Assembly (NCBI GenBank): GCA_003576695.1
Contig: QOZQ01000005.1
Span: 124,001 to 188,000, forward strand
Reading direction: 5' to 3'
DNA from: Taklimakanibacter lacteus
Lineage (GTDB): Bacteria; Pseudomonadota; Alphaproteobacteria; Rhizobiales; Aestuariivirgaceae
DNA: 64,000 nucleotides
Position numbers and translations under genes: made by a program. The notes below the pieces were generated by a model. It worked only from the letters and a program-made list of their open reading frames with translations, was not told the DNA's origin and searched no databases. Positions 1 through 64,000 of the stretch are shown here, piece by piece (positions within the stretch are counted from its first letter, which is position 1; every line of letters starts with the position of its first letter).

Positions 1-2
1 GC

Positions 3-521
3 GGCGGCATCCAGAGCCTCAACCGCGAAGGCCGCCAGCGCCTGCTCGATGCCTTCGGCACGGTGAACGAGAATTTCGGCCAGCTGTTCACCACTTTGTT
101 CGGCGGCGGCAAGGCGGAATTGCAGCTCATCGAATCGGAAGACCCGCTGGAAGCGGGCCTCGAGATTCTCGCCCATCCACCCGGCAAGAAGCCGACCGTC
201 CTGTCGCTGCTCTCGGGCGGCGAGCAGACGCTCACGGCCATGTCGCTCATCTTTGCGGTGTTCCTCACCAATCCCTCGCCGATCTGCGTGCTGGACGAGG
301 TCGATGCGCCATTGGACGACCACAATGTCGAGCGCTTCTGCAACCTGCTCGATGCAATGCTGGATCGCACCGAGACGCGCTTCCTCATCATCACCCACCA
401 CCCGCTCACCATGGCGCGCATGAACCGCCTGTTCGGCGTCACCATGATGGAGCGCGGCGTGTCGCAGCTGGTGTCGGTCGATCTCGAAACCGCCGAGCAG
501 CTGGTGGCGGAAGCGGGCTGA
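3..521 (+). CDS. smc: Chromosome segregation protein SMC, C-terminal fragment
   Basis: This is the last ~172 residues of an SMC ATPase, which organises and condenses the chromosome. The frame is open from base 3, so the 5' end lies outside the window. The C-terminal ATPase lobe is clear: an ABC-type signature [13 protein letters not shown], followed by Walker B and D-loop [14 protein letters not shown], and then the ITHHPLTM switch histidine region. These are the hallmarks of the SMC/Rad50 head. The N-terminal Walker A, coiled coils and hinge are not in the window. Identity as SMC rather than RecN or RecF rests on the [10 protein letters not shown] and DEVDAPLDD motifs. Confidence 0.93.
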
Positions 522-536
522 TCGGCAATCCGATCA

Positions 537-995
537 ATGCCGGTTACCGTTCCGCCATTCATCCTGCCGAGCGGTGTTACGGGGTTCAGTGGCCAGAAGC
601 CGCATGATCTGTTCAAAGGGCTCAAGGCGCTGAGTCATGAGGTTGCGCGCAGCGTTCACGGTGCTATCACCGGCAGCGCGGCGGATGACCTCGTCGGACG
701 GAATTTCCATTCGTTTCGTCTCGAGGGGCGCGGATTGCGCGTTGTCATTCTTCTAAACGCGTTTCACCCGCTTGTCGGCTTCGCCGAGACGGAAGCACAC
801 GAGCCCATTTTCGCGGACATACCTGACAGCTTCCACGGCCAGAATCGTGGAGCATTCACCTTCCTCGGCAAGGAGATCCTGACGTCGCCTCCGGACCACG
901 CGTCAGTGCGGGAATTGGCCTCGACCGAAATGGAGCAGATGGGCTATTGGCGCCCGCGCCGCCTCGGCGACATCATCTTCAATCACTGGGACTAG
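537..995 (+). CDS. Hypothetical protein, 152 aa
   Basis: I do not recognise this protein. It starts 15 bases after the smc stop on the same strand, with no strong Shine-Dalgarno sequence before the ATG. It has no signal peptide or membrane segment and reads as a mixed alpha/beta soluble protein with a hydrophobic RVVILLNAF strand. Its stop codon overlaps the stop of the convergent permease gene in a shared CTAG, an arrangement that supports both gene ends being real. Base composition is slightly less GC-rich than the smc tail. It could be a recently acquired cargo gene. Confidence 0.55.
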   Translation: MPVTVPPFILPSGVTGFSGQKPHDLFKGLKALSHEVARSVHGAITGSAADDLVGRNFHSFRLEGRGLRVVILLNAFHPLVGFAETEAHEPIFADIPDSFHGQNRGAFTFLGKEILTSPPDHASVRELASTEMEQMGYWRPRRLGDIIFNHWD

Positions 996-2347
996 GCGCT
1001 GCTGCGCTTAACCACCGCGCCCGACGGATAGAGTCGCATGATCCGCAGCAGGAGCAGCAATCCCGGAATGGCCAGCAGAGCGGTCAGGCTCCAGAAGGTG
1101 AACCAGTCGGTGTGGTCGGCGAGCCAGCCGCTGCCCGATGACAGCCAGGTGCGGCCAAGCGCCATGAAAGATGTCAGCAGGGCATATTGCGTCGCAGTGA
1201 AGGCGACATTGCACAGGCCCGACAAATAGGCGACGAGTGCTGCGCCCGCGGCGCCGCCGGCGATATTGTCGGCCGTGATGGCGAGCGTCAGAGCGGGAGG
1301 AAAGGCCGTGCATAGAGTGCTGGCGGCTTCCCCGGCGCACAGAGCACTGTCGCCTCCGGCTCCCTTCAGCGCGACATAGGCGAAGGCGAAATTGGTGAGG
1401 GCCTGCAGGACGCCGCCGATCAACAGGGCCTTGAACACGCCCCAGCGGGCCACCGCGATGCCGCCGATCAGCGCGCCGACGATGGTCATCCATATGCCCC
1501 ACACTTTGCTGACGCTGGCGATCTGGACGCCGGTATAGCCCATCTCGATATAGAAGGGGTTAGCCATGGTGCCGCCGAGCGCGTCGCCGAATTTGTAGAA
1601 CAGGACGAAGAGCAGGATGATGAACCAGCCGCGGCGGCTAATGAAATCGGCAAAAGGATCGATGATGGATTCCTTGATCCATTGGATGTAATCGCGCTTG
1701 CCGTGCACGATGGCGACCTTGGGCTCGGGCACGAACAAGGTCAGCAGCGCACAGACGAGCATCGCCGCGGCCAGCACGGCAAATACCACCGACCAGGGAT
1801 AGAAATCCGACAGCCCGACCGCGCCGGCGCCGGCGAGCAGAAGACCGAAGCGATAGCCGATCTGCGTGGCGGCGGCGCCATGGCCCTGTTCGTCCTGGGG
1901 CAGAAACTCGATGCGATAGGCATCGATGACGATGTCCTGGCTGGCGGACAGGAAGGCGACGATGACGGCGATGAGGGCCGTCATCCACGGTTCGACGGTC
2001 GGATCGACCTGGCCCATGGCGAAAATGGCGGCCGCCAGCAGCAGTTGCGTCAGGAGGAGCCAGCTGCGCCGCCGTCCCAGTAGCCGGGTGAGAATCGGTA
2101 GCGGCACCTGGTCCATGATGGGCGACCACAGGAACTTGAAGGTGTAGGGCGTGCCGACCAAAGCGAAGAGGCCGATGGTGGTCTTGTCGACGCCGAGCTT
2201 GGACAGCCAGTAGGAGAGGGTCGAGAGCGTCAGCAGCAGCGGAAGCCCCGAGGCGAAGCCCATCGCCAGGATGATGAGCATGCGAGGGGTGAGATAGGCC
2301 GAGACCGCCGACCACCAATCCTTCTTCACGGCAACAGATTCAGCCAT
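992..2347 (-). CDS. ampG: AmpG-family MFS permease (anhydromuropeptide transporter)
   Basis: A 451-residue integral membrane protein of the major facilitator superfamily, with about 12 to 14 hydrophobic segments. AmpG-type features are ASGLPLLLTLSTLSYWL near the N terminus, TIGLFALVGTPYTFKFLW, an LGRRRSW cytoplasmic loop, and SASQDIVIDAYRIE. AmpG proteins import GlcNAc-anhydromuropeptides from the periplasm for cell-wall recycling and can affect beta-lactamase induction. No ampC or ampR gene lies nearby, so only the recycling role is inferred. The gene is divergent from the atp operon. Substrate assignment is by family resemblance. Confidence 0.83.
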   Translation of the reverse strand: MAESVAVKKDWWSAVSAYLTPRMLIILAMGFASGLPLLLTLSTLSYWLSKLGVDKTTIGLFALVGTPYTFKFLWSPIMDQVPLPILTRLLGRRRSWLLLTQLLLAAAIFAMGQVDPTVEPWMTALIAVIVAFLSASQDIVIDAYRIEFLPQDEQGHGAAATQIGYRFGLLLAGAGAVGLSDFYPWSVVFAVLAAAMLVCALLTLFVPEPKVAIVHGKRDYIQWIKESIIDPFADFISRRGWFIILLFVLFYKFGDALGGTMANPFYIEMGYTGVQIASVSKVWGIWMTIVGALIGGIAVARWGVFKALLIGGVLQALTNFAFAYVALKGAGGDSALCAGEAASTLCTAFPPALTLAITADNIAGGAAGAALVAYLSGLCNVAFTATQYALLTSFMALGRTWLSSGSGWLADHTDWFTFWSLTALLAIPGLLLLLRIMRLYPSGAVVKRSSA

Positions 2348-2583
2348 TGCGGGCCCTCATTGCATCCGCCGACTCAGGAATCGATCGACGCAGCAAGCGC
2401 CATGGTTACGCACTCAGCCGAACCGCGTCAGCCTATTTTTCACCCACCGAACCAGCCACATCGGGTGCCTGGAGAATCTCATTTTCCCCAGCGCTTCGCG
2501 CAATCCGCCGCGCGAATCGCCGCATCGTTACAGGAGCGCTGAAAACCAAAGCAAATCAAAGGCTTGAATCGCACAGGCGTTGC

Positions 2584-2612
2584 TTGACACGTTTTTGCCC
2601 AAACTCTATGGT
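2584..2612 (+). promoter_or_regulatory. Predicted sigma70-type promoter of the atpI operon
   Basis: TTGACA at 2584-2589 is separated by exactly 17 bases from TATGGT at 2607-2612. Transcription would begin near 2619, about 50 bases before the atpI ATG. The rest of the 320-base gap between ampG and atpI (2348-2668) shows no gene, tRNA or strong hairpin, and presumably also holds the ampG promoter. Confidence 0.6.
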
Positions 2613-2668
2613 GCGCGCGATTTTTGAGGGGCGTTTACGTCGCATCAGCCATTTTTTCGAGCGGGATC

Positions 2669-3016
2669 ATGAACTCATCTGGTGATGATCGGCTCAAGGA
2701 TCTGGAAAAGCGGCTGGACACCAGTCTGAGCCAGCGCAAGGGGGTTGGGCCCGACACGACCGAAGGGTCGGCCGCGGGTCTTGCGATGCGCGCGGTGACC
2801 GAGCTTATGGTCGGTCTCCTCGTATGCATGGGCCTGGGCTGGATGGCGGACAAATATTTCGGCACGGCGCCGTGGGTCATGCTGGCCCTCATGCCGTTCG
2901 GGATCGCTGCGGGGGTCGTCAATGTGATGCGGCTCTCAAAGAGCAAACAGGCCGAGGAAGTGCTGGGCGGCAAGGGCCCGGTGGCGCCGTCGGTCAAAGA
3001 CGATGACGAGGATTGA
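2669..3016 (+). CDS. atpI: ATP synthase protein I (AtpI)
   Basis: A 115-residue small membrane protein encoded first in the F0 operon. The N-terminal half is charged, with a short helix DRLKDLEKRLD, and is followed by two hydrophobic segments: AVTELMVGLLVCMGLGWMAD, and one containing VMLALMPFGIAAGVVNVM. AtpI-family proteins assist assembly of the rotor c-ring and are not part of the mature enzyme. I chose the ATG at 2669 because homologues begin with a charged segment. An upstream in-frame start at 2624 would fall only a few bases after the predicted transcription start. The stop lies two bases before the atpB GTG. Confidence 0.85.
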   Translation: MNSSGDDRLKDLEKRLDTSLSQRKGVGPDTTEGSAAGLAMRAVTELMVGLLVCMGLGWMADKYFGTAPWVMLALMPFGIAAGVVNVMRLSKSKQAEEVLGGKGPVAPSVKDDDED

Positions 3017-3018
3017 AC

Positions 3019-3786
3019 GTGTCAACGAGCACAACGGAAGCGGCAGCGGGTGCGGCGCCTGAGCATGGCGAGAAGATCATCGACCCGATCCATCAGTTCC
3101 AGATCAACAACATCATCGATCTCGGCCCCTTCTCGCTCACCAATTCCGGCCTCTGGGCCATCATCGCGGTGGTGTGCGTCGCCCTCCTCTTCCTGCTCGC
3201 GCCCAAGAACCTCATCCCGACCCGCCTGCAATCGGCCGCCGAGAGCATCTACGAATTCATCGAGAACATGACGAAGGAAGTGCTGCATGAGAATGCCCGC
3301 ACCTATTTCCCCTTCGTGCTGACGCTCTTCACCTTCATCCTGTTCTGCAACGTCCTCGGCCTCATCCCCTATTCCTTCACGGTGACGAGCCACATCATCG
3401 TCACCCTGGCGCTGGCGCTCGTCGTCTTCATCGGCGCCACCATCATCGGCTTCATCCGCAACGGCTTCGGCTATCTCAAGCTGTTCGTGCCGTCCGGCGT
3501 TCCGGTCTATCTGCTGCCGCTGGTCGTCATCATCGAGATCGTATCCTATTTCATCCGCCCGCTCAGCCTCTCGATCCGTCTCTTCGCCAATATGATGGCC
3601 GGCCACATGATGCTGAAAGTCATGGGCGGCTTCGTCGTCATGCTCGGCGTCACCGCCGGCTGGCTGCCGCTCATCGCCATGGTCGGCCTCTATGGCCTCG
3701 AGCTGCTGGTGGCGGCGCTGCAGGCCTATGTCTTCGCCCTTCTCACCTGCATGTATCTCAGCGATGCCATGCATGTGGACCACTAA
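3019..3786 (+). CDS. atpB: ATP synthase F0 subunit a
   Basis: Membrane stator subunit of the F0 proton channel, 255 residues with the GTG start preferred here. That GTG lies 7 bases after a GAGG Shine-Dalgarno, whereas a TTG six bases earlier would sit on top of it. Helices span most of the protein. The essential stator arginine is R187 in SIRLFANMMAGHMMLK, and the last helix carries the conserved ELLVAALQAYVFALL motif with the Glu and Gln used in proton transfer. Together with the c-ring it converts proton flow into rotation. It is translated with atpE and the b-type subunits downstream. Confidence 0.95.
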   Translation: MSTSTTEAAAGAAPEHGEKIIDPIHQFQINNIIDLGPFSLTNSGLWAIIAVVCVALLFLLAPKNLIPTRLQSAAESIYEFIENMTKEVLHENARTYFPFVLTLFTFILFCNVLGLIPYSFTVTSHIIVTLALALVVFIGATIIGFIRNGFGYLKLFVPSGVPVYLLPLVVIIEIVSYFIRPLSLSIRLFANMMAGHMMLKVMGGFVVMLGVTAGWLPLIAMVGLYGLELLVAALQAYVFALLTCMYLSDAMHVDH

Positions 3787-3819
3787 TTATTAATCCATCC
3801 ATTCAACAGGAGAAGTCAG

Positions 3820-4044
3820 ATGGAAGTTGAAGCAGCAAAGATGATCGGTGCGGGTATCGCGGCCATCGCTCTCGGTGGCGCCGGCGTCGGTATCGGCCAC
3901 ATCTTCGGCAATTATCTCGCGGGTGCGCTCCGCAACCCGGCGGCTGCCGCCGGCCAGCGCGGCACGCTGTTCCTCGGCTTCGCCTTCGCCGAAGCGACGG
4001 GTCTCATCGGCTTCGCCGTCGCCATGCTCATCCTCTTCGGCTGA
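3820..4044 (+). CDS. atpE: ATP synthase F0 subunit c
   Basis: A 74-residue hairpin of two transmembrane helices that oligomerises into the rotor ring. Helix 1 carries the Gly/Ala-rich packing motif ([12 protein letters not shown]), the polar loop is [10 protein letters not shown], and helix 2 contains the proton-carrying carboxylate E58 in [12 protein letters not shown]. The sequence resembles H+-type alphaproteobacterial c subunits. I see no clear Na+-binding signature, since the helix 2 motif is AEATG. A strong AGGAG lies ahead of the ATG. The 33-base gap after atpB and the strong ribosome site fit the high copy number of subunit c. Confidence 0.96.
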
Positions 4045-4118
4045 TCCTCAGCCGAAGCCTCGCCAAAGGCAGGGCTCAAGCCTTGCCGGCGGCCGGATAC
4101 CAATAAGGCGCTGGAGCC

Positions 4119-4604
4119 ATGCCGCAACTCGACGTCAACACCTGGCCGCCGCAGCTCTTCTGGCTCGCGGTGACCTTCCTTGTCCTCTATTTCATCATCT
4201 CGAAGATCGTGATCCCGCGCACCGGCGGCGTCATCGAGGGCCGCAAGAACCAGATCGACAGCGATCTCAATGCCGCCCAGCGCTTCAAGGCGGATACGGA
4301 CAAGGCAGTCGCCGACTATGAGAAGGCGCTGGCCGATGCGCGCGGCAGGGCGCAGGCAATCGCCAAGGAGACGCGCGACAAGCTCAATGCCGAGGTGGAC
4401 AAGGAGCGCAGCAAGCTCGACGGCGAACTCGCCGCCAAGATCGCCGCGGCCGAGAAGACCATCCAGGAGACGCGCAGCAAGGCTTTGGCCAGCGTCACCG
4501 AGCTTGCCACCGATATCGCGACCGATATCGTCGGCCAGCTCACCGGAACCAAGGTGACGAAGGCCGATGCCGCCAAGGCCGTCGCCAAGGCGCAGGGGAA
4601 CTGA
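4119..4604 (+). CDS. atpF': ATP synthase F0 subunit b'
   Basis: A 161-residue peripheral-stalk subunit. It has an N-terminal membrane anchor (roughly residues 10-30, WPPQLFWLAVTFLVLYFII), followed by a long charged, alanine-rich helix expected to form a coiled coil with subunit b. Having both b' and b genes in tandem is typical of photosynthetic bacteria and alphaproteobacteria. The PPQLFWL motif after a short acidic N terminus is characteristic of b'. It ends three bases before the atpF start, so the two stalk subunits are translationally linked. Confidence 0.93.
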   Translation: MPQLDVNTWPPQLFWLAVTFLVLYFIISKIVIPRTGGVIEGRKNQIDSDLNAAQRFKADTDKAVADYEKALADARGRAQAIAKETRDKLNAEVDKERSKLDGELAAKIAAAEKTIQETRSKALASVTELATDIATDIVGQLTGTKVTKADAAKAVAKAQGN

Positions 4605-4606
4605 GC

Positions 4607-5095
4607 ATGTTCGGAAACAACGCGGAAACCTGGGTTGCGGTCGCCTTCGTCCTCTTCGTGGCGCTGCTGATCTATCTGAAGGCGCCGGCCAAGATCGCCG
4701 CCATGCTGGATGAGCGCGCGGCGCGCATCGCCAAGGAGCTGGCGGAAGCCAAGAAGCTGCGCGAGGAAGCGCAGGCGCTTCTCGACGAATACAAGAAGAA
4801 GCGCGCCCAGGCCGAGAAGGACGCCGAGGACATCGTGGCGCTGGCGCGCAAGGAGGCGGAAGCCTTCGCGCATGAGACGCGCGCCAAGCTGGCCGAGACG
4901 CTGGAGCGCCGCACCCGGCAGGCCGAGCAGAAGATCGCCCAGGCCGAGCAGCAGGCGGTCAAGGATGTGCGAACCGCTGCGACCGATGTCGCCATCAGTG
5001 CCGCTTCCGAGCTTCTCGCTTCGGCCTCGGAAGGGGCGAAGGGCGCCGCGCTGATCGAGGAATCGATCGCTGCGGTCAAATCGCGCCTCAACTGA
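4607..5095 (+). CDS. atpF: ATP synthase F0 subunit b
   Basis: A 162-residue partner of b' in the peripheral stalk, which holds the F1 head against rotation. It has an N-terminal anchor (about residues 8-26), then the conserved KAPAKIAAMLDERAARIAKEL segment and a long heptad-like charged helix. It is the last gene of the F0 operon and is followed by a strong intrinsic terminator. The F1 genes (atpHAGDC) are absent, consistent with the split arrangement known in alphaproteobacteria. Confidence 0.94.
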   Translation: MFGNNAETWVAVAFVLFVALLIYLKAPAKIAAMLDERAARIAKELAEAKKLREEAQALLDEYKKKRAQAEKDAEDIVALARKEAEAFAHETRAKLAETLERRTRQAEQKIAQAEQQAVKDVRTAATDVAISAASELLASASEGAKGAALIEESIAAVKSRLN

Positions 5096-5116
5096 GCGGA
5101 CACCCATTCGACATTC

Positions 5117-5146
5117 AAAAGCCCGGCCAAGCGCCGGGCTTTTTGT
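5117..5146 (+). terminator. Intrinsic terminator of the atp operon
   Basis: The arms AGCCCGG (5120-5126) and CCGGGCT (5134-5140) form a perfect stem with a 7-base loop, followed directly by a T run. A preceding A run extends the stem by A-U pairs. It lies 22 bases past the atpF stop. Confidence 0.9.
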
Positions 5147-5215
5147 TTCAGCCCTGACGGTAAGTTGATCCGCCTGCTATTCCAGCGACGCTACGGAAGC
5201 CGCTAAGCTCGGGCC

Positions 5216-6016
5216 ATGAGCACCCTGCGGCTGCTTGCAATCCTGCTGGCCCTCCTTATGCCTCTGACGGCGGCGCGCGCCCAGACGGCGGTGAGCGAAT
5301 GTCTCGCCATGGCGCAAGCGCCCGCCCGCTATCAACCGGCACAAGCCTTGGCCGAAGCCCTGGAAGCCGATCAGGTGCGGTTCACCTTTGTCGGCCATTC
5401 CACCTTCCTGATCGAAAGCCCGGGCGGCGTGCGGATCGCCACGGATTATTCAGGCTATGCCAACGGCATCATCCCCGATGTCGTCACCATGAACCGCGCC
5501 CACAGCACCCACTACACCGAGTTTCCCGACCCCGCCATCAAGCATATGCTGCGCGGCTGGAATCCGGATGGCGGTCCGGCGCGCCATGACCTCACGGTGG
5601 GCGATGTGCGCATCCGCAATGTCACCACCGACATACGCGGCGGGGCCATGGGACGGATCCCGGATGGCAATTCCATTTTCATCTTCGAGATTGCCGGCCT
5701 GTGCATCGGCCATCTGGGCCATCTGCATCACGAACTCAGCCCAGAGCAAATGGGCGCCATCGGCCGGCTCGACATCGTGCTGGTGCCGGTCGACGGCACC
5801 TATACGATGGCGCAAGCCAATATGCTGAATGTCCTGAAAGAGCTCAAAGCGCGTGTGGTCCTGCCGATGCATTATTTCAGGCCGGAGACGCTGGCGCGCT
5901 TCATCAGGGGCATGAGCGGCTCGCTCGATGCCGAATTCAACAAGGATGCCACAATCGTCCTGTCGGCCGCCAAATTGCCGGACAAGCCCAAGCTCATCGT
6001 GCTGCCCGGGTACTAG
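5216..6016 (+). CDS. Exported MBL-fold (UlaG-like) metal-dependent hydrolase
   Basis: A 266-residue protein with a clear Sec signal peptide (about residues 1-23, ending TAARAQ), so probably periplasmic. The mature part looks like a metallo-beta-lactamase fold: FVGHSTFLIES near the start, the metal-site region MNRAHSTHYTEF, the GHLGHLHHELSPEQ segment, DIVLVPVDGTYTM, and a C-terminal VLPMHYF. The usual HxHxDH is replaced by an HSTHY form, so metal occupancy may differ from classic hydrolases. The substrate cannot be deduced. The gene follows the atp terminator and appears to be a separate transcription unit. Confidence 0.75.
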   Translation: MSTLRLLAILLALLMPLTAARAQTAVSECLAMAQAPARYQPAQALAEALEADQVRFTFVGHSTFLIESPGGVRIATDYSGYANGIIPDVVTMNRAHSTHYTEFPDPAIKHMLRGWNPDGGPARHDLTVGDVRIRNVTTDIRGGAMGRIPDGNSIFIFEIAGLCIGHLGHLHHELSPEQMGAIGRLDIVLVPVDGTYTMAQANMLNVLKELKARVVLPMHYFRPETLARFIRGMSGSLDAEFNKDATIVLSAAKLPDKPKLIVLPGY

Positions 6017-6127
6017 ATATCTGTTGTAGCCTGCCAACATTTCGTCATTGATCCGCCGGCGCCTGACATGCTACGCCTTCCCATTGAGCGACACAGAATT
6101 ACAACCACAGGTTAATGGGACGGACAA

Positions 6128-7033
6128 ATGGCACTTCATCTCCTTCGTGTCCTGACGACGCTTGCCTTGCTTGCGGCAAGCGGGACTTCCGGCGCGCTGG
6201 CGCAGACGGATCAATCCACCACGCCGAGCGAACTGCAACTGGCCTATGAGACCGCCATCAAGGCGGCGACCAACGGCCCGGCCGACGTCGCCTTGCGCGA
6301 CCTAGCGACCATCCGGCTCGATGACCCCTACAGCTTCATCCCGGTCAAGGAAGGTGCGGCACTCATGCGCGCCTTCGGCAACTCGACCCATGAGAGCTTT
6401 ATCGGCCTGATTATTCCGAAGCAGGACCCCTTCTGGTTCGTGACGATCAACTACACCGACAGCGGCCACATCGCCGATAGCGAAGCCAAGACCTGGAATG
6501 CCGATGAACTTCTGCAATCGCTGAAGGATGGCACCGAAGCCGCGAACAAGGAACGGATGGAGCGCGGCGTTCCGGCGTTCGATGTCGTCGGCTGGGCCGA
6601 GAAGCCCACATATGACGAGGCAACCCATCGCCTCGTCTGGTCCATCATCGGCAAGGATCGCGGCGTGCCCCAGAATGGATCGACGATCAACTACAACACC
6701 TATGCGCTGGGCCGGCAGGGCTATTTCGAGCTCAACCTGGTGACGAGCGAAGAGGCCATCGCCACGGACAAGAAGCATGCCGGCGTGCTGCTGGCCGCGC
6801 TCGACTACAAGCCGGGCCAGCGCTATTCGGACTTCGATGCCTCGACCGACCGGGTTGCCGAATATGGCATCGCGGCGCTGATCGGCGGTATCGCCGCCAA
6901 GAAGCTCGGCCTCCTCGCCGTCATCGGCGTGGCGCTGGCGAAATTCTGGAAGATCATCCTGATCGCCGTCGCGGTTGCCGGCGGCGGCGTGTTCAAGCTG
7001 TTCGGCCGCAGGAAATCGACTCCCGAGGCCTGA
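6128..7033 (+). CDS. DUF2167 membrane-anchored protein
   Basis: A 301-residue protein with an N-terminal signal peptide (ending GALAQ, about residue 26), a ~210-residue exported domain, and a C-terminal pair of hydrophobic stretches (about 243-262 and 268-290) before a basic GRRKS tail. The phrases LRDLATIRLDDPYSFIP, FWFVTINYTDSGHIAD and NYNTYALGRQGYFELNLV match the DUF2167 family of membrane-anchored proteins, whose function is unknown. It stands alone, 111 bases after the MBL-fold gene, and is convergent with gcvP. Confidence 0.8.
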   Translation: MALHLLRVLTTLALLAASGTSGALAQTDQSTTPSELQLAYETAIKAATNGPADVALRDLATIRLDDPYSFIPVKEGAALMRAFGNSTHESFIGLIIPKQDPFWFVTINYTDSGHIADSEAKTWNADELLQSLKDGTEAANKERMERGVPAFDVVGWAEKPTYDEATHRLVWSIIGKDRGVPQNGSTINYNTYALGRQGYFELNLVTSEEAIATDKKHAGVLLAALDYKPGQRYSDFDASTDRVAEYGIAALIGGIAAKKLGLLAVIGVALAKFWKIILIAVAVAGGGVFKLFGRRKSTPEA

Positions 7034-7072
7034 TCATTCCGACAAGGAGAGTGAGGCGGCAGACGCGTCACC

Positions 7073-9979
7073 CTATTCCGCCGCCTCCTGATAGGCCTCC
7101 ATCGGCGGGCAGGTGCATACCAGGTTGCGGTCGCCGAAGACATTGTCGACGCGCCCCACCGGCGGCCAGTATTTGTCGGCATTGATGTATTTGAGCGGGA
7201 AGAAAGCCTTCTCCTTGGAATAAGGATGGGTCCAGTCGCCGAGCAGCAGCTGATGGGTGTGCGGCGAGTTCTTCAGCACATTGTTGATGCGGTCGGCCTT
7301 GCCCTCCTCGACCTCGGCGATCTCGCGCCGGATCTCGATCATGGCGTCGCAGAAGCGGTCGAGCTCACGCTTGCCCTCCGATTCGGTGGGCTCGATCATC
7401 AGCGTGTCGACCACCGGGAAAGACATGGTCGGCGCATGGAAGCCGTAATCGACGAGGCGCTTGGCCACGTCCTCGACGGCAAGGCCGGTACGCTCCTTGA
7501 GCCAGCGCAGATCGATGATGCATTCATGCGCGATGAAGCCGCCCGGTCCTGAATAGACGATGGGAAAGTGCGGCGCGAGGCGCCTGGCGATATAATTGGC
7601 GTTGAGGATCGCCATGATCGTCGCTTCGGTCAGGCCTTCGCCGCCCATCATCGCGATATAGGTCCACGAGATCGGCAGGATCGAAGCCGAGCCCCAAGGC
7701 GCGGATGAGACCTGGCCCTGCGACTGGTCGCGCCCGGCCGCCGGATTGACGCCATGCACCACCTTGTGGCCCGGCAGATAGGGGGCGAGATGCGCCCTGA
7801 CGCCGATCGGTCCCATGCCGGGGCCACCGCCGCCATGCGGGATGCAGAAGGTCTTGTGCAGGTTCATGTGGCAGACATCGGCGCCGAGCTCGGCCGGCCT
7901 GACGAGGCCGACCTGCGCGTTGAGATTGGCGCCGTCGAGATAAACCTGGCCGCCATTCCTGTGGATGATCTCGCAGATGTCCTTGATGCTCTCCTCGAAC
8001 ACGCCGTGGGTCGAGGGATAGGTGATCATCAGCGCCGCCAGGTTGTCGGCATGCTGCCTGGCCTTGGTTTCGAGATCGCCGACATCGACATTGCCCTTGT
8101 CGTCGCAGGCGACGACGACGACCTTCATGCCGGCCATCACGGCGGAAGCCGGATTGGTGCCATGCGCCGAGACGGGGATGAGGCAGACATCGCGATTGAT
8201 GTCGCCCTTCGCATGATGGTAGCCGCGAATGGCGAGCAGCCCCGCATATTCGCCCTGGCTGCCGGCATTGGGCTGCAGCGAGACCGTGTCGAAGCCGGTG
8301 ATCTCGGCCAGCATCTCCTCAAGTTCCTCGAAGAGCTGCTGATAGCCCTGCGCCTGCTCGAGCGGCGCGAAGGGATGCATCATGGCGAATTCCCGCCAGG
8401 TGACCGGGATCATCTCGGTCGTGGCATTGAGCTTCATGGTGCAGGAGCCGAGCGGGATCATCGAGCGGTCGAGCGCCACGTCCTTGGCCTGCAGGCGGCG
8501 CAAATAGCGCAGCATCTCGGTCTCCGAATGATACATCTCGAAGACGGGATGGGTGAGATAGGGCGACTTTCGGATAAGGGCCGCAGGGATCGCCTCGGCG
8601 GCCGTCCGGTCGAGCTTGTCGATATCGACCTTGTCCAGCGCATCGGTCTTGAAGACCGTGAGCAGGCGCTCAAGCTCCTGGCGGCGCGTCGACTGGTCGA
8701 AGGAGATGCCGACATGATCGGCATCGACGAAACGCAGATTGATGCGCTTCTCCTTGGCGCGGGCCATGATCGCATGGGCGCGGCCGGGTGCGGTGATGGT
8801 CAGCGTATCGAAGAAGGCCCTGGTCTGAACCTCGTAGCCGAAGCCCTTGACGGCCTCGGCGAAGATGGCGGCAAGACGATGGGTGCGCTCGGCCGTCTTG
8901 CGGATACCCTTTGGTCCGTTATAGACCGCGAACATCGAGGCGATCACGGCAAGCAGCACTTGCGCCGTGCAGATATTGCTGGTCGCCTTCTCGCGGCGGA
9001 TATGCTGCTCGCGCGTCTGCATCGCCATGCGCAGAGCGGGGTTGCCATGCGAATCGACCGACACGCCGATGATGCGGCCGGGCATGGCGCGCTTATATTC
9101 ATCGCGCGTGGCGAAGAAGGCGGCATGCGGGCCGCCATAGCCCATCGGCACGCCGAAGCGCTGGGCGGAGCCCAGGGCAATGTCGGCGCCCACTTCGCCG
9201 GGCGGGGTCAGCAGCGCCAGCGCCAGGAGGTCGGTCGCCATGATGGCGAGCGCGCCCGCGCCATGCAGCTTGTCGATGACGGCGCGATAGTCGCGGATCT
9301 CGCCGGACGAGCCCGGATAGGAGAGCAGCGCGCCAAAGACCTTCGCCGGATTCAGATCATTGAGCGGATCGCCGATGACCAGCTCATAGCCGAAGGCCTG
9401 GGCCCGCGTTTCCAGCACGCCAATGGTCTGGGGATGCGTATCGCGGTCAACGAAGAATATGTTGGCCGATGTCTTGACCACGCGTCTCGCCATGGCCATC
9501 GCTTCCGCCGCCGCGGTGCCCTCATCGAGGAGCGAGGCGCTGGCAAGCTCAAGCCCGGTGAAGTCGACGATCATCTGCTGGAAATTGAGCAAGGCCTCGA
9601 GGCGGCCCTGGCTCACTTCCGCCTGATAGGGTGTATAGGCCGTGTACCAGCCCGGATTCTCGAGGATGTTGCGCAGGATGACCTTCGGCGTGACGGTGCC
9701 GTAATAGCCCATGCCGATCATCGAGGTGAACACCTCGTTGCGCGACGCCATCTGGCGCAGATAGGACAAGGTCGTGCGCTCGGCCTTGCCCTTGGGCAGA
9801 TCGAGAGGCCTGGCCGCGCGGATCTTCCTGGGGATGACCTTGCCGATGAAATCCTCGAGCGAGGTGCTGCCCAGGACCTTCAGCATCTCCGCGGTCTCGG
9901 CGGCATTGGGACCGATATGGCGGGGCACGAAATTGGCCTGCGGCTCGAGCTCGGCAAGTGTTGCGCGTCTGGTCGACAT
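7073..9979 (-). CDS. gcvP: Glycine dehydrogenase (decarboxylating), P protein
   Basis: A 968-residue, single-chain P protein of the glycine cleavage system. It is a PLP enzyme that decarboxylates glycine and transfers the aminomethyl group to lipoyl-GcvH. Both halves are present: the N-terminal half ([17 protein letters not shown], then [17 protein letters not shown]) and the C-terminal half with the PLP lysine K709 in [16 protein letters not shown]. Full length and the glycine-rich loop indicate a functional enzyme. It is the last gene of gcvT-gcvH-gcvP, 21 bases after gcvH, and the operon lies behind a glycine riboswitch. Confidence 0.97.
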
Positions 9980-10000
9980 GGGAAACGTCCTGTGCGGAAT

Positions 10001-10372
10001 TTACTGCGCGGCTACAAATTTGTCGTAGGCGGCCTTGTCCATCAGATCGGCAAGCTCGGCCTTGTCCTTGAGCTTCACCTTCATGAACCAGGCGGCGCCC
10101 TCCGCCTCGCGGTTGACGAGGGCGGGATCGCCTTCGAGGTCCTTGTTCACCTCGACGACTTCGCCCGAGACCGGCGCATAGACCTCGCTCGCGGCCTTCA
10201 CCGATTCGACCACCGCGGCGTCACCGCCCTTGGTGACGGCCTTGCCGATCGCCGGCAGTTCGACGAAGACGACGTCGCCCAATTGCTCCTGGGCATGGTT
10301 GGTGATGCCGATGGTCGCGATATCGCCAGCGATGGAGATCCACTCATGTTCCTTGGTGTAGTGCTTGCTCAT
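10001..10372 (-). CDS. gcvH: Glycine cleavage system H protein
   Basis: A 123-residue lipoyl carrier that shuttles the aminomethyl intermediate between the P, T and L proteins. The lipoylated lysine is K59 in [14 protein letters not shown], and the family motifs [17 protein letters not shown] and GDVVFVELP are intact. It lies between gcvT (17-base gap) and gcvP. The L protein (lipoamide dehydrogenase) is not encoded here and is presumably shared with the 2-oxoacid dehydrogenases. Confidence 0.97.
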
Positions 10373-10389
10373 CGAAGACTCCCCTGGGG

Positions 10390-11523
10390 TTAGCGCTTGT
10401 AATTGTGCGGTGTGAAAGGCAGGGCCACGACCTGGGCCGGCATGGGCTTGTCGCGCACCACCAGATTGATCTTGGTTCCCGGTGCGGCATAGGCCGTCTC
10501 CACATAGCCCATGGCGACGGGCCCGTTGACGGTCGGCCCGAAGCCGCCCGAGGTCACGAGGCCGATGGCGCGGCCTTCCTCATTGATGACGACCGTATTC
10601 TCGCGCGCCGGTGCCCGGCCTTCCGGCCTGATGCCGACGCGCTTGCGCTTCGGCCCTTCGGCGATCTCGCGGGTGATGCGCTCGGCCCCGGTGAAACCGC
10701 CTTCGCTGCGGCGCTTCTTGCCGATCGACCAGACGAGATCGGCCTCGACCGGGCTCGTTTCTTCATCGATGTCATGGCCATAGAGGCAGAGGCCCGCTTC
10801 AAGGCGCAGCGAATCGCGGGCGCCCAGCCCGATCGGCTTGACCTCGGGATCAGCAAGCAACGTCTCGACCATGGCCTCGACCTTGTCCGCGGCAACCGAG
10901 ATCTCGTAACCGTCCTCGCCCGTATAGCCCGAGCGGGCAACAGCGCAAGCAACGCCGTCGAACTCGGCCTGGGCGGCGCTCATGAAGGCCATATCGGCGA
11001 CCTTGGTGCAATAGCGCGCCAGGACCTGCGCGGCCTTGGGGCCTTGCAGTGCCACCAAGGCGCGATCCTCGATGGGCTCCAGCGTGACTCCCTTGGGAAG
11101 ATGCCCGCTCAGCCACGCATAATCGACATGCTTGCGCGACGCGTTGACGACAATGCCAAGCTTGCCGTCATCGCCGGGTGCTGCGGGGCGGGTGATCATC
11201 AGGTCATCGATGATGCCGCCCTCGGGATTGGTGATCTGGGTGTAGCGGATGCGGCCGGGAGCGAGCCCCGCGACATCGCCCGGAACCAGCTTCTCGATCG
11301 CCCGCGCCGTCGTTGCGTGATCGGGACCGACCAGCAGGGCCTGGCCCATATGGGAGACGTCGAAAAGGCCGGCGGAGCTGCGCGTCCAATTATGCTCGGT
11401 CAGGATGCCGGTCGGATATTGCACCGGCATCTCGAAGCCGGCGAAGGGCACGATGCGGGCGCCCAGTTTCACATGCAGATCGTAAAGAGGGGTGCGGAGA
11501 AGCGTCTCAGGGGCCGTTGCCAT
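10390..11523 (-). CDS. gcvT: Aminomethyltransferase (glycine cleavage T protein)
   Basis: A 377-residue folate-dependent enzyme that releases ammonia from aminomethyl-lipoyl-GcvH and forms 5,10-methylene-tetrahydrofolate. Family motifs visible in order are [35 protein letters not shown], the [11 protein letters not shown] core, [16 protein letters not shown], and the C-terminal [19 protein letters not shown] barrel. It is the first gene of the operon, about 50 bases downstream of the tandem glycine riboswitch. Confidence 0.96.
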
Positions 11524-11575
11524 TCAATTTCCCGGTTCCGACAAGATTGAGCAAGACCCGGCAACAGCCAAGCCT

Positions 11576-11758
11576 GCCCCCTCTGTCAGAGAACCTGAGA
11601 GATTTCACCCATGTCGCTCCGACACATGGGCTTGGCTCCTTCGGTGAGGGGTTTTCCCCTGCTCTCCAGAGTCGGCGAATACATGCGGTCCTTTTGCCTG
11701 AGAGTTTCCGGGGCGGTTGCTCCTTCGGCGCCGGATCGAACCGGCCTCTCCCGCGTGC
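11576..11758 (-). promoter_or_regulatory. Tandem glycine riboswitch upstream of gcvTHP
   Basis: Read on the minus strand, two consecutive glycine aptamers are recognisable. Aptamer I (about 11757-11683) begins GCGGGAGAGG, contains the conserved CCGAAGGAGCAA and ends ACTCTCAGGCAAAAGGACCG. Aptamer II (about 11673-11577) begins ACTCTGGAGAG, contains CCGAAGGAGCCAAG and ends TCTCTCAGG plus TCTGACAGAGGGG. This is the classic cooperative two-aptamer architecture followed by the first gcv gene. Glycine binding is expected to switch the operon on. No intrinsic terminator is obvious between the aptamer and gcvT, so control may be translational or through alternative folding. Confidence 0.95.
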
Positions 11759-11841
11759 ATTCTTCGCGCCCGGAACCTAATAGCCCCGCCCCGGAAAGGC
11801 AAGGGCCAGGTTTTCAGCCCTGCCTTCCGGCGCAAAACTGC

Positions 11842-14004
11842 TCAAAGTCTCGCCGACACCCCGATCTTGATCGTCGTTCCCGGCCCGTTGACATTGTCGG
11901 TCGTCATGGCCGGGACATATTTCACGTTGGTGATGTTGTCGGCATTCAGGAACACATCGAGATGATCATTGACCTTGGCTGAGGCAAAGAGGTCATAGAG
12001 CCGATAGGCCGGATAATAGGTATCGGGAATCGTGGGATCAAAGCTCTTGTAATTGAGCGTCTCGGAAATATCGCGGATGCGTCCGCCAATGGTGAACCTC
12101 TCCTCGAACAGGCGGATGCCGCCGGTCAAGGTCCATACTTCCTCGGGCTGATAGGAGAGATAGCCGAGGCCGGGCAGCTGCGCGGTGGCGATATCGGTCT
12201 TGATGTCGTGATAGCCGAGGCCGGCGAAGAAATAGCCCAGATCGAGACTGGCCTCGACCTCAAAGCCCTCTACTTTGCTCACCCCGTCGGCATTCACGTA
12301 GAAATAGCACAGGCGGAATCCGCACAGGCCGCCGACGCCGACAATATAGTCCTCGACTTCATTGGAAAAATAGCTGGCCTTGATCCTGACCTTGCTCGCT
12401 TCGCCGAATACATCGTCGATCGCGATATTGGCGCCCACTTCCCATCCTTGCGAGCGCTCGGGGTCGAGAAAGGGATTGGGGAAGAACTTGACGAAGCCGC
12501 CTGGCCCGCCTGGATGCTGGCCGGCCGTCAGCACCTCGGTGATCGCCGGCGGGCGGAAGCCCCAGCCATAGAGCGCATAGAGCTGCATCCAATCGAAAGG
12601 GGTCACGGCGGCGGTGAATTTGGGACTGACCGCCGTCTCGGATTTGTCGACCTCGAAGGGACCTACCGGCACATCGGGGATGCCCGGCAGGCTCGGATTG
12701 GGCTGGCCGCCGCCACCCGTGACGTCGTTCACGCCCTTGCCGGTCAGCGAATAGTGATCGACACGCAGGCCGCCAATGAGCTCGAGCAGTTTCCAGCTTG
12801 CCGTCACCTCGGAGAAGAGGCCGCCCACACCCCGCTCTCCCTCAGGCGTCAGGCCGGGCGCGGTCTGGTCCGACCCTTCATCCTCGGTCTTCACCCAATC
12901 ATAGAAACCCTCGGCGCCATATCTGGCGGCGATATCGAAGGCGCCCAGCCTGAAGCGCGAGGTGTTGGAGCCATCGAGACCGACAGTGTCGGTGTTGTAG
13001 TGGATTTTCTCGCCGGTGATGAAGGCGAAGAAGTCCTGTTTCAGATCGGTCTGGTTATAGAAGCCATTGACCTTGAGATCGACGAGCTCGCTCGCCGGGT
13101 CGTAGTGATATTTAGCCGTGGTGGTCAGGACATTGACCTTGTAGTCGGCTGAGGCCTTGGCGAATTTGCTGTCATAGGCGACGAGCCCTACATCGAGCTG
13201 CTGGTCTTGCGTCAATGCCATGCCGAACTTGGCGAGGGCGGACTTGGTCTTCTGCCAGGTCTGCGGAATCTCCATGGGCTCCTCCCACCAGACATCGCCA
13301 TCCTTGTAATTGTCCGAATCGCGGTTGCTCACCGCGCCGAACAACCGGAAGCGCTCATCCTTGACACCCGCCGACAGGACCTCGGACCAGTTGTAGCCAT
13401 TGGTGCCATAAACCACGGTCGTCTCGGCGCCGTAGCTCTTGCCTTCGGTCAGGATGTCCTCAAGCTCGAGGGTGCGGAAATTGACCGCTCCGCCAATGGC
13501 GCCCGCCCCGCCTTCGGTCGCAACGAAGCCTTTGGCGACATCGACCGAACGAATGAGCGCCGGATCGACAAAGACCGTGCCGTTCGGACCGTGGCCCGAG
13601 AACTGGAACGTCTGGCGCGCGCCGTCGATCATCACATTGACGCGGCCGAAATCCTGCATGCCGCGGATATTCACCGACATTCCGGGGCTGTTCTGCTGAC
13701 TCTGGGCGGAGACGCCGGGAATGGTGCGCAAGATGTCATCGGCCCGGCTGGCACTCTCGCGCTTCAGCTCCTCGGGCGTCACCGTCGTGACCGATGCCGG
13801 GGTGCGGTAGTTTTCATCGCCCTCCTTCTTGGCGCGGATGACTATCGGGTCGAGCAGTACGCCGCCATCGGCTTCCTGCGCAGCGGCACTGTCCTGCTCA
13901 GATTCCTGGCCATGGGCCATGGATGCGGCCGCCACGAGCGCCATTGCGGCGGTGGTCAAGGACAAAGCGCGCGCAATTTCCCCGCGCCGGGATGTGATGA
14001 ACAT
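11842..14004 (-). CDS. TonB-dependent heme/hemoglobin-type outer membrane receptor
   Basis: A 720-residue protein from the start chosen here. The upstream extension in the same frame lacks receptor character, while this ATG leads directly into a signal peptide (SLTTAAMALVAAASMAHGQ). A plug domain follows (PASVTTVTPEELKRESASRADDILRTIPGVS, then NIRGMQDFGRVNVMIDG) and a 22-strand barrel ending in KIGVSARL. FRPPAITEVL, a histidine in TAGQHPGG and the PNPFLDPERS region resemble the FRAP/NPNL heme-receptor signature. Energy comes from TonB/ExbBD, which are not in the window. It is a lone gene, and I could not identify a convincing Fur or Irr box upstream. Confidence 0.85.
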   Translation of the reverse strand: MFITSRRGEIARALSLTTAAMALVAAASMAHGQESEQDSAAAQEADGGVLLDPIVIRAKKEGDENYRTPASVTTVTPEELKRESASRADDILRTIPGVSAQSQQNSPGMSVNIRGMQDFGRVNVMIDGARQTFQFSGHGPNGTVFVDPALIRSVDVAKGFVATEGGAGAIGGAVNFRTLELEDILTEGKSYGAETTVVYGTNGYNWSEVLSAGVKDERFRLFGAVSNRDSDNYKDGDVWWEEPMEIPQTWQKTKSALAKFGMALTQDQQLDVGLVAYDSKFAKASADYKVNVLTTTAKYHYDPASELVDLKVNGFYNQTDLKQDFFAFITGEKIHYNTDTVGLDGSNTSRFRLGAFDIAARYGAEGFYDWVKTEDEGSDQTAPGLTPEGERGVGGLFSEVTASWKLLELIGGLRVDHYSLTGKGVNDVTGGGGQPNPSLPGIPDVPVGPFEVDKSETAVSPKFTAAVTPFDWMQLYALYGWGFRPPAITEVLTAGQHPGGPGGFVKFFPNPFLDPERSQGWEVGANIAIDDVFGEASKVRIKASYFSNEVEDYIVGVGGLCGFRLCYFYVNADGVSKVEGFEVEASLDLGYFFAGLGYHDIKTDIATAQLPGLGYLSYQPEEVWTLTGGIRLFEERFTIGGRIRDISETLNYKSFDPTIPDTYYPAYRLYDLFASAKVNDHLDVFLNADNITNVKYVPAMTTDNVNGPGTTIKIGVSARL

Positions 14005-14300
14005 GAGGTCCCCCGTTCCGTCTGTCTGTGGGCTGGATTGGCTGGCGACATGACAGAAGGAGGTCGAGGCGACGCACCGCATGCGGCTGGCTTGCATGCT
14101 CAGGCGGCATGCGTGATCAGGCCTTAGCCACAAAGGCCGCCAGGCTCAATCACGCGGGGGTTGTGCGTCCAAAAATTCTCGCACCAATCACGACCAATAA
14201 GCCCTTGATTCGACTTGTTATTTCCCCTGCGTAATAAGTGACGATCGGCCGCTCGGTGGCGCGCTTGACAATCACCGCCCTGCCTCGCCATCTAGCCCGC

Positions 14301-15263
14301 ATGACCAAGCCCGCTCTGACCATCCTGCTCGCGGCCCCCCGGGGGTTCTGCGCCGGCGTGGTGCGCGCCATCGACATCGTCGAGCGGGCGCTCAAGCTCT
14401 ATGGCGCGCCGGTCTATGTGCGCCATGAGATCGTGCACAACAAATTCGTGGTCGATGACCTCAAGGCCAAGGGCGCCGTCTTCGTCGATGAGCTCGATGA
14501 GATTCCCGACGGCGACCGCCCGGTGATCTTCTCCGCCCATGGCGTGCCCAAGGCCGTGCCGCAGGCGGCGCGCCAGCGGCAGATGTTCCAGATCGACGCC
14601 ACCTGCCCGCTGGTGACCAAGGTGCATATGGAAGCGCAGCGCCACCACAATGAAGGCCTCGACATCGTGCTGATCGGCCATAAGGGGCATCCGGAAGTGA
14701 TCGGCACTATGGGTCAATTGCCCGCGGGCGCCATCACGCTCATCGAGACGGTGACCGAGGCCGAGAATTTCACGCCGCATGATCCGGCGAAGCTCGCTTA
14801 TGTGACGCAGACCACTTTGTCGGTCGACGACACGCGCGACATCGTCGAGACGCTGAAGCGGCGCTTCCCGCAGATCCGCGGACCGTTCAAGGAAGACATC
14901 TGCTATGCGACGACCAACCGCCAGGAAGCGGTGAAGTCGATCGCCGCCGGGATCGACCTGCTGCTGGTGGTGGGCGCGCCCAATTCGTCGAATTCGAAGC
15001 GCCTGGTCGAGGTCGGCATCAAGAATGGCTGTCCCAAAGCCGAGCTGGTGCAGCGGGCGAGCGATCTCGACTGGTCGAGGCTCAAGGATCTCAAGACCAT
15101 CGGCCTCACCGCCGGCGCCTCGGCGCCCGAGGTGCTGGTCAACGAGATCATCGATGCGTTCCGCGCACATTACGACGTGACCGTCGAGAAGGTCGTGTTG
15201 CGTGAAGAAAACGTGTCCTTCAAGCTGCCGCGGGAACTGCGCGAAGCGAAGCCCGCCGCATGA
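14301..15263 (+). CDS. ispH: 4-hydroxy-3-methylbut-2-enyl diphosphate reductase
   Basis: A 320-residue last enzyme of the MEP isoprenoid pathway. It reduces HMBPP to IPP and DMAPP using a [4Fe-4S] cluster. The three cluster cysteines are C17 (PRGFCAGV), C102 (DATCPLV) and C201 ([10 protein letters not shown]). The substrate-binding [16 protein letters not shown] and GHKGHPE motifs are intact. The ATG was chosen because homologues start just before the [12 protein letters not shown] strand. The stop overlaps the rnhA start in an ATGA, indicating translational coupling. Confidence 0.96.
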
Positions 15264-15703
15264 CGGCAAATACCGTCGTGATCCATACCGATGGCGCCTG
15301 TTCCGGCAACCCGGGACCGGGCGGATGGGGCGCGATATTGCGCTATAACGGACATGAGAAGGAATTGAAGGGCGGCGAACGCCTCACCACCAACAACCGC
15401 ATGGAGCTGACCGCGGCGATCATGGCGCTCGAGGCGCTGACACGCCCCGCGACCGTCGAGCTCCATACCGATTCCGTCTATGTGAAGGACGGCATCGGCA
15501 AATGGATCCATGGCTGGAAGCGCAATGGCTGGAAGACATCCGACAAGAAGCCGGTGAAGAATGCCGAATTATGGCAGCGCCTCGATGCCGCCCTGCAACG
15601 TCACCAGGTGAGCTGGCACTGGGTCAAGGGCCATGCCGGCCATGACGACAATGAGCGCGCCGACGAACTGGCGCGCGACGGCATGGCGCCGTTCAAGAGG
15701 TGA
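15260..15703 (+). CDS. rnhA: Ribonuclease HI
   Basis: A 147-residue endonuclease that cuts the RNA strand of RNA-DNA hybrids (R-loops, Okazaki primers). The four metal-binding catalytic acids are present: D11 ([14 protein letters not shown]), E49 (NNRMELTAA), D71 (HTDSVYV) and D135 (NERADELA). The flexible-loop histidine lies in [12 protein letters not shown]. The gene is coupled to ispH by ATGA. In many rhizobial relatives thrB lies between ispH and rnhA, and it is missing here. Confidence 0.96.
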
Positions 15704-15706
15704 AAC

Positions 15707-15730
15707 CTCCTCCCGAGAAATCGGGAGGAG
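15707..15730. terminator. Perfect hairpin between convergent rnhA and peroxiredoxin genes
   Basis: The 10-base arms CTCCTCCCGA and TCGGGAGGAG enclose a GAAA tetraloop. It lies 3 bases after the rnhA stop and 6 bases before the end of the facing peroxiredoxin gene, so it could terminate both transcripts. There is no T run on either side, so efficiency as an intrinsic terminator is uncertain. Confidence 0.6.
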
Positions 15731-15736
15731 CTTCCA

Positions 15737-16216
15737 TCACAGCTGCTTCAGGATCGTGTCGGCGCCGGAGACATTGACGCCCGGCTTATCCTCGACATTG
15801 AGCGACTTCACCACGCCGTCCTCGACGATCATCGAATAGCGCTTGGAGCGGTGGCCCATATTGTTGGCGGTCAGGTCGTTTTCGAGGCCGACCGCCTTGG
15901 CGAAAGTGCCATTGCCGTCGGCGAGCATCAGGACCTTGCCATCGGCGCCGGAATGGCGGCCCCAGGCATTCATGACGTGCACGTCATTCACCGACGTGCA
16001 GGCAATGGTGTCGACGCCCTTGGCCTTGATGGCTTCGGCCTCCTTCACGAAACCCGGCATGTGGTTCATGCTGCAGGTCGGCGTGAAGGCGCCCGGCACC
16101 GCGAACAGAACCACCTTGCGGCCGGCAAAGACCGTGCCGGTGGTGAATTTCTGGGTACCATCCGCCGTCATGGTGATGAATTCGGCCTCGGGCAGACGAT
16201 CGCCAACCTTGATCAT
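15737..16216 (-). CDS. Peroxiredoxin, Prx5/AhpE-like (thioredoxin fold)
   Basis: A 159-residue cytosolic peroxidase of the Prx5 type, which reduces hydroperoxides and is usually recycled by glutaredoxin or thioredoxin. The peroxidatic cysteine is C48 in the signature PGAFTPTCSMNHMPGF, and C73 in TIACTSVND is a second cysteine. Also typical are the conserved Prx5 stretch DVHVMNAWGRHSGADGKV and the C-terminal VEDKPGVNVSGADTIL. It follows the DsbD-alpha-like gene by 37 bases on the same strand, which suggests a small redox operon. Confidence 0.92.
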   Translation of the reverse strand: MIKVGDRLPEAEFITMTADGTQKFTTGTVFAGRKVVLFAVPGAFTPTCSMNHMPGFVKEAEAIKAKGVDTIACTSVNDVHVMNAWGRHSGADGKVLMLADGNGTFAKAVGLENDLTANNMGHRSKRYSMIVEDGVVKSLNVEDKPGVNVSGADTILKQL

Positions 16217-16253
16217 GATTGCTCCTCACAATTCAATCGGGAAAGGCGAAGGC

Positions 16254-17045
16254 TTAATCGACCACGACGTCCTGTTCAAGGCGAATATCGCCGGCGACCA
16301 TGGTGAGGGTGAGAGCCTTGCCGCGCAATTTGGCCGGGTCTTTCAGGCCGTCGATCGGCAGATGGATATTCGCCGCATCGCCCGCCATCCGCGGCGCACG
16401 GAAGTAAGCAAAATCGCTGCCCTCGACAAAGACATCGAGCCCCCTGTCAAAGCCCTGACCTTCAAGATGCAGCGCCAAGGCCGGCTTGTCCGCCTCTTCC
16501 ACCAGCGATGCCCGGGCGACACGGAAGCGCGCTCGGGCATCGACCTTCTCCGGCACGCGCGCGGCGAAGGCGGCGATCAGGCTCGCATCGGCGGGTACCG
16601 GAGCAGCCTGGAGGAGAGCTTCCTCAAGCTTAACCGGTATGCAAATGACCTCGCAGACGCCGAGAAACACATTCAGCCGGAGATCGACGGGCTCACCCCC
16701 ATCCGCCGGCGTGACATCGAGTGGAAAAACAACACGGTCCTTGTATCCCACCGTCTCGCCGCTTTCATCGTTGAAGCGCGCCGGCGCCGGCCACAGAACG
16801 GTGAGGGATCTGACATTGCGGGAACCCGACCAGTCGAATTGCGGCGGGACGCCCGCGTCGCCCGGCATGCGCCAATAGGTTTTCCAGCCCTTGTCGAGGG
16901 CGATGTCGAGCGCCGCACGCCACACGCCGCCTTGCGTCTCGCCGCCAATGAGGCGGGCCCGGTAGCGCGTCTGCGCTCCCGCCCATGACGCCACCGAAAG
17001 GCCGGGCAGGCTCAAAGCGGCAAAAATGAACTGGCGTCTTCGCAT
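16254..17045 (-). CDS. Exported DsbD N-terminal (alpha)-like thiol-redox domain protein
   Basis: A 263-residue protein whose N terminus MRRRQFIFAALSLPG matches a twin-arginine signal. The mature chain resembles the periplasmic N-terminal domain of DsbD/ScsB: GWKTYWRMPGDAGVPPQFDW, VGYKDRVVFPLDV, and a redox-type CxxxC in GVCEVICIPV. Full DsbD proteins continue into an eight-helix membrane domain and a thioredoxin domain, and both are absent here. The membrane electron donor must therefore come from elsewhere, such as a separate CcdA. The role is probably thiol reduction in the periplasm. It forms an apparent operon with the peroxiredoxin. Confidence 0.8.
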   Translation of the reverse strand: MRRRQFIFAALSLPGLSVASWAGAQTRYRARLIGGETQGGVWRAALDIALDKGWKTYWRMPGDAGVPPQFDWSGSRNVRSLTVLWPAPARFNDESGETVGYKDRVVFPLDVTPADGGEPVDLRLNVFLGVCEVICIPVKLEEALLQAAPVPADASLIAAFAARVPEKVDARARFRVARASLVEEADKPALALHLEGQGFDRGLDVFVEGSDFAYFRAPRMAGDAANIHLPIDGLKDPAKLRGKALTLTMVAGDIRLEQDVVVD

Positions 17046-17197
17046 GCTGTGCTCGATTTCATATTGGTCCTAGACCTGGCCTTTATCATGGCCAAATCAA
17101 CTTCCAGTATAGGCCCATCAACTTAATGTCAGATTGACCGCTTTGCGCCGGGGCCAAATCGCATTAACCTAGGCCTGGAAGCAAAGGGTGGAGTTCC

Positions 17198-17785
17198 ATG
17201 AAAAGGTCATCCTTTCTCGACGGCCAGATGCTGATCGCCATGCCGGGCATGAGCGACCCCCGCTTCGACAGATCGGTCATCTTCATGTGCGCCCATTCCG
17301 ACAACGGCGCCATGGGCATCATCGTCAACAAGCGGGCGCCCATGATCTCCTTCAGCGAGCTTTTGGAGCGGCTCGACATCATGCCGCAGGAAAACCGCAT
17401 CCGGCTGCCTGACGACGTGCAGACGATGCTGGTGCAGTTCGGCGGCCCGGTCGAGCCTGGGCGCGGCTTCGTGCTGCACACATCCGATTATTTCTCCGCC
17501 GACACGTCATTGCCCATCGACGAGCGCGTGGCGCTGACGGCGACGCTCGACATATTGCGCGCCATTGCCGGCGGCCAGGGGCCCAGGCGCTCACTGCTGG
17601 CGCTCGGCTACGCCGGCTGGGCACCGGGCCAGCTCGAGGATGAGATCCAGCGCAATGGCTGGCTGTCCTGCACCGCCGACGAGGAGCTCCTGTTCGGCAA
17701 TGACCTCGACAGCAAATACCTGGCCGCACTGCACAAGATCGGCGTCGATCCGGCGATGCTGTCGTCGGAAGCCGGGCATGCGTGA
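17198..17785 (+). CDS. yqgE: YqgE/AlgH (UPF0301) family protein
   Basis: A 195-residue cytosolic protein of the YqgE/AlgH family. Family features are the N-terminal [21 protein letters not shown], the [10 protein letters not shown] core, a [15 protein letters not shown] segment, and the C-terminal [21 protein letters not shown]. AlgH was named for an effect on alginate regulation in Pseudomonas, but the general biochemical role is unknown. The gene is divergent from the DsbD-alpha-like gene and ends 9 bases before the convergent MFS gene. Confidence 0.92.
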
Positions 17786-17794
17786 GGATCTGAG

Positions 17795-19024
17795 TCAGCG
17801 CCTGCCCTTGGCCAGCCGCAGGCTGGCCGGACTTCTCCGAAGCAGGAGCATGGCCACCATGCCGACCAGCGGACCCGGCACCAGCATCAGGAACGCCCAC
17901 TGCCAGGAGCCGATGGAGCCTGCAAACAAAGGAATGAGCCAGACCGCCAGGGCCGTCAAAGCGAAGCCGATGCCCAGCTGAGCCGACAGGGCGGTGCCGA
18001 CAAATCTCTGGTCCGCCAGCTCCGAAACCGCGGCCGAGAACTGCGCCGAGTCGCCGACGATCGATATGCCCCAAACAAGGATCACCAGGACAAACAGCCA
18101 GGGGGGGCCGTCAAACGTAAGGCCCACCAGCAGCGCGCACAGGCCCGACACCGCCATCATTCCGGCCGTCGTCAGGGTGCGGCCAACAAGATCAGACAGG
18201 ACGCCGCCAAGGATGCAGCCCAGCGCGCCAACGGCAATGGCCGCGAAAGTCACGAGGGAGGCGATCGTGGGAGACGGAAGCGCCTGGGCCGCGAAGCCAT
18301 TCTTCACATAGATAAGGAGCCAGGCCCACATGGCATAGAGTTCCCACATATGGCCGAAATACCCGAGATTGGCGAGCAGCAGATCACGGTTGCGGAAGAC
18401 GGGACCGATCTGGCGCGGGTCGAAAACGGCGCGGCCAAAGGGACAAGGCCCCTCCTGCGCGAACAAGGCAAAGAGGACGGCACCGGCGAGCGCCGAAAGT
18501 GACGAGGCCGCGACCACGACATGCCAGTCGATGGTATGCGCGAGGCCGCGGAACAGATGCGGCAAGGAGGAGCCCAGCGTCAGCGCGCCGATCACCACGC
18601 CGAGCGCCAATCCGCGATCGCGATCGAACCAGGTTGAAACCAGCTTGAGCGCCGGAGGATAGACGCCGGCCAGCGCAACACCCGTCATCACCCGCAGCGC
18701 AATGGCGCCGACAGGGCCGGGCTCGAGCAGCAGCAAGGCGTTGCTCAGCGCCGCGAGAGCCGCGCCGCTCGCCATCAACCAATTGAGCCGCGCAACGTCC
18801 GGGAGAATGACGAGACTTGCCGTCAGCGCGCCGCAGACGAAGCCGATCTGAACACCATTGGCAAGCCAGGAGACGGCATGGGGCGACAGCTGCCACTCGC
18901 GCTCCAGCTCCGGGATTACCGCAGCCGCCGAGAACCAGGTCGTCAGGGTGAGCACGATGGCAAGCGCGAGCAGCGCCAGGATGCGCCAGCGACGCGTGTC
19001 GAGCCGATGCTCCGCCTGCGGCAT
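17795..19024 (-). CDS. MFS transporter, 12 TM
   Basis: A 409-residue major facilitator with about 12 hydrophobic helices. Typical MFS landmarks are the FDRDRGLALGVVIGALTLGSSLP loop at the end of helix 4 and GGVLSDLVGRTLTT between helices 8 and 9. The closest feel is the CynX/NNP-like anion or small-molecule class, but I cannot name a substrate. It is the last gene of the 13-gene operon, three bases after the MaoC gene, so it probably exports or imports an intermediate of the pathway, possibly a carboxylic acid. Confidence 0.85.
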   Translation of the reverse strand: MPQAEHRLDTRRWRILALLALAIVLTLTTWFSAAAVIPELEREWQLSPHAVSWLANGVQIGFVCGALTASLVILPDVARLNWLMASGAALAALSNALLLLEPGPVGAIALRVMTGVALAGVYPPALKLVSTWFDRDRGLALGVVIGALTLGSSLPHLFRGLAHTIDWHVVVAASSLSALAGAVLFALFAQEGPCPFGRAVFDPRQIGPVFRNRDLLLANLGYFGHMWELYAMWAWLLIYVKNGFAAQALPSPTIASLVTFAAIAVGALGCILGGVLSDLVGRTLTTAGMMAVSGLCALLVGLTFDGPPWLFVLVILVWGISIVGDSAQFSAAVSELADQRFVGTALSAQLGIGFALTALAVWLIPLFAGSIGSWQWAFLMLVPGPLVGMVAMLLLRRSPASLRLAKGRR

Positions 19025-19027
19025 CGC

Positions 19028-19483
19028 TCACTTCTTCTTCAGGGGAACCGTATAGACGGTGGCCGTGCCCGAGAGGCAGATGTCGCCGGCCTCGTTGCGC
19101 ACGCTCGTTTCGATCTTGCAGATCGGCTTGTCGGGGCGCACATCCTTGATTTCCACCCGGCCGGTAATCAGCTCATCGATGCCCACCGCCTTCACGAATT
19201 TCCATTCGACCGACAGGAAGACCGTGCCGGGCCCCGGCAGATCTTCCGCCACCAGCGCATTGAGGATGCCGGAAGTCACGCCTCCCTGCACGATCAGCTT
19301 TCCGAAGACCGACTGTTCCGCTAGGTCCCTGTCATAGTGCAATGGGTTATAGTCGCCGGTGATTTCCGAGAAGGCCACGATGTCCTTCATGGTGGTGCGC
19401 CGCGACCGCTCGGCGAAAGCACCCACGGCCGGGCGACCCTTGAGGACCCCTGCCCAGCCATCTGCCGTCTTTGCTTCGCTCAT
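19028..19483 (-). CDS. MaoC-like hot-dog hydratase
   Basis: A 151-residue single hot-dog domain. The hydratase-2 catalytic motif is present as D44 and H49 in SEITGDYNPLHYD, followed by the VFGKLIVQGGVTSGIL helix. Family members hydrate trans-2-enoyl-CoA to (R)-3-hydroxyacyl-CoA. A very good AGGAGG precedes the ATG. The gene follows the DUF35/thiolase-like pair by 13 bases, the same trio that forms hydratase-aldolase systems in steroid side-chain degradation (established for ChsH1/ChsH2/Ltp2). This suggests hydration of a branched or unusual enoyl-CoA. Confidence 0.85.
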   Translation of the reverse strand: MSEAKTADGWAGVLKGRPAVGAFAERSRRTTMKDIVAFSEITGDYNPLHYDRDLAEQSVFGKLIVQGGVTSGILNALVAEDLPGPGTVFLSVEWKFVKAVGIDELITGRVEIKDVRPDKPICKIETSVRNEAGDICLSGTATVYTVPLKKK

Positions 19484-19496
19484 CGCTTTCCTCCTG

Positions 19497-19916
19497 TCAG
19501 TCAGTTGTTTTGCGGAATGCCGGCAGCGTCCGCCCGCCGAATCGTGTTGGCGACAGTTCCAGGCAATCGCCTATGGCGATGTTTTCAGCCGCATGGATGA
19601 AGCTCAACATGGTCGGGCTCTCTTCAAGCTCGACGAGGCCGACGATGTAAGGCGCTGCCGGCTCCCAGGCCGGATGGCCGGGCTTGTGGATGCGCGAATA
19701 GGACTTGAGCGTGCCGCGGCCGCTCGCTTCCACCCAGCCCAGGCGGCTGCTCCAGCACCGCGGGCACAGCGCACGCGGGTAGAACACATATGACCGGCAG
19801 TCGCCGCATCGCTGGATGATGAGCTTGCCCAGCGCCGCCGCCTGCCAGAACGGCGCCGTCACCGCCGTGATGGTCGGACCCGGCAGAGCAAGACCGTCAA
19901 GGTCGATCGTCATCAT
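19497..19916 (-). CDS. DUF35 zinc-ribbon/OB-fold protein
   Basis: A 139-residue acyl-CoA-handling accessory protein. It has an N-terminal helix (TITAVTAPFWQAAALGKL), a rubredoxin-like zinc ribbon with C-x2-C and C-x2-C (QRCGDCRSYVFYPRALCPRCW), then an OB fold (SGRGTLKSYSRIHKP). DUF35 proteins bind thiolase-like partners or MaoC hydratases and help position the CoA substrate. The start ATGATG overlaps the thiolase-like stop in an ATGA, so the two are translated together and probably form a complex. Confidence 0.9.
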   Translation of the reverse strand: MMTIDLDGLALPGPTITAVTAPFWQAAALGKLIIQRCGDCRSYVFYPRALCPRCWSSRLGWVEASGRGTLKSYSRIHKPGHPAWEPAAPYIVGLVELEESPTMLSFIHAAENIAIGDCLELSPTRFGGRTLPAFRKTTD

Positions 19917-21070
19917 GCAGCTCCCAGCACGAGGGCGGTCGCCTCGCTCATGGTCGCGCCATTGCCGGTGGCGAGCGCATATCTTGGATTCCTGATCTGC
20001 CGCCCGTGGGCGCTGCCGCGCAGCTGACGCACCGCCTCGACGATGTGGGTCATCCCACCGGCGAGATCGGGCTGGCCGAAACCGAGCTGTCCGCCATGCG
20101 TGTTGACGGGCCTGTCTCCCGTGAAACCCAGATCGTGATCGCGCACCCACTGGCCAAACTGGCCCGGCGCGCAGAGACCGAGATCCTCGATCGTCGTCGC
20201 CACCATGATGGTGTAGCAGTCGTAGAGGGAAAGAAGGTCCATTTCCGCAGCCGGCAGTCCCGCCTGGTCGAGCGCACGCGCCATGGCGGGCTTGAGCGGC
20301 CCCGAGGTGAGCGACGGCGCCTGCGAGACGGCGCGATGCGTTACCTTCTCGCCGCCGCCCAGGACATATACCGGCTGTCCCCTCAGGCTCTTCGCACGGT
20401 CCGCCGATACAATCACGAGCGCATCGCCGCCCGCCACCGGCATCACGATCTCGAGGAGATGCAGGGGCGAGGCGATCATCGGCGAGGCGAGCACATCATC
20501 CAGCGTCGCGGGCCTGCCATGGAAGATCGCGTCCGGGTTGACCTGGGCATTGGCACGCGCCCATACCGCGATGCGCGCGAAATCCTCCGCCGTCGAGCCA
20601 TAAATGGCCATGTGAGCCTGCATCAGGAGCGCATAGGAGACATTGGCGCCCGATGCGCCGAAAGGCACATCGAACTCCCTTATGGGATTGCGATTGGTCG
20701 AGCGCGCCGGCACGTCCTCGCGCGTATTGGCGAGCACGCAGAGCACCGCCTCGCACATGCCAGCCGCTACGGCGGCGGCCGCCCGCCACACCATTCCGGC
20801 ACCCGAGGCGCCGCCCAGATCCACGACATTGGCCATCGTCGGCTTGAGGCCCAGATATTCGGCCACGGTCGCCGGCACATGCTGTGGCGTTTCGCCAACC
20901 TGCGGGCCGACCAGGAGGCCGTCGATGGCGCCGGGCTCCAGGCCCGCATCCATCACGGCGAGGCGCGACACTTCGGCGATCATGTCGAGCGTCGTTCGCC
21001 CGGATGTCCGGCGTTGCGGCTTCAATTCACCGATGCCGGCAATGGCTGCCTTGCGGCGCAGCGACCTCAC
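19913..21070 (-). CDS. SCP-x/Ltp2-like thiolase-fold protein lacking the catalytic cysteines
   Basis: A 385-residue thiolase-superfamily protein, GTG start overlapping the upstream AACS stop. The N-terminal AAIAGIGELK and C-terminal NTHGGQLGFGQPDLAG motifs are those of the SCP-x/lipid-transfer branch. Where thiolases have the nucleophilic Cys this protein has S89 (VVDLGGASGAGM), and the C-terminal Cys of the CxGGGxG motif is replaced (ATGNGATMS). It keeps the YDCYT motif. Such cysteine-less members paired with DUF35 are known to act as retro-aldolases on 3-hydroxyacyl-CoA (Ltp2 in sterol catabolism). I infer aldolase chemistry, not acyl transfer. Confidence 0.83.
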   Translation of the reverse strand: MRSLRRKAAIAGIGELKPQRRTSGRTTLDMIAEVSRLAVMDAGLEPGAIDGLLVGPQVGETPQHVPATVAEYLGLKPTMANVVDLGGASGAGMVWRAAAAVAAGMCEAVLCVLANTREDVPARSTNRNPIREFDVPFGASGANVSYALLMQAHMAIYGSTAEDFARIAVWARANAQVNPDAIFHGRPATLDDVLASPMIASPLHLLEIVMPVAGGDALVIVSADRAKSLRGQPVYVLGGGEKVTHRAVSQAPSLTSGPLKPAMARALDQAGLPAAEMDLLSLYDCYTIMVATTIEDLGLCAPGQFGQWVRDHDLGFTGDRPVNTHGGQLGFGQPDLAGGMTHIVEAVRQLRGSAHGRQIRNPRYALATGNGATMSEATALVLGAA

Positions 21071-23022
21071 AGCGCCTGCCCCGGATCGAGATTGCGATAC
21101 TCATCGAGACAGTGCGCATTGGCGAGCGACCCCAGGTTCTTGACGATGCCGCCCTGCAGGACCGTGCGCGCGGCACCTTCCACCCGCTTGCCGTTCAACG
21201 TGTAGGGAATCTCGCGCACCACATGTATCCGGTGCGGAACATGACGGGGCGAAGCCTGATCGCGGATGCGGCCACGAATGGCGCTCGCCAGCTCGGGCGT
21301 CAGTATCAGGCCGTTCTTGAGCTTGAGGCACAGCACCACTTCCTCATCTCCGGCCACTGGCGTCCCGAACACCAGACAATCCTCAATGCCCGGCACGGTC
21401 TCGCAGGCGGCATAGATTTCCGCCGTGCCGATGCGAACGCCGCCGGGCTTGAGCGTCGTGTCGGAGCGCCCGTAGATGACGGCTGAGCCATGTATCGTCA
21501 TCTCCGCCACATCACCATGGGTCCAGATCTCCGGGCGGGCGGCAAAATAGGTGGCGTGATAGCGCTCGCGGCCGCTCTTGCCCCAGAATGTAACCGGCAT
21601 CGACGGAAAGGGCTCGGTGCAGACGAGATCGCCCTGCAGACCGATCACGGGCGCATTGCGCTCGTCGAGGACATTGACCGCAAGACCCAGCCCCTTCACG
21701 GTCAAGGCGCCGCGCCTGACGCAATGAAGCGGTGAGCCCAGCATGAAGCAACCGATGATCTCCGTGCCTCCCGATATGGAAGCGAAGATCATGTCCTTCT
21801 TGATGTTGTCATAGACCCAATCGAACTGAACGGGCGACACCGGCGCTCCCGCCGACAGGACGCTGCGCAGGGCAGAAAGATCGTGCTGGTCCTTCGGCCG
21901 ATAGTCATCATCGGCAAGCGTCGCCAGATATTTGGGGCTGGTGCCGAAATGGGTGATGCCTGCTCTCTCGGCGAGCCTCCACAGCGGCGCCACATCCCGG
22001 CCCGTCGACGTCTTGAGCACAGGAGCCCCATCATAGAGGACGACGGCCGCCCCGCAGGCCAACCCCGAGATCAGCCAGTGATACATCATCCAGGCGGTGT
22101 TGGTGTACCAGGAGAGAACATCGCCCGGCCGCACATCGCCGTGCAGCATGTGCTCCTTCACGTGCTGCAGAAGCACGCCACCTGTCGAGTGGACGATCGC
22201 CTTGGGTGCGCCCGTGGTGCCCGACGTGTAGAGCACGTAGAGCGGATGCGAGAAAGCGACACGCTCGAAGACAAGCGGCAATTCCTCGCCAAGATCGCCC
22301 ATGGCGACGCATTCGATTGCAGGAGCGAGCGCCAGCCGGGCTGTTTCACCGCACTGAACCACAAGGCGGAGCTTCGCCATGCCGGCGGCGACTGCACTTA
22401 TCCGATCGGCGATATCGTGTTCCTTGCCGCCATAGCGATAGCGCGGCGAGACGAAGAGGGCCCTGGGCTCGATCTGGCCGAGCCGATCGAGGATGGCCGG
22501 TACACCGAAATCAGGCGAGCAGGACGACCAGATCGCGCCGATCGCGGCCGTCGCCAGGAGCGCCACCAGAGCATCGATCCGGTTGGCGAGGATACCGCCC
22601 ACCGCATCGCCCTTGCCTATGCCCGCCGCGCGCAGGCCGTTCGCCGCACGTGCTGTTCGGGCTTTCAGATCACGGAGTGAGATTTCGACATAGCCACCCG
22701 TCTCATCCGCCGCGATGACGGCAACCCTCCGGTCGGGGCCTTTGAGGAGGTTTTCCGCGAGATTGAGGCTGGCCTCCGGAAAGAAGGCAGCTCCGGTCAT
22801 GGGTGCCGCGACATCGGGAACGAACCACCGGTCGCCGGCTTCACCGAGGATGCCGGCAAAATCCCACAGGGCCTTCCAGAACGGCCCCTTCTCGCTGACC
22901 GACCAGCGATGCAGCGTATCATAGTCGTCCGCCGCAAAGCCGTTCTGCATGGCGAACCGGGCCATTGCGCTCGTCTCGAAAGCGTCCGGCCAGGGTCTCC
23001 ATAAAATGTCCCGTTTCATCAT
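21067..23022 (-). CDS. Acetoacetyl-CoA synthetase (acetoacetate-CoA ligase)
   Basis: A 651-residue ANL-superfamily ligase. ATP plus CoA activate acetoacetate or a related 3-oxo acid. The N-terminal ACAS-type domain (FAMQNGFAADDYDTLHRWSV) and PEASLNLAENLL are typical of acetoacetyl-CoA synthetases. The AMP-binding P-loop is YTSGTTGAPKAIVHSTGG, the adenylate region holds SGGTEIIGCF, and the C-terminal catalytic lysine lies in YTLNGKRVEG. Two adjacent ATGs follow a GAGG; the second has the better spacing. It lies inside the operon, downstream of an SDR by 27 bases and overlapping the thiolase-like gene. Confidence 0.9.
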   Translation of the reverse strand: MMKRDILWRPWPDAFETSAMARFAMQNGFAADDYDTLHRWSVSEKGPFWKALWDFAGILGEAGDRWFVPDVAAPMTGAAFFPEASLNLAENLLKGPDRRVAVIAADETGGYVEISLRDLKARTARAANGLRAAGIGKGDAVGGILANRIDALVALLATAAIGAIWSSCSPDFGVPAILDRLGQIEPRALFVSPRYRYGGKEHDIADRISAVAAGMAKLRLVVQCGETARLALAPAIECVAMGDLGEELPLVFERVAFSHPLYVLYTSGTTGAPKAIVHSTGGVLLQHVKEHMLHGDVRPGDVLSWYTNTAWMMYHWLISGLACGAAVVLYDGAPVLKTSTGRDVAPLWRLAERAGITHFGTSPKYLATLADDDYRPKDQHDLSALRSVLSAGAPVSPVQFDWVYDNIKKDMIFASISGGTEIIGCFMLGSPLHCVRRGALTVKGLGLAVNVLDERNAPVIGLQGDLVCTEPFPSMPVTFWGKSGRERYHATYFAARPEIWTHGDVAEMTIHGSAVIYGRSDTTLKPGGVRIGTAEIYAACETVPGIEDCLVFGTPVAGDEEVVLCLKLKNGLILTPELASAIRGRIRDQASPRHVPHRIHVVREIPYTLNGKRVEGAARTVLQGGIVKNLGSLANAHCLDEYRNLDPGQAL

Positions 23023-23049
23023 CGACCTCAGGCCCGACCGGTCTGGCGC

Positions 23050-23808
<759 letters not shown>

Positions 23809-23818
23809 TGCCTTCTCC

Positions 23819-24766
23819 TCACGTCCGCTTGACGGCCAGGCTGCTCATCGCCGCCATGGTCTCATCGAAAGACACGAGCTTGCCGACCGAGCCCAGTCCC
23901 ATCGCGACTTTCGCGGCGACCGCATTGGCAAACCGCGCCGCGAAGTTCAGATCCCAGCCCTTGATGATCCCGGTGATGATGCCGGCGGTAAAGCTGTCGC
24001 CGCATCCGGTCGTATCCGACACCCGGATGTCGAAGGCCGGGACATGGAAGTCCTCACCGTTCTCCGGTGAAACGAATACGCCGTCCGCCGCCAAAGTGAT
24101 GACGCAGTTCCTTACGCCCTGGCTCTTGAAGAAGCGCGCGACGGCATCCGGCTCGTCAACTCCCGCCATTTCACGGGCCTCGTCGATGCTGGGCACGAAG
24201 TAGTCGATATAGGGAAGACAGGGTGTCACGAGAGCGATCGTCTCGGGGTTGGCCTGGATGAGATCAAAGGTCGTGATGCGGTCACGCGCCTTCGCCTCCT
24301 TAAGAAGACGAACCGTCGGCTCGCCGTCAAAGGCCTTGAGGAGACCGGTGCCGCCCATATGAACGACCCGGGCGTCGAGGGCGGCATCCAGATCGGCCGG
24401 AGCGAGCGTGAAGGCCGCAGCTGTGCCCGGTACGTGCAGCGCCGGGCGCTCGCCATTCGGGCGCACGGGCAGGATGGTCGAAGAGGTCGGGATGCCTTCG
24501 GCGCGGCGAACCAGCGCGCAGTCGACGCCGAATTTCTCCATCTTGGCAACCATGAAGTCGCCCATGTCGTCCTCGCCGACCGTGGTGACGGCGCGGGTTC
24601 TCAGGCCCAGTATCGCGCAATCGACAGCGGTCCCGCCGGCGGTGCCGGCGACGGTCATGGTGATTTCCTCGATGAAGTCGGCGCGCCCGCCCGGCGGAAT
24701 GCGGCTCACCGGGCGACCGAGGATATCAAGCACGTAAAAGCCGATCGAACTCACATCGAAGGTCAT
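23819..24766 (-). CDS. PfkB-family carbohydrate kinase
   Basis: A 315-residue ribokinase-fold kinase. It has the N-terminal GG switch (GTAGGTAVDCAILGLR), an ATP-site signature DTTGCGDSFTAGI with catalytic base D257, and the family length. Cys replaces the usual Ala in GAGD. The second of two ATGs is chosen because it sits 6 bases after a GGAG. Family members phosphorylate sugars or nucleosides, and the context (next to an ABC sugar importer and with a class II aldolase in the operon) suggests phosphorylation of the imported compound before aldol cleavage. Confidence 0.88.
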   Translation of the reverse strand: MTFDVSSIGFYVLDILGRPVSRIPPGGRADFIEEITMTVAGTAGGTAVDCAILGLRTRAVTTVGEDDMGDFMVAKMEKFGVDCALVRRAEGIPTSSTILPVRPNGERPALHVPGTAAAFTLAPADLDAALDARVVHMGGTGLLKAFDGEPTVRLLKEAKARDRITTFDLIQANPETIALVTPCLPYIDYFVPSIDEAREMAGVDEPDAVARFFKSQGVRNCVITLAADGVFVSPENGEDFHVPAFDIRVSDTTGCGDSFTAGIITGIIKGWDLNFAARFANAVAAKVAMGLGSVGKLVSFDETMAAMSSLAVKRT

Positions 24767-24784
24767 CGTCATCTCCGCAGATGG

Positions 24785-25774
24785 TCAATTCAGGTGGCGG
24801 CGCAGGCCGAAGCTTACGGCCAGCACAAGGAAGACCAGCACGCCGACGCCGACCTGCTGCCAGTAAAAGTTCCAGCCGATGAGGAGCAGGCCGTTCTTCA
24901 CCACCGCGAGCAGAACGACACCCAGCAAGGTGCCGAGGACGGAGGGCCGGCGCTCGCGGCTGAGCGTCGTGCCGATGAAGGTCGCGCCGATCGCATCAAG
25001 CAGGAAAGCATTGCCGGAGAGCGGCACATAGGACTTGACCGTGGCCGACAGGATGATGCCGGTTATCCCGGCGAGGAAGGCACAGGCGACATAGACCCAG
25101 GAAATGTGCTTGCTGACGCGGATGCCGGAATACCACGCCACGCCCGGCTGGATGCCGAGCGCCAGGACATAGCGTCCGAACACCGAGCGATGCAGCGCCA
25201 CATAGACGGCGGCGATGCCCAGGACAAGGATGACGACCGGTGTCGGAATGCCCGCGAGCGATGTGCGGGCAATGAGGTTGAACTGCTCGGCGGGATAGCC
25301 CGATGTCATATAGATCGGCAGTCCGCCGCCGGTCGACAGCTGCTGGGTGCTCTGGCCGATGAAGAGGACGCCGAGGGTGGCCAGGAAGGGGCTGATCCTG
25401 AGCCGCGTCACCAGGATGCTGTTGAGCACCCCGACGGCAAGAGCCGCAGCCAGGCCGATGACGACACCGGCCGGCCCGGCAAAGCCCGCTGCCAGCAGCA
25501 TCACGAAGACCATGCTGGCCATATCGACGGCGACGCCGACCGAGAGATCGATGCCGCCCGACGATACGACCAGCGTCATGCCAAGCGCCACGATCGCCAG
25601 CATCACGATGTTGTTCACGAGGACGTTGTAGAGGTTTGCGAATGTCAGGAAGGTCGGCGTTGACAGCGAGAAGAAGGTGACGACCGCGAGAAAGGCGATT
25701 ATCACGCTGTAGCTTGCGGCCAAGCCTGCGAGACGTGAAATCGTGTCGGGTCGGATCAGGGACTTCTCCATCAT
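24785..25774 (-). CDS. ABC sugar transporter permease (RbsC-like)
   Basis: A 329-residue inner-membrane permease of the carbohydrate-uptake 2 family, with about 9 to 10 hydrophobic helices. It contains the conserved VSSGGIDLSVGVAVDM and ATLGVLFIGQS motifs and the coupling-helix region SGIRVSKHISWVYVACAFLAGITG. The ATG is preceded by AGGAGG and overlaps the stop of the preceding permease by one base. Reading further upstream in this frame gives only low-similarity sequence that overlaps that permease. It pairs with the neighbouring permease and the RbsA-type ATPase. Confidence 0.92.
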   Translation of the reverse strand: MMEKSLIRPDTISRLAGLAASYSVIIAFLAVVTFFSLSTPTFLTFANLYNVLVNNIVMLAIVALGMTLVVSSGGIDLSVGVAVDMASMVFVMLLAAGFAGPAGVVIGLAAALAVGVLNSILVTRLRISPFLATLGVLFIGQSTQQLSTGGGLPIYMTSGYPAEQFNLIARTSLAGIPTPVVILVLGIAAVYVALHRSVFGRYVLALGIQPGVAWYSGIRVSKHISWVYVACAFLAGITGIILSATVKSYVPLSGNAFLLDAIGATFIGTTLSRERRPSVLGTLLGVVLLAVVKNGLLLIGWNFYWQQVGVGVLVFLVLAVSFGLRRHLN

Positions 25775-26775
25775 CACGCCTCCTGGCCGCGGGCAAAGGA
25801 TGTCGCGGCCACGACAAGAAGAATGAGGGCGCCCTGTACGCCATTGACCCAGTAACTCGACACATTGAGCAGCTGGAAGCCGTTGGACAGAAAGCCGATG
25901 AACAGGACGCTGAGCAGCGTTCCGCCGACCGTCGGCACGAAACGCCGGGAGAACACGGTGCCGAGAAGGGCGGCGGCGAGGATCGACAGCAGCATCTCGT
26001 TGGAACCCGGCGTGCTGGCACTGAGGCGCGAGACGGTGAGCACGCTGGCAATCGCCGCACAAAGACCGGCAAAGACATAAGTGAGCGACACATAGCGCCG
26101 CACGCCCAGGCCCGCGGCACGCGCGGCTTCGGGATGCCCGCCGACGGCGTATAGCCGCAAGCCGACGCCCGTATAGTGGATCGCGACCGCCATGAGTCCC
26201 GAGAACAGGATCAGGAACCAGGCCAGGACAGAGACATCAAGGAAACGGCCGGTCATGAGGAATGCCAGGAGCGGCGAAGATGCCGGTACCACCGTGTTTT
26301 CGGTGAGCGTCAGCTCCGCGCCGCCGGCGATGTTCATGACGGCGAGAGTCGCCAGAAGTGGCAGGATGCCGAGCCCCACGACCGCCAGGGCGTTGACGGC
26401 TCCGACAACAGCACCAACCAGCAGCACCGCGGCGACCGAAACCAGATCGGAATATCCCGCCTGCAGCAGGCTCGCATAGGCGGCGGCGCACAGGCCCATA
26501 TTCGCCGCCATCGAAAGATCGATGCCGCCTTCGGTTATGTTCGAGCCGCCGCCAATGATGACGATCGCCATGCCGAAAGCCAGCACGCCCAGAATTGCGG
26601 ATTGCTCGACGACATTGAAGATGTTGAAGGGTGAGGTGAAACCCGGTGCAAACAGGATGAAATAGACGATCACCGCGACAAAGGCCCCAAAAGCGCCAGC
26701 GCGCACGGCAAAGGTCGCGATTCCCCGGCCGGCGAGGCCCTTTGGCCCGGACGCGGAAGCCGATGCCATCGTCAT
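25774..26775 (-). CDS. ABC sugar transporter permease (RbsC-like), second subunit
   Basis: A 333-residue inner-membrane permease of the same family as its neighbour but clearly divergent in sequence, so the transporter probably uses a heterodimeric membrane core. The family signature appears as GSNITEGGIDLSMAANMGLC, and the coupling region as AAGLGVRRYVSLTYVFAGLCAAIAS. About ten hydrophobic segments are visible. The start codon overlaps the end of the ATPase gene by 4 bases. Confidence 0.92.
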   Translation of the reverse strand: MTMASASASGPKGLAGRGIATFAVRAGAFGAFVAVIVYFILFAPGFTSPFNIFNVVEQSAILGVLAFGMAIVIIGGGSNITEGGIDLSMAANMGLCAAAYASLLQAGYSDLVSVAAVLLVGAVVGAVNALAVVGLGILPLLATLAVMNIAGGAELTLTENTVVPASSPLLAFLMTGRFLDVSVLAWFLILFSGLMAVAIHYTGVGLRLYAVGGHPEAARAAGLGVRRYVSLTYVFAGLCAAIASVLTVSRLSASTPGSNEMLLSILAAALLGTVFSRRFVPTVGGTLLSVLFIGFLSNGFQLLNVSSYWVNGVQGALILLVVAATSFARGQEA

Positions 26776-28286
26776 GCGGCCTCCATTTCGGATGGCCGGG
26801 ACGCGCCGGAGGATGCGGCGAGCAGGAGATCGCTGTCGAGCCTGGCTCCCGAGAACTCACCGGTGAGCGCGCCGCGATAGACCACGAGCACCCGGTCGCA
26901 CATGCCAGTGAGCTCCAGGAGATCGGAGGAGAGCATCAATATGGCTGCGCCCCGTTCAGCCAGACGGTTCAGCAGACCATAGATCTCGACCTTGGCCGCT
27001 ATATCCACCGCGACCGTCGGCTCATCGAGCACATAAATACGCGACTGGCAGCTCAACCACTTGGCAATCGACACTTTCTGCTGGTTGCCACCCGACAGCT
27101 GGCGCACCAGGACGTCCTTGCCGGGCGTCTTGATCGTCAACTCCCGGATGAGCGCGTCCACTTGCCGCCCCTCTTCCGCCCTCTTGATGAGGCCCTTGCT
27201 GCTGTAGCGGCCAAGGCTTGCGAGGCTGACATTCTCGCGGACCGAGAGGTCGAGCGCGATGCCGTGGGCACGCCGGTCTTCCGGCAGAAGCGCCAGCCCG
27301 GCGGCCACCGCATCATAGGGACCGGATGGGTGTACGGACCTGCCCTCGACGGCGATCGTCCCCTTGTCGGCGGTCTGAAGGCCGAACAGGCAGTTGACGA
27401 TCTCCTTGGCGCCCGACCCCAGAAGCCCGGTGATGCCGACAATCTCACCCTGGCGGATGGTGAAGCTGATATCCTCGAACCGGCCGGCAAGACCCAACTG
27501 CGAGACATCGAGGACCGGCGCGCCGATCGCAGCCTTGCGCTTGGGGAACATGGCGCCAACATCGCGCGCGATCATCATCGCAATGATCTTGTCGATGGAG
27601 GTCTCGGCGGGGCGGACAGTTCCGACATCGGCACCGTTGCGCATCACGGTCACGACGTCGCACAGCTGGTCGATCTCCTGCATGTAGTGCGAGATAAAGA
27701 TGATCGCGATGCCGTCGGCCTTCAGGCGGCGCAGAACGGCGAACAGACTGTCAACCTCGGTTTTGACCAGCGATGCCGTGGGCTCATCGAGCACCAGCAC
27801 CGCTGTCTTCTGCGCCAATGCCCGGGTGATCTGCACGATTTTCTGCTGGGCCGTCGTCAGGTCCTTGATCAGCGCCCCGGCCGGAAGTTCGATGCCGAAA
27901 TATCTTTTCAGGAGTTCATTGGCCGCTGCCGCCATGCGTCGGCGGCTGATGAAGGCCCCGAAACCGATCTCATGGCGTAGAAAGACAGCCTCACCTACCG
28001 TGGCGGTGGGAACCAGAAGCCGATCCTGGTGAATGAAATGTATCCCCAGCCTTTCAACCGACGCCGGCGTCAACCGGCCGACCGGACGACCGCCGATCTC
28101 GATCGATCCCGCATCCGGCGCAATGATGCCGGCCAGCACCTTGATGATCGTAGACTTGCCGGCGCCATTCTGACCGACAAGTCCATGAATGGTTCCGGGC
28201 ATGACTTCGAGACTGGCGTCCACCAGCGCCTTGACAGGGCCGAATGCCTTGCAAATGCCCTTCATGCGCAAAGACGGTGTCGTCAT
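26772..28286 (-). CDS. ABC sugar transporter ATP-binding protein (RbsA-like, two NBDs)
   Basis: A 504-residue fused double ATPase. NBD1 has Walker A GQNGAGKST, a signature variant LTTAQQKIVQITRAL and Walker B VLVLDEPTASL. NBD2 has a degenerate Walker A (GLLGSGAKE) but a canonical LSGGNQQKVSIAKWL and VLDEPTVAVD. This asymmetry is normal for carbohydrate-uptake-2 importers. The start was set at MTTPSLRMKGICKAF because the reading frame upstream matches nothing in the family and runs into the binding-protein gene. The preceding intergenic region contains a stable hairpin. Confidence 0.93.
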   Translation of the reverse strand: MTTPSLRMKGICKAFGPVKALVDASLEVMPGTIHGLVGQNGAGKSTIIKVLAGIIAPDAGSIEIGGRPVGRLTPASVERLGIHFIHQDRLLVPTATVGEAVFLRHEIGFGAFISRRRMAAAANELLKRYFGIELPAGALIKDLTTAQQKIVQITRALAQKTAVLVLDEPTASLVKTEVDSLFAVLRRLKADGIAIIFISHYMQEIDQLCDVVTVMRNGADVGTVRPAETSIDKIIAMMIARDVGAMFPKRKAAIGAPVLDVSQLGLAGRFEDISFTIRQGEIVGITGLLGSGAKEIVNCLFGLQTADKGTIAVEGRSVHPSGPYDAVAAGLALLPEDRRAHGIALDLSVRENVSLASLGRYSSKGLIKRAEEGRQVDALIRELTIKTPGKDVLVRQLSGGNQQKVSIAKWLSCQSRIYVLDEPTVAVDIAAKVEIYGLLNRLAERGAAILMLSSDLLELTGMCDRVLVVYRGALTGEFSGARLDSDLLLAASSGASRPSEMEAA

Positions 28287-28309
28287 GGGCTGGCTTTCTG
28301 AAACATGAG

Positions 28310-28346
28310 GGCAGGACCGCCGCCAATGCCCGGCAGCGGTCCCGCC
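28310..28346 (-). repeat. Intercistronic hairpin after the binding-protein gene
   Basis: The arms GGCAGGACCGC (28310-28320) and GCGGTCCCGCC (28336-28346) pair fully in the minus-strand RNA, with a single G-U. The loop is 15 bases. No T run follows, so the likely role is 3'-end stabilisation or partial termination between the highly expressed binding protein and the ATPase. Confidence 0.6.
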
Positions 28347-28354
28347 AGCTAGAG

Positions 28355-29365
28355 CTATTTTACGCCCGCCGCTTCGGCGGCATCCAGGAAGGGCTTGCCC
28401 TTTTCGGCGGCGTTCTCCTTGTTGATGAGAACGGCCGGAACCATCGTGAAGGGCGGCACCACCTGGCCAGCCAGGTGCTTGGCGACATTCTGAACGGCCG
28501 TCCTGCCGATCTCGTAGGGCTGCTGGGCGGCTACGGCGGCGGCCGTCGATTTCGGGTCCATGACCATCTTGATCACTTCCGGACTGCCGTCGATGCCGTA
28601 AGTCCTCACCTCCGTGCGACCAGCCGCCTCGGCCGCCTGCGATGCGCCGATCTGCGGCACATCCCAGCAGGCCCATACCGCCTTGACCGAGTCCTTTTCC
28701 GGCATCTTGGTGAGCATGTCGGTGACGTCCGAATAAGCCTTCTGGACCGTGTTCGGAATCACATCGCGCAATTCCGGCTCGATGATCTTGACCTCCGGAA
28801 ACGAGGTTAGGACATATTTGAGCTGATCGTAGCGGATCTTGCAGACAGGCACGCTGTAGAAGCCGTTGAACACGAGCACATTGCCCTTGCCGCCCATGTC
28901 TGCGACCATCTGCAGGGCGATCTCGGCACCGATATTATAGTTGTTCGATGTCGTGTTGTTCAAAGCATGCGGCGTGACCGTGTCGACCGTGAACAGCGGA
29001 ATGCCGGCTTCCTTGATCTTCTGCAGCCAGGGATTGAGAACCTCGATATTGCCGAGCACCTCGACCACGGCATCGGGCTTCTGCGCCAGAAGCGTCTGGA
29101 GGTGGGCAATCTGCTGCTGGTCTTTGCGGCCGGCGTCCAGCGCAATGGCTTCGCCGCCCAGCTTCTGGATTTCCTCAGTGATGCCCTTGAAGGCCATCAG
29201 ATCCCAATAGTGATCCGTACCGACAATCGACACACCGATCTTCTTGCCCTTGAGCGAGAGCTCATCCGCCCGGGCATCACCTGTCGTGTAGGCGGCGCAC
29301 AACAAGGCACATGCGGCAACTGCCATTTTCAGCATGTTTCCGCTTCGCCCAAACAACTCCTCCAT
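28355..29365 (-). CDS. Periplasmic sugar-binding protein of the ABC importer
   Basis: A 336-residue type I periplasmic binding protein (RbsB-like). It has an N-terminal signal peptide (MLKMAVAACALLCAAYTTGDARA) and a mature domain opening with GKKIGVSIVGTDHYWDLMAFKGI, followed by QKPDAVVEVLGNIEVLNPWLQKIKEAGIPLFTVDT. These segments match the pentose/hexose/autoinducer-2 group. GGAGGA lies 8 bases before the ATG, which fixes the start; a longer reading frame upstream has no signal peptide. The ligand cannot be predicted. It is flanked by two intercistronic hairpins. Confidence 0.9.
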   Translation of the reverse strand: MEELFGRSGNMLKMAVAACALLCAAYTTGDARADELSLKGKKIGVSIVGTDHYWDLMAFKGITEEIQKLGGEAIALDAGRKDQQQIAHLQTLLAQKPDAVVEVLGNIEVLNPWLQKIKEAGIPLFTVDTVTPHALNNTTSNNYNIGAEIALQMVADMGGKGNVLVFNGFYSVPVCKIRYDQLKYVLTSFPEVKIIEPELRDVIPNTVQKAYSDVTDMLTKMPEKDSVKAVWACWDVPQIGASQAAEAAGRTEVRTYGIDGSPEVIKMVMDPKSTAAAVAAQQPYEIGRTAVQNVAKHLAGQVVPPFTMVPAVLINKENAAEKGKPFLDAAEAAGVK

Positions 29366-29412
29366 CGGATCTTCCTCCCATTTTGCAGTTTCATATCCCC
29401 CTTCGGGGCGGC

Positions 29413-29437
29413 TTGCCGCGCTCTTTTCGCGCGGCAA
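29413..29437 (-). repeat. Intercistronic hairpin before the binding-protein gene
   Basis: Perfect 9-base arms TTGCCGCGC and GCGCGGCAA with a 7-base loop TCTTTTC, located between the aldolase stop and the binding-protein start. There is no T tract on the minus strand. It may be an RNA processing or stability element. Confidence 0.6.
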
Positions 29438-29450
29438 TTCGATGCGCGGA

Positions 29451-30134
29451 TCATGCCGCGGCAGTTGTCTCCTTGCGACCATAGCCAGCCGCAGCAATGC
29501 GGTTGATGACATTCTGGATTTCGTCTTCCGCCAGAAGCGGCACCTTTCCGAGCTGAAGACAGCCATGATACTGGCGCGCCAGCGTCTCGACCTCGACGGC
29601 AAGCCACATGGCCTTGTCCAGCGTCCTGCCGCAGGCAATGAGCCCATGGTGCTGGAGAAGACAGGCAAGCCGCCCTTCCAGCGCCTTGACCGCATTGGCG
29701 GACAGCTCGGCGGTGCCGAAGGTTGCGTAGGGCGCGCAGCGGATGGTGCTGCCGCCCGCGACCACGATCATATAGTGAAGGGGCGGAATGTCGTGACCCA
29801 TGATTGCGATCGTCGTGCAGTAAAGCGGATGAGCATGCACAACGGCATTCACATCCGGGCGCGCCTTCTGGATGTCGAGATGGAAGCGCCATTCGCTCGA
29901 CGGTCCGAGCGGTCCCTCCCAACTTCCGTCCCAGCGCATGAAGACGATGTCTTCCGGCTTCAGCGACTTGTAGGGAACGCTGGTCGGCGTCAGCAGAATG
30001 CCCTCACCATGGCGCACACTGATATTGCCGGATGTGCCCTGGTTGATCCCCACCGCATTCATCTCGATGCAGGCGTCTATGATCGATTGTCTCTTCTGAC
30101 GTTCGTCTTTGTCCATCAGTTTCAGCTTCTCCAT
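29451..30134 (-). CDS. Class II aldolase/adducin family protein (FucA-like)
   Basis: A 227-residue zinc-dependent aldolase fold. It has the N-terminal substrate loop NQGTSGNISVR, a catalytic-type glutamate E81 (PSSEWRFH), zinc ligands H100 and H102 (VVHAHPLY) and H162 (LQHHGLIACG), and a trailing AEDEI segment. The set matches L-fuculose-1-phosphate and related aldolases that release DHAP or a C2/C3 aldehyde. It lies 7 bases downstream of the operon's first SDR and in the same operon as a PfkB kinase, so the likely substrate is a phosphorylated ketose or a sugar acid. Confidence 0.87.
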   Translation of the reverse strand: MEKLKLMDKDERQKRQSIIDACIEMNAVGINQGTSGNISVRHGEGILLTPTSVPYKSLKPEDIVFMRWDGSWEGPLGPSSEWRFHLDIQKARPDVNAVVHAHPLYCTTIAIMGHDIPPLHYMIVVAGGSTIRCAPYATFGTAELSANAVKALEGRLACLLQHHGLIACGRTLDKAMWLAVEVETLARQYHGCLQLGKVPLLAEDEIQNVINRIAAAGYGRKETTAAA

Positions 30135-30141
30135 GTCGGGA

Positions 30142-30918
30142 TCACCACGCGGTATATCCGCCGTCGATCGATAGGATGGATCCGGTGATGTATGATGACG
30201 CGGCCGATGCCAGGAACACGGCGGCAGCGGCGATTTCCGACGGCTCGCCGCAACGGCCCATCGGCGTCATGTCGAGCCACACATTGAACAGCTCGGGCCG
30301 CTCACGCATCTTGAGCGTCATGTCGGTGCCGACATAGCCGGGCGCCAACGCGTTCACGCGCACGCCGGACTTGGCCCATTCGGCGGCGAGCGCCTTGGTC
30401 AGTTGATGGACGGCACCCTTGCTTGCCATGTAGGACGGGGCCGTCTGTGGGCGGTTGACGATGATGCCCGACATCGATCCGAGATTGACGATGCTGCCCT
30501 TGCCGCGCGCAATCATGTGACGACCAAAGGCCCGACAGCACCAGAATGTGCCGTTCACATTCACATCCATGACGAGGCGCCATTCGTCGTCTGGCGTTTC
30601 GAGACCGCCGTTCAGGCGGGCGATACCGGCGCTGTTGACGAGGACGTCGGCGGCGCCGAACTGCTCGAACAACCGGTCTGCCATCGCCGTCACCGCCGCG
30701 GACTGGGTGACGTCCAGCCGTTCGGCCGCACCTACGGCGATGCCTGCGGCGCGCAGGGCGCTTGCAGCCCTGGCGAGACTCTCTTCGTTCTGATCGAGAA
30801 GAATGATGGTCGAACCGCAGGCGGCCAAGGCGCGCGCCGTCTCAAGCCCAATGCCGCTTGCACCGCCGGTCACAACCGAAACGGTATCCGTCATATCGAG
30901 CAGGTCGCGATAGCCCAC
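30142..30918 (-). CDS. SDR-family oxidoreductase, first gene of the 13-gene operon
   Basis: A 258-residue classical short-chain dehydrogenase. Rossmann motif TGGASGIGLE, D42 for NAD(H), NSAG in place of NNAG at 95-98, and catalytic S148, Y163, K167 (YMASK). The GTG start is 6 bases after GGAGG. It resembles sugar or polyol dehydrogenases of the family, but specificity cannot be read from sequence. Being promoter-proximal and next to the aldolase suggests that it oxidises the imported substrate or an aldolase product. Confidence 0.88.
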   Translation of the reverse strand: MGYRDLLDMTDTVSVVTGGASGIGLETARALAACGSTIILLDQNEESLARAASALRAAGIAVGAAERLDVTQSAAVTAMADRLFEQFGAADVLVNSAGIARLNGGLETPDDEWRLVMDVNVNGTFWCCRAFGRHMIARGKGSIVNLGSMSGIIVNRPQTAPSYMASKGAVHQLTKALAAEWAKSGVRVNALAPGYVGTDMTLKMRERPELFNVWLDMTPMGRCGEPSEIAAAAVFLASAASSYITGSILSIDGGYTAW

Positions 30919-31002
30919 GCAGTCCTCCCATGTCCTGTTACGGCAGAGGCTGCCTTGCGCGGAACAGGTGATTGCCTACCGTCTCTTGCGGCGTTGGCGC
31001 TA

Positions 31003-31047
31003 CGAATATCTGATCATAACCATATTGTCAATCTGGTTATGATCAGA
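31003..31047 (-). promoter_or_regulatory. Operon promoter with palindromic operator around its -35 box
   Basis: The arms TCTGATCATAACCA (31009-31022) and TGGTTATGATCAGA (31034-31047) form a perfect 14-base inverted repeat with an 11-base spacer. On the minus strand the spacer contains TTGACA (31031-31026), and 17 bases later comes TATTCG (31008-31003), giving a plausible promoter about 85 bases upstream of the first SDR. Repressor binding would block the -35 box. The distal arm overlaps the stop codon of the GntR regulator gene, whose product is the obvious candidate ligand. Confidence 0.75.
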
Positions 31048-31927
31048 AAGATGTCTTGAGCAATTGGCCGGCGGGAGAATGCCCTACCGCCATGTGAATG
31101 CGGGCCAGCGATGAATTGTACACTGCCTCATAGTATTCGAGCGGCATTCCCTCAGTATCATAGGCGAGCGACTCGATAGCGATGAGCGGCGTGTGCGCCG
31201 ATATGCCCATGCGATCAACCTGCTCCGGCGTCGGAAGAGCCGCCGTCAACCAGCGGTCGGCACGCGACAGGGTAATGCCATAAATCTCCCGGAGCGTTTG
31301 AAAGACGGACATGTTTTCGCCAAGGCGGGTTTCGAGCCCCGGCACCCGGTGGCCGGGAAGCGAAATGTGGGTCATGGTGATCGGAACATTGTCGGACATG
31401 TAGACCCGCCCGATGCGCACGACATCGCCTTCCGGCGGGAGCCCGAATATGCGGCGCTCCTTCTCCGATGGTTTCGCACGTACGAATTCGAAAGTCCTGG
31501 TCGAGACCTTGTGGCCCTTGGCGGTCAGATCTCCGAACACGCCGAGATTGGTGGCCATGAAGTCGACATGCTCGCGCGGCGGAGCGACGAACATGCCCTT
31601 TCTCGGCATCTTGATGATCCGGCCATCCACCGACAGGGCACCCAGAGCGGCGCGCACAACAGGCTTGGAGACACCGAATATCTCGCAGAAGGCCTGCTCG
31701 GAAGGTATCCGCGAATTCGCCGCAAGAACCCCCTTGTTCATCGCGTCCTCTATTCGATTGCGCAGTTGCACCCATAGCGGGGCCACGTCCTCGCGCTCGA
31801 GAGTGGTCTTGGCGCCGAGTTTCCGGAAGGCGGCCGCGGCTTTGGCATCCTCCGCATCATATCGGGGCCTTCCGCGCCCTCGCGATTTGGCTTTTGTCAC
31901 GGCACTCCTTCCCACAGGCTTCTCCAT
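31043..31927 (-). CDS. GntR-family transcriptional regulator with UTRA domain (HutC-like)
   Basis: A 294-residue regulator. It has a ~45-residue basic N-terminal extension (AKSRGRGRPRYDAEDAK), a winged helix (LWVQLRNRIEDAMNKG, then IPSEQAFCEIFGVSKPVVRAALGALSVDGRI), and a C-terminal UTRA effector domain (VSTRTFEFVRAKPSEKERRIFG to GMPLEYYEAVYNS). UTRA domains bind small metabolites such as sugar phosphates or acids. The ATG at 31927 is one codon inside a possible TTG start; no ribosome site is evident. It stands between the operon it probably represses and a divergent thiolase gene. Confidence 0.9.
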   Translation of the reverse strand: MEKPVGRSAVTKAKSRGRGRPRYDAEDAKAAAAFRKLGAKTTLEREDVAPLWVQLRNRIEDAMNKGVLAANSRIPSEQAFCEIFGVSKPVVRAALGALSVDGRIIKMPRKGMFVAPPREHVDFMATNLGVFGDLTAKGHKVSTRTFEFVRAKPSEKERRIFGLPPEGDVVRIGRVYMSDNVPITMTHISLPGHRVPGLETRLGENMSVFQTLREIYGITLSRADRWLTAALPTPEQVDRMGISAHTPLIAIESLAYDTEGMPLEYYEAVYNSSLARIHMAVGHSPAGQLLKTSF

Positions 31928-31936
31928 CAACAGATT

Positions 31937-31950
31937 ATTGGTTATAAGTA
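31937..31950 (+). promoter_or_regulatory. Half-operator-like element in the gntR/thiolase intergenic region
   Basis: ATTGGTTATAAGTA shares TGGTTAT with each arm of the operon operator. It covers a TATAAG that could serve as the -10 box of the thiolase gene, and it lies just upstream of the gntR ATG, so one site could control both directions. Confidence 0.45.
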
Positions 31951-31997
31951 GAAATGCAAGGGCGCCCTGTCGGAACAGCGCGCGTGAAGTGGCGAAG

Positions 31998-33173
31998 ATG
32001 ACCGACGTCTATATTGTTGCAGCCAAACGATCTCCGATCGGAAAATTGAACGGCTCCCTCTCCGGCCTCCCGGCAGCGATGATCGGCAGCCAGGTGATTG
32101 CAGGCATGCTCGATGACGCGGCCCTCGATCCCGGCGCCGTGTCGGAAGTCATCCTCGGGCAGGTCCTGACGGGTGGAGCCGGACAGAACCCTGCCCGTCA
32201 GGCCGCACTTCGTGCCGGACTGCCGGTCACCACGCCGGCCCTGACCGTGAATCAGGTCTGCGGCGCAGGTCAAAGGTCCATACATCTCGCCGCGCAAGCC
32301 ATCCAGTGCGGTGACGCGGAAATCATCGTGGCCGGCGGCCAGGACAGCATGACCGAGGCTCCTCACCTCGTTTATGGCGTCCGCCGGGGTTGTCGCATGG
32401 GAGAGCAGACGGTGCGGGACTCCATGCTTGTCGATGGCCTGACCGATGCCTTCCACGACGTGCATATGGGGGCGACGGTGGAGCGCCTCGTCCAACGCTA
32501 TCAGATCACCCGCGACTCCCAGGACCGCTTTGCCTTGCATTCCCAGCAAAAAGCCCAAGCAGCGCAAGGAGCCGCAATCTTCGATGCGGAGATAGTCCCG
32601 ATCACAGTGAAGCTGCGCTCCGGAGAAGCCATCATCGCCCGTGACGAGCATCCGCAGGCAGATGCATCGCTCGAACGCCTTAGCCGTCTCAAACCGGCTT
32701 TCGCATCTGACGGCACCATTACGGCAGGCAACTCGTCCGGCCTCAATGACGGCGCCGCCGCGGTGCTTGTCGTGGCGGAGGGAGCGCTGCAGCGACACGG
32801 CCTCACGCCGCTCGCGCGCATCGCGGCCTACGCATCGGGCGCGGTCGAGCCCATGGACATGGGGCTTGGTCCGGTCGCCGCCAGTCGCAGAGTCCTCGCA
32901 AAAGCCGGATGGAGAGCGGATGATCTTGATCTGCTCGAGATCAACGAAGCCTTTGCGGCCCAGGCGATCATCGTCAACCGCGAGATGGGGTGGGACAGCG
33001 CGCGCATCAATGTGAATGGCGGCGCCATCGCGCTTGGTCATCCCCTGGCCGGCTCAGGATGCCGTATCGTCGTCACGCTGATACACGAGATGGTCAGGCG
33101 GAACGTCAGGAAGGGGCTCGCTTCACTCTGCATCGGCGGGGGACAAGGGGTTGCCATCTGTCTCGAGCGATAG
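31998..33173 (+). CDS. phaA: Acetyl-CoA acetyltransferase (thiolase)
   Basis: A 391-residue canonical biosynthetic-type thiolase, which interconverts two acetyl-CoA with acetoacetyl-CoA. The catalytic residues are C88 (NQVCGAGQRS), H348 (GGAIALGHPLAGSG) and C378 (LCIGGGQG). The pantetheine-loop QDSMTEAPHL and the NEAFAAQ motif are also intact. The ATG was placed before TDVYIVAAKRSPIG, the normal N terminus. Although encoded divergently from the regulator, it would complete acetoacetate use started by the acetoacetyl-CoA synthetase of the operon. It contrasts with the cysteine-less thiolase-like protein at the operon's far end. Confidence 0.94.
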   Translation: MTDVYIVAAKRSPIGKLNGSLSGLPAAMIGSQVIAGMLDDAALDPGAVSEVILGQVLTGGAGQNPARQAALRAGLPVTTPALTVNQVCGAGQRSIHLAAQAIQCGDAEIIVAGGQDSMTEAPHLVYGVRRGCRMGEQTVRDSMLVDGLTDAFHDVHMGATVERLVQRYQITRDSQDRFALHSQQKAQAAQGAAIFDAEIVPITVKLRSGEAIIARDEHPQADASLERLSRLKPAFASDGTITAGNSSGLNDGAAAVLVVAEGALQRHGLTPLARIAAYASGAVEPMDMGLGPVAASRRVLAKAGWRADDLDLLEINEAFAAQAIIVNREMGWDSARINVNGGAIALGHPLAGSGCRIVVTLIHEMVRRNVRKGLASLCIGGGQGVAICLER

Positions 33174-33240
33174 CGCGGCGCGACCTTTCAGGCCTGTCTC
33201 CGCGTGGCAATGCTTGCCGCCGGCGCCGCTTCCAAACGCC

Positions 33241-36200
33241 TCAAGCTTCGGCCGGCGGCTGCTCCTTGGCGGCAACCTTGCGGCGCAGCTTGCGGCCAAG
33301 ACGCGCTTTGGCCTCCTGGGTCGCCTCGCCATTCTGCGCCGGCGGCTCCGCGGGCTCGGCATCCGGCTCTGCCTGCTCTTCCTCAGCCTCCGGCACAACC
33401 TCGTCGGCCGCGATATCCTGGGCCAGACTCTCCTCGGTCACCGGTTCGTCCTTGGCTGCCATATTATCCGCGGGCTCATCCGTTGCCGCCCGCGCCGCGG
33501 CACGCGGCGCCATCGGGGCGATGCCCGGCAAAGGCGGCGCCGGCACAGCGGGATCCGATTTGACGAGATCGCTTGACTCGGCGGGCGGGGGTGGCGGCGG
33601 TACTTTCAGGGCGCGATCGAACACCGGCGGCGTCAAAGGCGGCAACAGCACGACCGGACGTTTTGCCGTCTTTGCGTCGTCGGGCAAGGGTGGCGGCGCC
33701 GCGGGGGGACCTTTCATGCCGTCCGGTTGCCTGACTGCCACAGGCTCCTTCGCTGCCATGGGCTCCTTCGCGACCTTGAGGTCTTTCGCGACAATCGGCT
33801 CGGCCAGCGGCCGCTTGACCGGCGCGGGCCTTTCTTCCTCGACGGGCACAGGTACGGGCTCGCGCACATTGGACGTGCCTGCCATGCGCTCCCACAGCGT
33901 GTCGATGGCGGTCTTGTGCTTGGCGGCGCCGATCGGCACGCCGCTCAGGACGTCGACGACCTGCTTCGCCGTCATCGGCTCGCCAATGAAATAGCCCTGG
34001 CCGAAATCGCAAGCGAGCGCTCCCACCCGGTCGACGTCTTCCTGCGACTGGATGCCTTCCGCCACGACCGCCAGACCGAGGTCGTGAGCGAGCAGAATGA
34101 TCGATTCGAGAATGAGCGCCGCCTTGGCATCATCGACATCCGCCTCGATGAAGCTGCGGTCGACCTTCAGCGTGTCGAAGGGCAGGCGGCGCAGATTGGA
34201 CAGGGACGAATAGCCGGTGCCGAAATCATCGCAGGCGAGGCCGATGCCCATCTGCTTCAGCCGGTCAAGAATCTGGATCACCAGCTCCGGATTCTCCATC
34301 ACGACCGATTCCGTGACTTCGAGCTTCAGCGTGTCGCGCACCAGCCCCTCACGGGTGAGCAGCGACTTCACATCATCCAGCAGATCGGCGGCGAGGAACT
34401 GGCTGGAGGAGACATTGACGGCGACGAAGAGCGGATCATGCGGGCGGAAGGCGCGCTGCCATATGCCAAGCTGCCGTCCAGCCTCGTTGAGCACATGCCG
34501 GCCGATGTCCTTGATGATGCCGGTGGTCTCGGCAACCGCGATGAAGCTTTCGGGCGCGAGCAGACCCAGGCTTTTGTGGCGCCAGCGCACCAGCGCCTCG
34601 AATCCCGCCAGCTCCATGTCGGCGATCCGGGCGATCGGCTGATAGAGCACTTCGATCTCGTTGCGCTCGAGCGCGCGGCGCAGCTCCGCTTCCAGTACCA
34701 CGAGCTCATTGCGGTCATCGCGCATCGCCTGGCGGAAGAATTCGACCGTGTCCTTGCCGCGCCGCTTGGCTTCATAGAGCGCCACCGCCGCATCCTTGAC
34801 CAGGCCCTCGGCCGTGAGGCTGCCTTCGCGCAGCGCCGAAACACCGATGCTGGCGGTAAGGAATATCTCCTGCGGGCGCATATTCACCGGCTTCGAGACC
34901 GTGGCACGCACCTTGTCGGTGAAGGGCAGGATGTCGCGCTTCGGCCGGTCGCCATGGAAGAGAATGGCGAACTGGTCACCCGGCATGCGCGCCACGGTGT
35001 CGTGCTCGCTGGCTATGGCCGCCAGCCTGCGCCCGACGATCTTGAGCAGCCCGTCCCCCGTCTCGTGACCGAGCCCGTCATTCACCGCCTTGAAGCGATC
35101 GAGATCGATGAGCATGAGATAGAGATTGTTGACCGGCGCACGGCCCGAGGCGCTGATCTCGCGCTCGATACGATCGAGAAGAAGTGCCCGGTTGGGCAGG
35201 CCGGTGACGCGGTCATGCACCGCGTCGCTCAACAGCTGGTCCTGGGCACGGCGCGTCGCGGTGATGTCGCTCAAGGTGCCGATGCAGCGGGCGGCGCGTT
35301 GCTCGGGCCCCGGAATGGCACGTGCCCTGAGCAGGAACCAGCGGTAGGTGCCGTCGCCGCGACGCAGGCGGAATTCCTGGCTGAAGCCGCCCTGGCCGCG
35401 CCGCTCGGCCTCTTCGACGGCGGCAAGATAGGCGCTGCGGTCGGCGGGATGGACGAGATCGATCCAGGCTTCCGGCGCATTGTCCTTCAGGCTGCCGCGG
35501 CGCAGCCCGAGTGTCTTCTCGATATCCTCGCCGACATGGAGATGGTTCGCCTCAACCTGCCAGTCCCATACGCATTGCTGCGAGGCGGCCAGCGCCAAAG
35601 CGCGCCTGGCATCCTCGGCGAAGAAGCGCTGGGCGAGAAAACCCTGGGCGAAGGCGAACTGCGCCAAGGCAAAGCCCATGGTGAGCAGGACGAGCAGCAA
35701 CCCGGCGGAAAGCCCGAGCTTGGCCATGCTGTCGGCGGCCGGCGTCAACGCCGCAATGGCGGCGAGCAGCGTCCAGACCACGATCATCGCCCAGGACAGG
35801 AGCGAGACGCGGGCGCGCGCCGCACCTTCGCGCCACATGGCGAAAACGACAAAGAAACCGGCGAACGCCACGATGGCGAAGCCGATGCGGGCAATTCCCG
35901 AGGCGCGCGCCGGCTCGAACCAGCCATAGACCGGAAGGGCCAGCAGCAGGGCCGCGGTCAGCAGCAATATGTTGCCGGCGATCGGCCGGCGCTTGCGCAG
36001 GTCGGCAAAGGATACCAGGCACAGGATGAGACCGATCAGCATCAGACATTCGACCACCGCGCGGATTTCCGGACCGAGCTCGAAATTGTCGGGCAAGAGG
36101 TCGTTGATCTGCGGCAGGTAACCGGATTCGAGCGCCAGAAAGGCGATCGCCGACCAGATGAAGACCGACGCGAAGGGGAAGACGGCAAGGGTGCGTACCG

Positions 36201-36801
36201 CATAGAGCGAGATGGCGATGATGCCGAGCAGCATCGCGATGCCCAATATCACGCCGCGATAAAAGCCGCTCTGCTCGGCCTTGGCGTCGAAGGCGATCCG
36301 CTGCCACAGCCCGATCTCATCGAGGCCGGTGCGGGTCAGCTCCATGGCGACCGTCACCTTGCCTCTGGGCTCGATGCGCAGCGCAAAGGCATCCGCATTG
36401 ACGACCCGCAAAGGCGCGATCGTGGCGGCACCCGCGCCAATGACATTCTGGATGCGCGAGCCCAGGGGCTTCGGCCACAGCACGCCCGATCCGGCAAAAC
36501 CCTGATGCGGGGTCGCCACCACGACATCGCGCGCCGCGGCACCACTGTTGGTCAAGGTCACCACGATCCAGCGGTGAACGGCCTCCGGCCCCTTGGCCTG
36601 GAGCTCCATGAGGATGCCGTCCGCTTCCTCGGACGTCTTGATCGTCACCTCCCTCTTGTCGGTATCGACCGACAGCAGATAAGGCAGGATATCGATACCG
36701 GCGCCGTCAAAGGCCACATCCACGGTCTTGTCCTGCGCGCTGGCGACCACGGCGAGGAAGAGCGCCATGAACAGGGCTATGGATATGCGCAAAAGCGCCA
36801 T
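33241..36801 (-). CDS. Membrane-bound sensor with PAS, degenerate GGDEF and EAL domains
   Basis: A 1186-residue cyclic-di-GMP protein. It has a signal peptide (1-22), an extracytoplasmic domain (~23-180), a 7TMR-like block of about seven helices (~182-390), a PAS domain (~405-520), GGDEF (~530-690), EAL (~700-950) and a Pro/Ala/Lys-rich tail (~975-1186). The GGDEF signature is MPGDQF (606-611), lacking the catalytic GGDEF pattern, while EAL is well preserved (FEALVRW at 734, NVSSSQF, EVTES, DDFGTGYSS, VDRSFIE, AEGI). It is therefore expected to be mainly a phosphodiesterase, with GGDEF as a possible GTP-sensing module. It lies 79 bases after the GNAT gene. Confidence 0.9.
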   Translation of the reverse strand: MALLRISIALFMALFLAVVASAQDKTVDVAFDGAGIDILPYLLSVDTDKREVTIKTSEEADGILMELQAKGPEAVHRWIVVTLTNSGAAARDVVVATPHQGFAGSGVLWPKPLGSRIQNVIGAGAATIAPLRVVNADAFALRIEPRGKVTVAMELTRTGLDEIGLWQRIAFDAKAEQSGFYRGVILGIAMLLGIIAISLYAVRTLAVFPFASVFIWSAIAFLALESGYLPQINDLLPDNFELGPEIRAVVECLMLIGLILCLVSFADLRKRRPIAGNILLLTAALLLALPVYGWFEPARASGIARIGFAIVAFAGFFVVFAMWREGAARARVSLLSWAMIVVWTLLAAIAALTPAADSMAKLGLSAGLLLVLLTMGFALAQFAFAQGFLAQRFFAEDARRALALAASQQCVWDWQVEANHLHVGEDIEKTLGLRRGSLKDNAPEAWIDLVHPADRSAYLAAVEEAERRGQGGFSQEFRLRRGDGTYRWFLLRARAIPGPEQRAARCIGTLSDITATRRAQDQLLSDAVHDRVTGLPNRALLLDRIEREISASGRAPVNNLYLMLIDLDRFKAVNDGLGHETGDGLLKIVGRRLAAIASEHDTVARMPGDQFAILFHGDRPKRDILPFTDKVRATVSKPVNMRPQEIFLTASIGVSALREGSLTAEGLVKDAAVALYEAKRRGKDTVEFFRQAMRDDRNELVVLEAELRRALERNEIEVLYQPIARIADMELAGFEALVRWRHKSLGLLAPESFIAVAETTGIIKDIGRHVLNEAGRQLGIWQRAFRPHDPLFVAVNVSSSQFLAADLLDDVKSLLTREGLVRDTLKLEVTESVVMENPELVIQILDRLKQMGIGLACDDFGTGYSSLSNLRRLPFDTLKVDRSFIEADVDDAKAALILESIILLAHDLGLAVVAEGIQSQEDVDRVGALACDFGQGYFIGEPMTAKQVVDVLSGVPIGAAKHKTAIDTLWERMAGTSNVREPVPVPVEEERPAPVKRPLAEPIVAKDLKVAKEPMAAKEPVAVRQPDGMKGPPAAPPPLPDDAKTAKRPVVLLPPLTPPVFDRALKVPPPPPPAESSDLVKSDPAVPAPPLPGIAPMAPRAAARAATDEPADNMAAKDEPVTEESLAQDIAADEVVPEAEEEQAEPDAEPAEPPAQNGEATQEAKARLGRKLRRKVAAKEQPPAEA

Positions 36802-36880
36802 TCGACCGGCCTCAAATCCGATAAATGCGAATCAATTCCTTGGCAAACGCGACCGCCCAATATGACAAGTTTGGCGCGTT

Positions 36881-37462
36881 TTATCTATCGTCGGCAAGAC
36901 GGCCAAAAAGCAGGTGATCCTCCCAGCGCCCGTTGATCTTGAGATAGCGCCGCGCCAGCCCTTCCTGGCGGAACCCGCATTTCGTCAGTAGTCTGATCGA
37001 CGCCTGATTGACGGGAATGCAGGCCGCTTCGAGCCGGTGCAGGTGCAAATGGCCGAAAGCGAAGGGAAGCAGGGCGGTCAGCGCCGCGGTCATGTGGCCC
37101 TGGCGCACGAAGGGACTGCCGATCCAGTAGCCGACCGAACCCGCCTGGGCGACGCCGCGGCGGATATTCGACAGCGTGATGGCGCCCATCAGCACGTCAT
37201 CGGCCGCATGATAGACGAAGAAGGGATAGGCGCTGTCGCTCTCGATGTCTCGGATATAGCGCTTCACCCGGGCGCGGAAGGCGGTGCGGGTCAGATCGTC
37301 CTGCGGCCAGGCCGGCTCCCAGGGGGTGAGAAAGGCCCGGCTTTCGAGGCGCAGCGCCGCCCAGCCCTCATAATCGGCCATCTCAGGCACGCGCAGCTCG
37401 ACCGCTCCGTGGGACAGGAGGGGCGGCAGATCGCGGGCGAAGGGGCTGCGCAGGAAAACCAT
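36881..37462 (-). CDS. GNAT acetyltransferase, RimJ/RimL type
   Basis: A 193-residue acetyl-CoA-dependent N-acetyltransferase. It shows the N-terminal VELRVPEMADYEGWAALR strand-helix, the MGAITLSNIRRGVAQAGSVGYWI core, the acetyl-CoA loop VRQGHMTAAL, and the C-terminal VNQASIRLLTKCGFRQEGLARRYL. The target, a ribosomal protein N terminus or a small amine, is unknown. It follows the M16 peptidase by 10 bases and probably belongs to the same transcript. Confidence 0.88.
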   Translation of the reverse strand: MVFLRSPFARDLPPLLSHGAVELRVPEMADYEGWAALRLESRAFLTPWEPAWPQDDLTRTAFRARVKRYIRDIESDSAYPFFVYHAADDVLMGAITLSNIRRGVAQAGSVGYWIGSPFVRQGHMTAALTALLPFAFGHLHLHRLEAACIPVNQASIRLLTKCGFRQEGLARRYLKINGRWEDHLLFGRLADDR

Positions 37463-37472
37463 GGACGCCCTC

Positions 37473-38732
37473 TCAGGTGAATTGGGCTTTGATCTTGGCG
37501 TAGGGCGTGAGCGTCGAAAGCTGGCCGACGGCGCTCAAGGCCGGGGACTGCCCCCTGAACAGGGACGCCGCCAGGCCGGCGACATGATCGGCGGTTACCG
37601 CATCGATCTTGGCGACCAGGGTCTCCATGGCCGGCACCTCGCCAAAAGCCAGGAACTGGCGGGCGATCTGGTCGGCCCGGCCAGCGGCGCTTTCAAGGCT
37701 CATCACCAAGCTCGCCTTGAGCTGCGCCTTGGCGCGCGCCACCTCGATCTCGGTGACGCTGCTCGCCGTCGAAAGCATGACATCGGCCGTCACATCGACC
37801 AGCTCCGGCGTGTCATCGGGCGATGTCGCGGCATAGACGCCGAACTGTCCGGCATCCTCGTAAGCCGAGGCAAAGGAGAAGACGCTGTAGCAAAGGCCGC
37901 GCTTCTCACGCACTTCCTGGAACAGGCGCGAGGACATGCCGCCGCCCAGAAGGCTCGACAGGACCTGCAGCCGGTAGATCTCGGGATTGCGATAGCCGGG
38001 TGCTGCAAAGGACAGCACCATGTGGGTCTGGTCGAGCGGCTTCTGGGCAAGCTCGGTATGCGAGACGAAATCGGGGCGGTTGCGGCCGGGCGGGGTGCCG
38101 GAGCTCAGATTCCCTAAGAGCTTCTCGGCTTCCCGGCGCAAGGCCTGATGCTCGATATTGCCGGCCGCCGCCACCACCATGCGCGACGCCCAGTAATTGC
38201 GGTTGCGCCAGGCGAGGATCTCGTCGCGCGATACTTTGGCAATGAGATCATGGATGCCGAGGATGGGCCGGCCGAGCGGATGCGTGCCGAAGGCAGCACT
38301 TTGGGCCAGATCGAAGACCAGATCGTCCGGCGTGTCGCCGGCAGCGGCGATCTCCTGCAGGATGACATGGCGCTCGCGCTCTAGCTCGTCGGCGTCGAAG
38401 ACCGATTCCGTCAGGATGTCGGCCAGAATGTCGAGCGCCTGCGGCCAGTCGTTCTTGAGGACGCGGGCGTAATAGGTGGTGGTCTCCATGCCGGTCGAGG
38501 CGTTGATCTCGCCGCCGGCGGATTCGATCTCCTCGGCTATGGCCTGGGCGGTGCGCCGCCTGGTGCCCTTGAAGGCCATGTGCTCGAGGAAATGCGCAAT
38601 GCCGTTCTCTTCCGGCAATTCATCGCGGGAACCCGCCTTCACCCATATGCCGAGCGCCACCGTCTCGAGATGCGGCATGCTGTGGGTGACGACATGAAGC
38701 CCGTTATCCAGACGCGAGATTTCAACGCTCAT
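37473..38732 (-). CDS. M16-family zinc metallopeptidase (processing-peptidase type)
   Basis: A 419-residue insulinase-like peptidase resembling the mitochondrial processing peptidase beta subunit. The inverted zinc motif HxxEH is H47-F-L-E50-H51 in GIAHFLEHMAFKGT, and the helix with the third ligand follows (ELERERHVILQEIAAAGD). The N- and C-terminal M16 domains are both present, with the glycine-rich SSLLGGGMSSRLFQEVREKRGLCYSVF loop. No signal peptide is seen. It lies 12 bases downstream of thrC, a pairing common in Hyphomicrobiales. Confidence 0.93.
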   Translation of the reverse strand: MSVEISRLDNGLHVVTHSMPHLETVALGIWVKAGSRDELPEENGIAHFLEHMAFKGTRRRTAQAIAEEIESAGGEINASTGMETTTYYARVLKNDWPQALDILADILTESVFDADELERERHVILQEIAAAGDTPDDLVFDLAQSAAFGTHPLGRPILGIHDLIAKVSRDEILAWRNRNYWASRMVVAAAGNIEHQALRREAEKLLGNLSSGTPPGRNRPDFVSHTELAQKPLDQTHMVLSFAAPGYRNPEIYRLQVLSSLLGGGMSSRLFQEVREKRGLCYSVFSFASAYEDAGQFGVYAATSPDDTPELVDVTADVMLSTASSVTEIEVARAKAQLKASLVMSLESAAGRADQIARQFLAFGEVPAMETLVAKIDAVTADHVAGLAASLFRGQSPALSAVGQLSTLTPYAKIKAQFT

Positions 38733-38744
38733 GTCGTGACTAAC

Positions 38745-40136
38745 TCAACCCTTGACCCGTTCGCGGATGAAGGCCTTGACCGCCTCGGCGTCGTTGTCCA
38801 GGACACTCACCCTCTCCTCGGCCATCATGAGGGGTGCAAGGCGCGGCGGCAAGCCCGGTCTTACATTGGCCGCCTCGGCGACCGCGTCCGGAAATTTGGC
38901 GGGATGGGCCGTCGCCAGGGTGATCATGGGGCCGGAATAGCCCCTTTCCTGACGCGCCACCTTGTAGCCGACGGCTGTGTGGGGATCGAGCAATTCGCCC
39001 GTCTCGGCGAGGGTACGGGCGATCACGCCTGCGGTTTCCGCCATGTCGGAAGTGCCCGAGGTGAATTCCGACCGGATCGCCGCCAGCGGGCCTGCCTCGA
39101 TGGTAAAGGCACCCGACTGGGAGAGACCCGCCATCAGGCCGCGCACGGCGCCCGCATCGCGGCCATAGGCCTCGAACAGCAGACGCTCGAAATTGCTCGA
39201 CACCTGGATGTCCATGGAGGGCGAGGAGCTCGGCTTGACGCCCCTGACCTCATAGCGGCCGGTCTTCAGCGTGCGGTCGAGAATGTCGTTCTCATTGGTC
39301 GCGATGACGAGCCGGCCGATCGGGGCGCCCAGCCGCTTCGCCACCAGGCCTGCAAAGATATCGCCGAAATTGCCAGTGGGGACGGTAAAATTGGCGGGGC
39401 GGCCGGCGGAAGCGAGCGCCAGGGCGGCAGCCAAATAGTAGACGATCTGCGCCATGATGCGCGCCCAGTTGATCGAATTGACCCCGGCAAGCGCCACCTC
39501 GTCGCGGAAGGCGTGGTCATTGAACAGCACCTTCAGGATCGCCTGGCAATCATCGAAGGTCCCGCGCAAGGCGATATTGTGCACTTGCGGCGAGAGCACC
39601 GTCGTCATCTGGCGGCGCTGCACCTCGCTGACCTTGCCCTGCGGATGCAGGATGAAGATCGAGGTGTTGCGGCTCGATTTGAAGGCCTCGATAGCGGCTC
39701 CGCCCGTATCGCCCGAGGTCGCGCCGACGATCGTCGCGCGCCGGCTGCGGCGGGCAAGCGCCCAGTCCATCACGCGGGCCAGGAACTGCATCGCCACGTC
39801 CTTGAAGGCGAGCGTCGGTCCATGGAAGAGCTCGAGCAGCCACTGATCGGCATCGAGCTGCTTGAGCGGCGTCACCGCCTTGTGGCCGAAGCTTGCATAG
39901 GCGTCGGAGATCATGGCCTTGAGATCGTCATGCGGCACCGCCTCGCCGGTGAATTTCGCCATGACCGCAAAGGCCAGATCGGCATAGGGCTTGCCGCTGA
40001 GGGCCACCAGCTCCGCCGTCGAAAAGCGCGGCCATTGCGCCGGAACATAGAGACCCCCGTCGCGGGCGAGGCCGGTCAGCAGCACATCCTCGAAATCGAG
40101 CTCCGGGGCTTCGCCACGGGTGGAAACATAACGCAA
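38745..40136 (-). CDS. thrC: Threonine synthase
   Basis: A 463-residue PLP enzyme that converts O-phosphohomoserine to threonine. The PLP lysine is K112 in GPTLAFKDVAMQF. The N-terminal RYVSTRGEAPELDFEDVLLTGLARDGGLYVP is diagnostic of the long (yeast/E. coli-like) type, and the phosphate loop ATSGDTGGAAIEAF is intact. It is 73 bases after the SURF1 gene on the same strand. The partner thrB is not in the window, although it often lies near here or next to ispH in relatives. Confidence 0.95.
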   Translation of the reverse strand: MRYVSTRGEAPELDFEDVLLTGLARDGGLYVPAQWPRFSTAELVALSGKPYADLAFAVMAKFTGEAVPHDDLKAMISDAYASFGHKAVTPLKQLDADQWLLELFHGPTLAFKDVAMQFLARVMDWALARRSRRATIVGATSGDTGGAAIEAFKSSRNTSIFILHPQGKVSEVQRRQMTTVLSPQVHNIALRGTFDDCQAILKVLFNDHAFRDEVALAGVNSINWARIMAQIVYYLAAALALASAGRPANFTVPTGNFGDIFAGLVAKRLGAPIGRLVIATNENDILDRTLKTGRYEVRGVKPSSSPSMDIQVSSNFERLLFEAYGRDAGAVRGLMAGLSQSGAFTIEAGPLAAIRSEFTSGTSDMAETAGVIARTLAETGELLDPHTAVGYKVARQERGYSGPMITLATAHPAKFPDAVAEAANVRPGLPPRLAPLMMAEERVSVLDNDAEAVKAFIRERVKG

Positions 40137-40209
40137 AGCGGGGAATTCCTTATATGGGGGCGGGCACCTTAGCGTGCTTCAGGGTGAAGGGGAATCACGA
40201 CCGGTCCGG

Positions 40210-40935
40210 TCATGCCGCGTCCTTGCGGACCGTCTGGCGGATCAGGAAACCGGCCATGACGACCAGAACGGCGGCGAGAGAAAACCAGGTCAGGGCATAT
40301 TGCAGATGGTTATTGGTGAGAGATGAATCAACGGTCACCGGTGCCGGCAAAGTCTTGGCCCCGGCGCCCGGCTGGACATGGAGCACGAAGGGGGCCACCC
40401 GGGCATCGGGCGCCACATCGGCATAGGCCAGCATCGCGGGAATGTCCCACCAGTACCAGATATTGCCGTCCGGATCGTTGTCCGGCGTGAAAGGACCGCG
40501 GCCACCGACATGGCGGCGCACGATGCCGTTGACCTGGACCTCTCCCGGAGGCTGGCTGTCGGGCCGCTTCGCCGGATCCTTCAGGGGCTCGGGAACGAAG
40601 CCACGATCGACAAGGACGACAATGCCGTCGGCGCTGGCGAGCGGCGTCACCACCTCGAAGCCCGGCACGCCCCCTTCCGTGGTCAGCATGAAGGCTTCGG
40701 CCTTGTGCTGGAATATGCCGTCAGTCTCGACCTTGAGGAACTCAACGGAATGGTCGGCATCGAATTCCTTGAGCGCCTGATCGAGCGGCACCGGTGCCGC
40801 GGCAACCCTCAGGTCGCGCTCGGCGATCAAGGCTTCCTTCCAGGCCAATCGCTGCAACTGCCAGACGCCGAGGCCGACAAGCACGGCAACGCCCAGGATG
40901 GCGGCGAGCAGTATCTGCCAGACCCTGCCGCTCAT
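40210..40935 (-). CDS. SURF1-family cytochrome oxidase assembly protein
   Basis: A 241-residue inner membrane protein with the SURF1 plan: an N-terminal transmembrane helix (about residues 5-23), a periplasmic domain with the LGVWQLQRLAWKEALI and DRGFVP motifs, and a C-terminal helix (HLQYALTWFSLAAVLVVMAGFLI). It aids heme a insertion into subunit I of the aa3 oxidase. The start at MSGRVWQ is chosen because its ATG overlaps the DUF983 stop (TGATG) and puts the anchor at the N terminus. Confidence 0.93.
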   Translation of the reverse strand: MSGRVWQILLAAILGVAVLVGLGVWQLQRLAWKEALIAERDLRVAAAPVPLDQALKEFDADHSVEFLKVETDGIFQHKAEAFMLTTEGGVPGFEVVTPLASADGIVVLVDRGFVPEPLKDPAKRPDSQPPGEVQVNGIVRRHVGGRGPFTPDNDPDGNIWYWWDIPAMLAYADVAPDARVAPFVLHVQPGAGAKTLPAPVTVDSSLTNNHLQYALTWFSLAAVLVVMAGFLIRQTVRKDAA

Positions 40936-41309
40936 CAGTGATTGAGCCGGCCTTCGCTCGCCTTCGTCTTCCACTGCTGGCACAGCAGCACGCCCTTCGC
41001 CGGACGCAGAAGAAGCAAAGGAAGAAGAACGATGACCGGAATGGCGATCAGCAAATGAACCCAAAAGGGCGGCGAATAGGCCACCTCGATGCCGAGGATC
41101 GATCCCACACCGAAGATGCAGACAAAGAGCATGACGAACCATGCCGCGCCGTCACCGGAATCGGCGAAATCGAAGGACAGGCCGCAGGAGCTGCAGCTTT
41201 TCGCGACGCTGAGATAGCCCTGGAACAATCGGCCGCGGCCGCAGCGCGGGCATCTGCCGGAAAGGCCGGTCTTGATCGGCGAAAGATTGGGATAATAGGG
41301 CTCGGTCAT
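40935..41309 (-). CDS. DUF983 family protein
   Basis: A 124-residue small membrane protein with a treble-clef-like cysteine cluster (GRCPRCGRGRLF and KSCSSCGLSFDF) followed by two hydrophobic helices (WFVMLFVCIFGVGSILGI and HLLIAIPVIVLLPLLLL). DUF983 genes sit within the alphaproteobacterial cta operon, and a role in oxidase biogenesis or metal handling is assumed, not demonstrated by sequence. The MTEPYYPNLSP start is the usual family N terminus. Confidence 0.9.
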   Translation of the reverse strand: MTEPYYPNLSPIKTGLSGRCPRCGRGRLFQGYLSVAKSCSSCGLSFDFADSGDGAAWFVMLFVCIFGVGSILGIEVAYSPPFWVHLLIAIPVIVLLPLLLLRPAKGVLLCQQWKTKASEGRLNH

Positions 41310-41342
41310 GTCTGGGCTTTCCGCCGGCTCCCTCTCACCCTG

Positions 41343-41365
41343 CCCTCTCCCCGCGGGGGAGAGGG
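41343..41365. repeat. REP-like palindrome between ctaE and the DUF983 gene
   Basis: Perfect 10-base arms CCCTCTCCCC and GGGGAGAGGG around a GCG centre. Palindromes of this composition are dispersed intergenic repeats in many Hyphomicrobiales genomes. Here it sits inside the cta operon and would form a strong RNA hairpin downstream of ctaE. Confidence 0.7.
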
Positions 41366-41377
41366 TATGGTCGCGTA

Positions 41378-42229
41378 TCAATGCTCGACGAGTTGGACGC
41401 CGGCTGAGCCCCACACATAGATGCAGGCGAACAGGAACAGCCAGACGACGTCGACGAAATGCCAGTACCAGGCCGCTGCCTCGAAACCGAAATGCTTCTC
41501 GGGACGGAAGTGGCCTTTCAGGGCGCGGAACAGGCAGACGATCAGGAACAAGGTGCCGATGATGACATGGAAGCCATGGAAGCCGGTCGCCATGAAGAAG
41601 GTCGAGCCATAGATATTGCCGCCATTGTCGCGATTGAAGGCGAAAGCGGCATGGGCATATTCATAGGCCTGGACCGCGGTGAACAGGAGGCCGAGACCGA
41701 TGGTCAGCGCCAGGCCCCATTTCAGCCCCTTGCGGTCGTTGTTGAGCAGCGCGTGATGCGCCCAGGTGACCGTGGTGCCCGAGGTCAGCAGGATCAGCGT
41801 ATTGATGAGCGGCAGATGCCAGGGATCGAAGACGTCGATGCCTTTGGGCGGCCAGACGCCCGAAGTCGCATCGACGCGCGAGGGCTGCATGACGTCACCC
41901 GCGAACAGGCTCGCATCGAAGAAGGCCCAGAACCAGGCGACGAAGAACATGACCTCGGAGGCGATGAACAGAAGCATGCCGTAGCGCAGATGCAGCGAGA
42001 CGACATCGGTGTGATCGCCCTTGTGGCTCTCCTTCACGATATCGCGCCACCACATGAACATGGTGTAGAGGACACCGAGGAGACCGACCACCATGACGGC
42101 CCATGTCGATCCATGCATCCACATCACCGCGCCGACGGCCATGATGAAGGCCGCGGCGGCGCCGACCGCCGGCCATGGGCTCGGGTCTACCAGATGGTAG
42201 TCGTGGTTCTTTGCGTGTGCGTCGGCCAT
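41378..42229 (-). CDS. ctaE: Cytochrome c oxidase subunit III
   Basis: A 283-residue, seven-helix core subunit of the aa3-type oxidase. Characteristic segments are [16 protein letters not shown] at the N terminus, [26 protein letters not shown] with the conserved glutamate (lipid-pocket region), [30 protein letters not shown] and the terminal [16 protein letters not shown]. Subunit III stabilises subunit I and supports proton uptake. The start at [11 protein letters not shown] is the family N terminus; upstream sequence in frame belongs to ctaG on another frame. Confidence 0.96.
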
Positions 42230-42249
42230 GTCCCCTGCTCCTCGGTCGG

Positions 42250-42849
42250 TCAGTTCAGATTGGTTTCGGTTGATGTCTTCCCGCTCGACGAGACGCTGTC
42301 CGGCTTGTCGACGGGATAGAAGGTGTAGGACAGCGTGATGGTCAGCACCTTGTCCATGCCGTGATCGTCCATGATCGCCGGGTCGATGAAGAAGGACACC
42401 GGCATCTCGACGGACTGGCCCGGCTTCAGCGTCTGCTCGGTGAAGCAGAAGCATTCGATCTTGTTGAAATAGGCGCCGGCTGTGTCGGGCGCCACGTTGA
42501 ACACGGCGCTGCCGGTTATGGTGTGATCGGAGGTGTTGGTGGCGCGATAATAGGCGAAGTTCTCCGCCCCGACCTTCACATCGAGCGAACGCTGCACCGG
42601 CTCGAAGATCCAGGGCAGGCTCGGCGCCGTATTGGCATCGAAGCGGATCGTCATGTGGCGCTCGGCGGTCTTCTCGGGCGCGGCTTCAGCGCGCTGGGTG
42701 GTGCCGCCGAAGCCCGTGACCTGGCAGAAGATGCGATAGAGCGGCACCGATGCGTAAGCGAGGCCGACCATCGAGGCAACGAGCAGCGCCGACAGGATCG
42801 CCACCTTGCGGTTCTTGGCTGAATCGGGGGTCACCGGCCGGCGCTGCAT
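42250..42849 (-). CDS. ctaG: Cytochrome c oxidase assembly protein CtaG (Cox11)
   Basis: A 199-residue copper chaperone that delivers copper to the CuB site of subunit I. It has one N-terminal transmembrane helix (about residues 18-36) and a periplasmic immunoglobulin-like domain. The copper-binding cysteines are in the motif [10 protein letters not shown], with a further conserved Cys in [12 protein letters not shown]. It lies between the small coxF-like gene and ctaE. Confidence 0.95.
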
Positions 42850-42850
42850 G

Positions 42851-43012
42851 TCAGAGGTTCCGCAGGGCCACGTCGCCGCCCAGGCGCACGACGGTGGTCA
42901 CGAAAAACAGCACCACGAGGCCGGCCAGCACCAGCGCCAGCGCGACCGAGCGCTTGCGGCGGCGGCTCATGTCCTCGGGCGAAAACGGCTTCTGGCTCAT
43001 GGCGCGGCTCAT
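42851..43012 (-). CDS. coxF: Small CoxF-like membrane protein of the cta operon
   Basis: A 53-residue protein with a basic N terminus ([11 protein letters not shown]) and one transmembrane helix ([20 protein letters not shown]). Short single-helix genes sit between ctaB and ctaG in this operon across Hyphomicrobiales; the function is unknown. The ATG overlaps the ctaB stop in an ATGA, and the stop is one base before the ctaG start, so it is tightly coupled. An in-frame ATG four codons later is an alternative start. Confidence 0.8.
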
Positions 43013-43962
43013 CCTATGACCGGCGCGAAGGGGGCGACGCCGGCGATGCGCTCGGCGATGATGAGCGCAAAAATGACGAAGAGATAGAGGATCGAGAAAC
43101 CGAACAGACGCTTGCAGGCGCGCCGCGCCGGATCGCCGTCGCGCAGCCTGTAGACATCGACGGCATGCCAGATGAAAGCGACGCCGAGCAGCGCCGTGAC
43201 GATGGTGTAGAGCAGCCCGGTGGTGCCGAGAAGCGACGGCAGGAAAGTGGTGGGCACCAGGATGAGGCTGTAGAGCAGGATCTGCCGGCGCGTTTCCTGC
43301 TGGCCGGCGACATTGGGCAGCATCGGCACGCCGGCGCGGGCATAGTCGCCCTCGCGGAACAGCGCCAGCGCCCAGAAATGCGGCGGTGTCCACATGAAGA
43401 TGATGAGGAAGAGCGCGATCGAGGCAAGCGTCACGGAACCGGTCGCCGCGGCCCAGCCGATCATCGGCGGAAAGGCGCCGGCGGCGCCGCCGATCACGAT
43501 GTTCTGCGGCGTCGAGCGCTTCAGCCACATCGTATAGATGACGGCATAGAAGAAGATCGTGAAGGCGAGCAGTGCCGCAGCCACGAGATTGACGAGAAGA
43601 CCGAGGATCAGCACCGAGCCTATGGCGAGAGCGACGCCGAAGCCGAGCGCCTCGCCCGGCAGGATGGCGCCGCGCGGCACCGGCCGGTTGGCGGTGCGCG
43701 CCATGACCGCATCGATGTCGGCGTCATACCACATATTGAGCGCGCCCGACGCACCGGCGCCGACCGCGATGGCGAGCAGCGCCACCAGCGCCAGCCAGGG
43801 ATGGAGATCGCCCGACGCCGCGACCAGGCCCGCGAGAGCCGTGAAGATGACGAGCGACATCACCCTGGGCTTGAGCAGGGTCCAATAGTCCTTCACTGTG
43901 CCCTGGCCACCAAGAGCGACGGCGCTGCCCGTGTCGGAGATATCGGCGTGAGTATCGCTCAT
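43009..43962 (-). CDS. ctaB: Protoheme IX farnesyltransferase (heme O synthase)
   Basis: A 317-residue UbiA-superfamily membrane enzyme that farnesylates heme b to heme o, the precursor of heme a for the oxidase. The first Asp-rich motif is [21 protein letters not shown], and the second prenyl-binding region follows [24 protein letters not shown]. About nine hydrophobic helices are visible. It lies 52 bases after ctaD, separated by a hairpin. Confidence 0.96.
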
Positions 43963-43982
43963 TCCTGTCCTTCAATCGGACA

Positions 43983-44005
43983 AGGCCGCCAGATTTGGGC
44001 GGCCT
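43983..44005 (-). repeat. Hairpin between ctaD and ctaB
   Basis: The 8-base arms AGGCCGCC and GGCGGCCT with a 7-base loop lie just past the ctaD stop. No T run follows on the minus strand. It may reduce readthrough from the structural gene ctaD into the assembly genes. Confidence 0.45.
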
Positions 44006-44014
44006 CGCCTTGCC

Positions 44015-45676
<1,662 letters not shown>

Positions 45677-45707
45677 CTAAAATCCTGTCCCCGTCGCCGG
45701 GTTCCCC

Positions 45708-46595
45708 TTATTTCTGCGCGACCTGGCCTTGGGCCTTGAGCCGCGCCATCAAAAAGCTGCGCGCCTCGTCGGCTCCGGCGGTCTTGATCTTCTCGGCCCA
45801 GGCGTCGAAATCGGCCTGCGACACGACATGGACCTCGATCGGCATGAAAGCGTGGTCCTTGCCGCACAGCTCCGAGCACTGGCCGTAATAGACGCCTTCC
45901 TTGGTGGCCTGGAACCAGTCCTCGTTGAGGCGGCCGGGAATGGCGTCGATCTTCATGCCGAAGGCCGGGATGGTCCAGGCATGGATGATGCCTTCCGGAT
46001 CCGACGTCACATGCAGGCGCACCACCTTGTTGACCGGCACGACGACGGGAACATCGGTCGACAGCAGCCAGGTGTCGTTGGCCTCGAGCTTGTCCTTGGG
46101 CTTGAGATAGGCGGTGAACGAAACCTTCGCCGAGCCATCGTCATTGGTGCCGAGATCGGGATACTCGTAGGTCCAGTTCCAGGACGGATTGCCGATGACC
46201 TTGATGGTCATGTCGCCCTGGGGCACGTCGCGCTGCAGGTAAAGCAGGCGGAAGGACGGGATGGCGATGACGACCAGGATGATGATCGGGATCACCGTCC
46301 ACAGGACCTCGACCAGCGTGTTGTGCGTGGTCTTGGACGGAACCGGGTTGGCCTTGGCGTTGAACTTCACCATCACATAGATGAGGAGCCCAAGGACGAA
46401 GAGCGTGATGATCGTGATGATCGGCAGCAGCAGGTAGTTGTGGAACCAGTGGATATATTCAGCGACCGGCGTCACGCCCGGCTGCAGGCCCATCTGCCAG
46501 GGCACCGCATGGCCGTCCGCCTCGGCCGCCCCGGCCGCGCCAGCGCCCAGTGCCATCGCCACTGCCGCGCCGGCCCAAAGTTTCTCAAATCTCAT
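45708..46595 (-). CDS. ctaC: Cytochrome c oxidase subunit II
   Basis: A 295-residue protein with a signal peptide (about 1-23), two transmembrane helices (about 53-75 and 94-113) and a periplasmic cupredoxin domain. The CuA site is complete: H205 (EGIIHAWTIP), C240, E242, C244, H248 and M251 (GQCSELCGKDHAFMP). Residues around WNWTYEYPD form the cytochrome c electron-entry region. GAGG lies about 6-7 bases before the chosen ATG, whereas the upstream ATG at 46613 would overlap that ribosome site. It is the first gene of the oxidase operon. Confidence 0.95.
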   Translation of the reverse strand: MRFEKLWAGAAVAMALGAGAAGAAEADGHAVPWQMGLQPGVTPVAEYIHWFHNYLLLPIITIITLFVLGLLIYVMVKFNAKANPVPSKTTHNTLVEVLWTVIPIIILVVIAIPSFRLLYLQRDVPQGDMTIKVIGNPSWNWTYEYPDLGTNDDGSAKVSFTAYLKPKDKLEANDTWLLSTDVPVVVPVNKVVRLHVTSDPEGIIHAWTIPAFGMKIDAIPGRLNEDWFQATKEGVYYGQCSELCGKDHAFMPIEVHVVSQADFDAWAEKIKTAGADEARSFLMARLKAQGQVAQK

Positions 46596-46872
46596 TCCCG
46601 CCTCTTTCCTCATGCCTTGCTGCTCCGCACAAAAGTTCTGCGAAGTGCCCAGCCTGCCATGTTCTGGAACCAATTGTGAACCACATTCGCCAAGCCGCCG
46701 CAACCTAACCCGGCGCGGCAAAACGTCATTGCAGGGGAAGCCTTTACCGCAACCGGAATTCCGCCTCATTTTTTACGAACAAACGCGACCTGGCGCCGCT
46801 TTCACGATTGTCTTGCAAGCCTGAGAGCGCTAAGAGCCGCCCCGCGAATCGAGATAAAACAAGGATAGCCCC

Positions 46873-47517
46873 GTGCCAACCTTCTCCAAACATCTGCTGA
46901 GCTGGCCCGTTCTGACGGTGGCCGCCCTCCTTGCAGCTGCGCCGGCGCTGGCCCAGCAAGACCAGGCGCCTGCCAAGAATAATTTCGGCCCGCGCAACAC
47001 GCAGGGTCAGGGGCAAGGCAAGGCTCAGCCGGGCCAGGCGGGTCCCCGGGCGCAGCAGCCGGCAGCGGAAGTCGTCGCCACGCATGGCGACTGGAAGATC
47101 CAGTGCGGCCAGGAGCCCAAGCCCGGCGCCGACGGCCAGACCGAGAAGCAGTGCGTCATGGTCCTGACATCGCGCAGCGAGAAGAACGCCAAGGTCAGCC
47201 TCACCACGCTCTTCGCGCGCGCCAAGCAGAACGGCAAGGATGTCACGATGATGCGCATCCTGGCGCCGATCGGCGTCTATCTGCCGACCGGGGTCGCCAT
47301 GGAGGTCGATGGCGGCGCCATCGGTCGCGTTCCCTTCATGCGCTGCGCGCCGCAGGTCTGCGTCGCCTTCGGCGAAACGGGCGACCAGACTCTCGACAAG
47401 TTCCGCAAAGGCACGGCCGCCAATTTCATCATCTACGAGGCGCCCGGCATCGGCATGCCGATCAAGATCTCGCTCAATGGTTTCTCCGCCGCCTTCGCGG
47501 CGCTGGGCAAGCTCTGA
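46873..47517 (+). CDS. Invasion-associated locus B (IalB) family exported protein
   Basis: A 214-residue protein with a GTG start 8 bases after AAGGA and a signal peptide (about residues 1-27, ending ALAQQ). A Gln/Gly/Pro-rich linker (about 30-65) is followed by the IalB domain: THGDWKIQCG, KQCVMVLTSRSEKNAKVSL, a conserved GVYLPTGVAMEVDG segment, FMRCAPQVC with two cysteines, and a terminal ISLNGFSAAFAAL. IalB was named from Bartonella erythrocyte invasion, but homologues are common in non-pathogenic alphaproteobacteria. It lies 15 bases before tldD and divergent from ctaC. Confidence 0.9.
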   Translation: MPTFSKHLLSWPVLTVAALLAAAPALAQQDQAPAKNNFGPRNTQGQGQGKAQPGQAGPRAQQPAAEVVATHGDWKIQCGQEPKPGADGQTEKQCVMVLTSRSEKNAKVSLTTLFARAKQNGKDVTMMRILAPIGVYLPTGVAMEVDGGAIGRVPFMRCAPQVCVAFGETGDQTLDKFRKGTAANFIIYEAPGIGMPIKISLNGFSAAFAALGKL

Positions 47518-47532
47518 TCCGCATATGATCCG

Positions 47533-48945
47533 ATGATCTCGCTGCTCGACAAGGCAGGAGTCGACCGGGCGCAGGCTTCTTCCATCCTCGATTCGGCGCT
47601 CAAGGACGCCGATGACGGCGAGCTTTTCATCGAGCAGCGCCTGAGCGAGCAGGCCGTTTTCGACGACGGACGGCTCAAATCGGCAAGCTTCGATGAGGCG
47701 CAGGGCTTCGGCTTGCGCGCGGTGAGCGGCGAGACCCAGGGCTACTCCCATTCGACCGAGCTGTCGGCTGCGGCGATGAAACGGGCAGCGGATATCTGCC
47801 GCACCATCATTTCGACAGCTGGCGCCGGCATCACCGAAGCCCCGGCACGCACCAACCGCCAGCTCTATGTGGCGCAGAACCCTTCCGATCATTTCGCTTT
47901 CGCCGACAAGGTGGCGCTGCTGCGGCAGGTCGACGACTTTGCCCGCAAGGCCGATCCGCGCATCCGCCAGGTGAGCATCTCGCTGTCCGGCGACTGGCAG
48001 GAGATCGAGATCCTGCGGGCGGGCGGCGAAATCTACCGCGACAGCCGGCCCCTGGTGCGCTTCCATGTCAGCGTCATGGCGAGCGACGGCACCGAGCGGG
48101 CCAGCGGGTCCTTCGGTTTCGGCGGACGCGGGCTCTATGGCGACTATGTGAGCGAGACGAAGTGGCAGGACGCGGTCCGCGAGGCAGTGCGCCAGTCGCT
48201 TGTCGGGCTCGAGGCGAAGCCCGCACCCGCTGGCGAGATGGATGTCGTGCTGGGCCCGGGCTGGCCCGGCATCCTGCTGCATGAAGCCATCGGCCACGGG
48301 CTCGAGGGGGATTTCAACCGCAAGAAGACGAGCGCCTTTGCCGGGCTGATGGGCGAGCGCATCGCCGCCCCCGGCATCACCGTCGTCGATGACGGGACCG
48401 TGGCGCGCGCCAGGGGATCGCTGGCCATCGATGACGAAGGCACGCCTTCTTCCGCGACGACGCTGATCGAGGACGGCGTTCTCGTCGGCTATATGCAGGA
48501 TCGCCTCAATGCGAGGCTCATGGGCATGAGGCCGACCGGCAACGGCCGGCGCCAGTCCTTCGCCCACAGCCCGATGCCGCGCATGACCAACACCTATATG
48601 CTCAATGGCGACAAGCATCCGGACGAAATCCTGCGCTCGGTGAAGCGCGGCCTCTTCGCCAAGTCCTTCGGCGGCGGCCAGGTCGACATCACGTCCGGCA
48701 AATTCGTGTTCTCCTGCACCGAGGCCTATCTGATCGAGGACGGCAGGGTCACCATGCCGGTCAAGGGCGCCACCATCATCGGCAATGGCGCCGATGCGCT
48801 GAAGCGCATCTCGATGGTCGGCAACGACATGGCGCTCGACCCCGGCATCGGCACCTGCGGCAAGCAAGGCCAGGGCGTGCCCGTCTGCGTCGGCCAGCCC
48901 AGCCTCAGGCTCGACCGCATCACGGTCGGCGGCACCGCGGCCTGA
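47533..48945 (+). CDS. tldD: Metalloprotease TldD
   Basis: A 470-residue subunit of the TldD/TldE (PmbA) heterodimeric protease. The zinc motif HExxxH is H250-E251 and H254 in LLHEAIGHGLEGDFNRK, preceded by the GPGWPGIL segment and followed by conserved DDGTVARARGSLAIDDEGTPS. TldD/PmbA proteases trim peptides such as microcin leader peptides and CcdA. The partner pmbA is also in this window, 13 kb downstream and not in the same operon. Confidence 0.95.
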   Translation: MISLLDKAGVDRAQASSILDSALKDADDGELFIEQRLSEQAVFDDGRLKSASFDEAQGFGLRAVSGETQGYSHSTELSAAAMKRAADICRTIISTAGAGITEAPARTNRQLYVAQNPSDHFAFADKVALLRQVDDFARKADPRIRQVSISLSGDWQEIEILRAGGEIYRDSRPLVRFHVSVMASDGTERASGSFGFGGRGLYGDYVSETKWQDAVREAVRQSLVGLEAKPAPAGEMDVVLGPGWPGILLHEAIGHGLEGDFNRKKTSAFAGLMGERIAAPGITVVDDGTVARARGSLAIDDEGTPSSATTLIEDGVLVGYMQDRLNARLMGMRPTGNGRRQSFAHSPMPRMTNTYMLNGDKHPDEILRSVKRGLFAKSFGGGQVDITSGKFVFSCTEAYLIEDGRVTMPVKGATIIGNGADALKRISMVGNDMALDPGIGTCGKQGQGVPVCVGQPSLRLDRITVGGTAA

Positions 48946-48955
48946 TCAGCAGCAT

Positions 48956-49246
48956 TTAGGCTGCATCATTGATCGGCGTCAGATGAAAGCCCAACGCCTT
49001 CAACACGGCGAGGGTCGTCTCAAGTGTTGGATTCCCGTTCTCGCTCAAAGCCGTATAAAGATGCTCGCGAGCCAAGCCGGTATCGCGGGCGATCTTGGTC
49101 ATGCCTTTGGCACGCGCTACGGTTCCAAGGGCGGTGGCTATAAATTTTGCGTCGCCTGTCTTCCACGCCTCAGTGAGATAGATTTCGATGGTCTCATCGT
49201 CCGTAAGCGCGTCGGCGGGGTCAAAGTCATAGAACTTTTCAGCCAT
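48956..49246 (-). CDS. Addiction-module antidote (HigA-like HTH antitoxin, COG3636 type)
   Basis: A 96-residue protein with a helix-turn-helix in residues ~45-90 (KIARDTGLAREHLYTALSENGNPTLETTLAVLKALG), a signature of antidotes that pair with RelE/ParE-type killers. I chose the ATG at 49246, which is 8 bases after GGAG; an ATG two codons earlier would be too close. It overlaps the toxin gene by 8 bases and is translated second (toxin first). It ends 10 bases from the convergent tldD stop. Confidence 0.85.
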   Translation of the reverse strand: MAEKFYDFDPADALTDDETIEIYLTEAWKTGDAKFIATALGTVARAKGMTKIARDTGLAREHLYTALSENGNPTLETTLAVLKALGFHLTPINDAA

Positions 49247-49544
49247 TGTCATCACTCCAATCGGCGGCGAGCCTCTTCGCCGTGCGGATATCCTTGTCTT
49301 GCGTGCTTTTGTCGCCTCCGCAGAGCAACAACACGATAACGACCCCTCGCCTCTGAAAGTAAACACGATAGCCGGGGCCGTGATGAATTCGCAGCTCGCT
49401 GATACCGTCGCCGACGGGCGCCACGTCTCCAGCATTCCCGTCCTCCAACCTTTGGAGGCGCATAGCAATCAGCGCTCGTGCTCGCTTATCCCTAAGCTTG
49501 GAAAACCACTTCCTGAACGTGGCTGATTGCTTGATTTCGATCAT
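49239..49544 (-). CDS. RelE/ParE-superfamily toxin (addiction-module killer, HigB-like)
   Basis: A 101-residue basic protein of the RelE/ParE fold: IKQSATFRKWFSKLRDKRARALIAMRLQRLEDGN, GDGISELRIHHGPGYRVYF, and VVIVLLLCGGDKSTQDKDIRTAKRLA. These are the hallmarks of the COG3657 killer family. It could be an mRNA interferase. The ATG is 5 to 6 bases past the predicted -10 region, so the message may be leaderless or nearly so. The antitoxin follows with an 8-base overlap, giving the toxin-first order of HigBA-type systems. Confidence 0.85.
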   Translation of the reverse strand: MIEIKQSATFRKWFSKLRDKRARALIAMRLQRLEDGNAGDVAPVGDGISELRIHHGPGYRVYFQRRGVVIVLLLCGGDKSTQDKDIRTAKRLAADWSDDNG

Positions 49545-49549
49545 GGATA

Positions 49550-49577
49550 ACTGTAAGGTAAAACTTACAATTGTCAA
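49550..49577 (-). promoter_or_regulatory. Toxin-antitoxin promoter with overlapping palindrome
   Basis: On the minus strand TTGACA (49577-49572) is followed 16 bases later by TACAGT (49555-49550). Between them lies the inverted repeat TGTAAG-N6-CTTACA (49569-49552), just upstream of the toxin ATG. This is the typical position for an autoregulatory toxin-antitoxin operator. Confidence 0.6.
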
Positions 49578-49585
49578 GGGACCTA

Positions 49586-49825
49586 TCAACGCACCTGGCA
49601 GTGTGCTCGCAGTTCTGCGACGGCCCGCAAGAGCCGATCGGCATTGCGCGGGCTCCGCATGAGATAACAGCTTTCTTCATATGATGCGAAATCTTCATGC
49701 GACAACAGCACGACAGATGGCTTGCCGGATTCGCACGTGACGATTACCGGCCGACGATCTTTGGTCACGCCGTCTAGGATCGCCGCCAAATTCCTGCGTA
49801 ACCCGTGAAAGGATATCGGCTTCAT
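49586..49825 (-). CDS. Phd/YefM-like antitoxin without an adjacent cognate toxin
   Basis: A 79-residue protein opening KPISFHGLRRNLAAILDGV, followed by PVIVTCESGKPSVVLLSHEDFASYEES and LMRSPRNADRLLRAVAEL. This is the Phd/YefM antitoxin pattern of an N-terminal DNA-binding sheet and a C-terminal toxin-wrapping helix. Its ATG overlaps the aminotransferase stop in an ATGA. No YoeB or Doc gene follows. Instead the RelE/HigB-like toxin with its own promoter begins 41 bases downstream. It could be orphaned, or could regulate the neighbouring module. Confidence 0.8.
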   Translation of the reverse strand: MKPISFHGLRRNLAAILDGVTKDRRPVIVTCESGKPSVVLLSHEDFASYEESCYLMRSPRNADRLLRAVAELRAHCQVR

Positions 49826-51006
49826 TTTCTTGCAGATCCTTCGATGCCGCCGCATATCTCAATCAAGCGATCGACCTCATCTTCCGTATTGTAGTAGTGC
49901 GGCGAGGCGCGGACCAAATCCGGCAAATGGCGGTTCTCGGCGTCGATGCGGGTGCTGGAGGGGCTCGATGCGCCAATGACGATGCCGGCCCCTTCCGCCT
50001 GGCTCACCACATTGCGGGCGTCGATGCCCTCGATCGTGAAGCTGACGATCGCTGACGGCGTGCGACCGAGGTCACGTATCGTGACGCCTGGTATGGAAGC
50101 GAGCCCCGTCCGCAGTCTCCCTGCCAGCAAGCGGCAGCGCGCTTCGATGGCCGGCAGGCCGATCGCCAGCGCATAATCTATCGCGGCGCCCATGCCGAGG
50201 CGCGCCGCATAGTTGTTCTCCCAGTTCTCGAAACGGCGCGCATCGGACCGCAATTCGTAGCGGTCACGCGCCACCCAGCTAGCCGAATAGAGATCGAGCA
50301 TCGGCGGCTCCATCCGCTCGAGAAAGCCCCGCCTTACATAGAGAAAGCCGGTGCCGCGCGGCCCGCGCAGGAATTTGCGGCCGGTCGCCGACAGCATGTC
50401 GCAATCAAGCGCCTCCACATCGACAGGCATCTGGCCCACCGCCTGGCAGGCATCGAGCAGATAGGGAATGCCATGCGCCCGGGCGATCCGTCCGATGGCA
50501 GCCGCCGGATTGGTGAGGCCGCCATTGGTCGGCACCCAGGTGACGGCGATGAGCTTGACGCGCTCATCGATCATGCGTTCGAGGGCCGCGATATCGAGCT
50601 CGCCGGTCTCATCGCTCGGCACCACATCGATTCTCACGCCGGTGCGCTTCGCCACATGGAGGAAGGCAATATAGTTGGCGGCATATTCGGCTTCGGCGGT
50701 GAGAATGCGGTCGCCTTTCGCGAAGGGCAGCGAATAGAACGCCATCTGCCAGGCGACCGTCGCATTCTCGACCAGGGCAATCTCGTCACGCGACGCATTG
50801 AGAAGGCGCGCCACGGAATCATAGACCGCCTCGCAGCGCTCCTCCTCCCGCCGCGCTGCGGCATAGCCGCCGATCTCGGCCTCGAGGTCGATATGGGTCT
50901 TGAGCACATCGACCACCGGGCGCGGCATCAGCGCCGCCCCGGCATTGTGCATATAGACCCGCCTCGCCGTCGCCGGCGTGTCGGCCCTGATCCTTTCAAT
51001 ATCCAT
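49822..51006 (-). CDS. Class V aminotransferase (PLP-dependent, cysteine desulfurase/epimerase-like fold)
   Basis: A 394-residue PLP enzyme. The Schiff-base lysine lies in SATGRKFLRGPRGTGFLYV, preceded by the PLP Asp/Gln stretch LLDACQAVGQMPVDV; the N terminus has VYMHNAGAALMPRPVVDVL. The family includes isopenicillin N epimerase, kynureninase-like and ergothioneine EgtE-like enzymes, and the reaction cannot be specified. A start at 51033 would overlap the glyoxalase gene by 23 bases; the MDIERIR start at 51006, just after that gene's stop, is preferred. The gene is coupled to the YefM-like gene. Confidence 0.83.
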   Translation of the reverse strand: MDIERIRADTPATARRVYMHNAGAALMPRPVVDVLKTHIDLEAEIGGYAAARREEERCEAVYDSVARLLNASRDEIALVENATVAWQMAFYSLPFAKGDRILTAEAEYAANYIAFLHVAKRTGVRIDVVPSDETGELDIAALERMIDERVKLIAVTWVPTNGGLTNPAAAIGRIARAHGIPYLLDACQAVGQMPVDVEALDCDMLSATGRKFLRGPRGTGFLYVRRGFLERMEPPMLDLYSASWVARDRYELRSDARRFENWENNYAARLGMGAAIDYALAIGLPAIEARCRLLAGRLRTGLASIPGVTIRDLGRTPSAIVSFTIEGIDARNVVSQAEGAGIVIGASSPSSTRIDAENRHLPDLVRASPHYYNTEDEVDRLIEICGGIEGSARK

Positions 51007-51010
51007 AACG

Positions 51011-51547
51011 TCATTTTTCTGTCTGATATTCATTGAACAGCAAACGGTTGCCGAAAGGATCGGCCACTTCCACGGTCAGCGCTCCCCAGAAGGCCTCCTC
51101 GAGGCCGGGCTTGGCATAGGCATAGTGCTTTTGCGAGAGCTCGCGATGAAATGCCCTGATCCCGGTCATGGTGATGAAGACCTTCGAGCCTGGCGTCGCA
51201 TCGCCATGATGCTCGCTCAAATGCAAAGCGAGGCCGTCCCGCGAGAGCTGCGCATAAAGGGGAAAATTGTCGCCGAAGCGATGCTCCCAATCGAGCGTGA
51301 AGCCGAGGAAGCCCGAATAGAACTCCATCGCCTTGTCGACCGCGAAGATGCGGATGATCGGGATGGCGGAATTGAAGTTGACCTGCCCGTCATCTGCAAG
51401 CTTCGCCGCCAGAATGTTCCAGTTGGCGAAACCGAACTGGGCGGCGACGAGCTCCAGACTTTCGCTGTGGGTTATCGCCATGGATTTCTTCTTCAGGCCC
51501 TCGCGCAACGCGGCGGCCATGGCCTTGGCATCGTGGAATGTACGCAT
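51011..51547 (-). CDS. Glyoxalase-superfamily (VOC) protein with N-terminal helical segment
   Basis: A 178-residue protein. An N-terminal helical segment (MRTFHDAKAMAAALREGLKK to LELVAAQFGFANW, about 1-55) precedes a single VOC-type domain (IPIIRIFAVDKAMEFYSGFLGF, DGLALHLSEHHGDA, LTVEVADPFGNRLLFNE). Possible metal ligands are the histidine in LHLSEHHGD and the Glu in VEVADP. Such proteins are often annotated as bleomycin resistance-like, but the substrate is unknown. The second of two ATGs is better spaced from AAGG. Confidence 0.83.
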   Translation of the reverse strand: MRTFHDAKAMAAALREGLKKKSMAITHSESLELVAAQFGFANWNILAAKLADDGQVNFNSAIPIIRIFAVDKAMEFYSGFLGFTLDWEHRFGDNFPLYAQLSRDGLALHLSEHHGDATPGSKVFITMTGIRAFHRELSQKHYAYAKPGLEEAFWGALTVEVADPFGNRLLFNEYQTEK

Positions 51548-51798
51548 TGTCATCCTTGCCGGGGCGAAGTTGCTGTCAGTGCCTGCCTTGCCGATCTCTT
51601 CGCCCGCTGCAACGGATGAAAGGGAAATTCGTGATACATTCACCATACCCCGAAGGGCGCAAGCGGCAGGCTGCATCAAGCCCGGCAGGAAGACTAGCGA
51701 GGGAGCGGCAGGCAAGTCAATCTGCTGACGGCCTGTCAAAATGCCTTCGCAACGTAGTAGCATTTAGACACTGTAAGAATCAAAAAGACCGGCCAGGG

Positions 51799-52416
51799 AT
51801 GAGCGTTGACATTGCCATATTCGATCTCGACGACGTGCTCTGCCGCTATGATCTGGGCGCGCGGCTGCGCGCCCTGTCGCGGATTTCCGGCAAGATGCCG
51901 CGCGACATCCGCGCCGCCTTGTGGGACTCGGGCTTCGAAGACGCCGCCGATGCCGGCCGCTACCAGACGGCGGAAGAATATCTCGCCGAATTCGCCAGCC
52001 GGCTCGGCCACGAGATCACGCGCGACGAATGGATCGAGGCGCGGCGTGCCTCGATCGTGCCCTGGCCCGATATGCTGGCGCTGATCCGCCGGATCGCCGC
52101 CCACCGGCGCGTCGCGCTGTTCACCAATAACGGCCCCCTGATGAAGGAGGGATTGGCCCAAATCTTTCCCGAAGCGGCGGAGATTTTCGGCGCCGACTGC
52201 TATTTCTCCTTCGAGTTCCTGACCAAGAAGCCCAATCCCGAAAGCTATCGCCGCCTGATCGGGCGTCTCGGCATCGAGGCCGGCAAAGCCTGGTTCACCG
52301 ACGACAAGAAATCCAATGTCGAGGGGGCCAGGATCGCCGGCCTCCAGGCCCATCATTTCGTGTCCCATGACGTCCTGCGCCAAGAAGCCGTCCGTCTGCA
52401 GCTGACCGCTGCATGA
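51799..52416 (+). CDS. HAD-superfamily hydrolase
   Basis: A 205-residue HAD subfamily IA phosphatase. Motif I is IAIFDLDDVL with Asp nucleophile and acid, motif II is the threonine in ALFTNNGP, motif III is the lysine in TKKPNPESY, and motif IV is FTDDKKSNVEGA. The cap is a small helical bundle (about 20-85). The ATG follows CCAGGG. It is coupled to the MATE gene by an ATGA and may dephosphorylate a small metabolite or act as a housekeeping phosphatase. Confidence 0.88.
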   Translation: MSVDIAIFDLDDVLCRYDLGARLRALSRISGKMPRDIRAALWDSGFEDAADAGRYQTAEEYLAEFASRLGHEITRDEWIEARRASIVPWPDMLALIRRIAAHRRVALFTNNGPLMKEGLAQIFPEAAEIFGADCYFSFEFLTKKPNPESYRRLIGRLGIEAGKAWFTDDKKSNVEGARIAGLQAHHFVSHDVLRQEAVRLQLTAA

Positions 52417-53759
52417 GCCATGCTCCGACAAGCGAAGCCCGCTTCGTCACGGGCTCGACCATGCGGCATGTCGTGGTGATGACCTTCACCGGGGCGCTCG
52501 GCCTCATGTCGATGTTCCTCGTCGACCTCGCCGACCTGTTCTATCTGAGCCTCCTGGGCAAGACCGAGATCACCGCGGCGATCGGCTATGCCGGCACCGT
52601 CGTCTTCACCAATCTCTCCTTGTGCATCGGCACCGGCATCGCCGCCGCCGTCCTGGTCGCCCGCAATCTGGGCGCCAAGCGCCCTGAACGGGCGCGCGAA
52701 TTCGCCACCAGCTGCTTCATGTATTCTGCCATCCTGTCGGTCGGCTTCTCCTTCCTCATAGCGCTTGCCGCCGACTGGCTCCTGCGCCTGCTCGGCGCCC
52801 AGGGCGAAGCGCTGGCACTTGCCAAGCAGTTCATCTGGATCGCCTCGCCCGGCTTCGTGTTCCTCGCCGGCGGCGTCGCCTGCTCCTTCATCCTGCGCGG
52901 CCTCGGCGATGCGCGGCGTGCGATGTATGTGACGCTGGTCGTCGCCATCATCATCGCCATCCTCGATCCGATCTTCATCTTCTGGCTGGGCTGGGGCATC
53001 CAGGGCGCGGCGCTCGCGGGCGTGCTGGCGGATCTGGGAGCGCTCGCCATCGGCCTGCGCAGCGTCCATCGCGTGCACAATTTCTTCGCCCCGCCGAGCT
53101 GGACGAGGCTCAGGGCCGACATGCGCGAGATCTCCGAAATCGCCATCCCGGCCATGCTGACCCAACTCGCCACCCCGTTCGCCAATGCCTATGCGACCCG
53201 CTCGGTGGCCCCCTTCGGCAATGAGGCGGTCGCCGCCGCCGCCATCGTCGGGCGCATCATCCCGGTCGCCTTCGGCATCATCTTCGCGCTCTCGGGCTCG
53301 GTCGGCCCTGTCATCGGGCAGAATTTCGGCGCGCGGCGCTACGACCGCGTGCGCCGCACACTGACCGACGGGCTGATCTTCGCCACCATCTATACGCTCG
53401 CCACATCGGCGCTCCTGTTCCTTTTCCGCCACGAGATCGCCGACCTCTTCCGTGCCAGCGGCCGCACCATCGACCTCGTCCTGTTCTTCTGCAGCTTCAT
53501 TGCCGGCAGCTGGGCCTTCGCCGGCGCCCAGTTCGTCGCCTCGGCCGCCTTCAACAATCTCGGCCATCCCAATACGTCAACAGCGTTCAACTGGGGCAAG
53601 GCCACGCTCGGCACCATTCCCTTCGCGCTCTATGGCGCCCATGTCGCCGGCCCCGAAGGCGTCATGGCCGGCATGGCGCTGGGCTCGGTCATCTTCGGTG
53701 TTGCCTCCGTGGCCTGGGCCTATAGGATCATCGGCCAGGTGGAGCAGCAGAAGGCATGA
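52413..53759 (+). CDS. MATE-family multidrug/metabolite efflux transporter
   Basis: A 448-residue, 12-helix antiporter of the multidrug and toxic compound extrusion family, which exports cationic or other small molecules in exchange for H+ or Na+. The two-fold repeated bundle is visible, and loop motifs include VARNLGAKRPERAREFATSCF and GPVIGQNFGARRYDRVRRTL, the family GxxxGAxR pattern in each half. It overlaps the HAD gene by 4 bases and the next gene starts one base after its stop, so it is the core of a four-gene operon. Confidence 0.9.
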   Translation: MSHAPTSEARFVTGSTMRHVVVMTFTGALGLMSMFLVDLADLFYLSLLGKTEITAAIGYAGTVVFTNLSLCIGTGIAAAVLVARNLGAKRPERAREFATSCFMYSAILSVGFSFLIALAADWLLRLLGAQGEALALAKQFIWIASPGFVFLAGGVACSFILRGLGDARRAMYVTLVVAIIIAILDPIFIFWLGWGIQGAALAGVLADLGALAIGLRSVHRVHNFFAPPSWTRLRADMREISEIAIPAMLTQLATPFANAYATRSVAPFGNEAVAAAAIVGRIIPVAFGIIFALSGSVGPVIGQNFGARRYDRVRRTLTDGLIFATIYTLATSALLFLFRHEIADLFRASGRTIDLVLFFCSFIAGSWAFAGAQFVASAAFNNLGHPNTSTAFNWGKATLGTIPFALYGAHVAGPEGVMAGMALGSVIFGVASVAWAYRIIGQVEQQKA

Positions 53760-53760
53760 C

Positions 53761-54429
53761 ATGGGACTGATGGATATCCTGCGCGGCGCTCAGGGTGGTG
53801 AGTTCTTCGTCAATGCCGGACAGGCTGCCGGAATCGATGCGGCGAGGGCGGAGCGCGCCCTGGGCCGGCTGGCCCCCGCCATCGCGGCAAAACTGCGCGA
53901 GCGGGCGGAGGATCCGAACGCCTTCGAAGGCCTGCTCGATCTGCTTGAGGATGGCGAGGGCGATGCGTTCCTCGATGATTCAAATTTTATGGATGATCCC
54001 GAGATCGTCAGCGACGGCGAAGCCGTGCTGGCCGAGATCTATGGATCGGCCCAGGCCGCGCGCAAGGCGCTCGCCATCAAGGCCGATGACGCGGCGATGC
54101 AACGGCTTGCCGCCATCGCCGCCAGCGCCGTGCTCGCAGCCCTGGCGCGCAGCTACCGCCAGCCGCAGCCGCAAAGCCTGGTTGGTGCGCAGCCTGCGCA
54201 AGGCCAAGGTGAAGAACAGGGCGGCATTCTCTCCTCCATCATCGATGCCGTCGTCAAAGGCGCGGTGCAGGAGGCGACGCGGCAATTCGGCCCGAAGCGA
54301 CGCCGGCGTCGCCGCAGCACTTCCAGTTATTTCGGCACACGCAAGAAGCGGAAGACACGGCGCAAGCGCACGGATACGCTGTCGCTCGACCAGATCTTCG
54401 GCGAAATCCTCGGCACTATTCGGCGTTAG
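53761..54429 (+). CDS. DUF937-like protein with basic C-terminal region
   Basis: A 222-residue soluble protein aligned by eye with the next gene product: AGIDAARAERALGRLAPAIAAKLRERAEDPNAFEGLLDLLE corresponds to the DUF937-type N terminus, and DGEAVLAEIYGSAQAARKAL to the second repeat. The last 60 residues hold a run of six arginines and a KKRKTRRKRTD stretch, suggesting nucleic-acid or membrane contact. The ATG is one base after the MATE stop. Function is unknown, and the paralogy with its neighbour suggests a duplicated pair. Confidence 0.75.
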   Translation: MGLMDILRGAQGGEFFVNAGQAAGIDAARAERALGRLAPAIAAKLRERAEDPNAFEGLLDLLEDGEGDAFLDDSNFMDDPEIVSDGEAVLAEIYGSAQAARKALAIKADDAAMQRLAAIAASAVLAALARSYRQPQPQSLVGAQPAQGQGEEQGGILSSIIDAVVKGAVQEATRQFGPKRRRRRRSTSSYFGTRKKRKTRRKRTDTLSLDQIFGEILGTIRR

Positions 54430-54449
54430 TTGAAAACAGGAGGCACAAG

Positions 54450-55421
54450 ATGGACATCTCGGAGATCGGACGGCAATTCGGACTGAACGAGGCGCAGACC
54501 CGCGCCGCGTTCGAGCAGCTGGCACCGGTGGTCGCCGCCGGCATAAGGCGCAACAACCAGAGCGATGGCGGCCTCGAGAACCTGCTCAAGGCGCTGCAGG
54601 CCGGCAATCACGGCCGCTATGCCGATGATGCCTCGTCGCTGCAATATGACCAGGTCGCCGATGACGGGAACGCCATTCTCGGCCATGTCTTCGGTTCGAA
54701 GGATGTGAGCCGGGGCGTCGCCAATCATGCAGCGGATCTGTCGGGCGTCGGCTCGGCGGTGCTCAAGAAGATGCTTCCCGTCATTGCCGCCATCGTCATG
54801 GGACAGCTCGCCAAGCGCATGGGCGGCGGCGGATCGGCGCGCGCGCAGGTGCCGCAAGGCTCAGGCCAGGGCGGCGGCGGGCTCGGTGATATTCTCGGCG
54901 ACATACTGGGCGGCGGAAAAGCGGGCCAGACGCCTCCGGCGGGAGGTCCCGGCGGCGGCGGGCTCGGCGACATATTGGGCGACATTCTGGGTGGCGGCAC
55001 CCGCCAGGGCCAGGCGGCTCCCAAAAGCCCCCCTGCCGGCGGTCCGGGCGGCGGCGGACTTGGCGATATTCTTGGCGACATATTGGGTGGTGGCACCCGG
55101 CAGGGACAGGCGGCACCCAAGGGCGGCACCGGCGGGCTGGAGGATATCCTCGGCGACATATTGGGCGGCGGGCGGGCGCAGCAGCAAGGCGGTGGCACAG
55201 GCGGCGCTTCACCCAATGCGCCACGACCGCAGCCGGGCTCGGTCAGCCTCGAAGACCTCCTGCGCGAGATGATGGGAGGCGGCCAGGGCGGCAATGTCAA
55301 CCGCGAGGTCGCCGACCGCAGCCGGCGGCGCATCGATGACGTGCTGGGCGGCGGCACCAAGACCGGCAACGCCGCCGACGACCTGCTCAATTCGGTCGAT
55401 CGGGTGACCAGGCGGAGATAG
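54450..55421 (+). CDS. DUF937 protein with glycine-rich tandem repeats
   Basis: A 323-residue protein. Residues 1-125 form an alpha-helical DUF937 domain (ISEIGRQFGLNEAQTRAAFEQLAPVVAAGI, DDGNAILGHVFGSKDVSRGVA, VLKKMLPVIAAIVMGQLAKRM). Then come four repeats of GLGDILGDILGGG or GLEDILGDILGGG (about 144-156, 171-183, 203-215, 229-241) separated by Pro/Gly/Gln linkers, with weaker fifth and sixth copies near 267 and 295. DUF937 members often carry Gly/Leu repeats, but the role is unknown. It is the last gene of the HAD-MATE-DUF937-DUF937 operon. Confidence 0.85.
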   Translation: MDISEIGRQFGLNEAQTRAAFEQLAPVVAAGIRRNNQSDGGLENLLKALQAGNHGRYADDASSLQYDQVADDGNAILGHVFGSKDVSRGVANHAADLSGVGSAVLKKMLPVIAAIVMGQLAKRMGGGGSARAQVPQGSGQGGGGLGDILGDILGGGKAGQTPPAGGPGGGGLGDILGDILGGGTRQGQAAPKSPPAGGPGGGGLGDILGDILGGGTRQGQAAPKGGTGGLEDILGDILGGGRAQQQGGGTGGASPNAPRPQPGSVSLEDLLREMMGGGQGGNVNREVADRSRRRIDDVLGGGTKTGNAADDLLNSVDRVTRRR

Positions 55422-55467
55422 AGAAAAGGCGGCCTTGCGCGACAGGGGAGTGATCGGCAAGGCCGCC
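55421..55467 (-). terminator. Intrinsic terminator of the DUF1127 gene
   Basis: The arms GGCGGCCTTGC (55428-55438) and GCAAGGCCGCC (55457-55467) form an 11-base perfect stem with an 18-base loop. Read on the minus strand the stem is followed by TTTTCTC, so it would end the DUF1127 transcript. It also lies 6 bases after the DUF937 stop and may serve both strands. Confidence 0.7.
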
Positions 55468-55526
55468 GCAGTTACGCGATCGGGAATAGGGGCGACAGGA
55501 TCGTCCGACCGCGTGGGGTGTCAGGT

Positions 55527-55805
55527 TCAGTAGGCGCCCCAGCCGGCGCGGCGGGCGGGCTGGTGACGCTGGCGCACGGTGACCCGGTTCTCCAGGGCTT
55601 CCGTGGGGTCGGTGGTCAAGGGCAGGTTCGCCGCCCAGTCCACGTCGGCGCGGCTGACGCCGATATCGGCCAGCATGAAATCATCGAACGAGGCGAGCTG
55701 GTTCACTTCCCGGCGGGCCTTCCAGTTATGGAACAGCCGCGAAAACAACGACCGGTTGCCAATCCTGTCATCGAAAATCGCGCGATTCAGGGCATAGTCT
55801 CTCAT
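55527..55805 (-). CDS. DUF1127 (YjiS-like) small protein
   Basis: A 92-residue basic protein. The DUF1127 core is NWKARREVNQLASFDDFMLADIGVSRADVDWA (about 28-59), a short helix-turn motif typical of this family. Some short DUF1127 proteins contact RNA or influence phosphate and carbon regulation, but the longer ones such as this are uncharacterised. It is divergent from a LysR-type regulator, a frequent pairing in alphaproteobacteria. Confidence 0.85.
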   Translation of the reverse strand: MRDYALNRAIFDDRIGNRSLFSRLFHNWKARREVNQLASFDDFMLADIGVSRADVDWAANLPLTTDPTEALENRVTVRQRHQPARRAGWGAY

Positions 55806-55970
55806 GACACGATCCTCCGTGGCGCAAGAAGACCATTCTCCTTGCGGCTCCCGCCACCCGAAAGCGGCGCTGGTGTCTCAATTGGATGATCTGAATATGA
55901 AGCTCTGCCATTGATAAATCCAACGAATATGTCTTATATTATCCATCAGAACTCTTGATGGAAGCAGGCC

Positions 55971-56852
55971 ATGATCCCCAATCTCGATGTCGATCTCCTG
56001 AAGACCTTCCTCGCCATTGCCGATACCGGCAATTTCACCCGGGCGGCCGAGGAGGTGAACAAGACCCAGTCGGCGGTCTCCATGCAGATGAAGCGGCTGG
56101 AAGAGCTCATCGGCCGGCCGCTCTTCGTGCGCGACGGGCGGCAGAGCCGGTTCACCGGCGATGGCGAGCGGCTCATCGAATATGCGCGGCGCATCGTCAA
56201 TCTCAATGACGAGGCGGTGGCGGCCTTCACCAAGCCCGAGCTCACCGGCACGCTGCGCTTCGGCACGCCCGACGACTATGCCGACCGGTTCCTGCCCGAA
56301 ATCCTTGCCCGCTTCTCGCGCACTCATCCGCTGGTGACGGTCAATGTCGATTGCGCACAGAGCGGCCAGCTGTTCGAGCGCGCCCGCCATGGCGAGCTGG
56401 ATCTCGCGCTTGTCACCGCGTGCTCCGAGATCTTCGCCGACGAAATCATACGGACCGAACCTTTGGTGTGGGTCACCTCGGCACGCCACAGCGTCCACAT
56501 GCTCGACACCCTGCCGGTCGCCATTTCTCATACCGGCTGCGAATGGCGGGCGCTCACCATCGGGGCGCTCGAACGCCAGGGGCGCAACTACCGCATCGCC
56601 TATTCAAGCCCCAATTCGAATGCGGTCAACGCCGCCGTCCTCGCCGGCCTCGCGGTGGGCTCGATACCGGAGATCTGCGTGCGCCCGGGCATGCGCATCC
56701 TGACCGAGAAGGACGGCTTCCCGACGCTCGGCTCGTTCCGTCTCGGCATCGTGCACCGGCCGGGACGACGCAGCTCGGCGGCGGAAGCGCTCGGCCAGCA
56801 TATTTCGGAAAGCATCTCCAATATGCCGCGCCAGCTGATGGCGGCGGAATAG
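55971..56852 (+). CDS. LysR-type transcriptional regulator
   Basis: A 293-residue regulator. The N-terminal winged helix-turn-helix is LLKTFLAIADTGNFTRAAEEVNKTQSAVSMQMKRLEELIG (about 9-48), followed by a linker helix and a PBP-like co-inducer domain (from GTLRFGTPDDYADRFLPEILARF). The protein is of normal length. The divergent DUF1127 gene 165 bases away is the likely direct target. The shared intergenic region is AT-rich around 55910-55945, with ATAAAT and TTATATTATCC tracts as in LysR binding sites. Confidence 0.92.
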   Translation: MIPNLDVDLLKTFLAIADTGNFTRAAEEVNKTQSAVSMQMKRLEELIGRPLFVRDGRQSRFTGDGERLIEYARRIVNLNDEAVAAFTKPELTGTLRFGTPDDYADRFLPEILARFSRTHPLVTVNVDCAQSGQLFERARHGELDLALVTACSEIFADEIIRTEPLVWVTSARHSVHMLDTLPVAISHTGCEWRALTIGALERQGRNYRIAYSSPNSNAVNAAVLAGLAVGSIPEICVRPGMRILTEKDGFPTLGSFRLGIVHRPGRRSSAAEALGQHISESISNMPRQLMAAE

Positions 56853-56937
56853 CTTCCCCCGAAAAGTTGCATGACGTGACGGTTGCGGCGCAAGGCATAC
56901 TTGGCGCGTTTCAACCATTCGCAAGAGATCAGGCAAC

Positions 56938-57927
56938 ATGGCCATCGGCACGGCACTCACGCGCCTTCTCGGCATCACCCATCCGATCATCCTGGCGCCG
57001 ATGGGCGGTGTCGCTGGCGGCAAGCTCGCGGCTTCGGTGAGCCAGGCGGGCGGGCTCGGCATCATCGGCGGCGGCTATGGCAATGCGAAAGCGGGCTATG
57101 GCGGCAAGGATTTCATGGAGGAGCAGTTCCGCGCCGCCGGCAATGCGCCGGTTGGCGTCGGCTACATCACCTGGTCGCTGACGCAATTCCCCGAACTCTT
57201 CGACCAGGCGATGGAACGGGCGCCCAAGGCCTTCTTCCTCTCCTTCGGAGATGAGACGCTGTTCGCGTCGCGCATCAAGGCTGCTTGCGTGCCGCTCATC
57301 TGCCAGATCCAGGATCTCGACGGCGCCAAGCGCGCGCTCGATGCCGGCGCCGACATCATCGTGGCGCAGGGCACCGAAGCGGGCGGCCATGGCAAATCGG
57401 GACGCACGACGCTGACGCTGACACCGGCCGTCGCGGACATTGCCGGAAAGGTGCCGGTGGTCGCGGCCGGCGGCCTGTCGGATGGCCGCGGGCTTGCGGC
57501 GGCGCTGATGCTCGGCGCTTCCGGCATACTGGTCGGCACGCGTTTCTGGGCGACGCCGGAAGCGCTCGGCAGCGACAACGCCAAGCAGCTGCTGACCAAG
57601 GCGCGAAGCGACGACACGCTGCGCACGCGTGTCTTCGATATCATCCGCGACCTCGACTGGCCGGAGGGCTATACGGGCCGCGCCATCGCCAATGACTTCA
57701 GCCGCAAATGGCACGGGAATGAGCGCGCGCTCGGGCAGAATCTCAAAGACGAGGCGGAAGCCTATTGGACCGCTGCGCGCGCTGGCGACACCAGCAAGGC
57801 TGTCGTCTTTGCAGGTGAAGGCCTCGATCTCATCCATGACATCAAGCCCGCCGGCGAAATCGTCCGGGAAATCGCGACGGATGCGGAACAGCTACTGAGA
57901 ACGCAGGCAGGCGTGGCCGTGAGCTGA
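56938..57927 (+). CDS. Nitronate monooxygenase family protein (2-nitropropane dioxygenase-like)
   Basis: A 329-residue FMN-binding TIM-barrel protein. It has the N-terminal LGITHPIILAPMGGVAGGKLAASVSQAGGLGIIGGGYG, the FMN/substrate motif QGTEAGGHGKSG with its conserved histidine, the phosphate loop VVAAGGLSDGRGLAAALMLGASGILVGTRF, and a C-terminal helical region. Family members oxidise alkyl nitronates to carbonyls, though many homologues have other flavin-dependent roles. The gene lies 85 bases after the LysR gene on the same strand, so co-transcription is possible. Confidence 0.88.
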   Translation: MAIGTALTRLLGITHPIILAPMGGVAGGKLAASVSQAGGLGIIGGGYGNAKAGYGGKDFMEEQFRAAGNAPVGVGYITWSLTQFPELFDQAMERAPKAFFLSFGDETLFASRIKAACVPLICQIQDLDGAKRALDAGADIIVAQGTEAGGHGKSGRTTLTLTPAVADIAGKVPVVAAGGLSDGRGLAAALMLGASGILVGTRFWATPEALGSDNAKQLLTKARSDDTLRTRVFDIIRDLDWPEGYTGRAIANDFSRKWHGNERALGQNLKDEAEAYWTAARAGDTSKAVVFAGEGLDLIHDIKPAGEIVREIATDAEQLLRTQAGVAVS

Positions 57928-57932
57928 TCAGC

Positions 57933-58220
57933 TCACTGCGATGATTCCTGTGGAATCTCCTCCGGTTGCTCGGCAGGCATTGAAGCATCCGGCAGAGCGC
58001 CGCTGGTCGGCGGCTCGAAGTCCGGCATGGGCGGCTCGGCAGATCCCTCTGCGGCAGACTCATTTTCGCAGCGGCGCGGTTCGGCTTCATTCGCGGTGCC
58101 TGGAACAGCCGGCGCGCTCGCCGCCGAACCGCAATCACCGTCCGCCGCCGCATATGCCGCGCCCGAACCGGACAGCATCAATCCGGCAAGCACCGCCGCT
58201 GCGATCAACCGCTTATTCAA
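57933..58220 (-). CDS. Small exported acidic, proline-rich protein
   Basis: A 95-residue protein. A signal peptide (about residues 1-25, RLIAAAVLAGLMLSGSGAAYAA) leads to a short mature chain rich in Ala, Pro, Glu and Ser with two cysteines (DGDCGSA and RRCENES) that could form a disulfide, and an acidic Pro-rich end. I do not recognise the family. The start overlaps the DUF2569 stop by 8 bases, so it is translated with the membrane protein. Confidence 0.65.
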   Translation of the reverse strand: MNKRLIAAAVLAGLMLSGSGAAYAAADGDCGSAASAPAVPGTANEAEPRRCENESAAEGSAEPPMPDFEPPTSGALPDASMPAEQPEEIPQESSQ

Positions 58221-58725
58221 CGAAGGTCGCCTTCACGCGCTTCGAGACCAGGAAATAGGGAATCCAGATGGCGACGCCGAGAAAGGCCCTGATCAGATCC
58301 TTCAGCGCCTGACCGACATCGGCGGAGCTCTCGCGGAATTCCTCGAAAGCGAAGACCATGCCCGATTCAAACAACGTCACCGCCAGCACCAGCGAGTAGA
58401 ACCAGATCATCAGCCGCGGCACTTCGCGCCTCTTCTGGAACAGTCTGACCAGAACATAGATGGCGAAGGCGACGAGAGCGATGCCCAGCACCAGGGAAAG
58501 GATGGTCGGCACCGCCATCCAGCGATAGGCCGGGTCGATATTGCCGGTCACCATCGCCATGATGCCGGACCAGTATTGCAAGGCCATCATGACATTGTAC
58601 GCGGTCAAGAGGATGGTGATGACGAGATGGATGATGGGCAGGATCAGCCAGCCGCCGATACCTCTTGGGCCCTCCGCCGGTTTTGCCGTATCGCTCGCCG
58701 CTGCAGAATCTGCCGGTGTTGCCAT
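58213..58725 (-). CDS. DUF2569-family membrane protein
   Basis: A 170-residue protein with four hydrophobic segments. The N-terminal GIGGWLILPIIHLVI and the terminal VAIWIPYFLVSKRVKATFVE are signatures of DUF2569, a family of four-helix inner membrane proteins of unknown function. The first 20 residues are Ala/Pro/Thr-rich and probably cytoplasmic. The small exported protein gene overlaps its 3' end, and both are transcribed away from gshA. Confidence 0.85.
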   Translation of the reverse strand: MATPADSAAASDTAKPAEGPRGIGGWLILPIIHLVITILLTAYNVMMALQYWSGIMAMVTGNIDPAYRWMAVPTILSLVLGIALVAFAIYVLVRLFQKRREVPRLMIWFYSLVLAVTLFESGMVFAFEEFRESSADVGQALKDLIRAFLGVAIWIPYFLVSKRVKATFVE

Positions 58726-58806
58726 AGCCCTGTCCCCCGCTCTCTTGCCCTCTTATATATTGAAGGGTTTATTATCCGAGTCGAGCAACCTAAACGGGAA
58801 ATCCTG

Positions 58807-60234
58807 TTAGTAGGCGAAATCGCGGAAGACCCGTTTAACGTCGCGATGCCAGCTCGTCTCGTAAAGCTGCAACAGGTCTTCGGCCCGGCTGCGGCCTGAG
58901 GCGGCAATGCCATCAAGCTCATCGAGGAAGCGGGTTTCAGTCTTGCCCTTGCAACCGACAATGCGGCGCTCGCCCAGGCCCCTGCGCGACAGAGCCAGCA
59001 TGTCCTTGGCCACGTCCTGGACGAGACGGCCCTTGACCCTGGCCTGCAACGCCTCACGCGGCACCGCCTCGCGCAATGTCTGCCGGTCCTCGGCCGACCA
59101 GTCCTTCACCAGCTCCCAGGCGCCATCGAGGGAAGCCTGGTCATAGAGGAGGCCGACCCATAAAGCCGGCAGCGCGCAGAGGGTGCGCCACGGCCCGGTA
59201 TCGGCACCGCGCATTTCGAGGAATTTCTTGAGCCGCACTTCCGGGAAGATCGTCGTCAGATGATCGGCCCAGTCCTGCAAGGTCGGCCTGACCCCCGGCA
59301 ATTGCGGCAGCTTGCCATCGAGAAAGGCGCGGAAGCTTTCGCCTGCAACATTGTGATAATGGCCGTCGCGATGGACAAAATACATCGGCACGTCGAGCGC
59401 GTAATCGACATAGCGCTCATAGCCCATGCCCTGCTCGAAGGCGAAAGGCAGCATGCCGGAACGGTCGGGATCGGTGTCGAGCCAGACGGCGGAACGGAAG
59501 CTCTTAAAGCCGTTGGGCTTTCCCTCCGTGAACGGAGAATTGGCGAAGAGCGCCGTCGCCACCGGCTGCAAAGCCAGCGACACCCTGAGCTTCTTCACCA
59601 TGTCGGCTTCGGAAGAGAAGTCGAGATTGACCTGCACCGTCGAGGTGCGGAACATCATGTCGCGGCCGTGCCTGCCTTTCTTGTCCATATAGGCCGCCAT
59701 GATCTTGTAGCGGCCCTTGGGCATGACCGGCGTCTCGGCCCTGGTCCACAAGGGTGACGAGCCGAGCCCCAGGAAGGCGATGCCCAGCGCATCGCCGACC
59801 TCGCGCACCTGGGCCAGATGATTATGCACCTCATCGCAGGTCTCATGCACGGTGCTCAGAGGCGCCCCCGACAGCTCGAACTGGCCGCCGGGCTCGAGCG
59901 AGATCGAGCCCATGCCATGCGGGTCGGCAAGGGCGATGATGTTGCCTTCCTCATAGACGCCGGTCCAGCCGAAGCGGTTCTTCAGCCCTTCCAGCAGCGC
60001 CTTGATCGAGCGCGGGCCGTCATAGGGGACTGGTTCCAAGGTGTCGGTCAGAAACGGGAATTTCTCATGCTCGGTGCCGATCCGCCAATCGGACGGGGGT
60101 TTCTCGCCCTTGGCGATATAGTCGATCAGCTGGCGCTTGCCGGTGATGAGGGCGCGCGCCTCAGGCGTGTCAGGTGTAGGTCCGCTCAAGATCAGTCCCT
60201 TGGTTGCGACGCGCTGGGGGCGCGATGGAGACAT
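58807..60234 (-). CDS. gshA: Glutamate-cysteine ligase, plant/alphaproteobacterial type
   Basis: A 475-residue enzyme for the first step of glutathione synthesis, ATP-dependent ligation of glutamate and cysteine. It belongs to the plant-type (GshA class 3) family common in alphaproteobacteria. Recognisable parts are DWRIGTEHEKFPF, GNIIALADPHGMGSISLEPGGQFELSGAP, RGADTGPWRTLCALPALWVGLLYD, and the C-terminal ETSWHRDVKRVFRDFAY. It starts 64 bases after rsmE and is probably co-transcribed with it, a known Hyphomicrobiales neighbourhood. Confidence 0.95.
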   Translation of the reverse strand: MSPSRPQRVATKGLILSGPTPDTPEARALITGKRQLIDYIAKGEKPPSDWRIGTEHEKFPFLTDTLEPVPYDGPRSIKALLEGLKNRFGWTGVYEEGNIIALADPHGMGSISLEPGGQFELSGAPLSTVHETCDEVHNHLAQVREVGDALGIAFLGLGSSPLWTRAETPVMPKGRYKIMAAYMDKKGRHGRDMMFRTSTVQVNLDFSSEADMVKKLRVSLALQPVATALFANSPFTEGKPNGFKSFRSAVWLDTDPDRSGMLPFAFEQGMGYERYVDYALDVPMYFVHRDGHYHNVAGESFRAFLDGKLPQLPGVRPTLQDWADHLTTIFPEVRLKKFLEMRGADTGPWRTLCALPALWVGLLYDQASLDGAWELVKDWSAEDRQTLREAVPREALQARVKGRLVQDVAKDMLALSRRGLGERRIVGCKGKTETRFLDELDGIAASGRSRAEDLLQLYETSWHRDVKRVFRDFAY

Positions 60235-60298
60235 GGCTACCTACTCGGCGGCCCGCATGACGACAAGTCAAAGATTGTGATGGGTCAGTGATGGATTT

Positions 60299-61027
60299 TC
60301 ATGGCTGCCAGTCGCCCAGGACAGCCTGGACCAGCGCCAAGGCGGCGGTGCCCGCCGTATCCGCCCGCATGATCCGGGGACCCAGCGAGATGGCGGTCAC
60401 GAAGGGGAGGCGCCGGAGCCCTTCCCTTTCCTCGGCCGTGAAGCCGCCCTCGGGGCCGATCAGCAAGGCGGCCGGAAGGCTGAGCCCTTTGAGAAGCGAC
60501 AGCGTGTCCTCGCCATCGGAGCGTTCATCGCAATAGATCAGCGCGCGGCCACGATCCCAGCCGGCAAGCACCCGGTCGAGCTTTTCGGGCTCCAGGACCT
60601 CGGGCACATAGACCAGATTGCATTGCTCGGCGGCTTCCACCGCATTCGATTTCATCCGGTCGAGATTGACGCGCTCGACGATGGTGCGCGCGGTATAGAC
60701 GGGCCGCAGGCGACGGGCGCCGAGCTCGGTCGCCTTCTGCACCAGGTAGTCGAGGCGCGCATGCTTGAGCGGCGCGAAGAGGAAATCGATATCGGGCGGC
60801 GGGGCGGCTTCGGCGAGCTGCTTCTCGCAGATGACGCTCATGGCCTTGCGCGTGACGGAACCCAGATAAGCGCGCCACTCACCATCCCGCGCATTGAAGA
60901 GCCTGACCGGATCGCCGGGCTTGAGGCGCATGACGTCACGCAGATAATGCGCCTGCTCCTGCGTCAGGGCATGCTCGGCGCGTTCGGCTAGCTGGAAGTC
61001 GACATAAAGGCGCGGCGTGTCTCGCAT
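60299..61027 (-). CDS. rsmE: 16S rRNA (uracil1498-N3)-methyltransferase RsmE
   Basis: A 242-residue SPOUT methyltransferase that modifies U1498 in 16S rRNA. An N-terminal PUA-like domain (RLYVDFQLAERAEHALTQEQAHYLRDVMRLKPGD) precedes the knotted SPOUT domain with LLIGPEGGFTAEE, SLGPRIMRADTAGTAALA and the conserved IDFLFAPLKHARLDYLVQKATELG. I chose the ATG at 61027, 5 bases after GAGGAG, because the extension beyond it overlaps the ubiA promoter region. It is divergent from ubiA and upstream of gshA. Confidence 0.94.
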   Translation of the reverse strand: MRDTPRLYVDFQLAERAEHALTQEQAHYLRDVMRLKPGDPVRLFNARDGEWRAYLGSVTRKAMSVICEKQLAEAAPPPDIDFLFAPLKHARLDYLVQKATELGARRLRPVYTARTIVERVNLDRMKSNAVEAAEQCNLVYVPEVLEPEKLDRVLAGWDRGRALIYCDERSDGEDTLSLLKGLSLPAALLIGPEGGFTAEEREGLRRLPFVTAISLGPRIMRADTAGTAALALVQAVLGDWQP

Positions 61028-61107
61028 CGTCTCCTCGTAACCCTGCAAAGCGGCTGCGCGCAATGGGCCTATTGGCTTGAAGCCCATAGCCGGGCTAACA
61101 GACGGCC

Positions 61108-62028
61108 ATGACCGATCATGTCGCCGACGCCCGGAAGGACAACTGGGTCGACCGCTTCATGCCGCGGGCCTTGCGGCCCTATGCGCGCCTCATGCGGCTC
61201 GACCGGCCGATCGGCTGGTGGCTGCTGCTGCTGCCCTGCTGGTGGGGCCTGGCGCTGGCGCAGATCGCGGCGGGCGGCGGCGCGCCCAATTTCTGGTACG
61301 GATTCCTGGTCTTCCTCGGCGCCGTCATCATGCGGGGCGCCGGCTGCACCCTCAATGACATCGCCGATCGCGATTTCGACGCGCAAGTGGCGCGCACCCG
61401 CTCACGCCCCATTCCTTCCGGCCAGGTGAGCGTCAAGGCGGCCTTCGTCTTCCTCGTCCTGCAATGCCTTGCCGGGCTCCTCATCCTGCTGCAGTTCAAC
61501 TGGACGACCGTCCTCATCGGCGCGGCGTCGCTCGTCATCGTCGCCATCTATCCCTTCATGAAGCGCTTCACCTATTGGCCGCAGGTGTTCCTGGGCCTTG
61601 CCTTCAACTGGGGGGCTCTCCTCAGCTGGAGCGCCGTTCATGACGGCCTGGCGTGGCCGGCTGTGCTTCTCTATCTCGGCGGCATCGCCTGGACGCTCGC
61701 CTATGACACGATCTATGCGCATCAGGACAAGGAAGACGATGTGCTGATCGGGGTGAAATCGACAGCGCTGAAATTCGGCGCTTCATCGGTCTACTGGATC
61801 TCCGGCTTCTTCATCCTGGCGCTCATCCTCATCGAGGCCAGCCTGTGGCTTGCGCAAGCGGGACTCTTCGCCCATATGGGTGTGGCCGCGGCCGCCTTCC
61901 ACGCTGCCTGGCAGATCTCACGCCTCGATATCGACGATCCGCAGCGCTGCCATAGGCTGTTCCTGTCCAATCGCGATTTCGGGCTTATCCTTCTTCTGGG
62001 CCTTCTCCTCGATACATTCATAAAATGA
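61108..62028 (+). CDS. ubiA: 4-hydroxybenzoate polyprenyltransferase
   Basis: A 306-residue membrane prenyltransferase that attaches the isoprenoid tail to 4-hydroxybenzoate in ubiquinone synthesis. The first Asp-rich motif is CTLNDIADRDFDAQVARTRSRPIPSG, and the second is YDTIYAHQDKEDD, both Mg2+-diphosphate ligands. Eight to nine hydrophobic helices are visible, starting with LMRLDRPIGWWLLLLPCWW. The stop overlaps the pmbA start in an ATGA, so the next gene is translationally coupled. Confidence 0.95.
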   Translation: MTDHVADARKDNWVDRFMPRALRPYARLMRLDRPIGWWLLLLPCWWGLALAQIAAGGGAPNFWYGFLVFLGAVIMRGAGCTLNDIADRDFDAQVARTRSRPIPSGQVSVKAAFVFLVLQCLAGLLILLQFNWTTVLIGAASLVIVAIYPFMKRFTYWPQVFLGLAFNWGALLSWSAVHDGLAWPAVLLYLGGIAWTLAYDTIYAHQDKEDDVLIGVKSTALKFGASSVYWISGFFILALILIEASLWLAQAGLFAHMGVAAAAFHAAWQISRLDIDDPQRCHRLFLSNRDFGLILLLGLLLDTFIK

Positions 62029-63362
62029 CTCAAAAGCTCCTTGACCTCGCCGAAGCCGCTCTCGCCGCCGCAAAACAATCCGGCGCAACATCCGCCGATG
62101 CGCTGGTCGTCGATGGAAGCAGCCTCGACGTTGCCGTGCGCGACGGCACGATCGAAAATCTCGAGCAGTCGGAGGCCTGCGAGGTGGGCCTTCGGGTCTT
62201 TGTCGGCCAGTCTTCCGCGGCGATCGCCACATCCAAGATCGATGCGGCCGGCATCGCACGCATTGCCGAGCAGGCTGTCGCCATGGCGAAAGCGGCGCCG
62301 CCCGATCCCTATGCCGGCCTTGCGGATGCAGACCAGATCGCGAAGACCTGGGCTCAACTCGACATAGCGGGCGATGACATGCCCGACGCCGCGACCTTGC
62401 GCGACATGGCGCTCGGCGCCGAGAGCGCTGCGCTCGCCGTCGAAGGGGTGAGCAAATCAGGCGGCGCCGGCGCTTCGGCATCAGCCCGTACCGTCGTGCT
62501 CGCCGCCTCCAACGGCTTTGCCGGCAGCTACCGGCGCACCGGACTGTCGCTCAGCGCGACGGCCATCGCCGGCGAAGGCACGGGCATGGAGCGCGATTAC
62601 GATTTCTCCTCCGTCATTCACCGCAGTGATCTCAGGTCGCCGGAGGACATCGGCCGCGAGGCCGGGCGGCGCGCGGCGCGCAAGATCAATCCGCGCAAGG
62701 TCAGGTCGCAGTCGGTGCCGGTCATCTATGACAACCGCATCGCCTCGAGCCTCGTCGGCCATTTCCTCTCCGCCATCATGGGCTCGGCCATCGCGCGCGG
62801 CACGAGCTTCCTGCGCGACAAGCTCGGCCAGCCGGTCTTCGCGCCCACGATCCAGATCTTCGACGATCCGCTGCGGGCGCGCGGCCTCGCCTCGCGGCCC
62901 TTCGATGCGGAAGGCATCGCCACCAGGAGGCTCCCGCTCATCGAAGACGGCGTGCTCAAGAGCTGGATCCTCGATCTGGGCTCGGCGCGCCAACTCGGCC
63001 TTGCGACGACCGGCCATGCGGCGCGCGGCCTTGCCGGCCCGCCAGGCCCCTCCTCGTCCAATGTGGAGATGCGGCCGGGCCGCGAGGACCTCGCCCAGAT
63101 GATGAAGGCGATCGGCACCGGCTTTTACGTCACCGAGCTCATCGGCCATGGCCCGAATATCGTGACCGGCGATTACAGCCGGGGTGCGGCGGGCTTCTGG
63201 GTCGAGAATGGCGAGATCGCCTATCCGGTGAGCGAGGTGACACTGGCCGGCAAGCTCGCCGACATGTTCCGCCGTCTCACCCCGGCCAATGACCTCATCT
63301 ACCGCACCTCCCTCACCGCGCCCTCCTGCCTCATCGAAGGGATGACCCTTGGCGGACGCTGA
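62025..63362 (+). CDS. pmbA: PmbA/TldE, inactive-type subunit of the TldD protease
   Basis: A 445-residue member of the TldD/PmbA family and likely partner of TldD at 47.5-48.9 kb. It lacks the HExxxH zinc motif (the corresponding SLVGHFLSAIMGSAI stretch has only one His), as in other PmbA proteins. Conserved stretches are GLRVFVGQSSAAIATSKID and the C-terminal RGAAGFWVENGEIAYPVSEVTLAG. It is coupled to ubiA and overlaps the cysQ-like gene by 14 bases. Confidence 0.93.
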   Translation: MTQKLLDLAEAALAAAKQSGATSADALVVDGSSLDVAVRDGTIENLEQSEACEVGLRVFVGQSSAAIATSKIDAAGIARIAEQAVAMAKAAPPDPYAGLADADQIAKTWAQLDIAGDDMPDAATLRDMALGAESAALAVEGVSKSGGAGASASARTVVLAASNGFAGSYRRTGLSLSATAIAGEGTGMERDYDFSSVIHRSDLRSPEDIGREAGRRAARKINPRKVRSQSVPVIYDNRIASSLVGHFLSAIMGSAIARGTSFLRDKLGQPVFAPTIQIFDDPLRARGLASRPFDAEGIATRRLPLIEDGVLKSWILDLGSARQLGLATTGHAARGLAGPPGPSSSNVEMRPGREDLAQMMKAIGTGFYVTELIGHGPNIVTGDYSRGAAGFWVENGEIAYPVSEVTLAGKLADMFRRLTPANDLIYRTSLTAPSCLIEGMTLGGR

Positions 63363-64000
63363 GCTTCTCCACGCCGCGGTGCGCGAAGCGGGCCGTCTGG
63401 CCCGCTCTTTGTTCCAGCAGAAGATCAAGCGCTGGACGAAGAGCGACGGATCGCCGGTGACCGAGGCCGATCTCGCGGTCGACAAGGTCCTGAAGGCGTT
63501 GCTGCATGAGGCGCGTCCCGATTATGGCTGGCTGTCGGAGGAAACACCCGACACGCCGGACCGGCTGGCGCGGCGCCAGGTATGGATCGTCGATCCGATC
63601 GACGGCACCCGCGCCTTCGCGCAAGGCGGCGATGAATGGTGCGTGGCGGCCGCCCTTCTCGTCGACGGGAGGCCTGAGCTTGCCGCCATCTACCGGCCGA
63701 TGGCGGATCAATTCTATGAAGCGCAACGCGGCAAGGGTGCAAGGCTGAATGGCGAGAAGCTGCAGTTGGCCCGACCTTCCGGGCTTGCCGGTGCGCGCGT
63801 ACTCGGCAATGCGAGCGCCATCCGGCAGCTCGAAGCCACGGCGCCGATCGAAGCGATCGCCAGCGGCAACACGCCACTGGCGATGCGCCTTGCGCGGGTG
63901 GCGTCAGGCGAGCTCGAGGCCGCCCTCTCCACCACGCCCAAGCATGACTGGGACCTTGCGGCGGGCGACCTTCTGGTGCACGAAGCGGGCGGAACCGTCA
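63349..64000 (+). CDS. cysQ: Inositol monophosphatase-family protein (CysQ-like), 3' truncated by the window
   Basis: At least 217 residues, running off the window. The metal-binding motif of the inositol monophosphatase superfamily is VWIVDPIDGTRAFAQG, preceded by WLSEETPD and followed by the second site HDWDLAAGDLLVHEAGG. The N-terminal VTEADLAVDK is typical of 3'(2'),5'-bisphosphate nucleotidase and histidinol-phosphatase relatives. I chose a TTG start 6 bases after GAAGGGA that overlaps pmbA; no ATG fits in frame. The assignment as CysQ rather than a general inositol phosphatase is tentative. Confidence 0.83.
   Translation, partial: MADAELLHAAVREAGRLARSLFQQKIKRWTKSDGSPVTEADLAVDKVLKALLHEARPDYGWLSEETPDTPDRLARRQVWIVDPIDGTRAFAQGGDEWCVAAALLVDGRPELAAIYRPMADQFYEAQRGKGARLNGEKLQLARPSGLAGARVLGNASAIRQLEATAPIEAIASGNTPLAMRLARVASGELEAALSTTPKHDWDLAAGDLLVHEAGGTV

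What the first reader, a model, noticed from the sequence alone, without database searches (positions are those of the whole stretch)
17795..33173. Thirteen-gene operon joins sugar import and aldol cleavage to CoA hydratase/aldolase and ketone-body activation
Seen: from an SDR at 30.9 kb down to an MFS at 17.8 kb, 13 same-strand genes are separated by at most 85 bases and often overlap (GTGA, ATGA, TGATG). The set mixes modules usually found apart: ABC sugar importer, PfkB kinase, class II aldolase and two SDRs with acetoacetyl-CoA synthetase, a cysteine-less thiolase-like protein, DUF35, MaoC and MFS. A true thiolase and a GntR/UTRA regulator flank it. Inference: an imported compound is phosphorylated and cleaved, and a C4 or branched acyl part is activated, hydrated or cleaved and delivered as acetyl-CoA. 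I know of no described pathway with this exact gene set. The substrate is not predictable and could be a branched sugar, a sugar ester of a 3-hydroxy acid or a modified polyol.
Basis: partly seen in the sequence, partly recalled or inferred. Interest (0 to 1): 0.78.

Follow-up and report, generated by a model that had tools for sequence, protein, structure and literature searches.

The report
Co-regulated polyol-to-acetyl-CoA catabolic operon
A bacterial operon joins the import and splitting of an unknown sugar alcohol to a second set of enzymes that break down a small acid, and because relatives keep the two sets together and often put the same DNA control site in front of both, it is probably one undescribed degradation pathway.

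Summary
Thirteen minus-strand genes (30918-17795) run with gaps of -4 to 85 bases, flanked by a GntR/UTRA gene and a true thiolase.

The union of the two halves is not chance. Of the 80 closest thiolase-like (ThlL) loci kept, 43 also carry the aldolase. Both halves also occur apart: the CoA half beside acid symporters in bacilli, the sugar half in a genome without ThlL. They appear to have been joined more than once.

The new result is a shared operator, TGGTTATAACCA. In Mesorhizobium-type loci it lies both before SDR1 (sugar half) and in the thiolase/AACS promoter (CoA half). Fifteen whole genomes hold 17 perfect copies, 16 in this locus. The window has three degenerate copies, all beside GntR. 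In 8 of 8 loci with a TetR gene in the CoA promoter, the operator is missing there.

Two labels change. The 'thiolase-like' protein resembles Ltp2-type retro-aldolases, and the 'acetoacetyl-CoA synthetase' is a paralog with changed pocket residues. The importer keeps 9 of 10 listed pocket residues of an allitol-bound relative.

Most likely one pathway turns a polyol into DHAP plus acetyl-CoA. Substrate and order of steps are inferred, not shown.

The parts
31998..33173 (+). ThlT: true thiolase (acetyl-CoA acetyltransferase type); Cys88, His348, Cys378 kept
   Evidence: Pfam/NCBIfam; residues kept in 71 of 71 aligned rows
31939..31950 (.). operator-like site TGGTTATAAGTA (2 mismatches) in the GntR/ThlT gap
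31043..31930 (-). GntR/UTRA regulator, likely cluster repressor (start may be internal, e.g. 31903)
   Evidence: regulator gene nearest to the operator sites
31010..31046 (.). perfect 13-base inverted repeat made of two degenerate operator sites (31011 TGATCATAACCA, 31034 TGGTTATGATCA); the second overlaps the end of GntR
30142..30918 (-). SDR1: short-chain dehydrogenase, proposed polyol to ketose
   Evidence: Tyr and Lys of the YxxxK motif kept in 42 of 42 rows
29451..30134 (-). FucA-like class II aldolase
   Evidence: Glu81, His100, His102, Tyr136 kept in 46 of 46 rows, His163 in 46 of 46
28355..29365 (-). CUT2-type periplasmic binding protein, allitol-type pocket
26772..28286 (-). sugar ABC transporter ATPase
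25774..26775 (-). ABC permease 1
24785..25777 (-). ABC permease 2 (start GTG 25777 or ATG 25774/25771)
23819..24772 (-). PfkB-family kinase, proposed ketose 1-kinase
23050..23808 (-). SDR2: second short-chain dehydrogenase
21067..23022 (-). AACS-type acyl-CoA ligase, paralog with changed pocket residues
19913..21070 (-). ThlL: thiolase-fold retro-aldolase candidate (Ltp2 type)
19497..19916 (-). DUF35/ChsH2-type OB-fold partner with zinc ribbon (start ATG 19916 or 19913)
   Evidence: four Cys kept in 84, 82, 84 and 84 of 84 rows
19028..19483 (-). MaoC enoyl-CoA hydratase, Asp44/His49 kept
   Evidence: 65 of 65 rows
17795..19024 (-). MFS transporter, probably for the acid
   Evidence: found in 57 of 80 ThlL loci

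Best explanation
This is one catabolic unit for a polyol (or the matching aldose) whose carbon ends as DHAP and acetyl-CoA. The ABC importer with an allitol-type pocket takes it in. SDR1 makes the ketose, PfkB the ketose 1-phosphate, and the FucA-like aldolase splits this into DHAP and an aldehyde. The aldehyde is oxidised to an acid, by an aldehyde dehydrogenase that in several relatives lies just after SDR2 and must come from elsewhere in this genome. The AACS-type ligase makes the CoA ester, MaoC hydrates it where needed, and ThlL with DUF35 cleaves the beta-hydroxyacyl-CoA by retro-aldol, giving acetyl-CoA (or propionyl-CoA) and a small carbonyl compound. ThlT finishes by thiolysis. GntR/UTRA represses both halves through TGGTTATAACCA-type operators until an intermediate induces. 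Shown by computation: genes, families, active-site residues, recurrent linkage, shared operator. Inferred: every reaction, their order, the repressor's identity and the substrate.
For: Linkage: 43 of 80 loci carry FucA beside ThlL, with AACS in 77, DUF35 in 80, MaoC in 62, ThlT in 68. The 'sugar-linked' label needs 12 changes on the ThlL tree, at least 6 forced by supported branches, 28 in shuffles. Paraburkholderia L051 and L055 have a close copy of the sugar half (SBP 73-75%, FucA 67-68%) with a CoA half of another lineage (ThlT 41%; ThlL grouped with the bacilli), so the union was probably made more than once. Operator: 66 sites with at most 1 mismatch in 39 of 80 loci against 2.0 expected, none inside a mapped gene, at both promoters in 27 loci, mostly Mesorhizobium kin; 16 of 17 perfect sites in 15 genomes lie in this locus, 4 for the reversed control pattern; present with at most 2 mismatches in 32 of 36 divergent ThlT/AACS promoters without a TetR gene and in 0 of 8 with one. 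Aldolase: ThlL matches Ltp2 (6ok1, E 4.1e-48) and has Gly and Gln where thiolases have Cys and His. Importer: 9 of 10 listed pocket residues of 4WT7. Series logic: aldehyde dehydrogenase follows SDR2 in L145, L151, L085, L086, and after a flavin monooxygenase in L149 and L084; 18 of 18 Bacillota loci have AACS, ThlL and DUF35 with an SSS (8) or MHS (10) symporter and no FucA.
Against: No aldehyde dehydrogenase is in this operon; the nearest in the genome is 39% identical to Shinella's. Of the six downstream stretches that show SDR2 in the cluster, Mesorhizobium L146 and L148 have none after it and L144 only a 33% match on the other strand. The sugar half occurs (FucA to aldehyde dehydrogenase) in a genome with no ThlL match at E <= 1e-120 (L088/G278), so it can work alone. 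37 of 80 ThlL loci show no FucA in the fetched stretch (L047 among them has PfkB and SDR2). The CoA half has its own TetR gene in 8 loci. Within the window's own genus 0 of 4 other genomes, and in the family 1 of 68 others (39% identity), have ThlL at E <= 1e-60: the cluster is patchy. In the window's genome 41 sites reach 2 mismatches against 47 for the control pattern, so the window's degenerate sites count only by position. Four divergent promoters without TetR (L037, L046, L074, L083) lack the operator. The Rhodococcus cluster (L087) uses a ligase only 29% like this one, nearest to acetate-CoA ligase models. If the acid were simply acetoacetate, ThlL would have no job.
Confidence: 0.5

Rival explanations
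1. Parallel use of one conjugate: the natural substrate is an ester, ether or sulfate of a polyol with a short acid. After hydrolysis the sugar half burns the polyol (DHAP plus glyceraldehyde or glycolaldehyde) and the CoA half burns the acid. The two are co-regulated because they are released together.
For: Each half occurs alone. Three roseobacter-type loci (L049, L060, L067) put a sulfatase and a sulfonate-type ABC importer beside the halves, and L049 also an esterase and an operator copy. The MFS could import the free acid.
Against: No hydrolase is among the 13 genes of the window's operon; the L049 esterase has no counterpart at E <= 1e-10 in the other loci or the window. The sulfatase was found in only 3 of 80 loci.
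Confidence: 0.25
2. Two different nutrients from the same habitat: a pentitol/hexitol (such as allitol, ribitol or psicose) and an unrelated short acid, joined only by shared timing.
For: Both halves exist alone and the CoA half has its own TetR gene in some lineages.
Against: Repeated joining and the same operator on both promoters, almost nowhere else in the genomes searched.
Confidence: 0.17
3. Chance neighbours or a recent fusion without joint function.
For: The window's fused order (SDR2 directly followed by AACS) was not seen in the loci mapped, and the cluster is patchy within the genus.
Against: The joined state is also found in Mesorhizobium, Rhizobium, Shinella, Hoeflea, Sulfitobacter, Aureimonas, Paraburkholderia and Marinomonas loci, with a shared operator in many.
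Confidence: 0.03

Closest known systems
Ltp2-ChsH2(DUF35) and Sal/Shy steroid side-chain hydratase-aldolase complexes
   Same: MaoC hydratase + DUF35 + cysteine-less thiolase-fold aldolase; in Sal's pathway the free aldehyde is thought to be oxidised and re-esterified, as proposed here (PMC11321319, passages seen)
   Different: None of the 13 genes here is a recognisable steroid gene; ligase of AACS type; linked to a polyol/DHAP-aldolase half; DUF35 and MaoC are separate proteins
Klebsiella michiganensis deoxyribonate pathway with acyl-CoA intermediates
   Same: A sugar acid is proposed to be made a CoA ester and cleaved to acetyl-CoA (PMC6365646, passages seen)
   Different: That cluster has a beta-hydroxyacyl-CoA dehydrogenase, CoA-transferase and glycerate kinase; the passages seen name no retro-aldolase, PfkB or FucA
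Fuculose/ribulose 1-phosphate type pathways (kinase plus FucA giving DHAP and an aldehyde; recalled)
   Same: PfkB and FucA pair, DHAP product expected
   Different: SDR in place of an isomerase, CoA half attached
Agrobacterium vitis allitol-bound binding protein 4WT7
   Same: 392-bit match; 9 of 10 listed pocket residues identical
   Different: Phe63 is Trp in 41 of 42 aligned proteins; the gene neighbourhood of 4WT7 was not examined
Canonical acetoacetyl-CoA synthetase
   Same: Above the NCBIfam cut-offs
   Different: Tyr314, His/Pro315, Ala/Cys391, Glu421 in 80 of 80 cluster ligases, where the genome's second copy has Trp, Asn, Thr, Asp

Membership tests
Ltp2-type retro-aldolase (with DUF35) | thiolase fold with the catalytic Cys lost, sequence kin to Ltp2 | tested here: met
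   6ok1 E 4.1e-48; Gly at the Cys place and Gln at the His place (alignments), invariant in 84 of 84 rows
Ltp2-type retro-aldolase (with DUF35) | DUF35 partner with zinc ribbon and OB fold, and a MaoC hydratase | tested here: met
   Pfam zf-ChsH2, OB_ChsH2_C, MaoC; Cys kept in 82-84 of 84 rows, MaoC Asp/His in 65 of 65. MaoC was found in only 3 of 18 Bacillota loci
Ltp2-type retro-aldolase (with DUF35) | the two active-site tyrosines of Ltp2 (recalled; paper not held) | tested here: inconclusive
   Tyr283 of the YDCYT motif aligns with the YDHFT Tyr of 6ok1; the Tyr before IHGM in 6ok1 has no Tyr counterpart. Residue numbers could not be checked
Ltp2-type retro-aldolase (with DUF35) | retro-aldol cleavage of a beta-hydroxyacyl-CoA | not testable with these tools
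   needs enzyme assay
thiolase (ThlL) | Cys/His catalytic residues | tested here: not met
   ThlT by contrast keeps all three in 71 of 71 rows
canonical acetoacetyl-CoA synthetase | NCBIfam TIGR01217 cut-off | tested here: met
   699 bits against 520.9
canonical acetoacetyl-CoA synthetase | residues at the places that line the acyl pocket in acetyl-CoA synthetase (pocket places recalled), as in 4wd1 and the genome's second copy | tested here: not met
   four places differ in 80 of 80 cluster ligases
FucA-type DHAP aldolase | zinc-binding His residues, catalytic Glu and Tyr (roles recalled) | tested here: met
   Glu81, His100, His102, Tyr136 in 46 of 46 rows, His163 in 46 of 46; the neighbouring His162 is Gln in 19 and Tyr189 is Phe in 3; 232 bits to E. 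coli FucA structures
allitol-type CUT2 binding protein | the ten pocket residues of 4WT7 listed in PMC10318746 (chosen there around sorbitol modelled in allitol's place) | tested here: met
   9 of 10 identical; the tenth is Trp for Phe. The paper counts 18 residues within 4 A; the other 8 were not listed in the passages seen
K. michiganensis-type deoxyribonate pathway | 3-hydroxyacyl-CoA dehydrogenase, CoA-transferase and glycerate kinase in the cluster | tested here: not met
   no CoA-transferase or glycerate kinase model among the Pfam/NCBIfam hits shown for the genes; two generic SDRs remain possible dehydrogenases

The most novel reading that the evidence does not exclude
An undescribed central route in which a ribo-configured polyol carrying a short acyl-forming tail is first split by a DHAP aldolase and then by a steroid-type retro-aldolase acting on a small CoA ester. 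This would be the first use known to me of an Ltp2/DUF35/MaoC set on a sugar-derived compound, spread across Proteobacteria and Bacillota with interchangeable upstream modules (polyol ABC, sulfatase plus sulfonate-type ABC, GMC dehydrogenase, acid symporters).
Probability: 0.35. Interest if true: 0.8.

Novelty: new variant of a known kind. Interest (0 to 1): 0.62.

Why it matters
A compound met by soil and marine bacteria is probably degraded by a pathway with no description that I could find. The cluster gives a testable list of enzymes, a binding protein for ligand screening, and a 12-base operator that marks the regulon in whole genomes. It would also move the hydratase/DUF35/aldolase set, known from steroid side chains, into small-molecule carbon metabolism.

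Tried and rejected
Acetoacetate as the acid: rejected as the simple answer, because ThlL would be idle and the ligase's pocket residues differ. HMG or mevalonate, carnitine, gonyol, 2-C-methylerythritol, deoxyribonate, AI-2 and bacteriohopanetetrol were weighed on paper only; each explained some neighbour genes but none explained both halves. The literature searches gave no description of this gene set (mostly listings only). PMC9007349 was searched for five terms with no occurrence. One search listed PMC4694137 with one TGGTTATAACCA occurrence; by its listing it is about galactosamine regulators in streptococci, and I did not open it. The esterase of L049 was followed and found in no other locus. 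GcvT-type demethylase genes beside L044 and L061 may belong to separate operons. The single-mismatch operator elsewhere in the window's genome (G000:C22:353121) lies just after a helicase-like ORF and was set aside. The wish to see the aldehyde dehydrogenase in all Mesorhizobium failed; of the 8 stretches fetched, L147 showed no cluster gene and L150 only the CoA side. No structure prediction was run.
Full report
OBSERVATION. The ORF list and translations and the Pfam and NCBIfam scans confirm thirteen minus-strand genes from SDR1 (30918) to MFS (17795), with gaps between -4 and 85 bases. A GntR/UTRA gene lies upstream on the same strand and a true thiolase (ThlT, 31998-33173) is divergent. 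Promoter-like sites number 6 against 3.2 (sd 1.7) in shuffles, terminator-like sites 9 against 9.9, so the scan says little.

LINKAGE OF THE HALVES. A scan of genome contigs with the thiolase-like protein ThlL gave 376 relatives, of which the best 80 loci were kept; the weaker 296 were not examined. Counting homologs inside the fetched stretches: AACS in 77 of 80, DUF35 80, MaoC 62, ThlT 68, MFS 57, GntR 40, FucA 43, SBP 38, PfkB 25. PfkB and SDR2 are undercounted because many stretches end there. Annotated relatives (Sulfitobacter, Shinella, Rhizobium plasmids) show the whole set plus an aldehyde dehydrogenase. On a quick tree of 85 ThlL proteins (window, 80 loci, 4 plasmid loci) the label 'FucA or PfkB beside it' (48 rows) needs 12 changes, at least 6 of them forced by supported branches, against 28 in shuffles; many forks are weakly supported. 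Paraburkholderia L051 and L055 join a close copy of the sugar half to a CoA half whose ThlL groups with the bacilli. The cluster is patchy: ThlL at E <= 1e-60 is in 0 of 4 other genomes of the window's genus and in 1 of 68 others of the family.

THE HALVES ALONE. In a survey of 397 genomes of the order, ThlL was found in 4 (E <= 1e-120), FucA in 139 and PfkB in 53 (both E <= 1e-60). Of the 4 with ThlL, G000 and G130 have FucA and PfkB within about 11 kb, G247 has a FucA about 10 kb away, and G334 has FucA only on another contig. L088 holds FucA, SBP, the ABC genes, PfkB, SDR2, a flavin monooxygenase and an aldehyde dehydrogenase, and its genome has no ThlL match. L095 has aldehyde dehydrogenase, SDR2, PfkB and FucA beside a sulfatase and a sulfonate-type ABC importer; its genome carries the CoA half elsewhere (L094), there near a second FucA. 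The 18 Bacillota loci carry AACS, ThlL and DUF35 in 18, ThlT in 16, MaoC in 3, FucA in 0, with an MHS (10) or SSS (8) symporter. Vibrio and Rhodovulum types add a GMC dehydrogenase, genes that look like ETF subunits by eye, and an aldehyde dehydrogenase. So one core seems to receive an acid from several upstream modules.

SHARED OPERATOR. Upstream of SDR1 in Mesorhizobium types lies the palindrome TCTGGTTATAACCAGA, and TGGTTATAACCA recurs in the divergent ThlT/AACS promoter. Over the 80 loci, 66 sites with at most one mismatch were found in 39 loci, where resampled sequence gives 2.0; none lies inside a mapped gene, and 27 loci, mostly Mesorhizobium kin, have it at both promoters. In 15 whole genomes there are 17 perfect sites in 12 genomes; by coordinate 16 lie in this locus (the exception is in the Marinomonas genome), against 4 for the reversed pattern. 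Of 44 loci with ThlT and AACS mapped and divergent, 32 of 36 without a TetR gene between them carry the site with at most 2 mismatches (23 perfect), and 0 of 8 with a TetR gene do. In the window the only sites with at most 2 mismatches in 64 kb are at 31011, 31034 and 31939, where 0.4 are expected; the first two form a perfect 13-base inverted repeat. Against this, the whole genome of the window has 41 such sites and the control pattern 47, so only their placement is telling. In Ruegeria L049 a site with one mismatch lies between the sulfonate-type importer and the sulfatase. That GntR is the protein that binds is inferred from its place.

PROTEINS. ThlL's nearest solved relatives are 9myr, 4u4e and Ltp2 (6ok1). 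It has Gly and Gln where thiolases have Cys and His, in 84 of 84 rows, while ThlT keeps all three catalytic residues in 71 of 71. MaoC keeps its Asp/His dyad in 65 of 65; FucA keeps Glu81, His100, His102, Tyr136 and His163 in 46 of 46. Described Sal/Shy and Ltp2/ChsH2 systems pair a MaoC hydratase with a DUF35-bound aldolase, and in Sal's pathway a free aldehyde is thought to be oxidised and re-esterified (PMC11321319, passages). The ligase passes the AACS cut-offs, but 80 of 80 cluster ligases have Tyr314, His or Pro315, Ala or Cys391 and Glu421 where the genome's second copy (44% identical) has Trp, Asn, Thr and Asp and 4wd1, by eye, the same. That these places line the acyl pocket is recalled from acetyl-CoA synthetase. 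The importer's binding protein matches 3l49 (489 bits) and 4wt7 (392 bits). 4wt7 holds allitol; PMC10318746 (passages) lists ten pocket residues, chosen around sorbitol modelled in allitol's place. Nine are identical here and in 42 of 42 aligned proteins, and Phe63 is Trp in 41 of 42.

MECHANISM. The most economical reading is a series: polyol, ketose, ketose 1-phosphate, DHAP plus aldehyde, acid, CoA ester, retro-aldol, acetyl-CoA. It explains why an aldehyde dehydrogenase often sits after SDR2 (L145, L151, L085, L086; after a flavin monooxygenase in L149 and L084) and why the CoA half can be fed by importers of the acid. It does not explain the missing dehydrogenase in the window, L146 and L148, nor L144, which has only a 33% match on the other strand, and the substrate stays open. 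A parallel reading (conjugate split into two parts) is the main rival.

NOVELTY. No described pathway with this set appeared in the searches, all of one open-access library; subscription papers were not searched. The enzymes are known kinds; their union and shared control are what is new here.

Noticed in passing
window 28310-28346: A 17-pair GC-rich stem-loop between the binding-protein and ATPase genes, a usual place for a structure that sets a higher level of binding protein.
   Followed up: no
L049, L060, L067, L095: Sulfatase (CMPAR motif by eye in L049) and sulfonate-type ABC importer beside FucA/PfkB; in L049 an operator copy lies in their promoter.
   Followed up: partly
L071, L037, L094: L071 has an isomerase distantly resembling sulfoquinovose isomerase (95.7 bits, cut-off 700) and no SDR1 match in the fetched stretch; L071, L037 and L094 carry an OYE-type flavoenzyme.
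   Followed up: partly
L044, L061: GcvT-family demethylase beside the CoA half, with MTHFR genes in L044.
   Followed up: partly
L039, L042, L046 (Devosia): MaoC lies on the other strand with a MalEFG-type importer, a UPF0261 (Tm-1-like) protein, a PEP-hydrolase-like protein and a Gfo/Idh-like protein; L042 has a degenerate operator between MalE and MaoC.
   Followed up: no
G000:C4:47100-48962 (L101): Second acetoacetyl-CoA synthetase-type ligase in the window's genome, with the usual pocket residues.
   Followed up: partly
L087 (Rhodococcus opacus plasmid): ThlL/DUF35/MaoC/ThlT cluster whose ligase is nearest to acetate-CoA ligase models instead (472 bits, cut-off 657).
   Followed up: no
L091: SDR2-PfkB-FucA set without the CoA half in the fetched stretch, near a BisC-type S/N-oxide reductase.
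   Followed up: no
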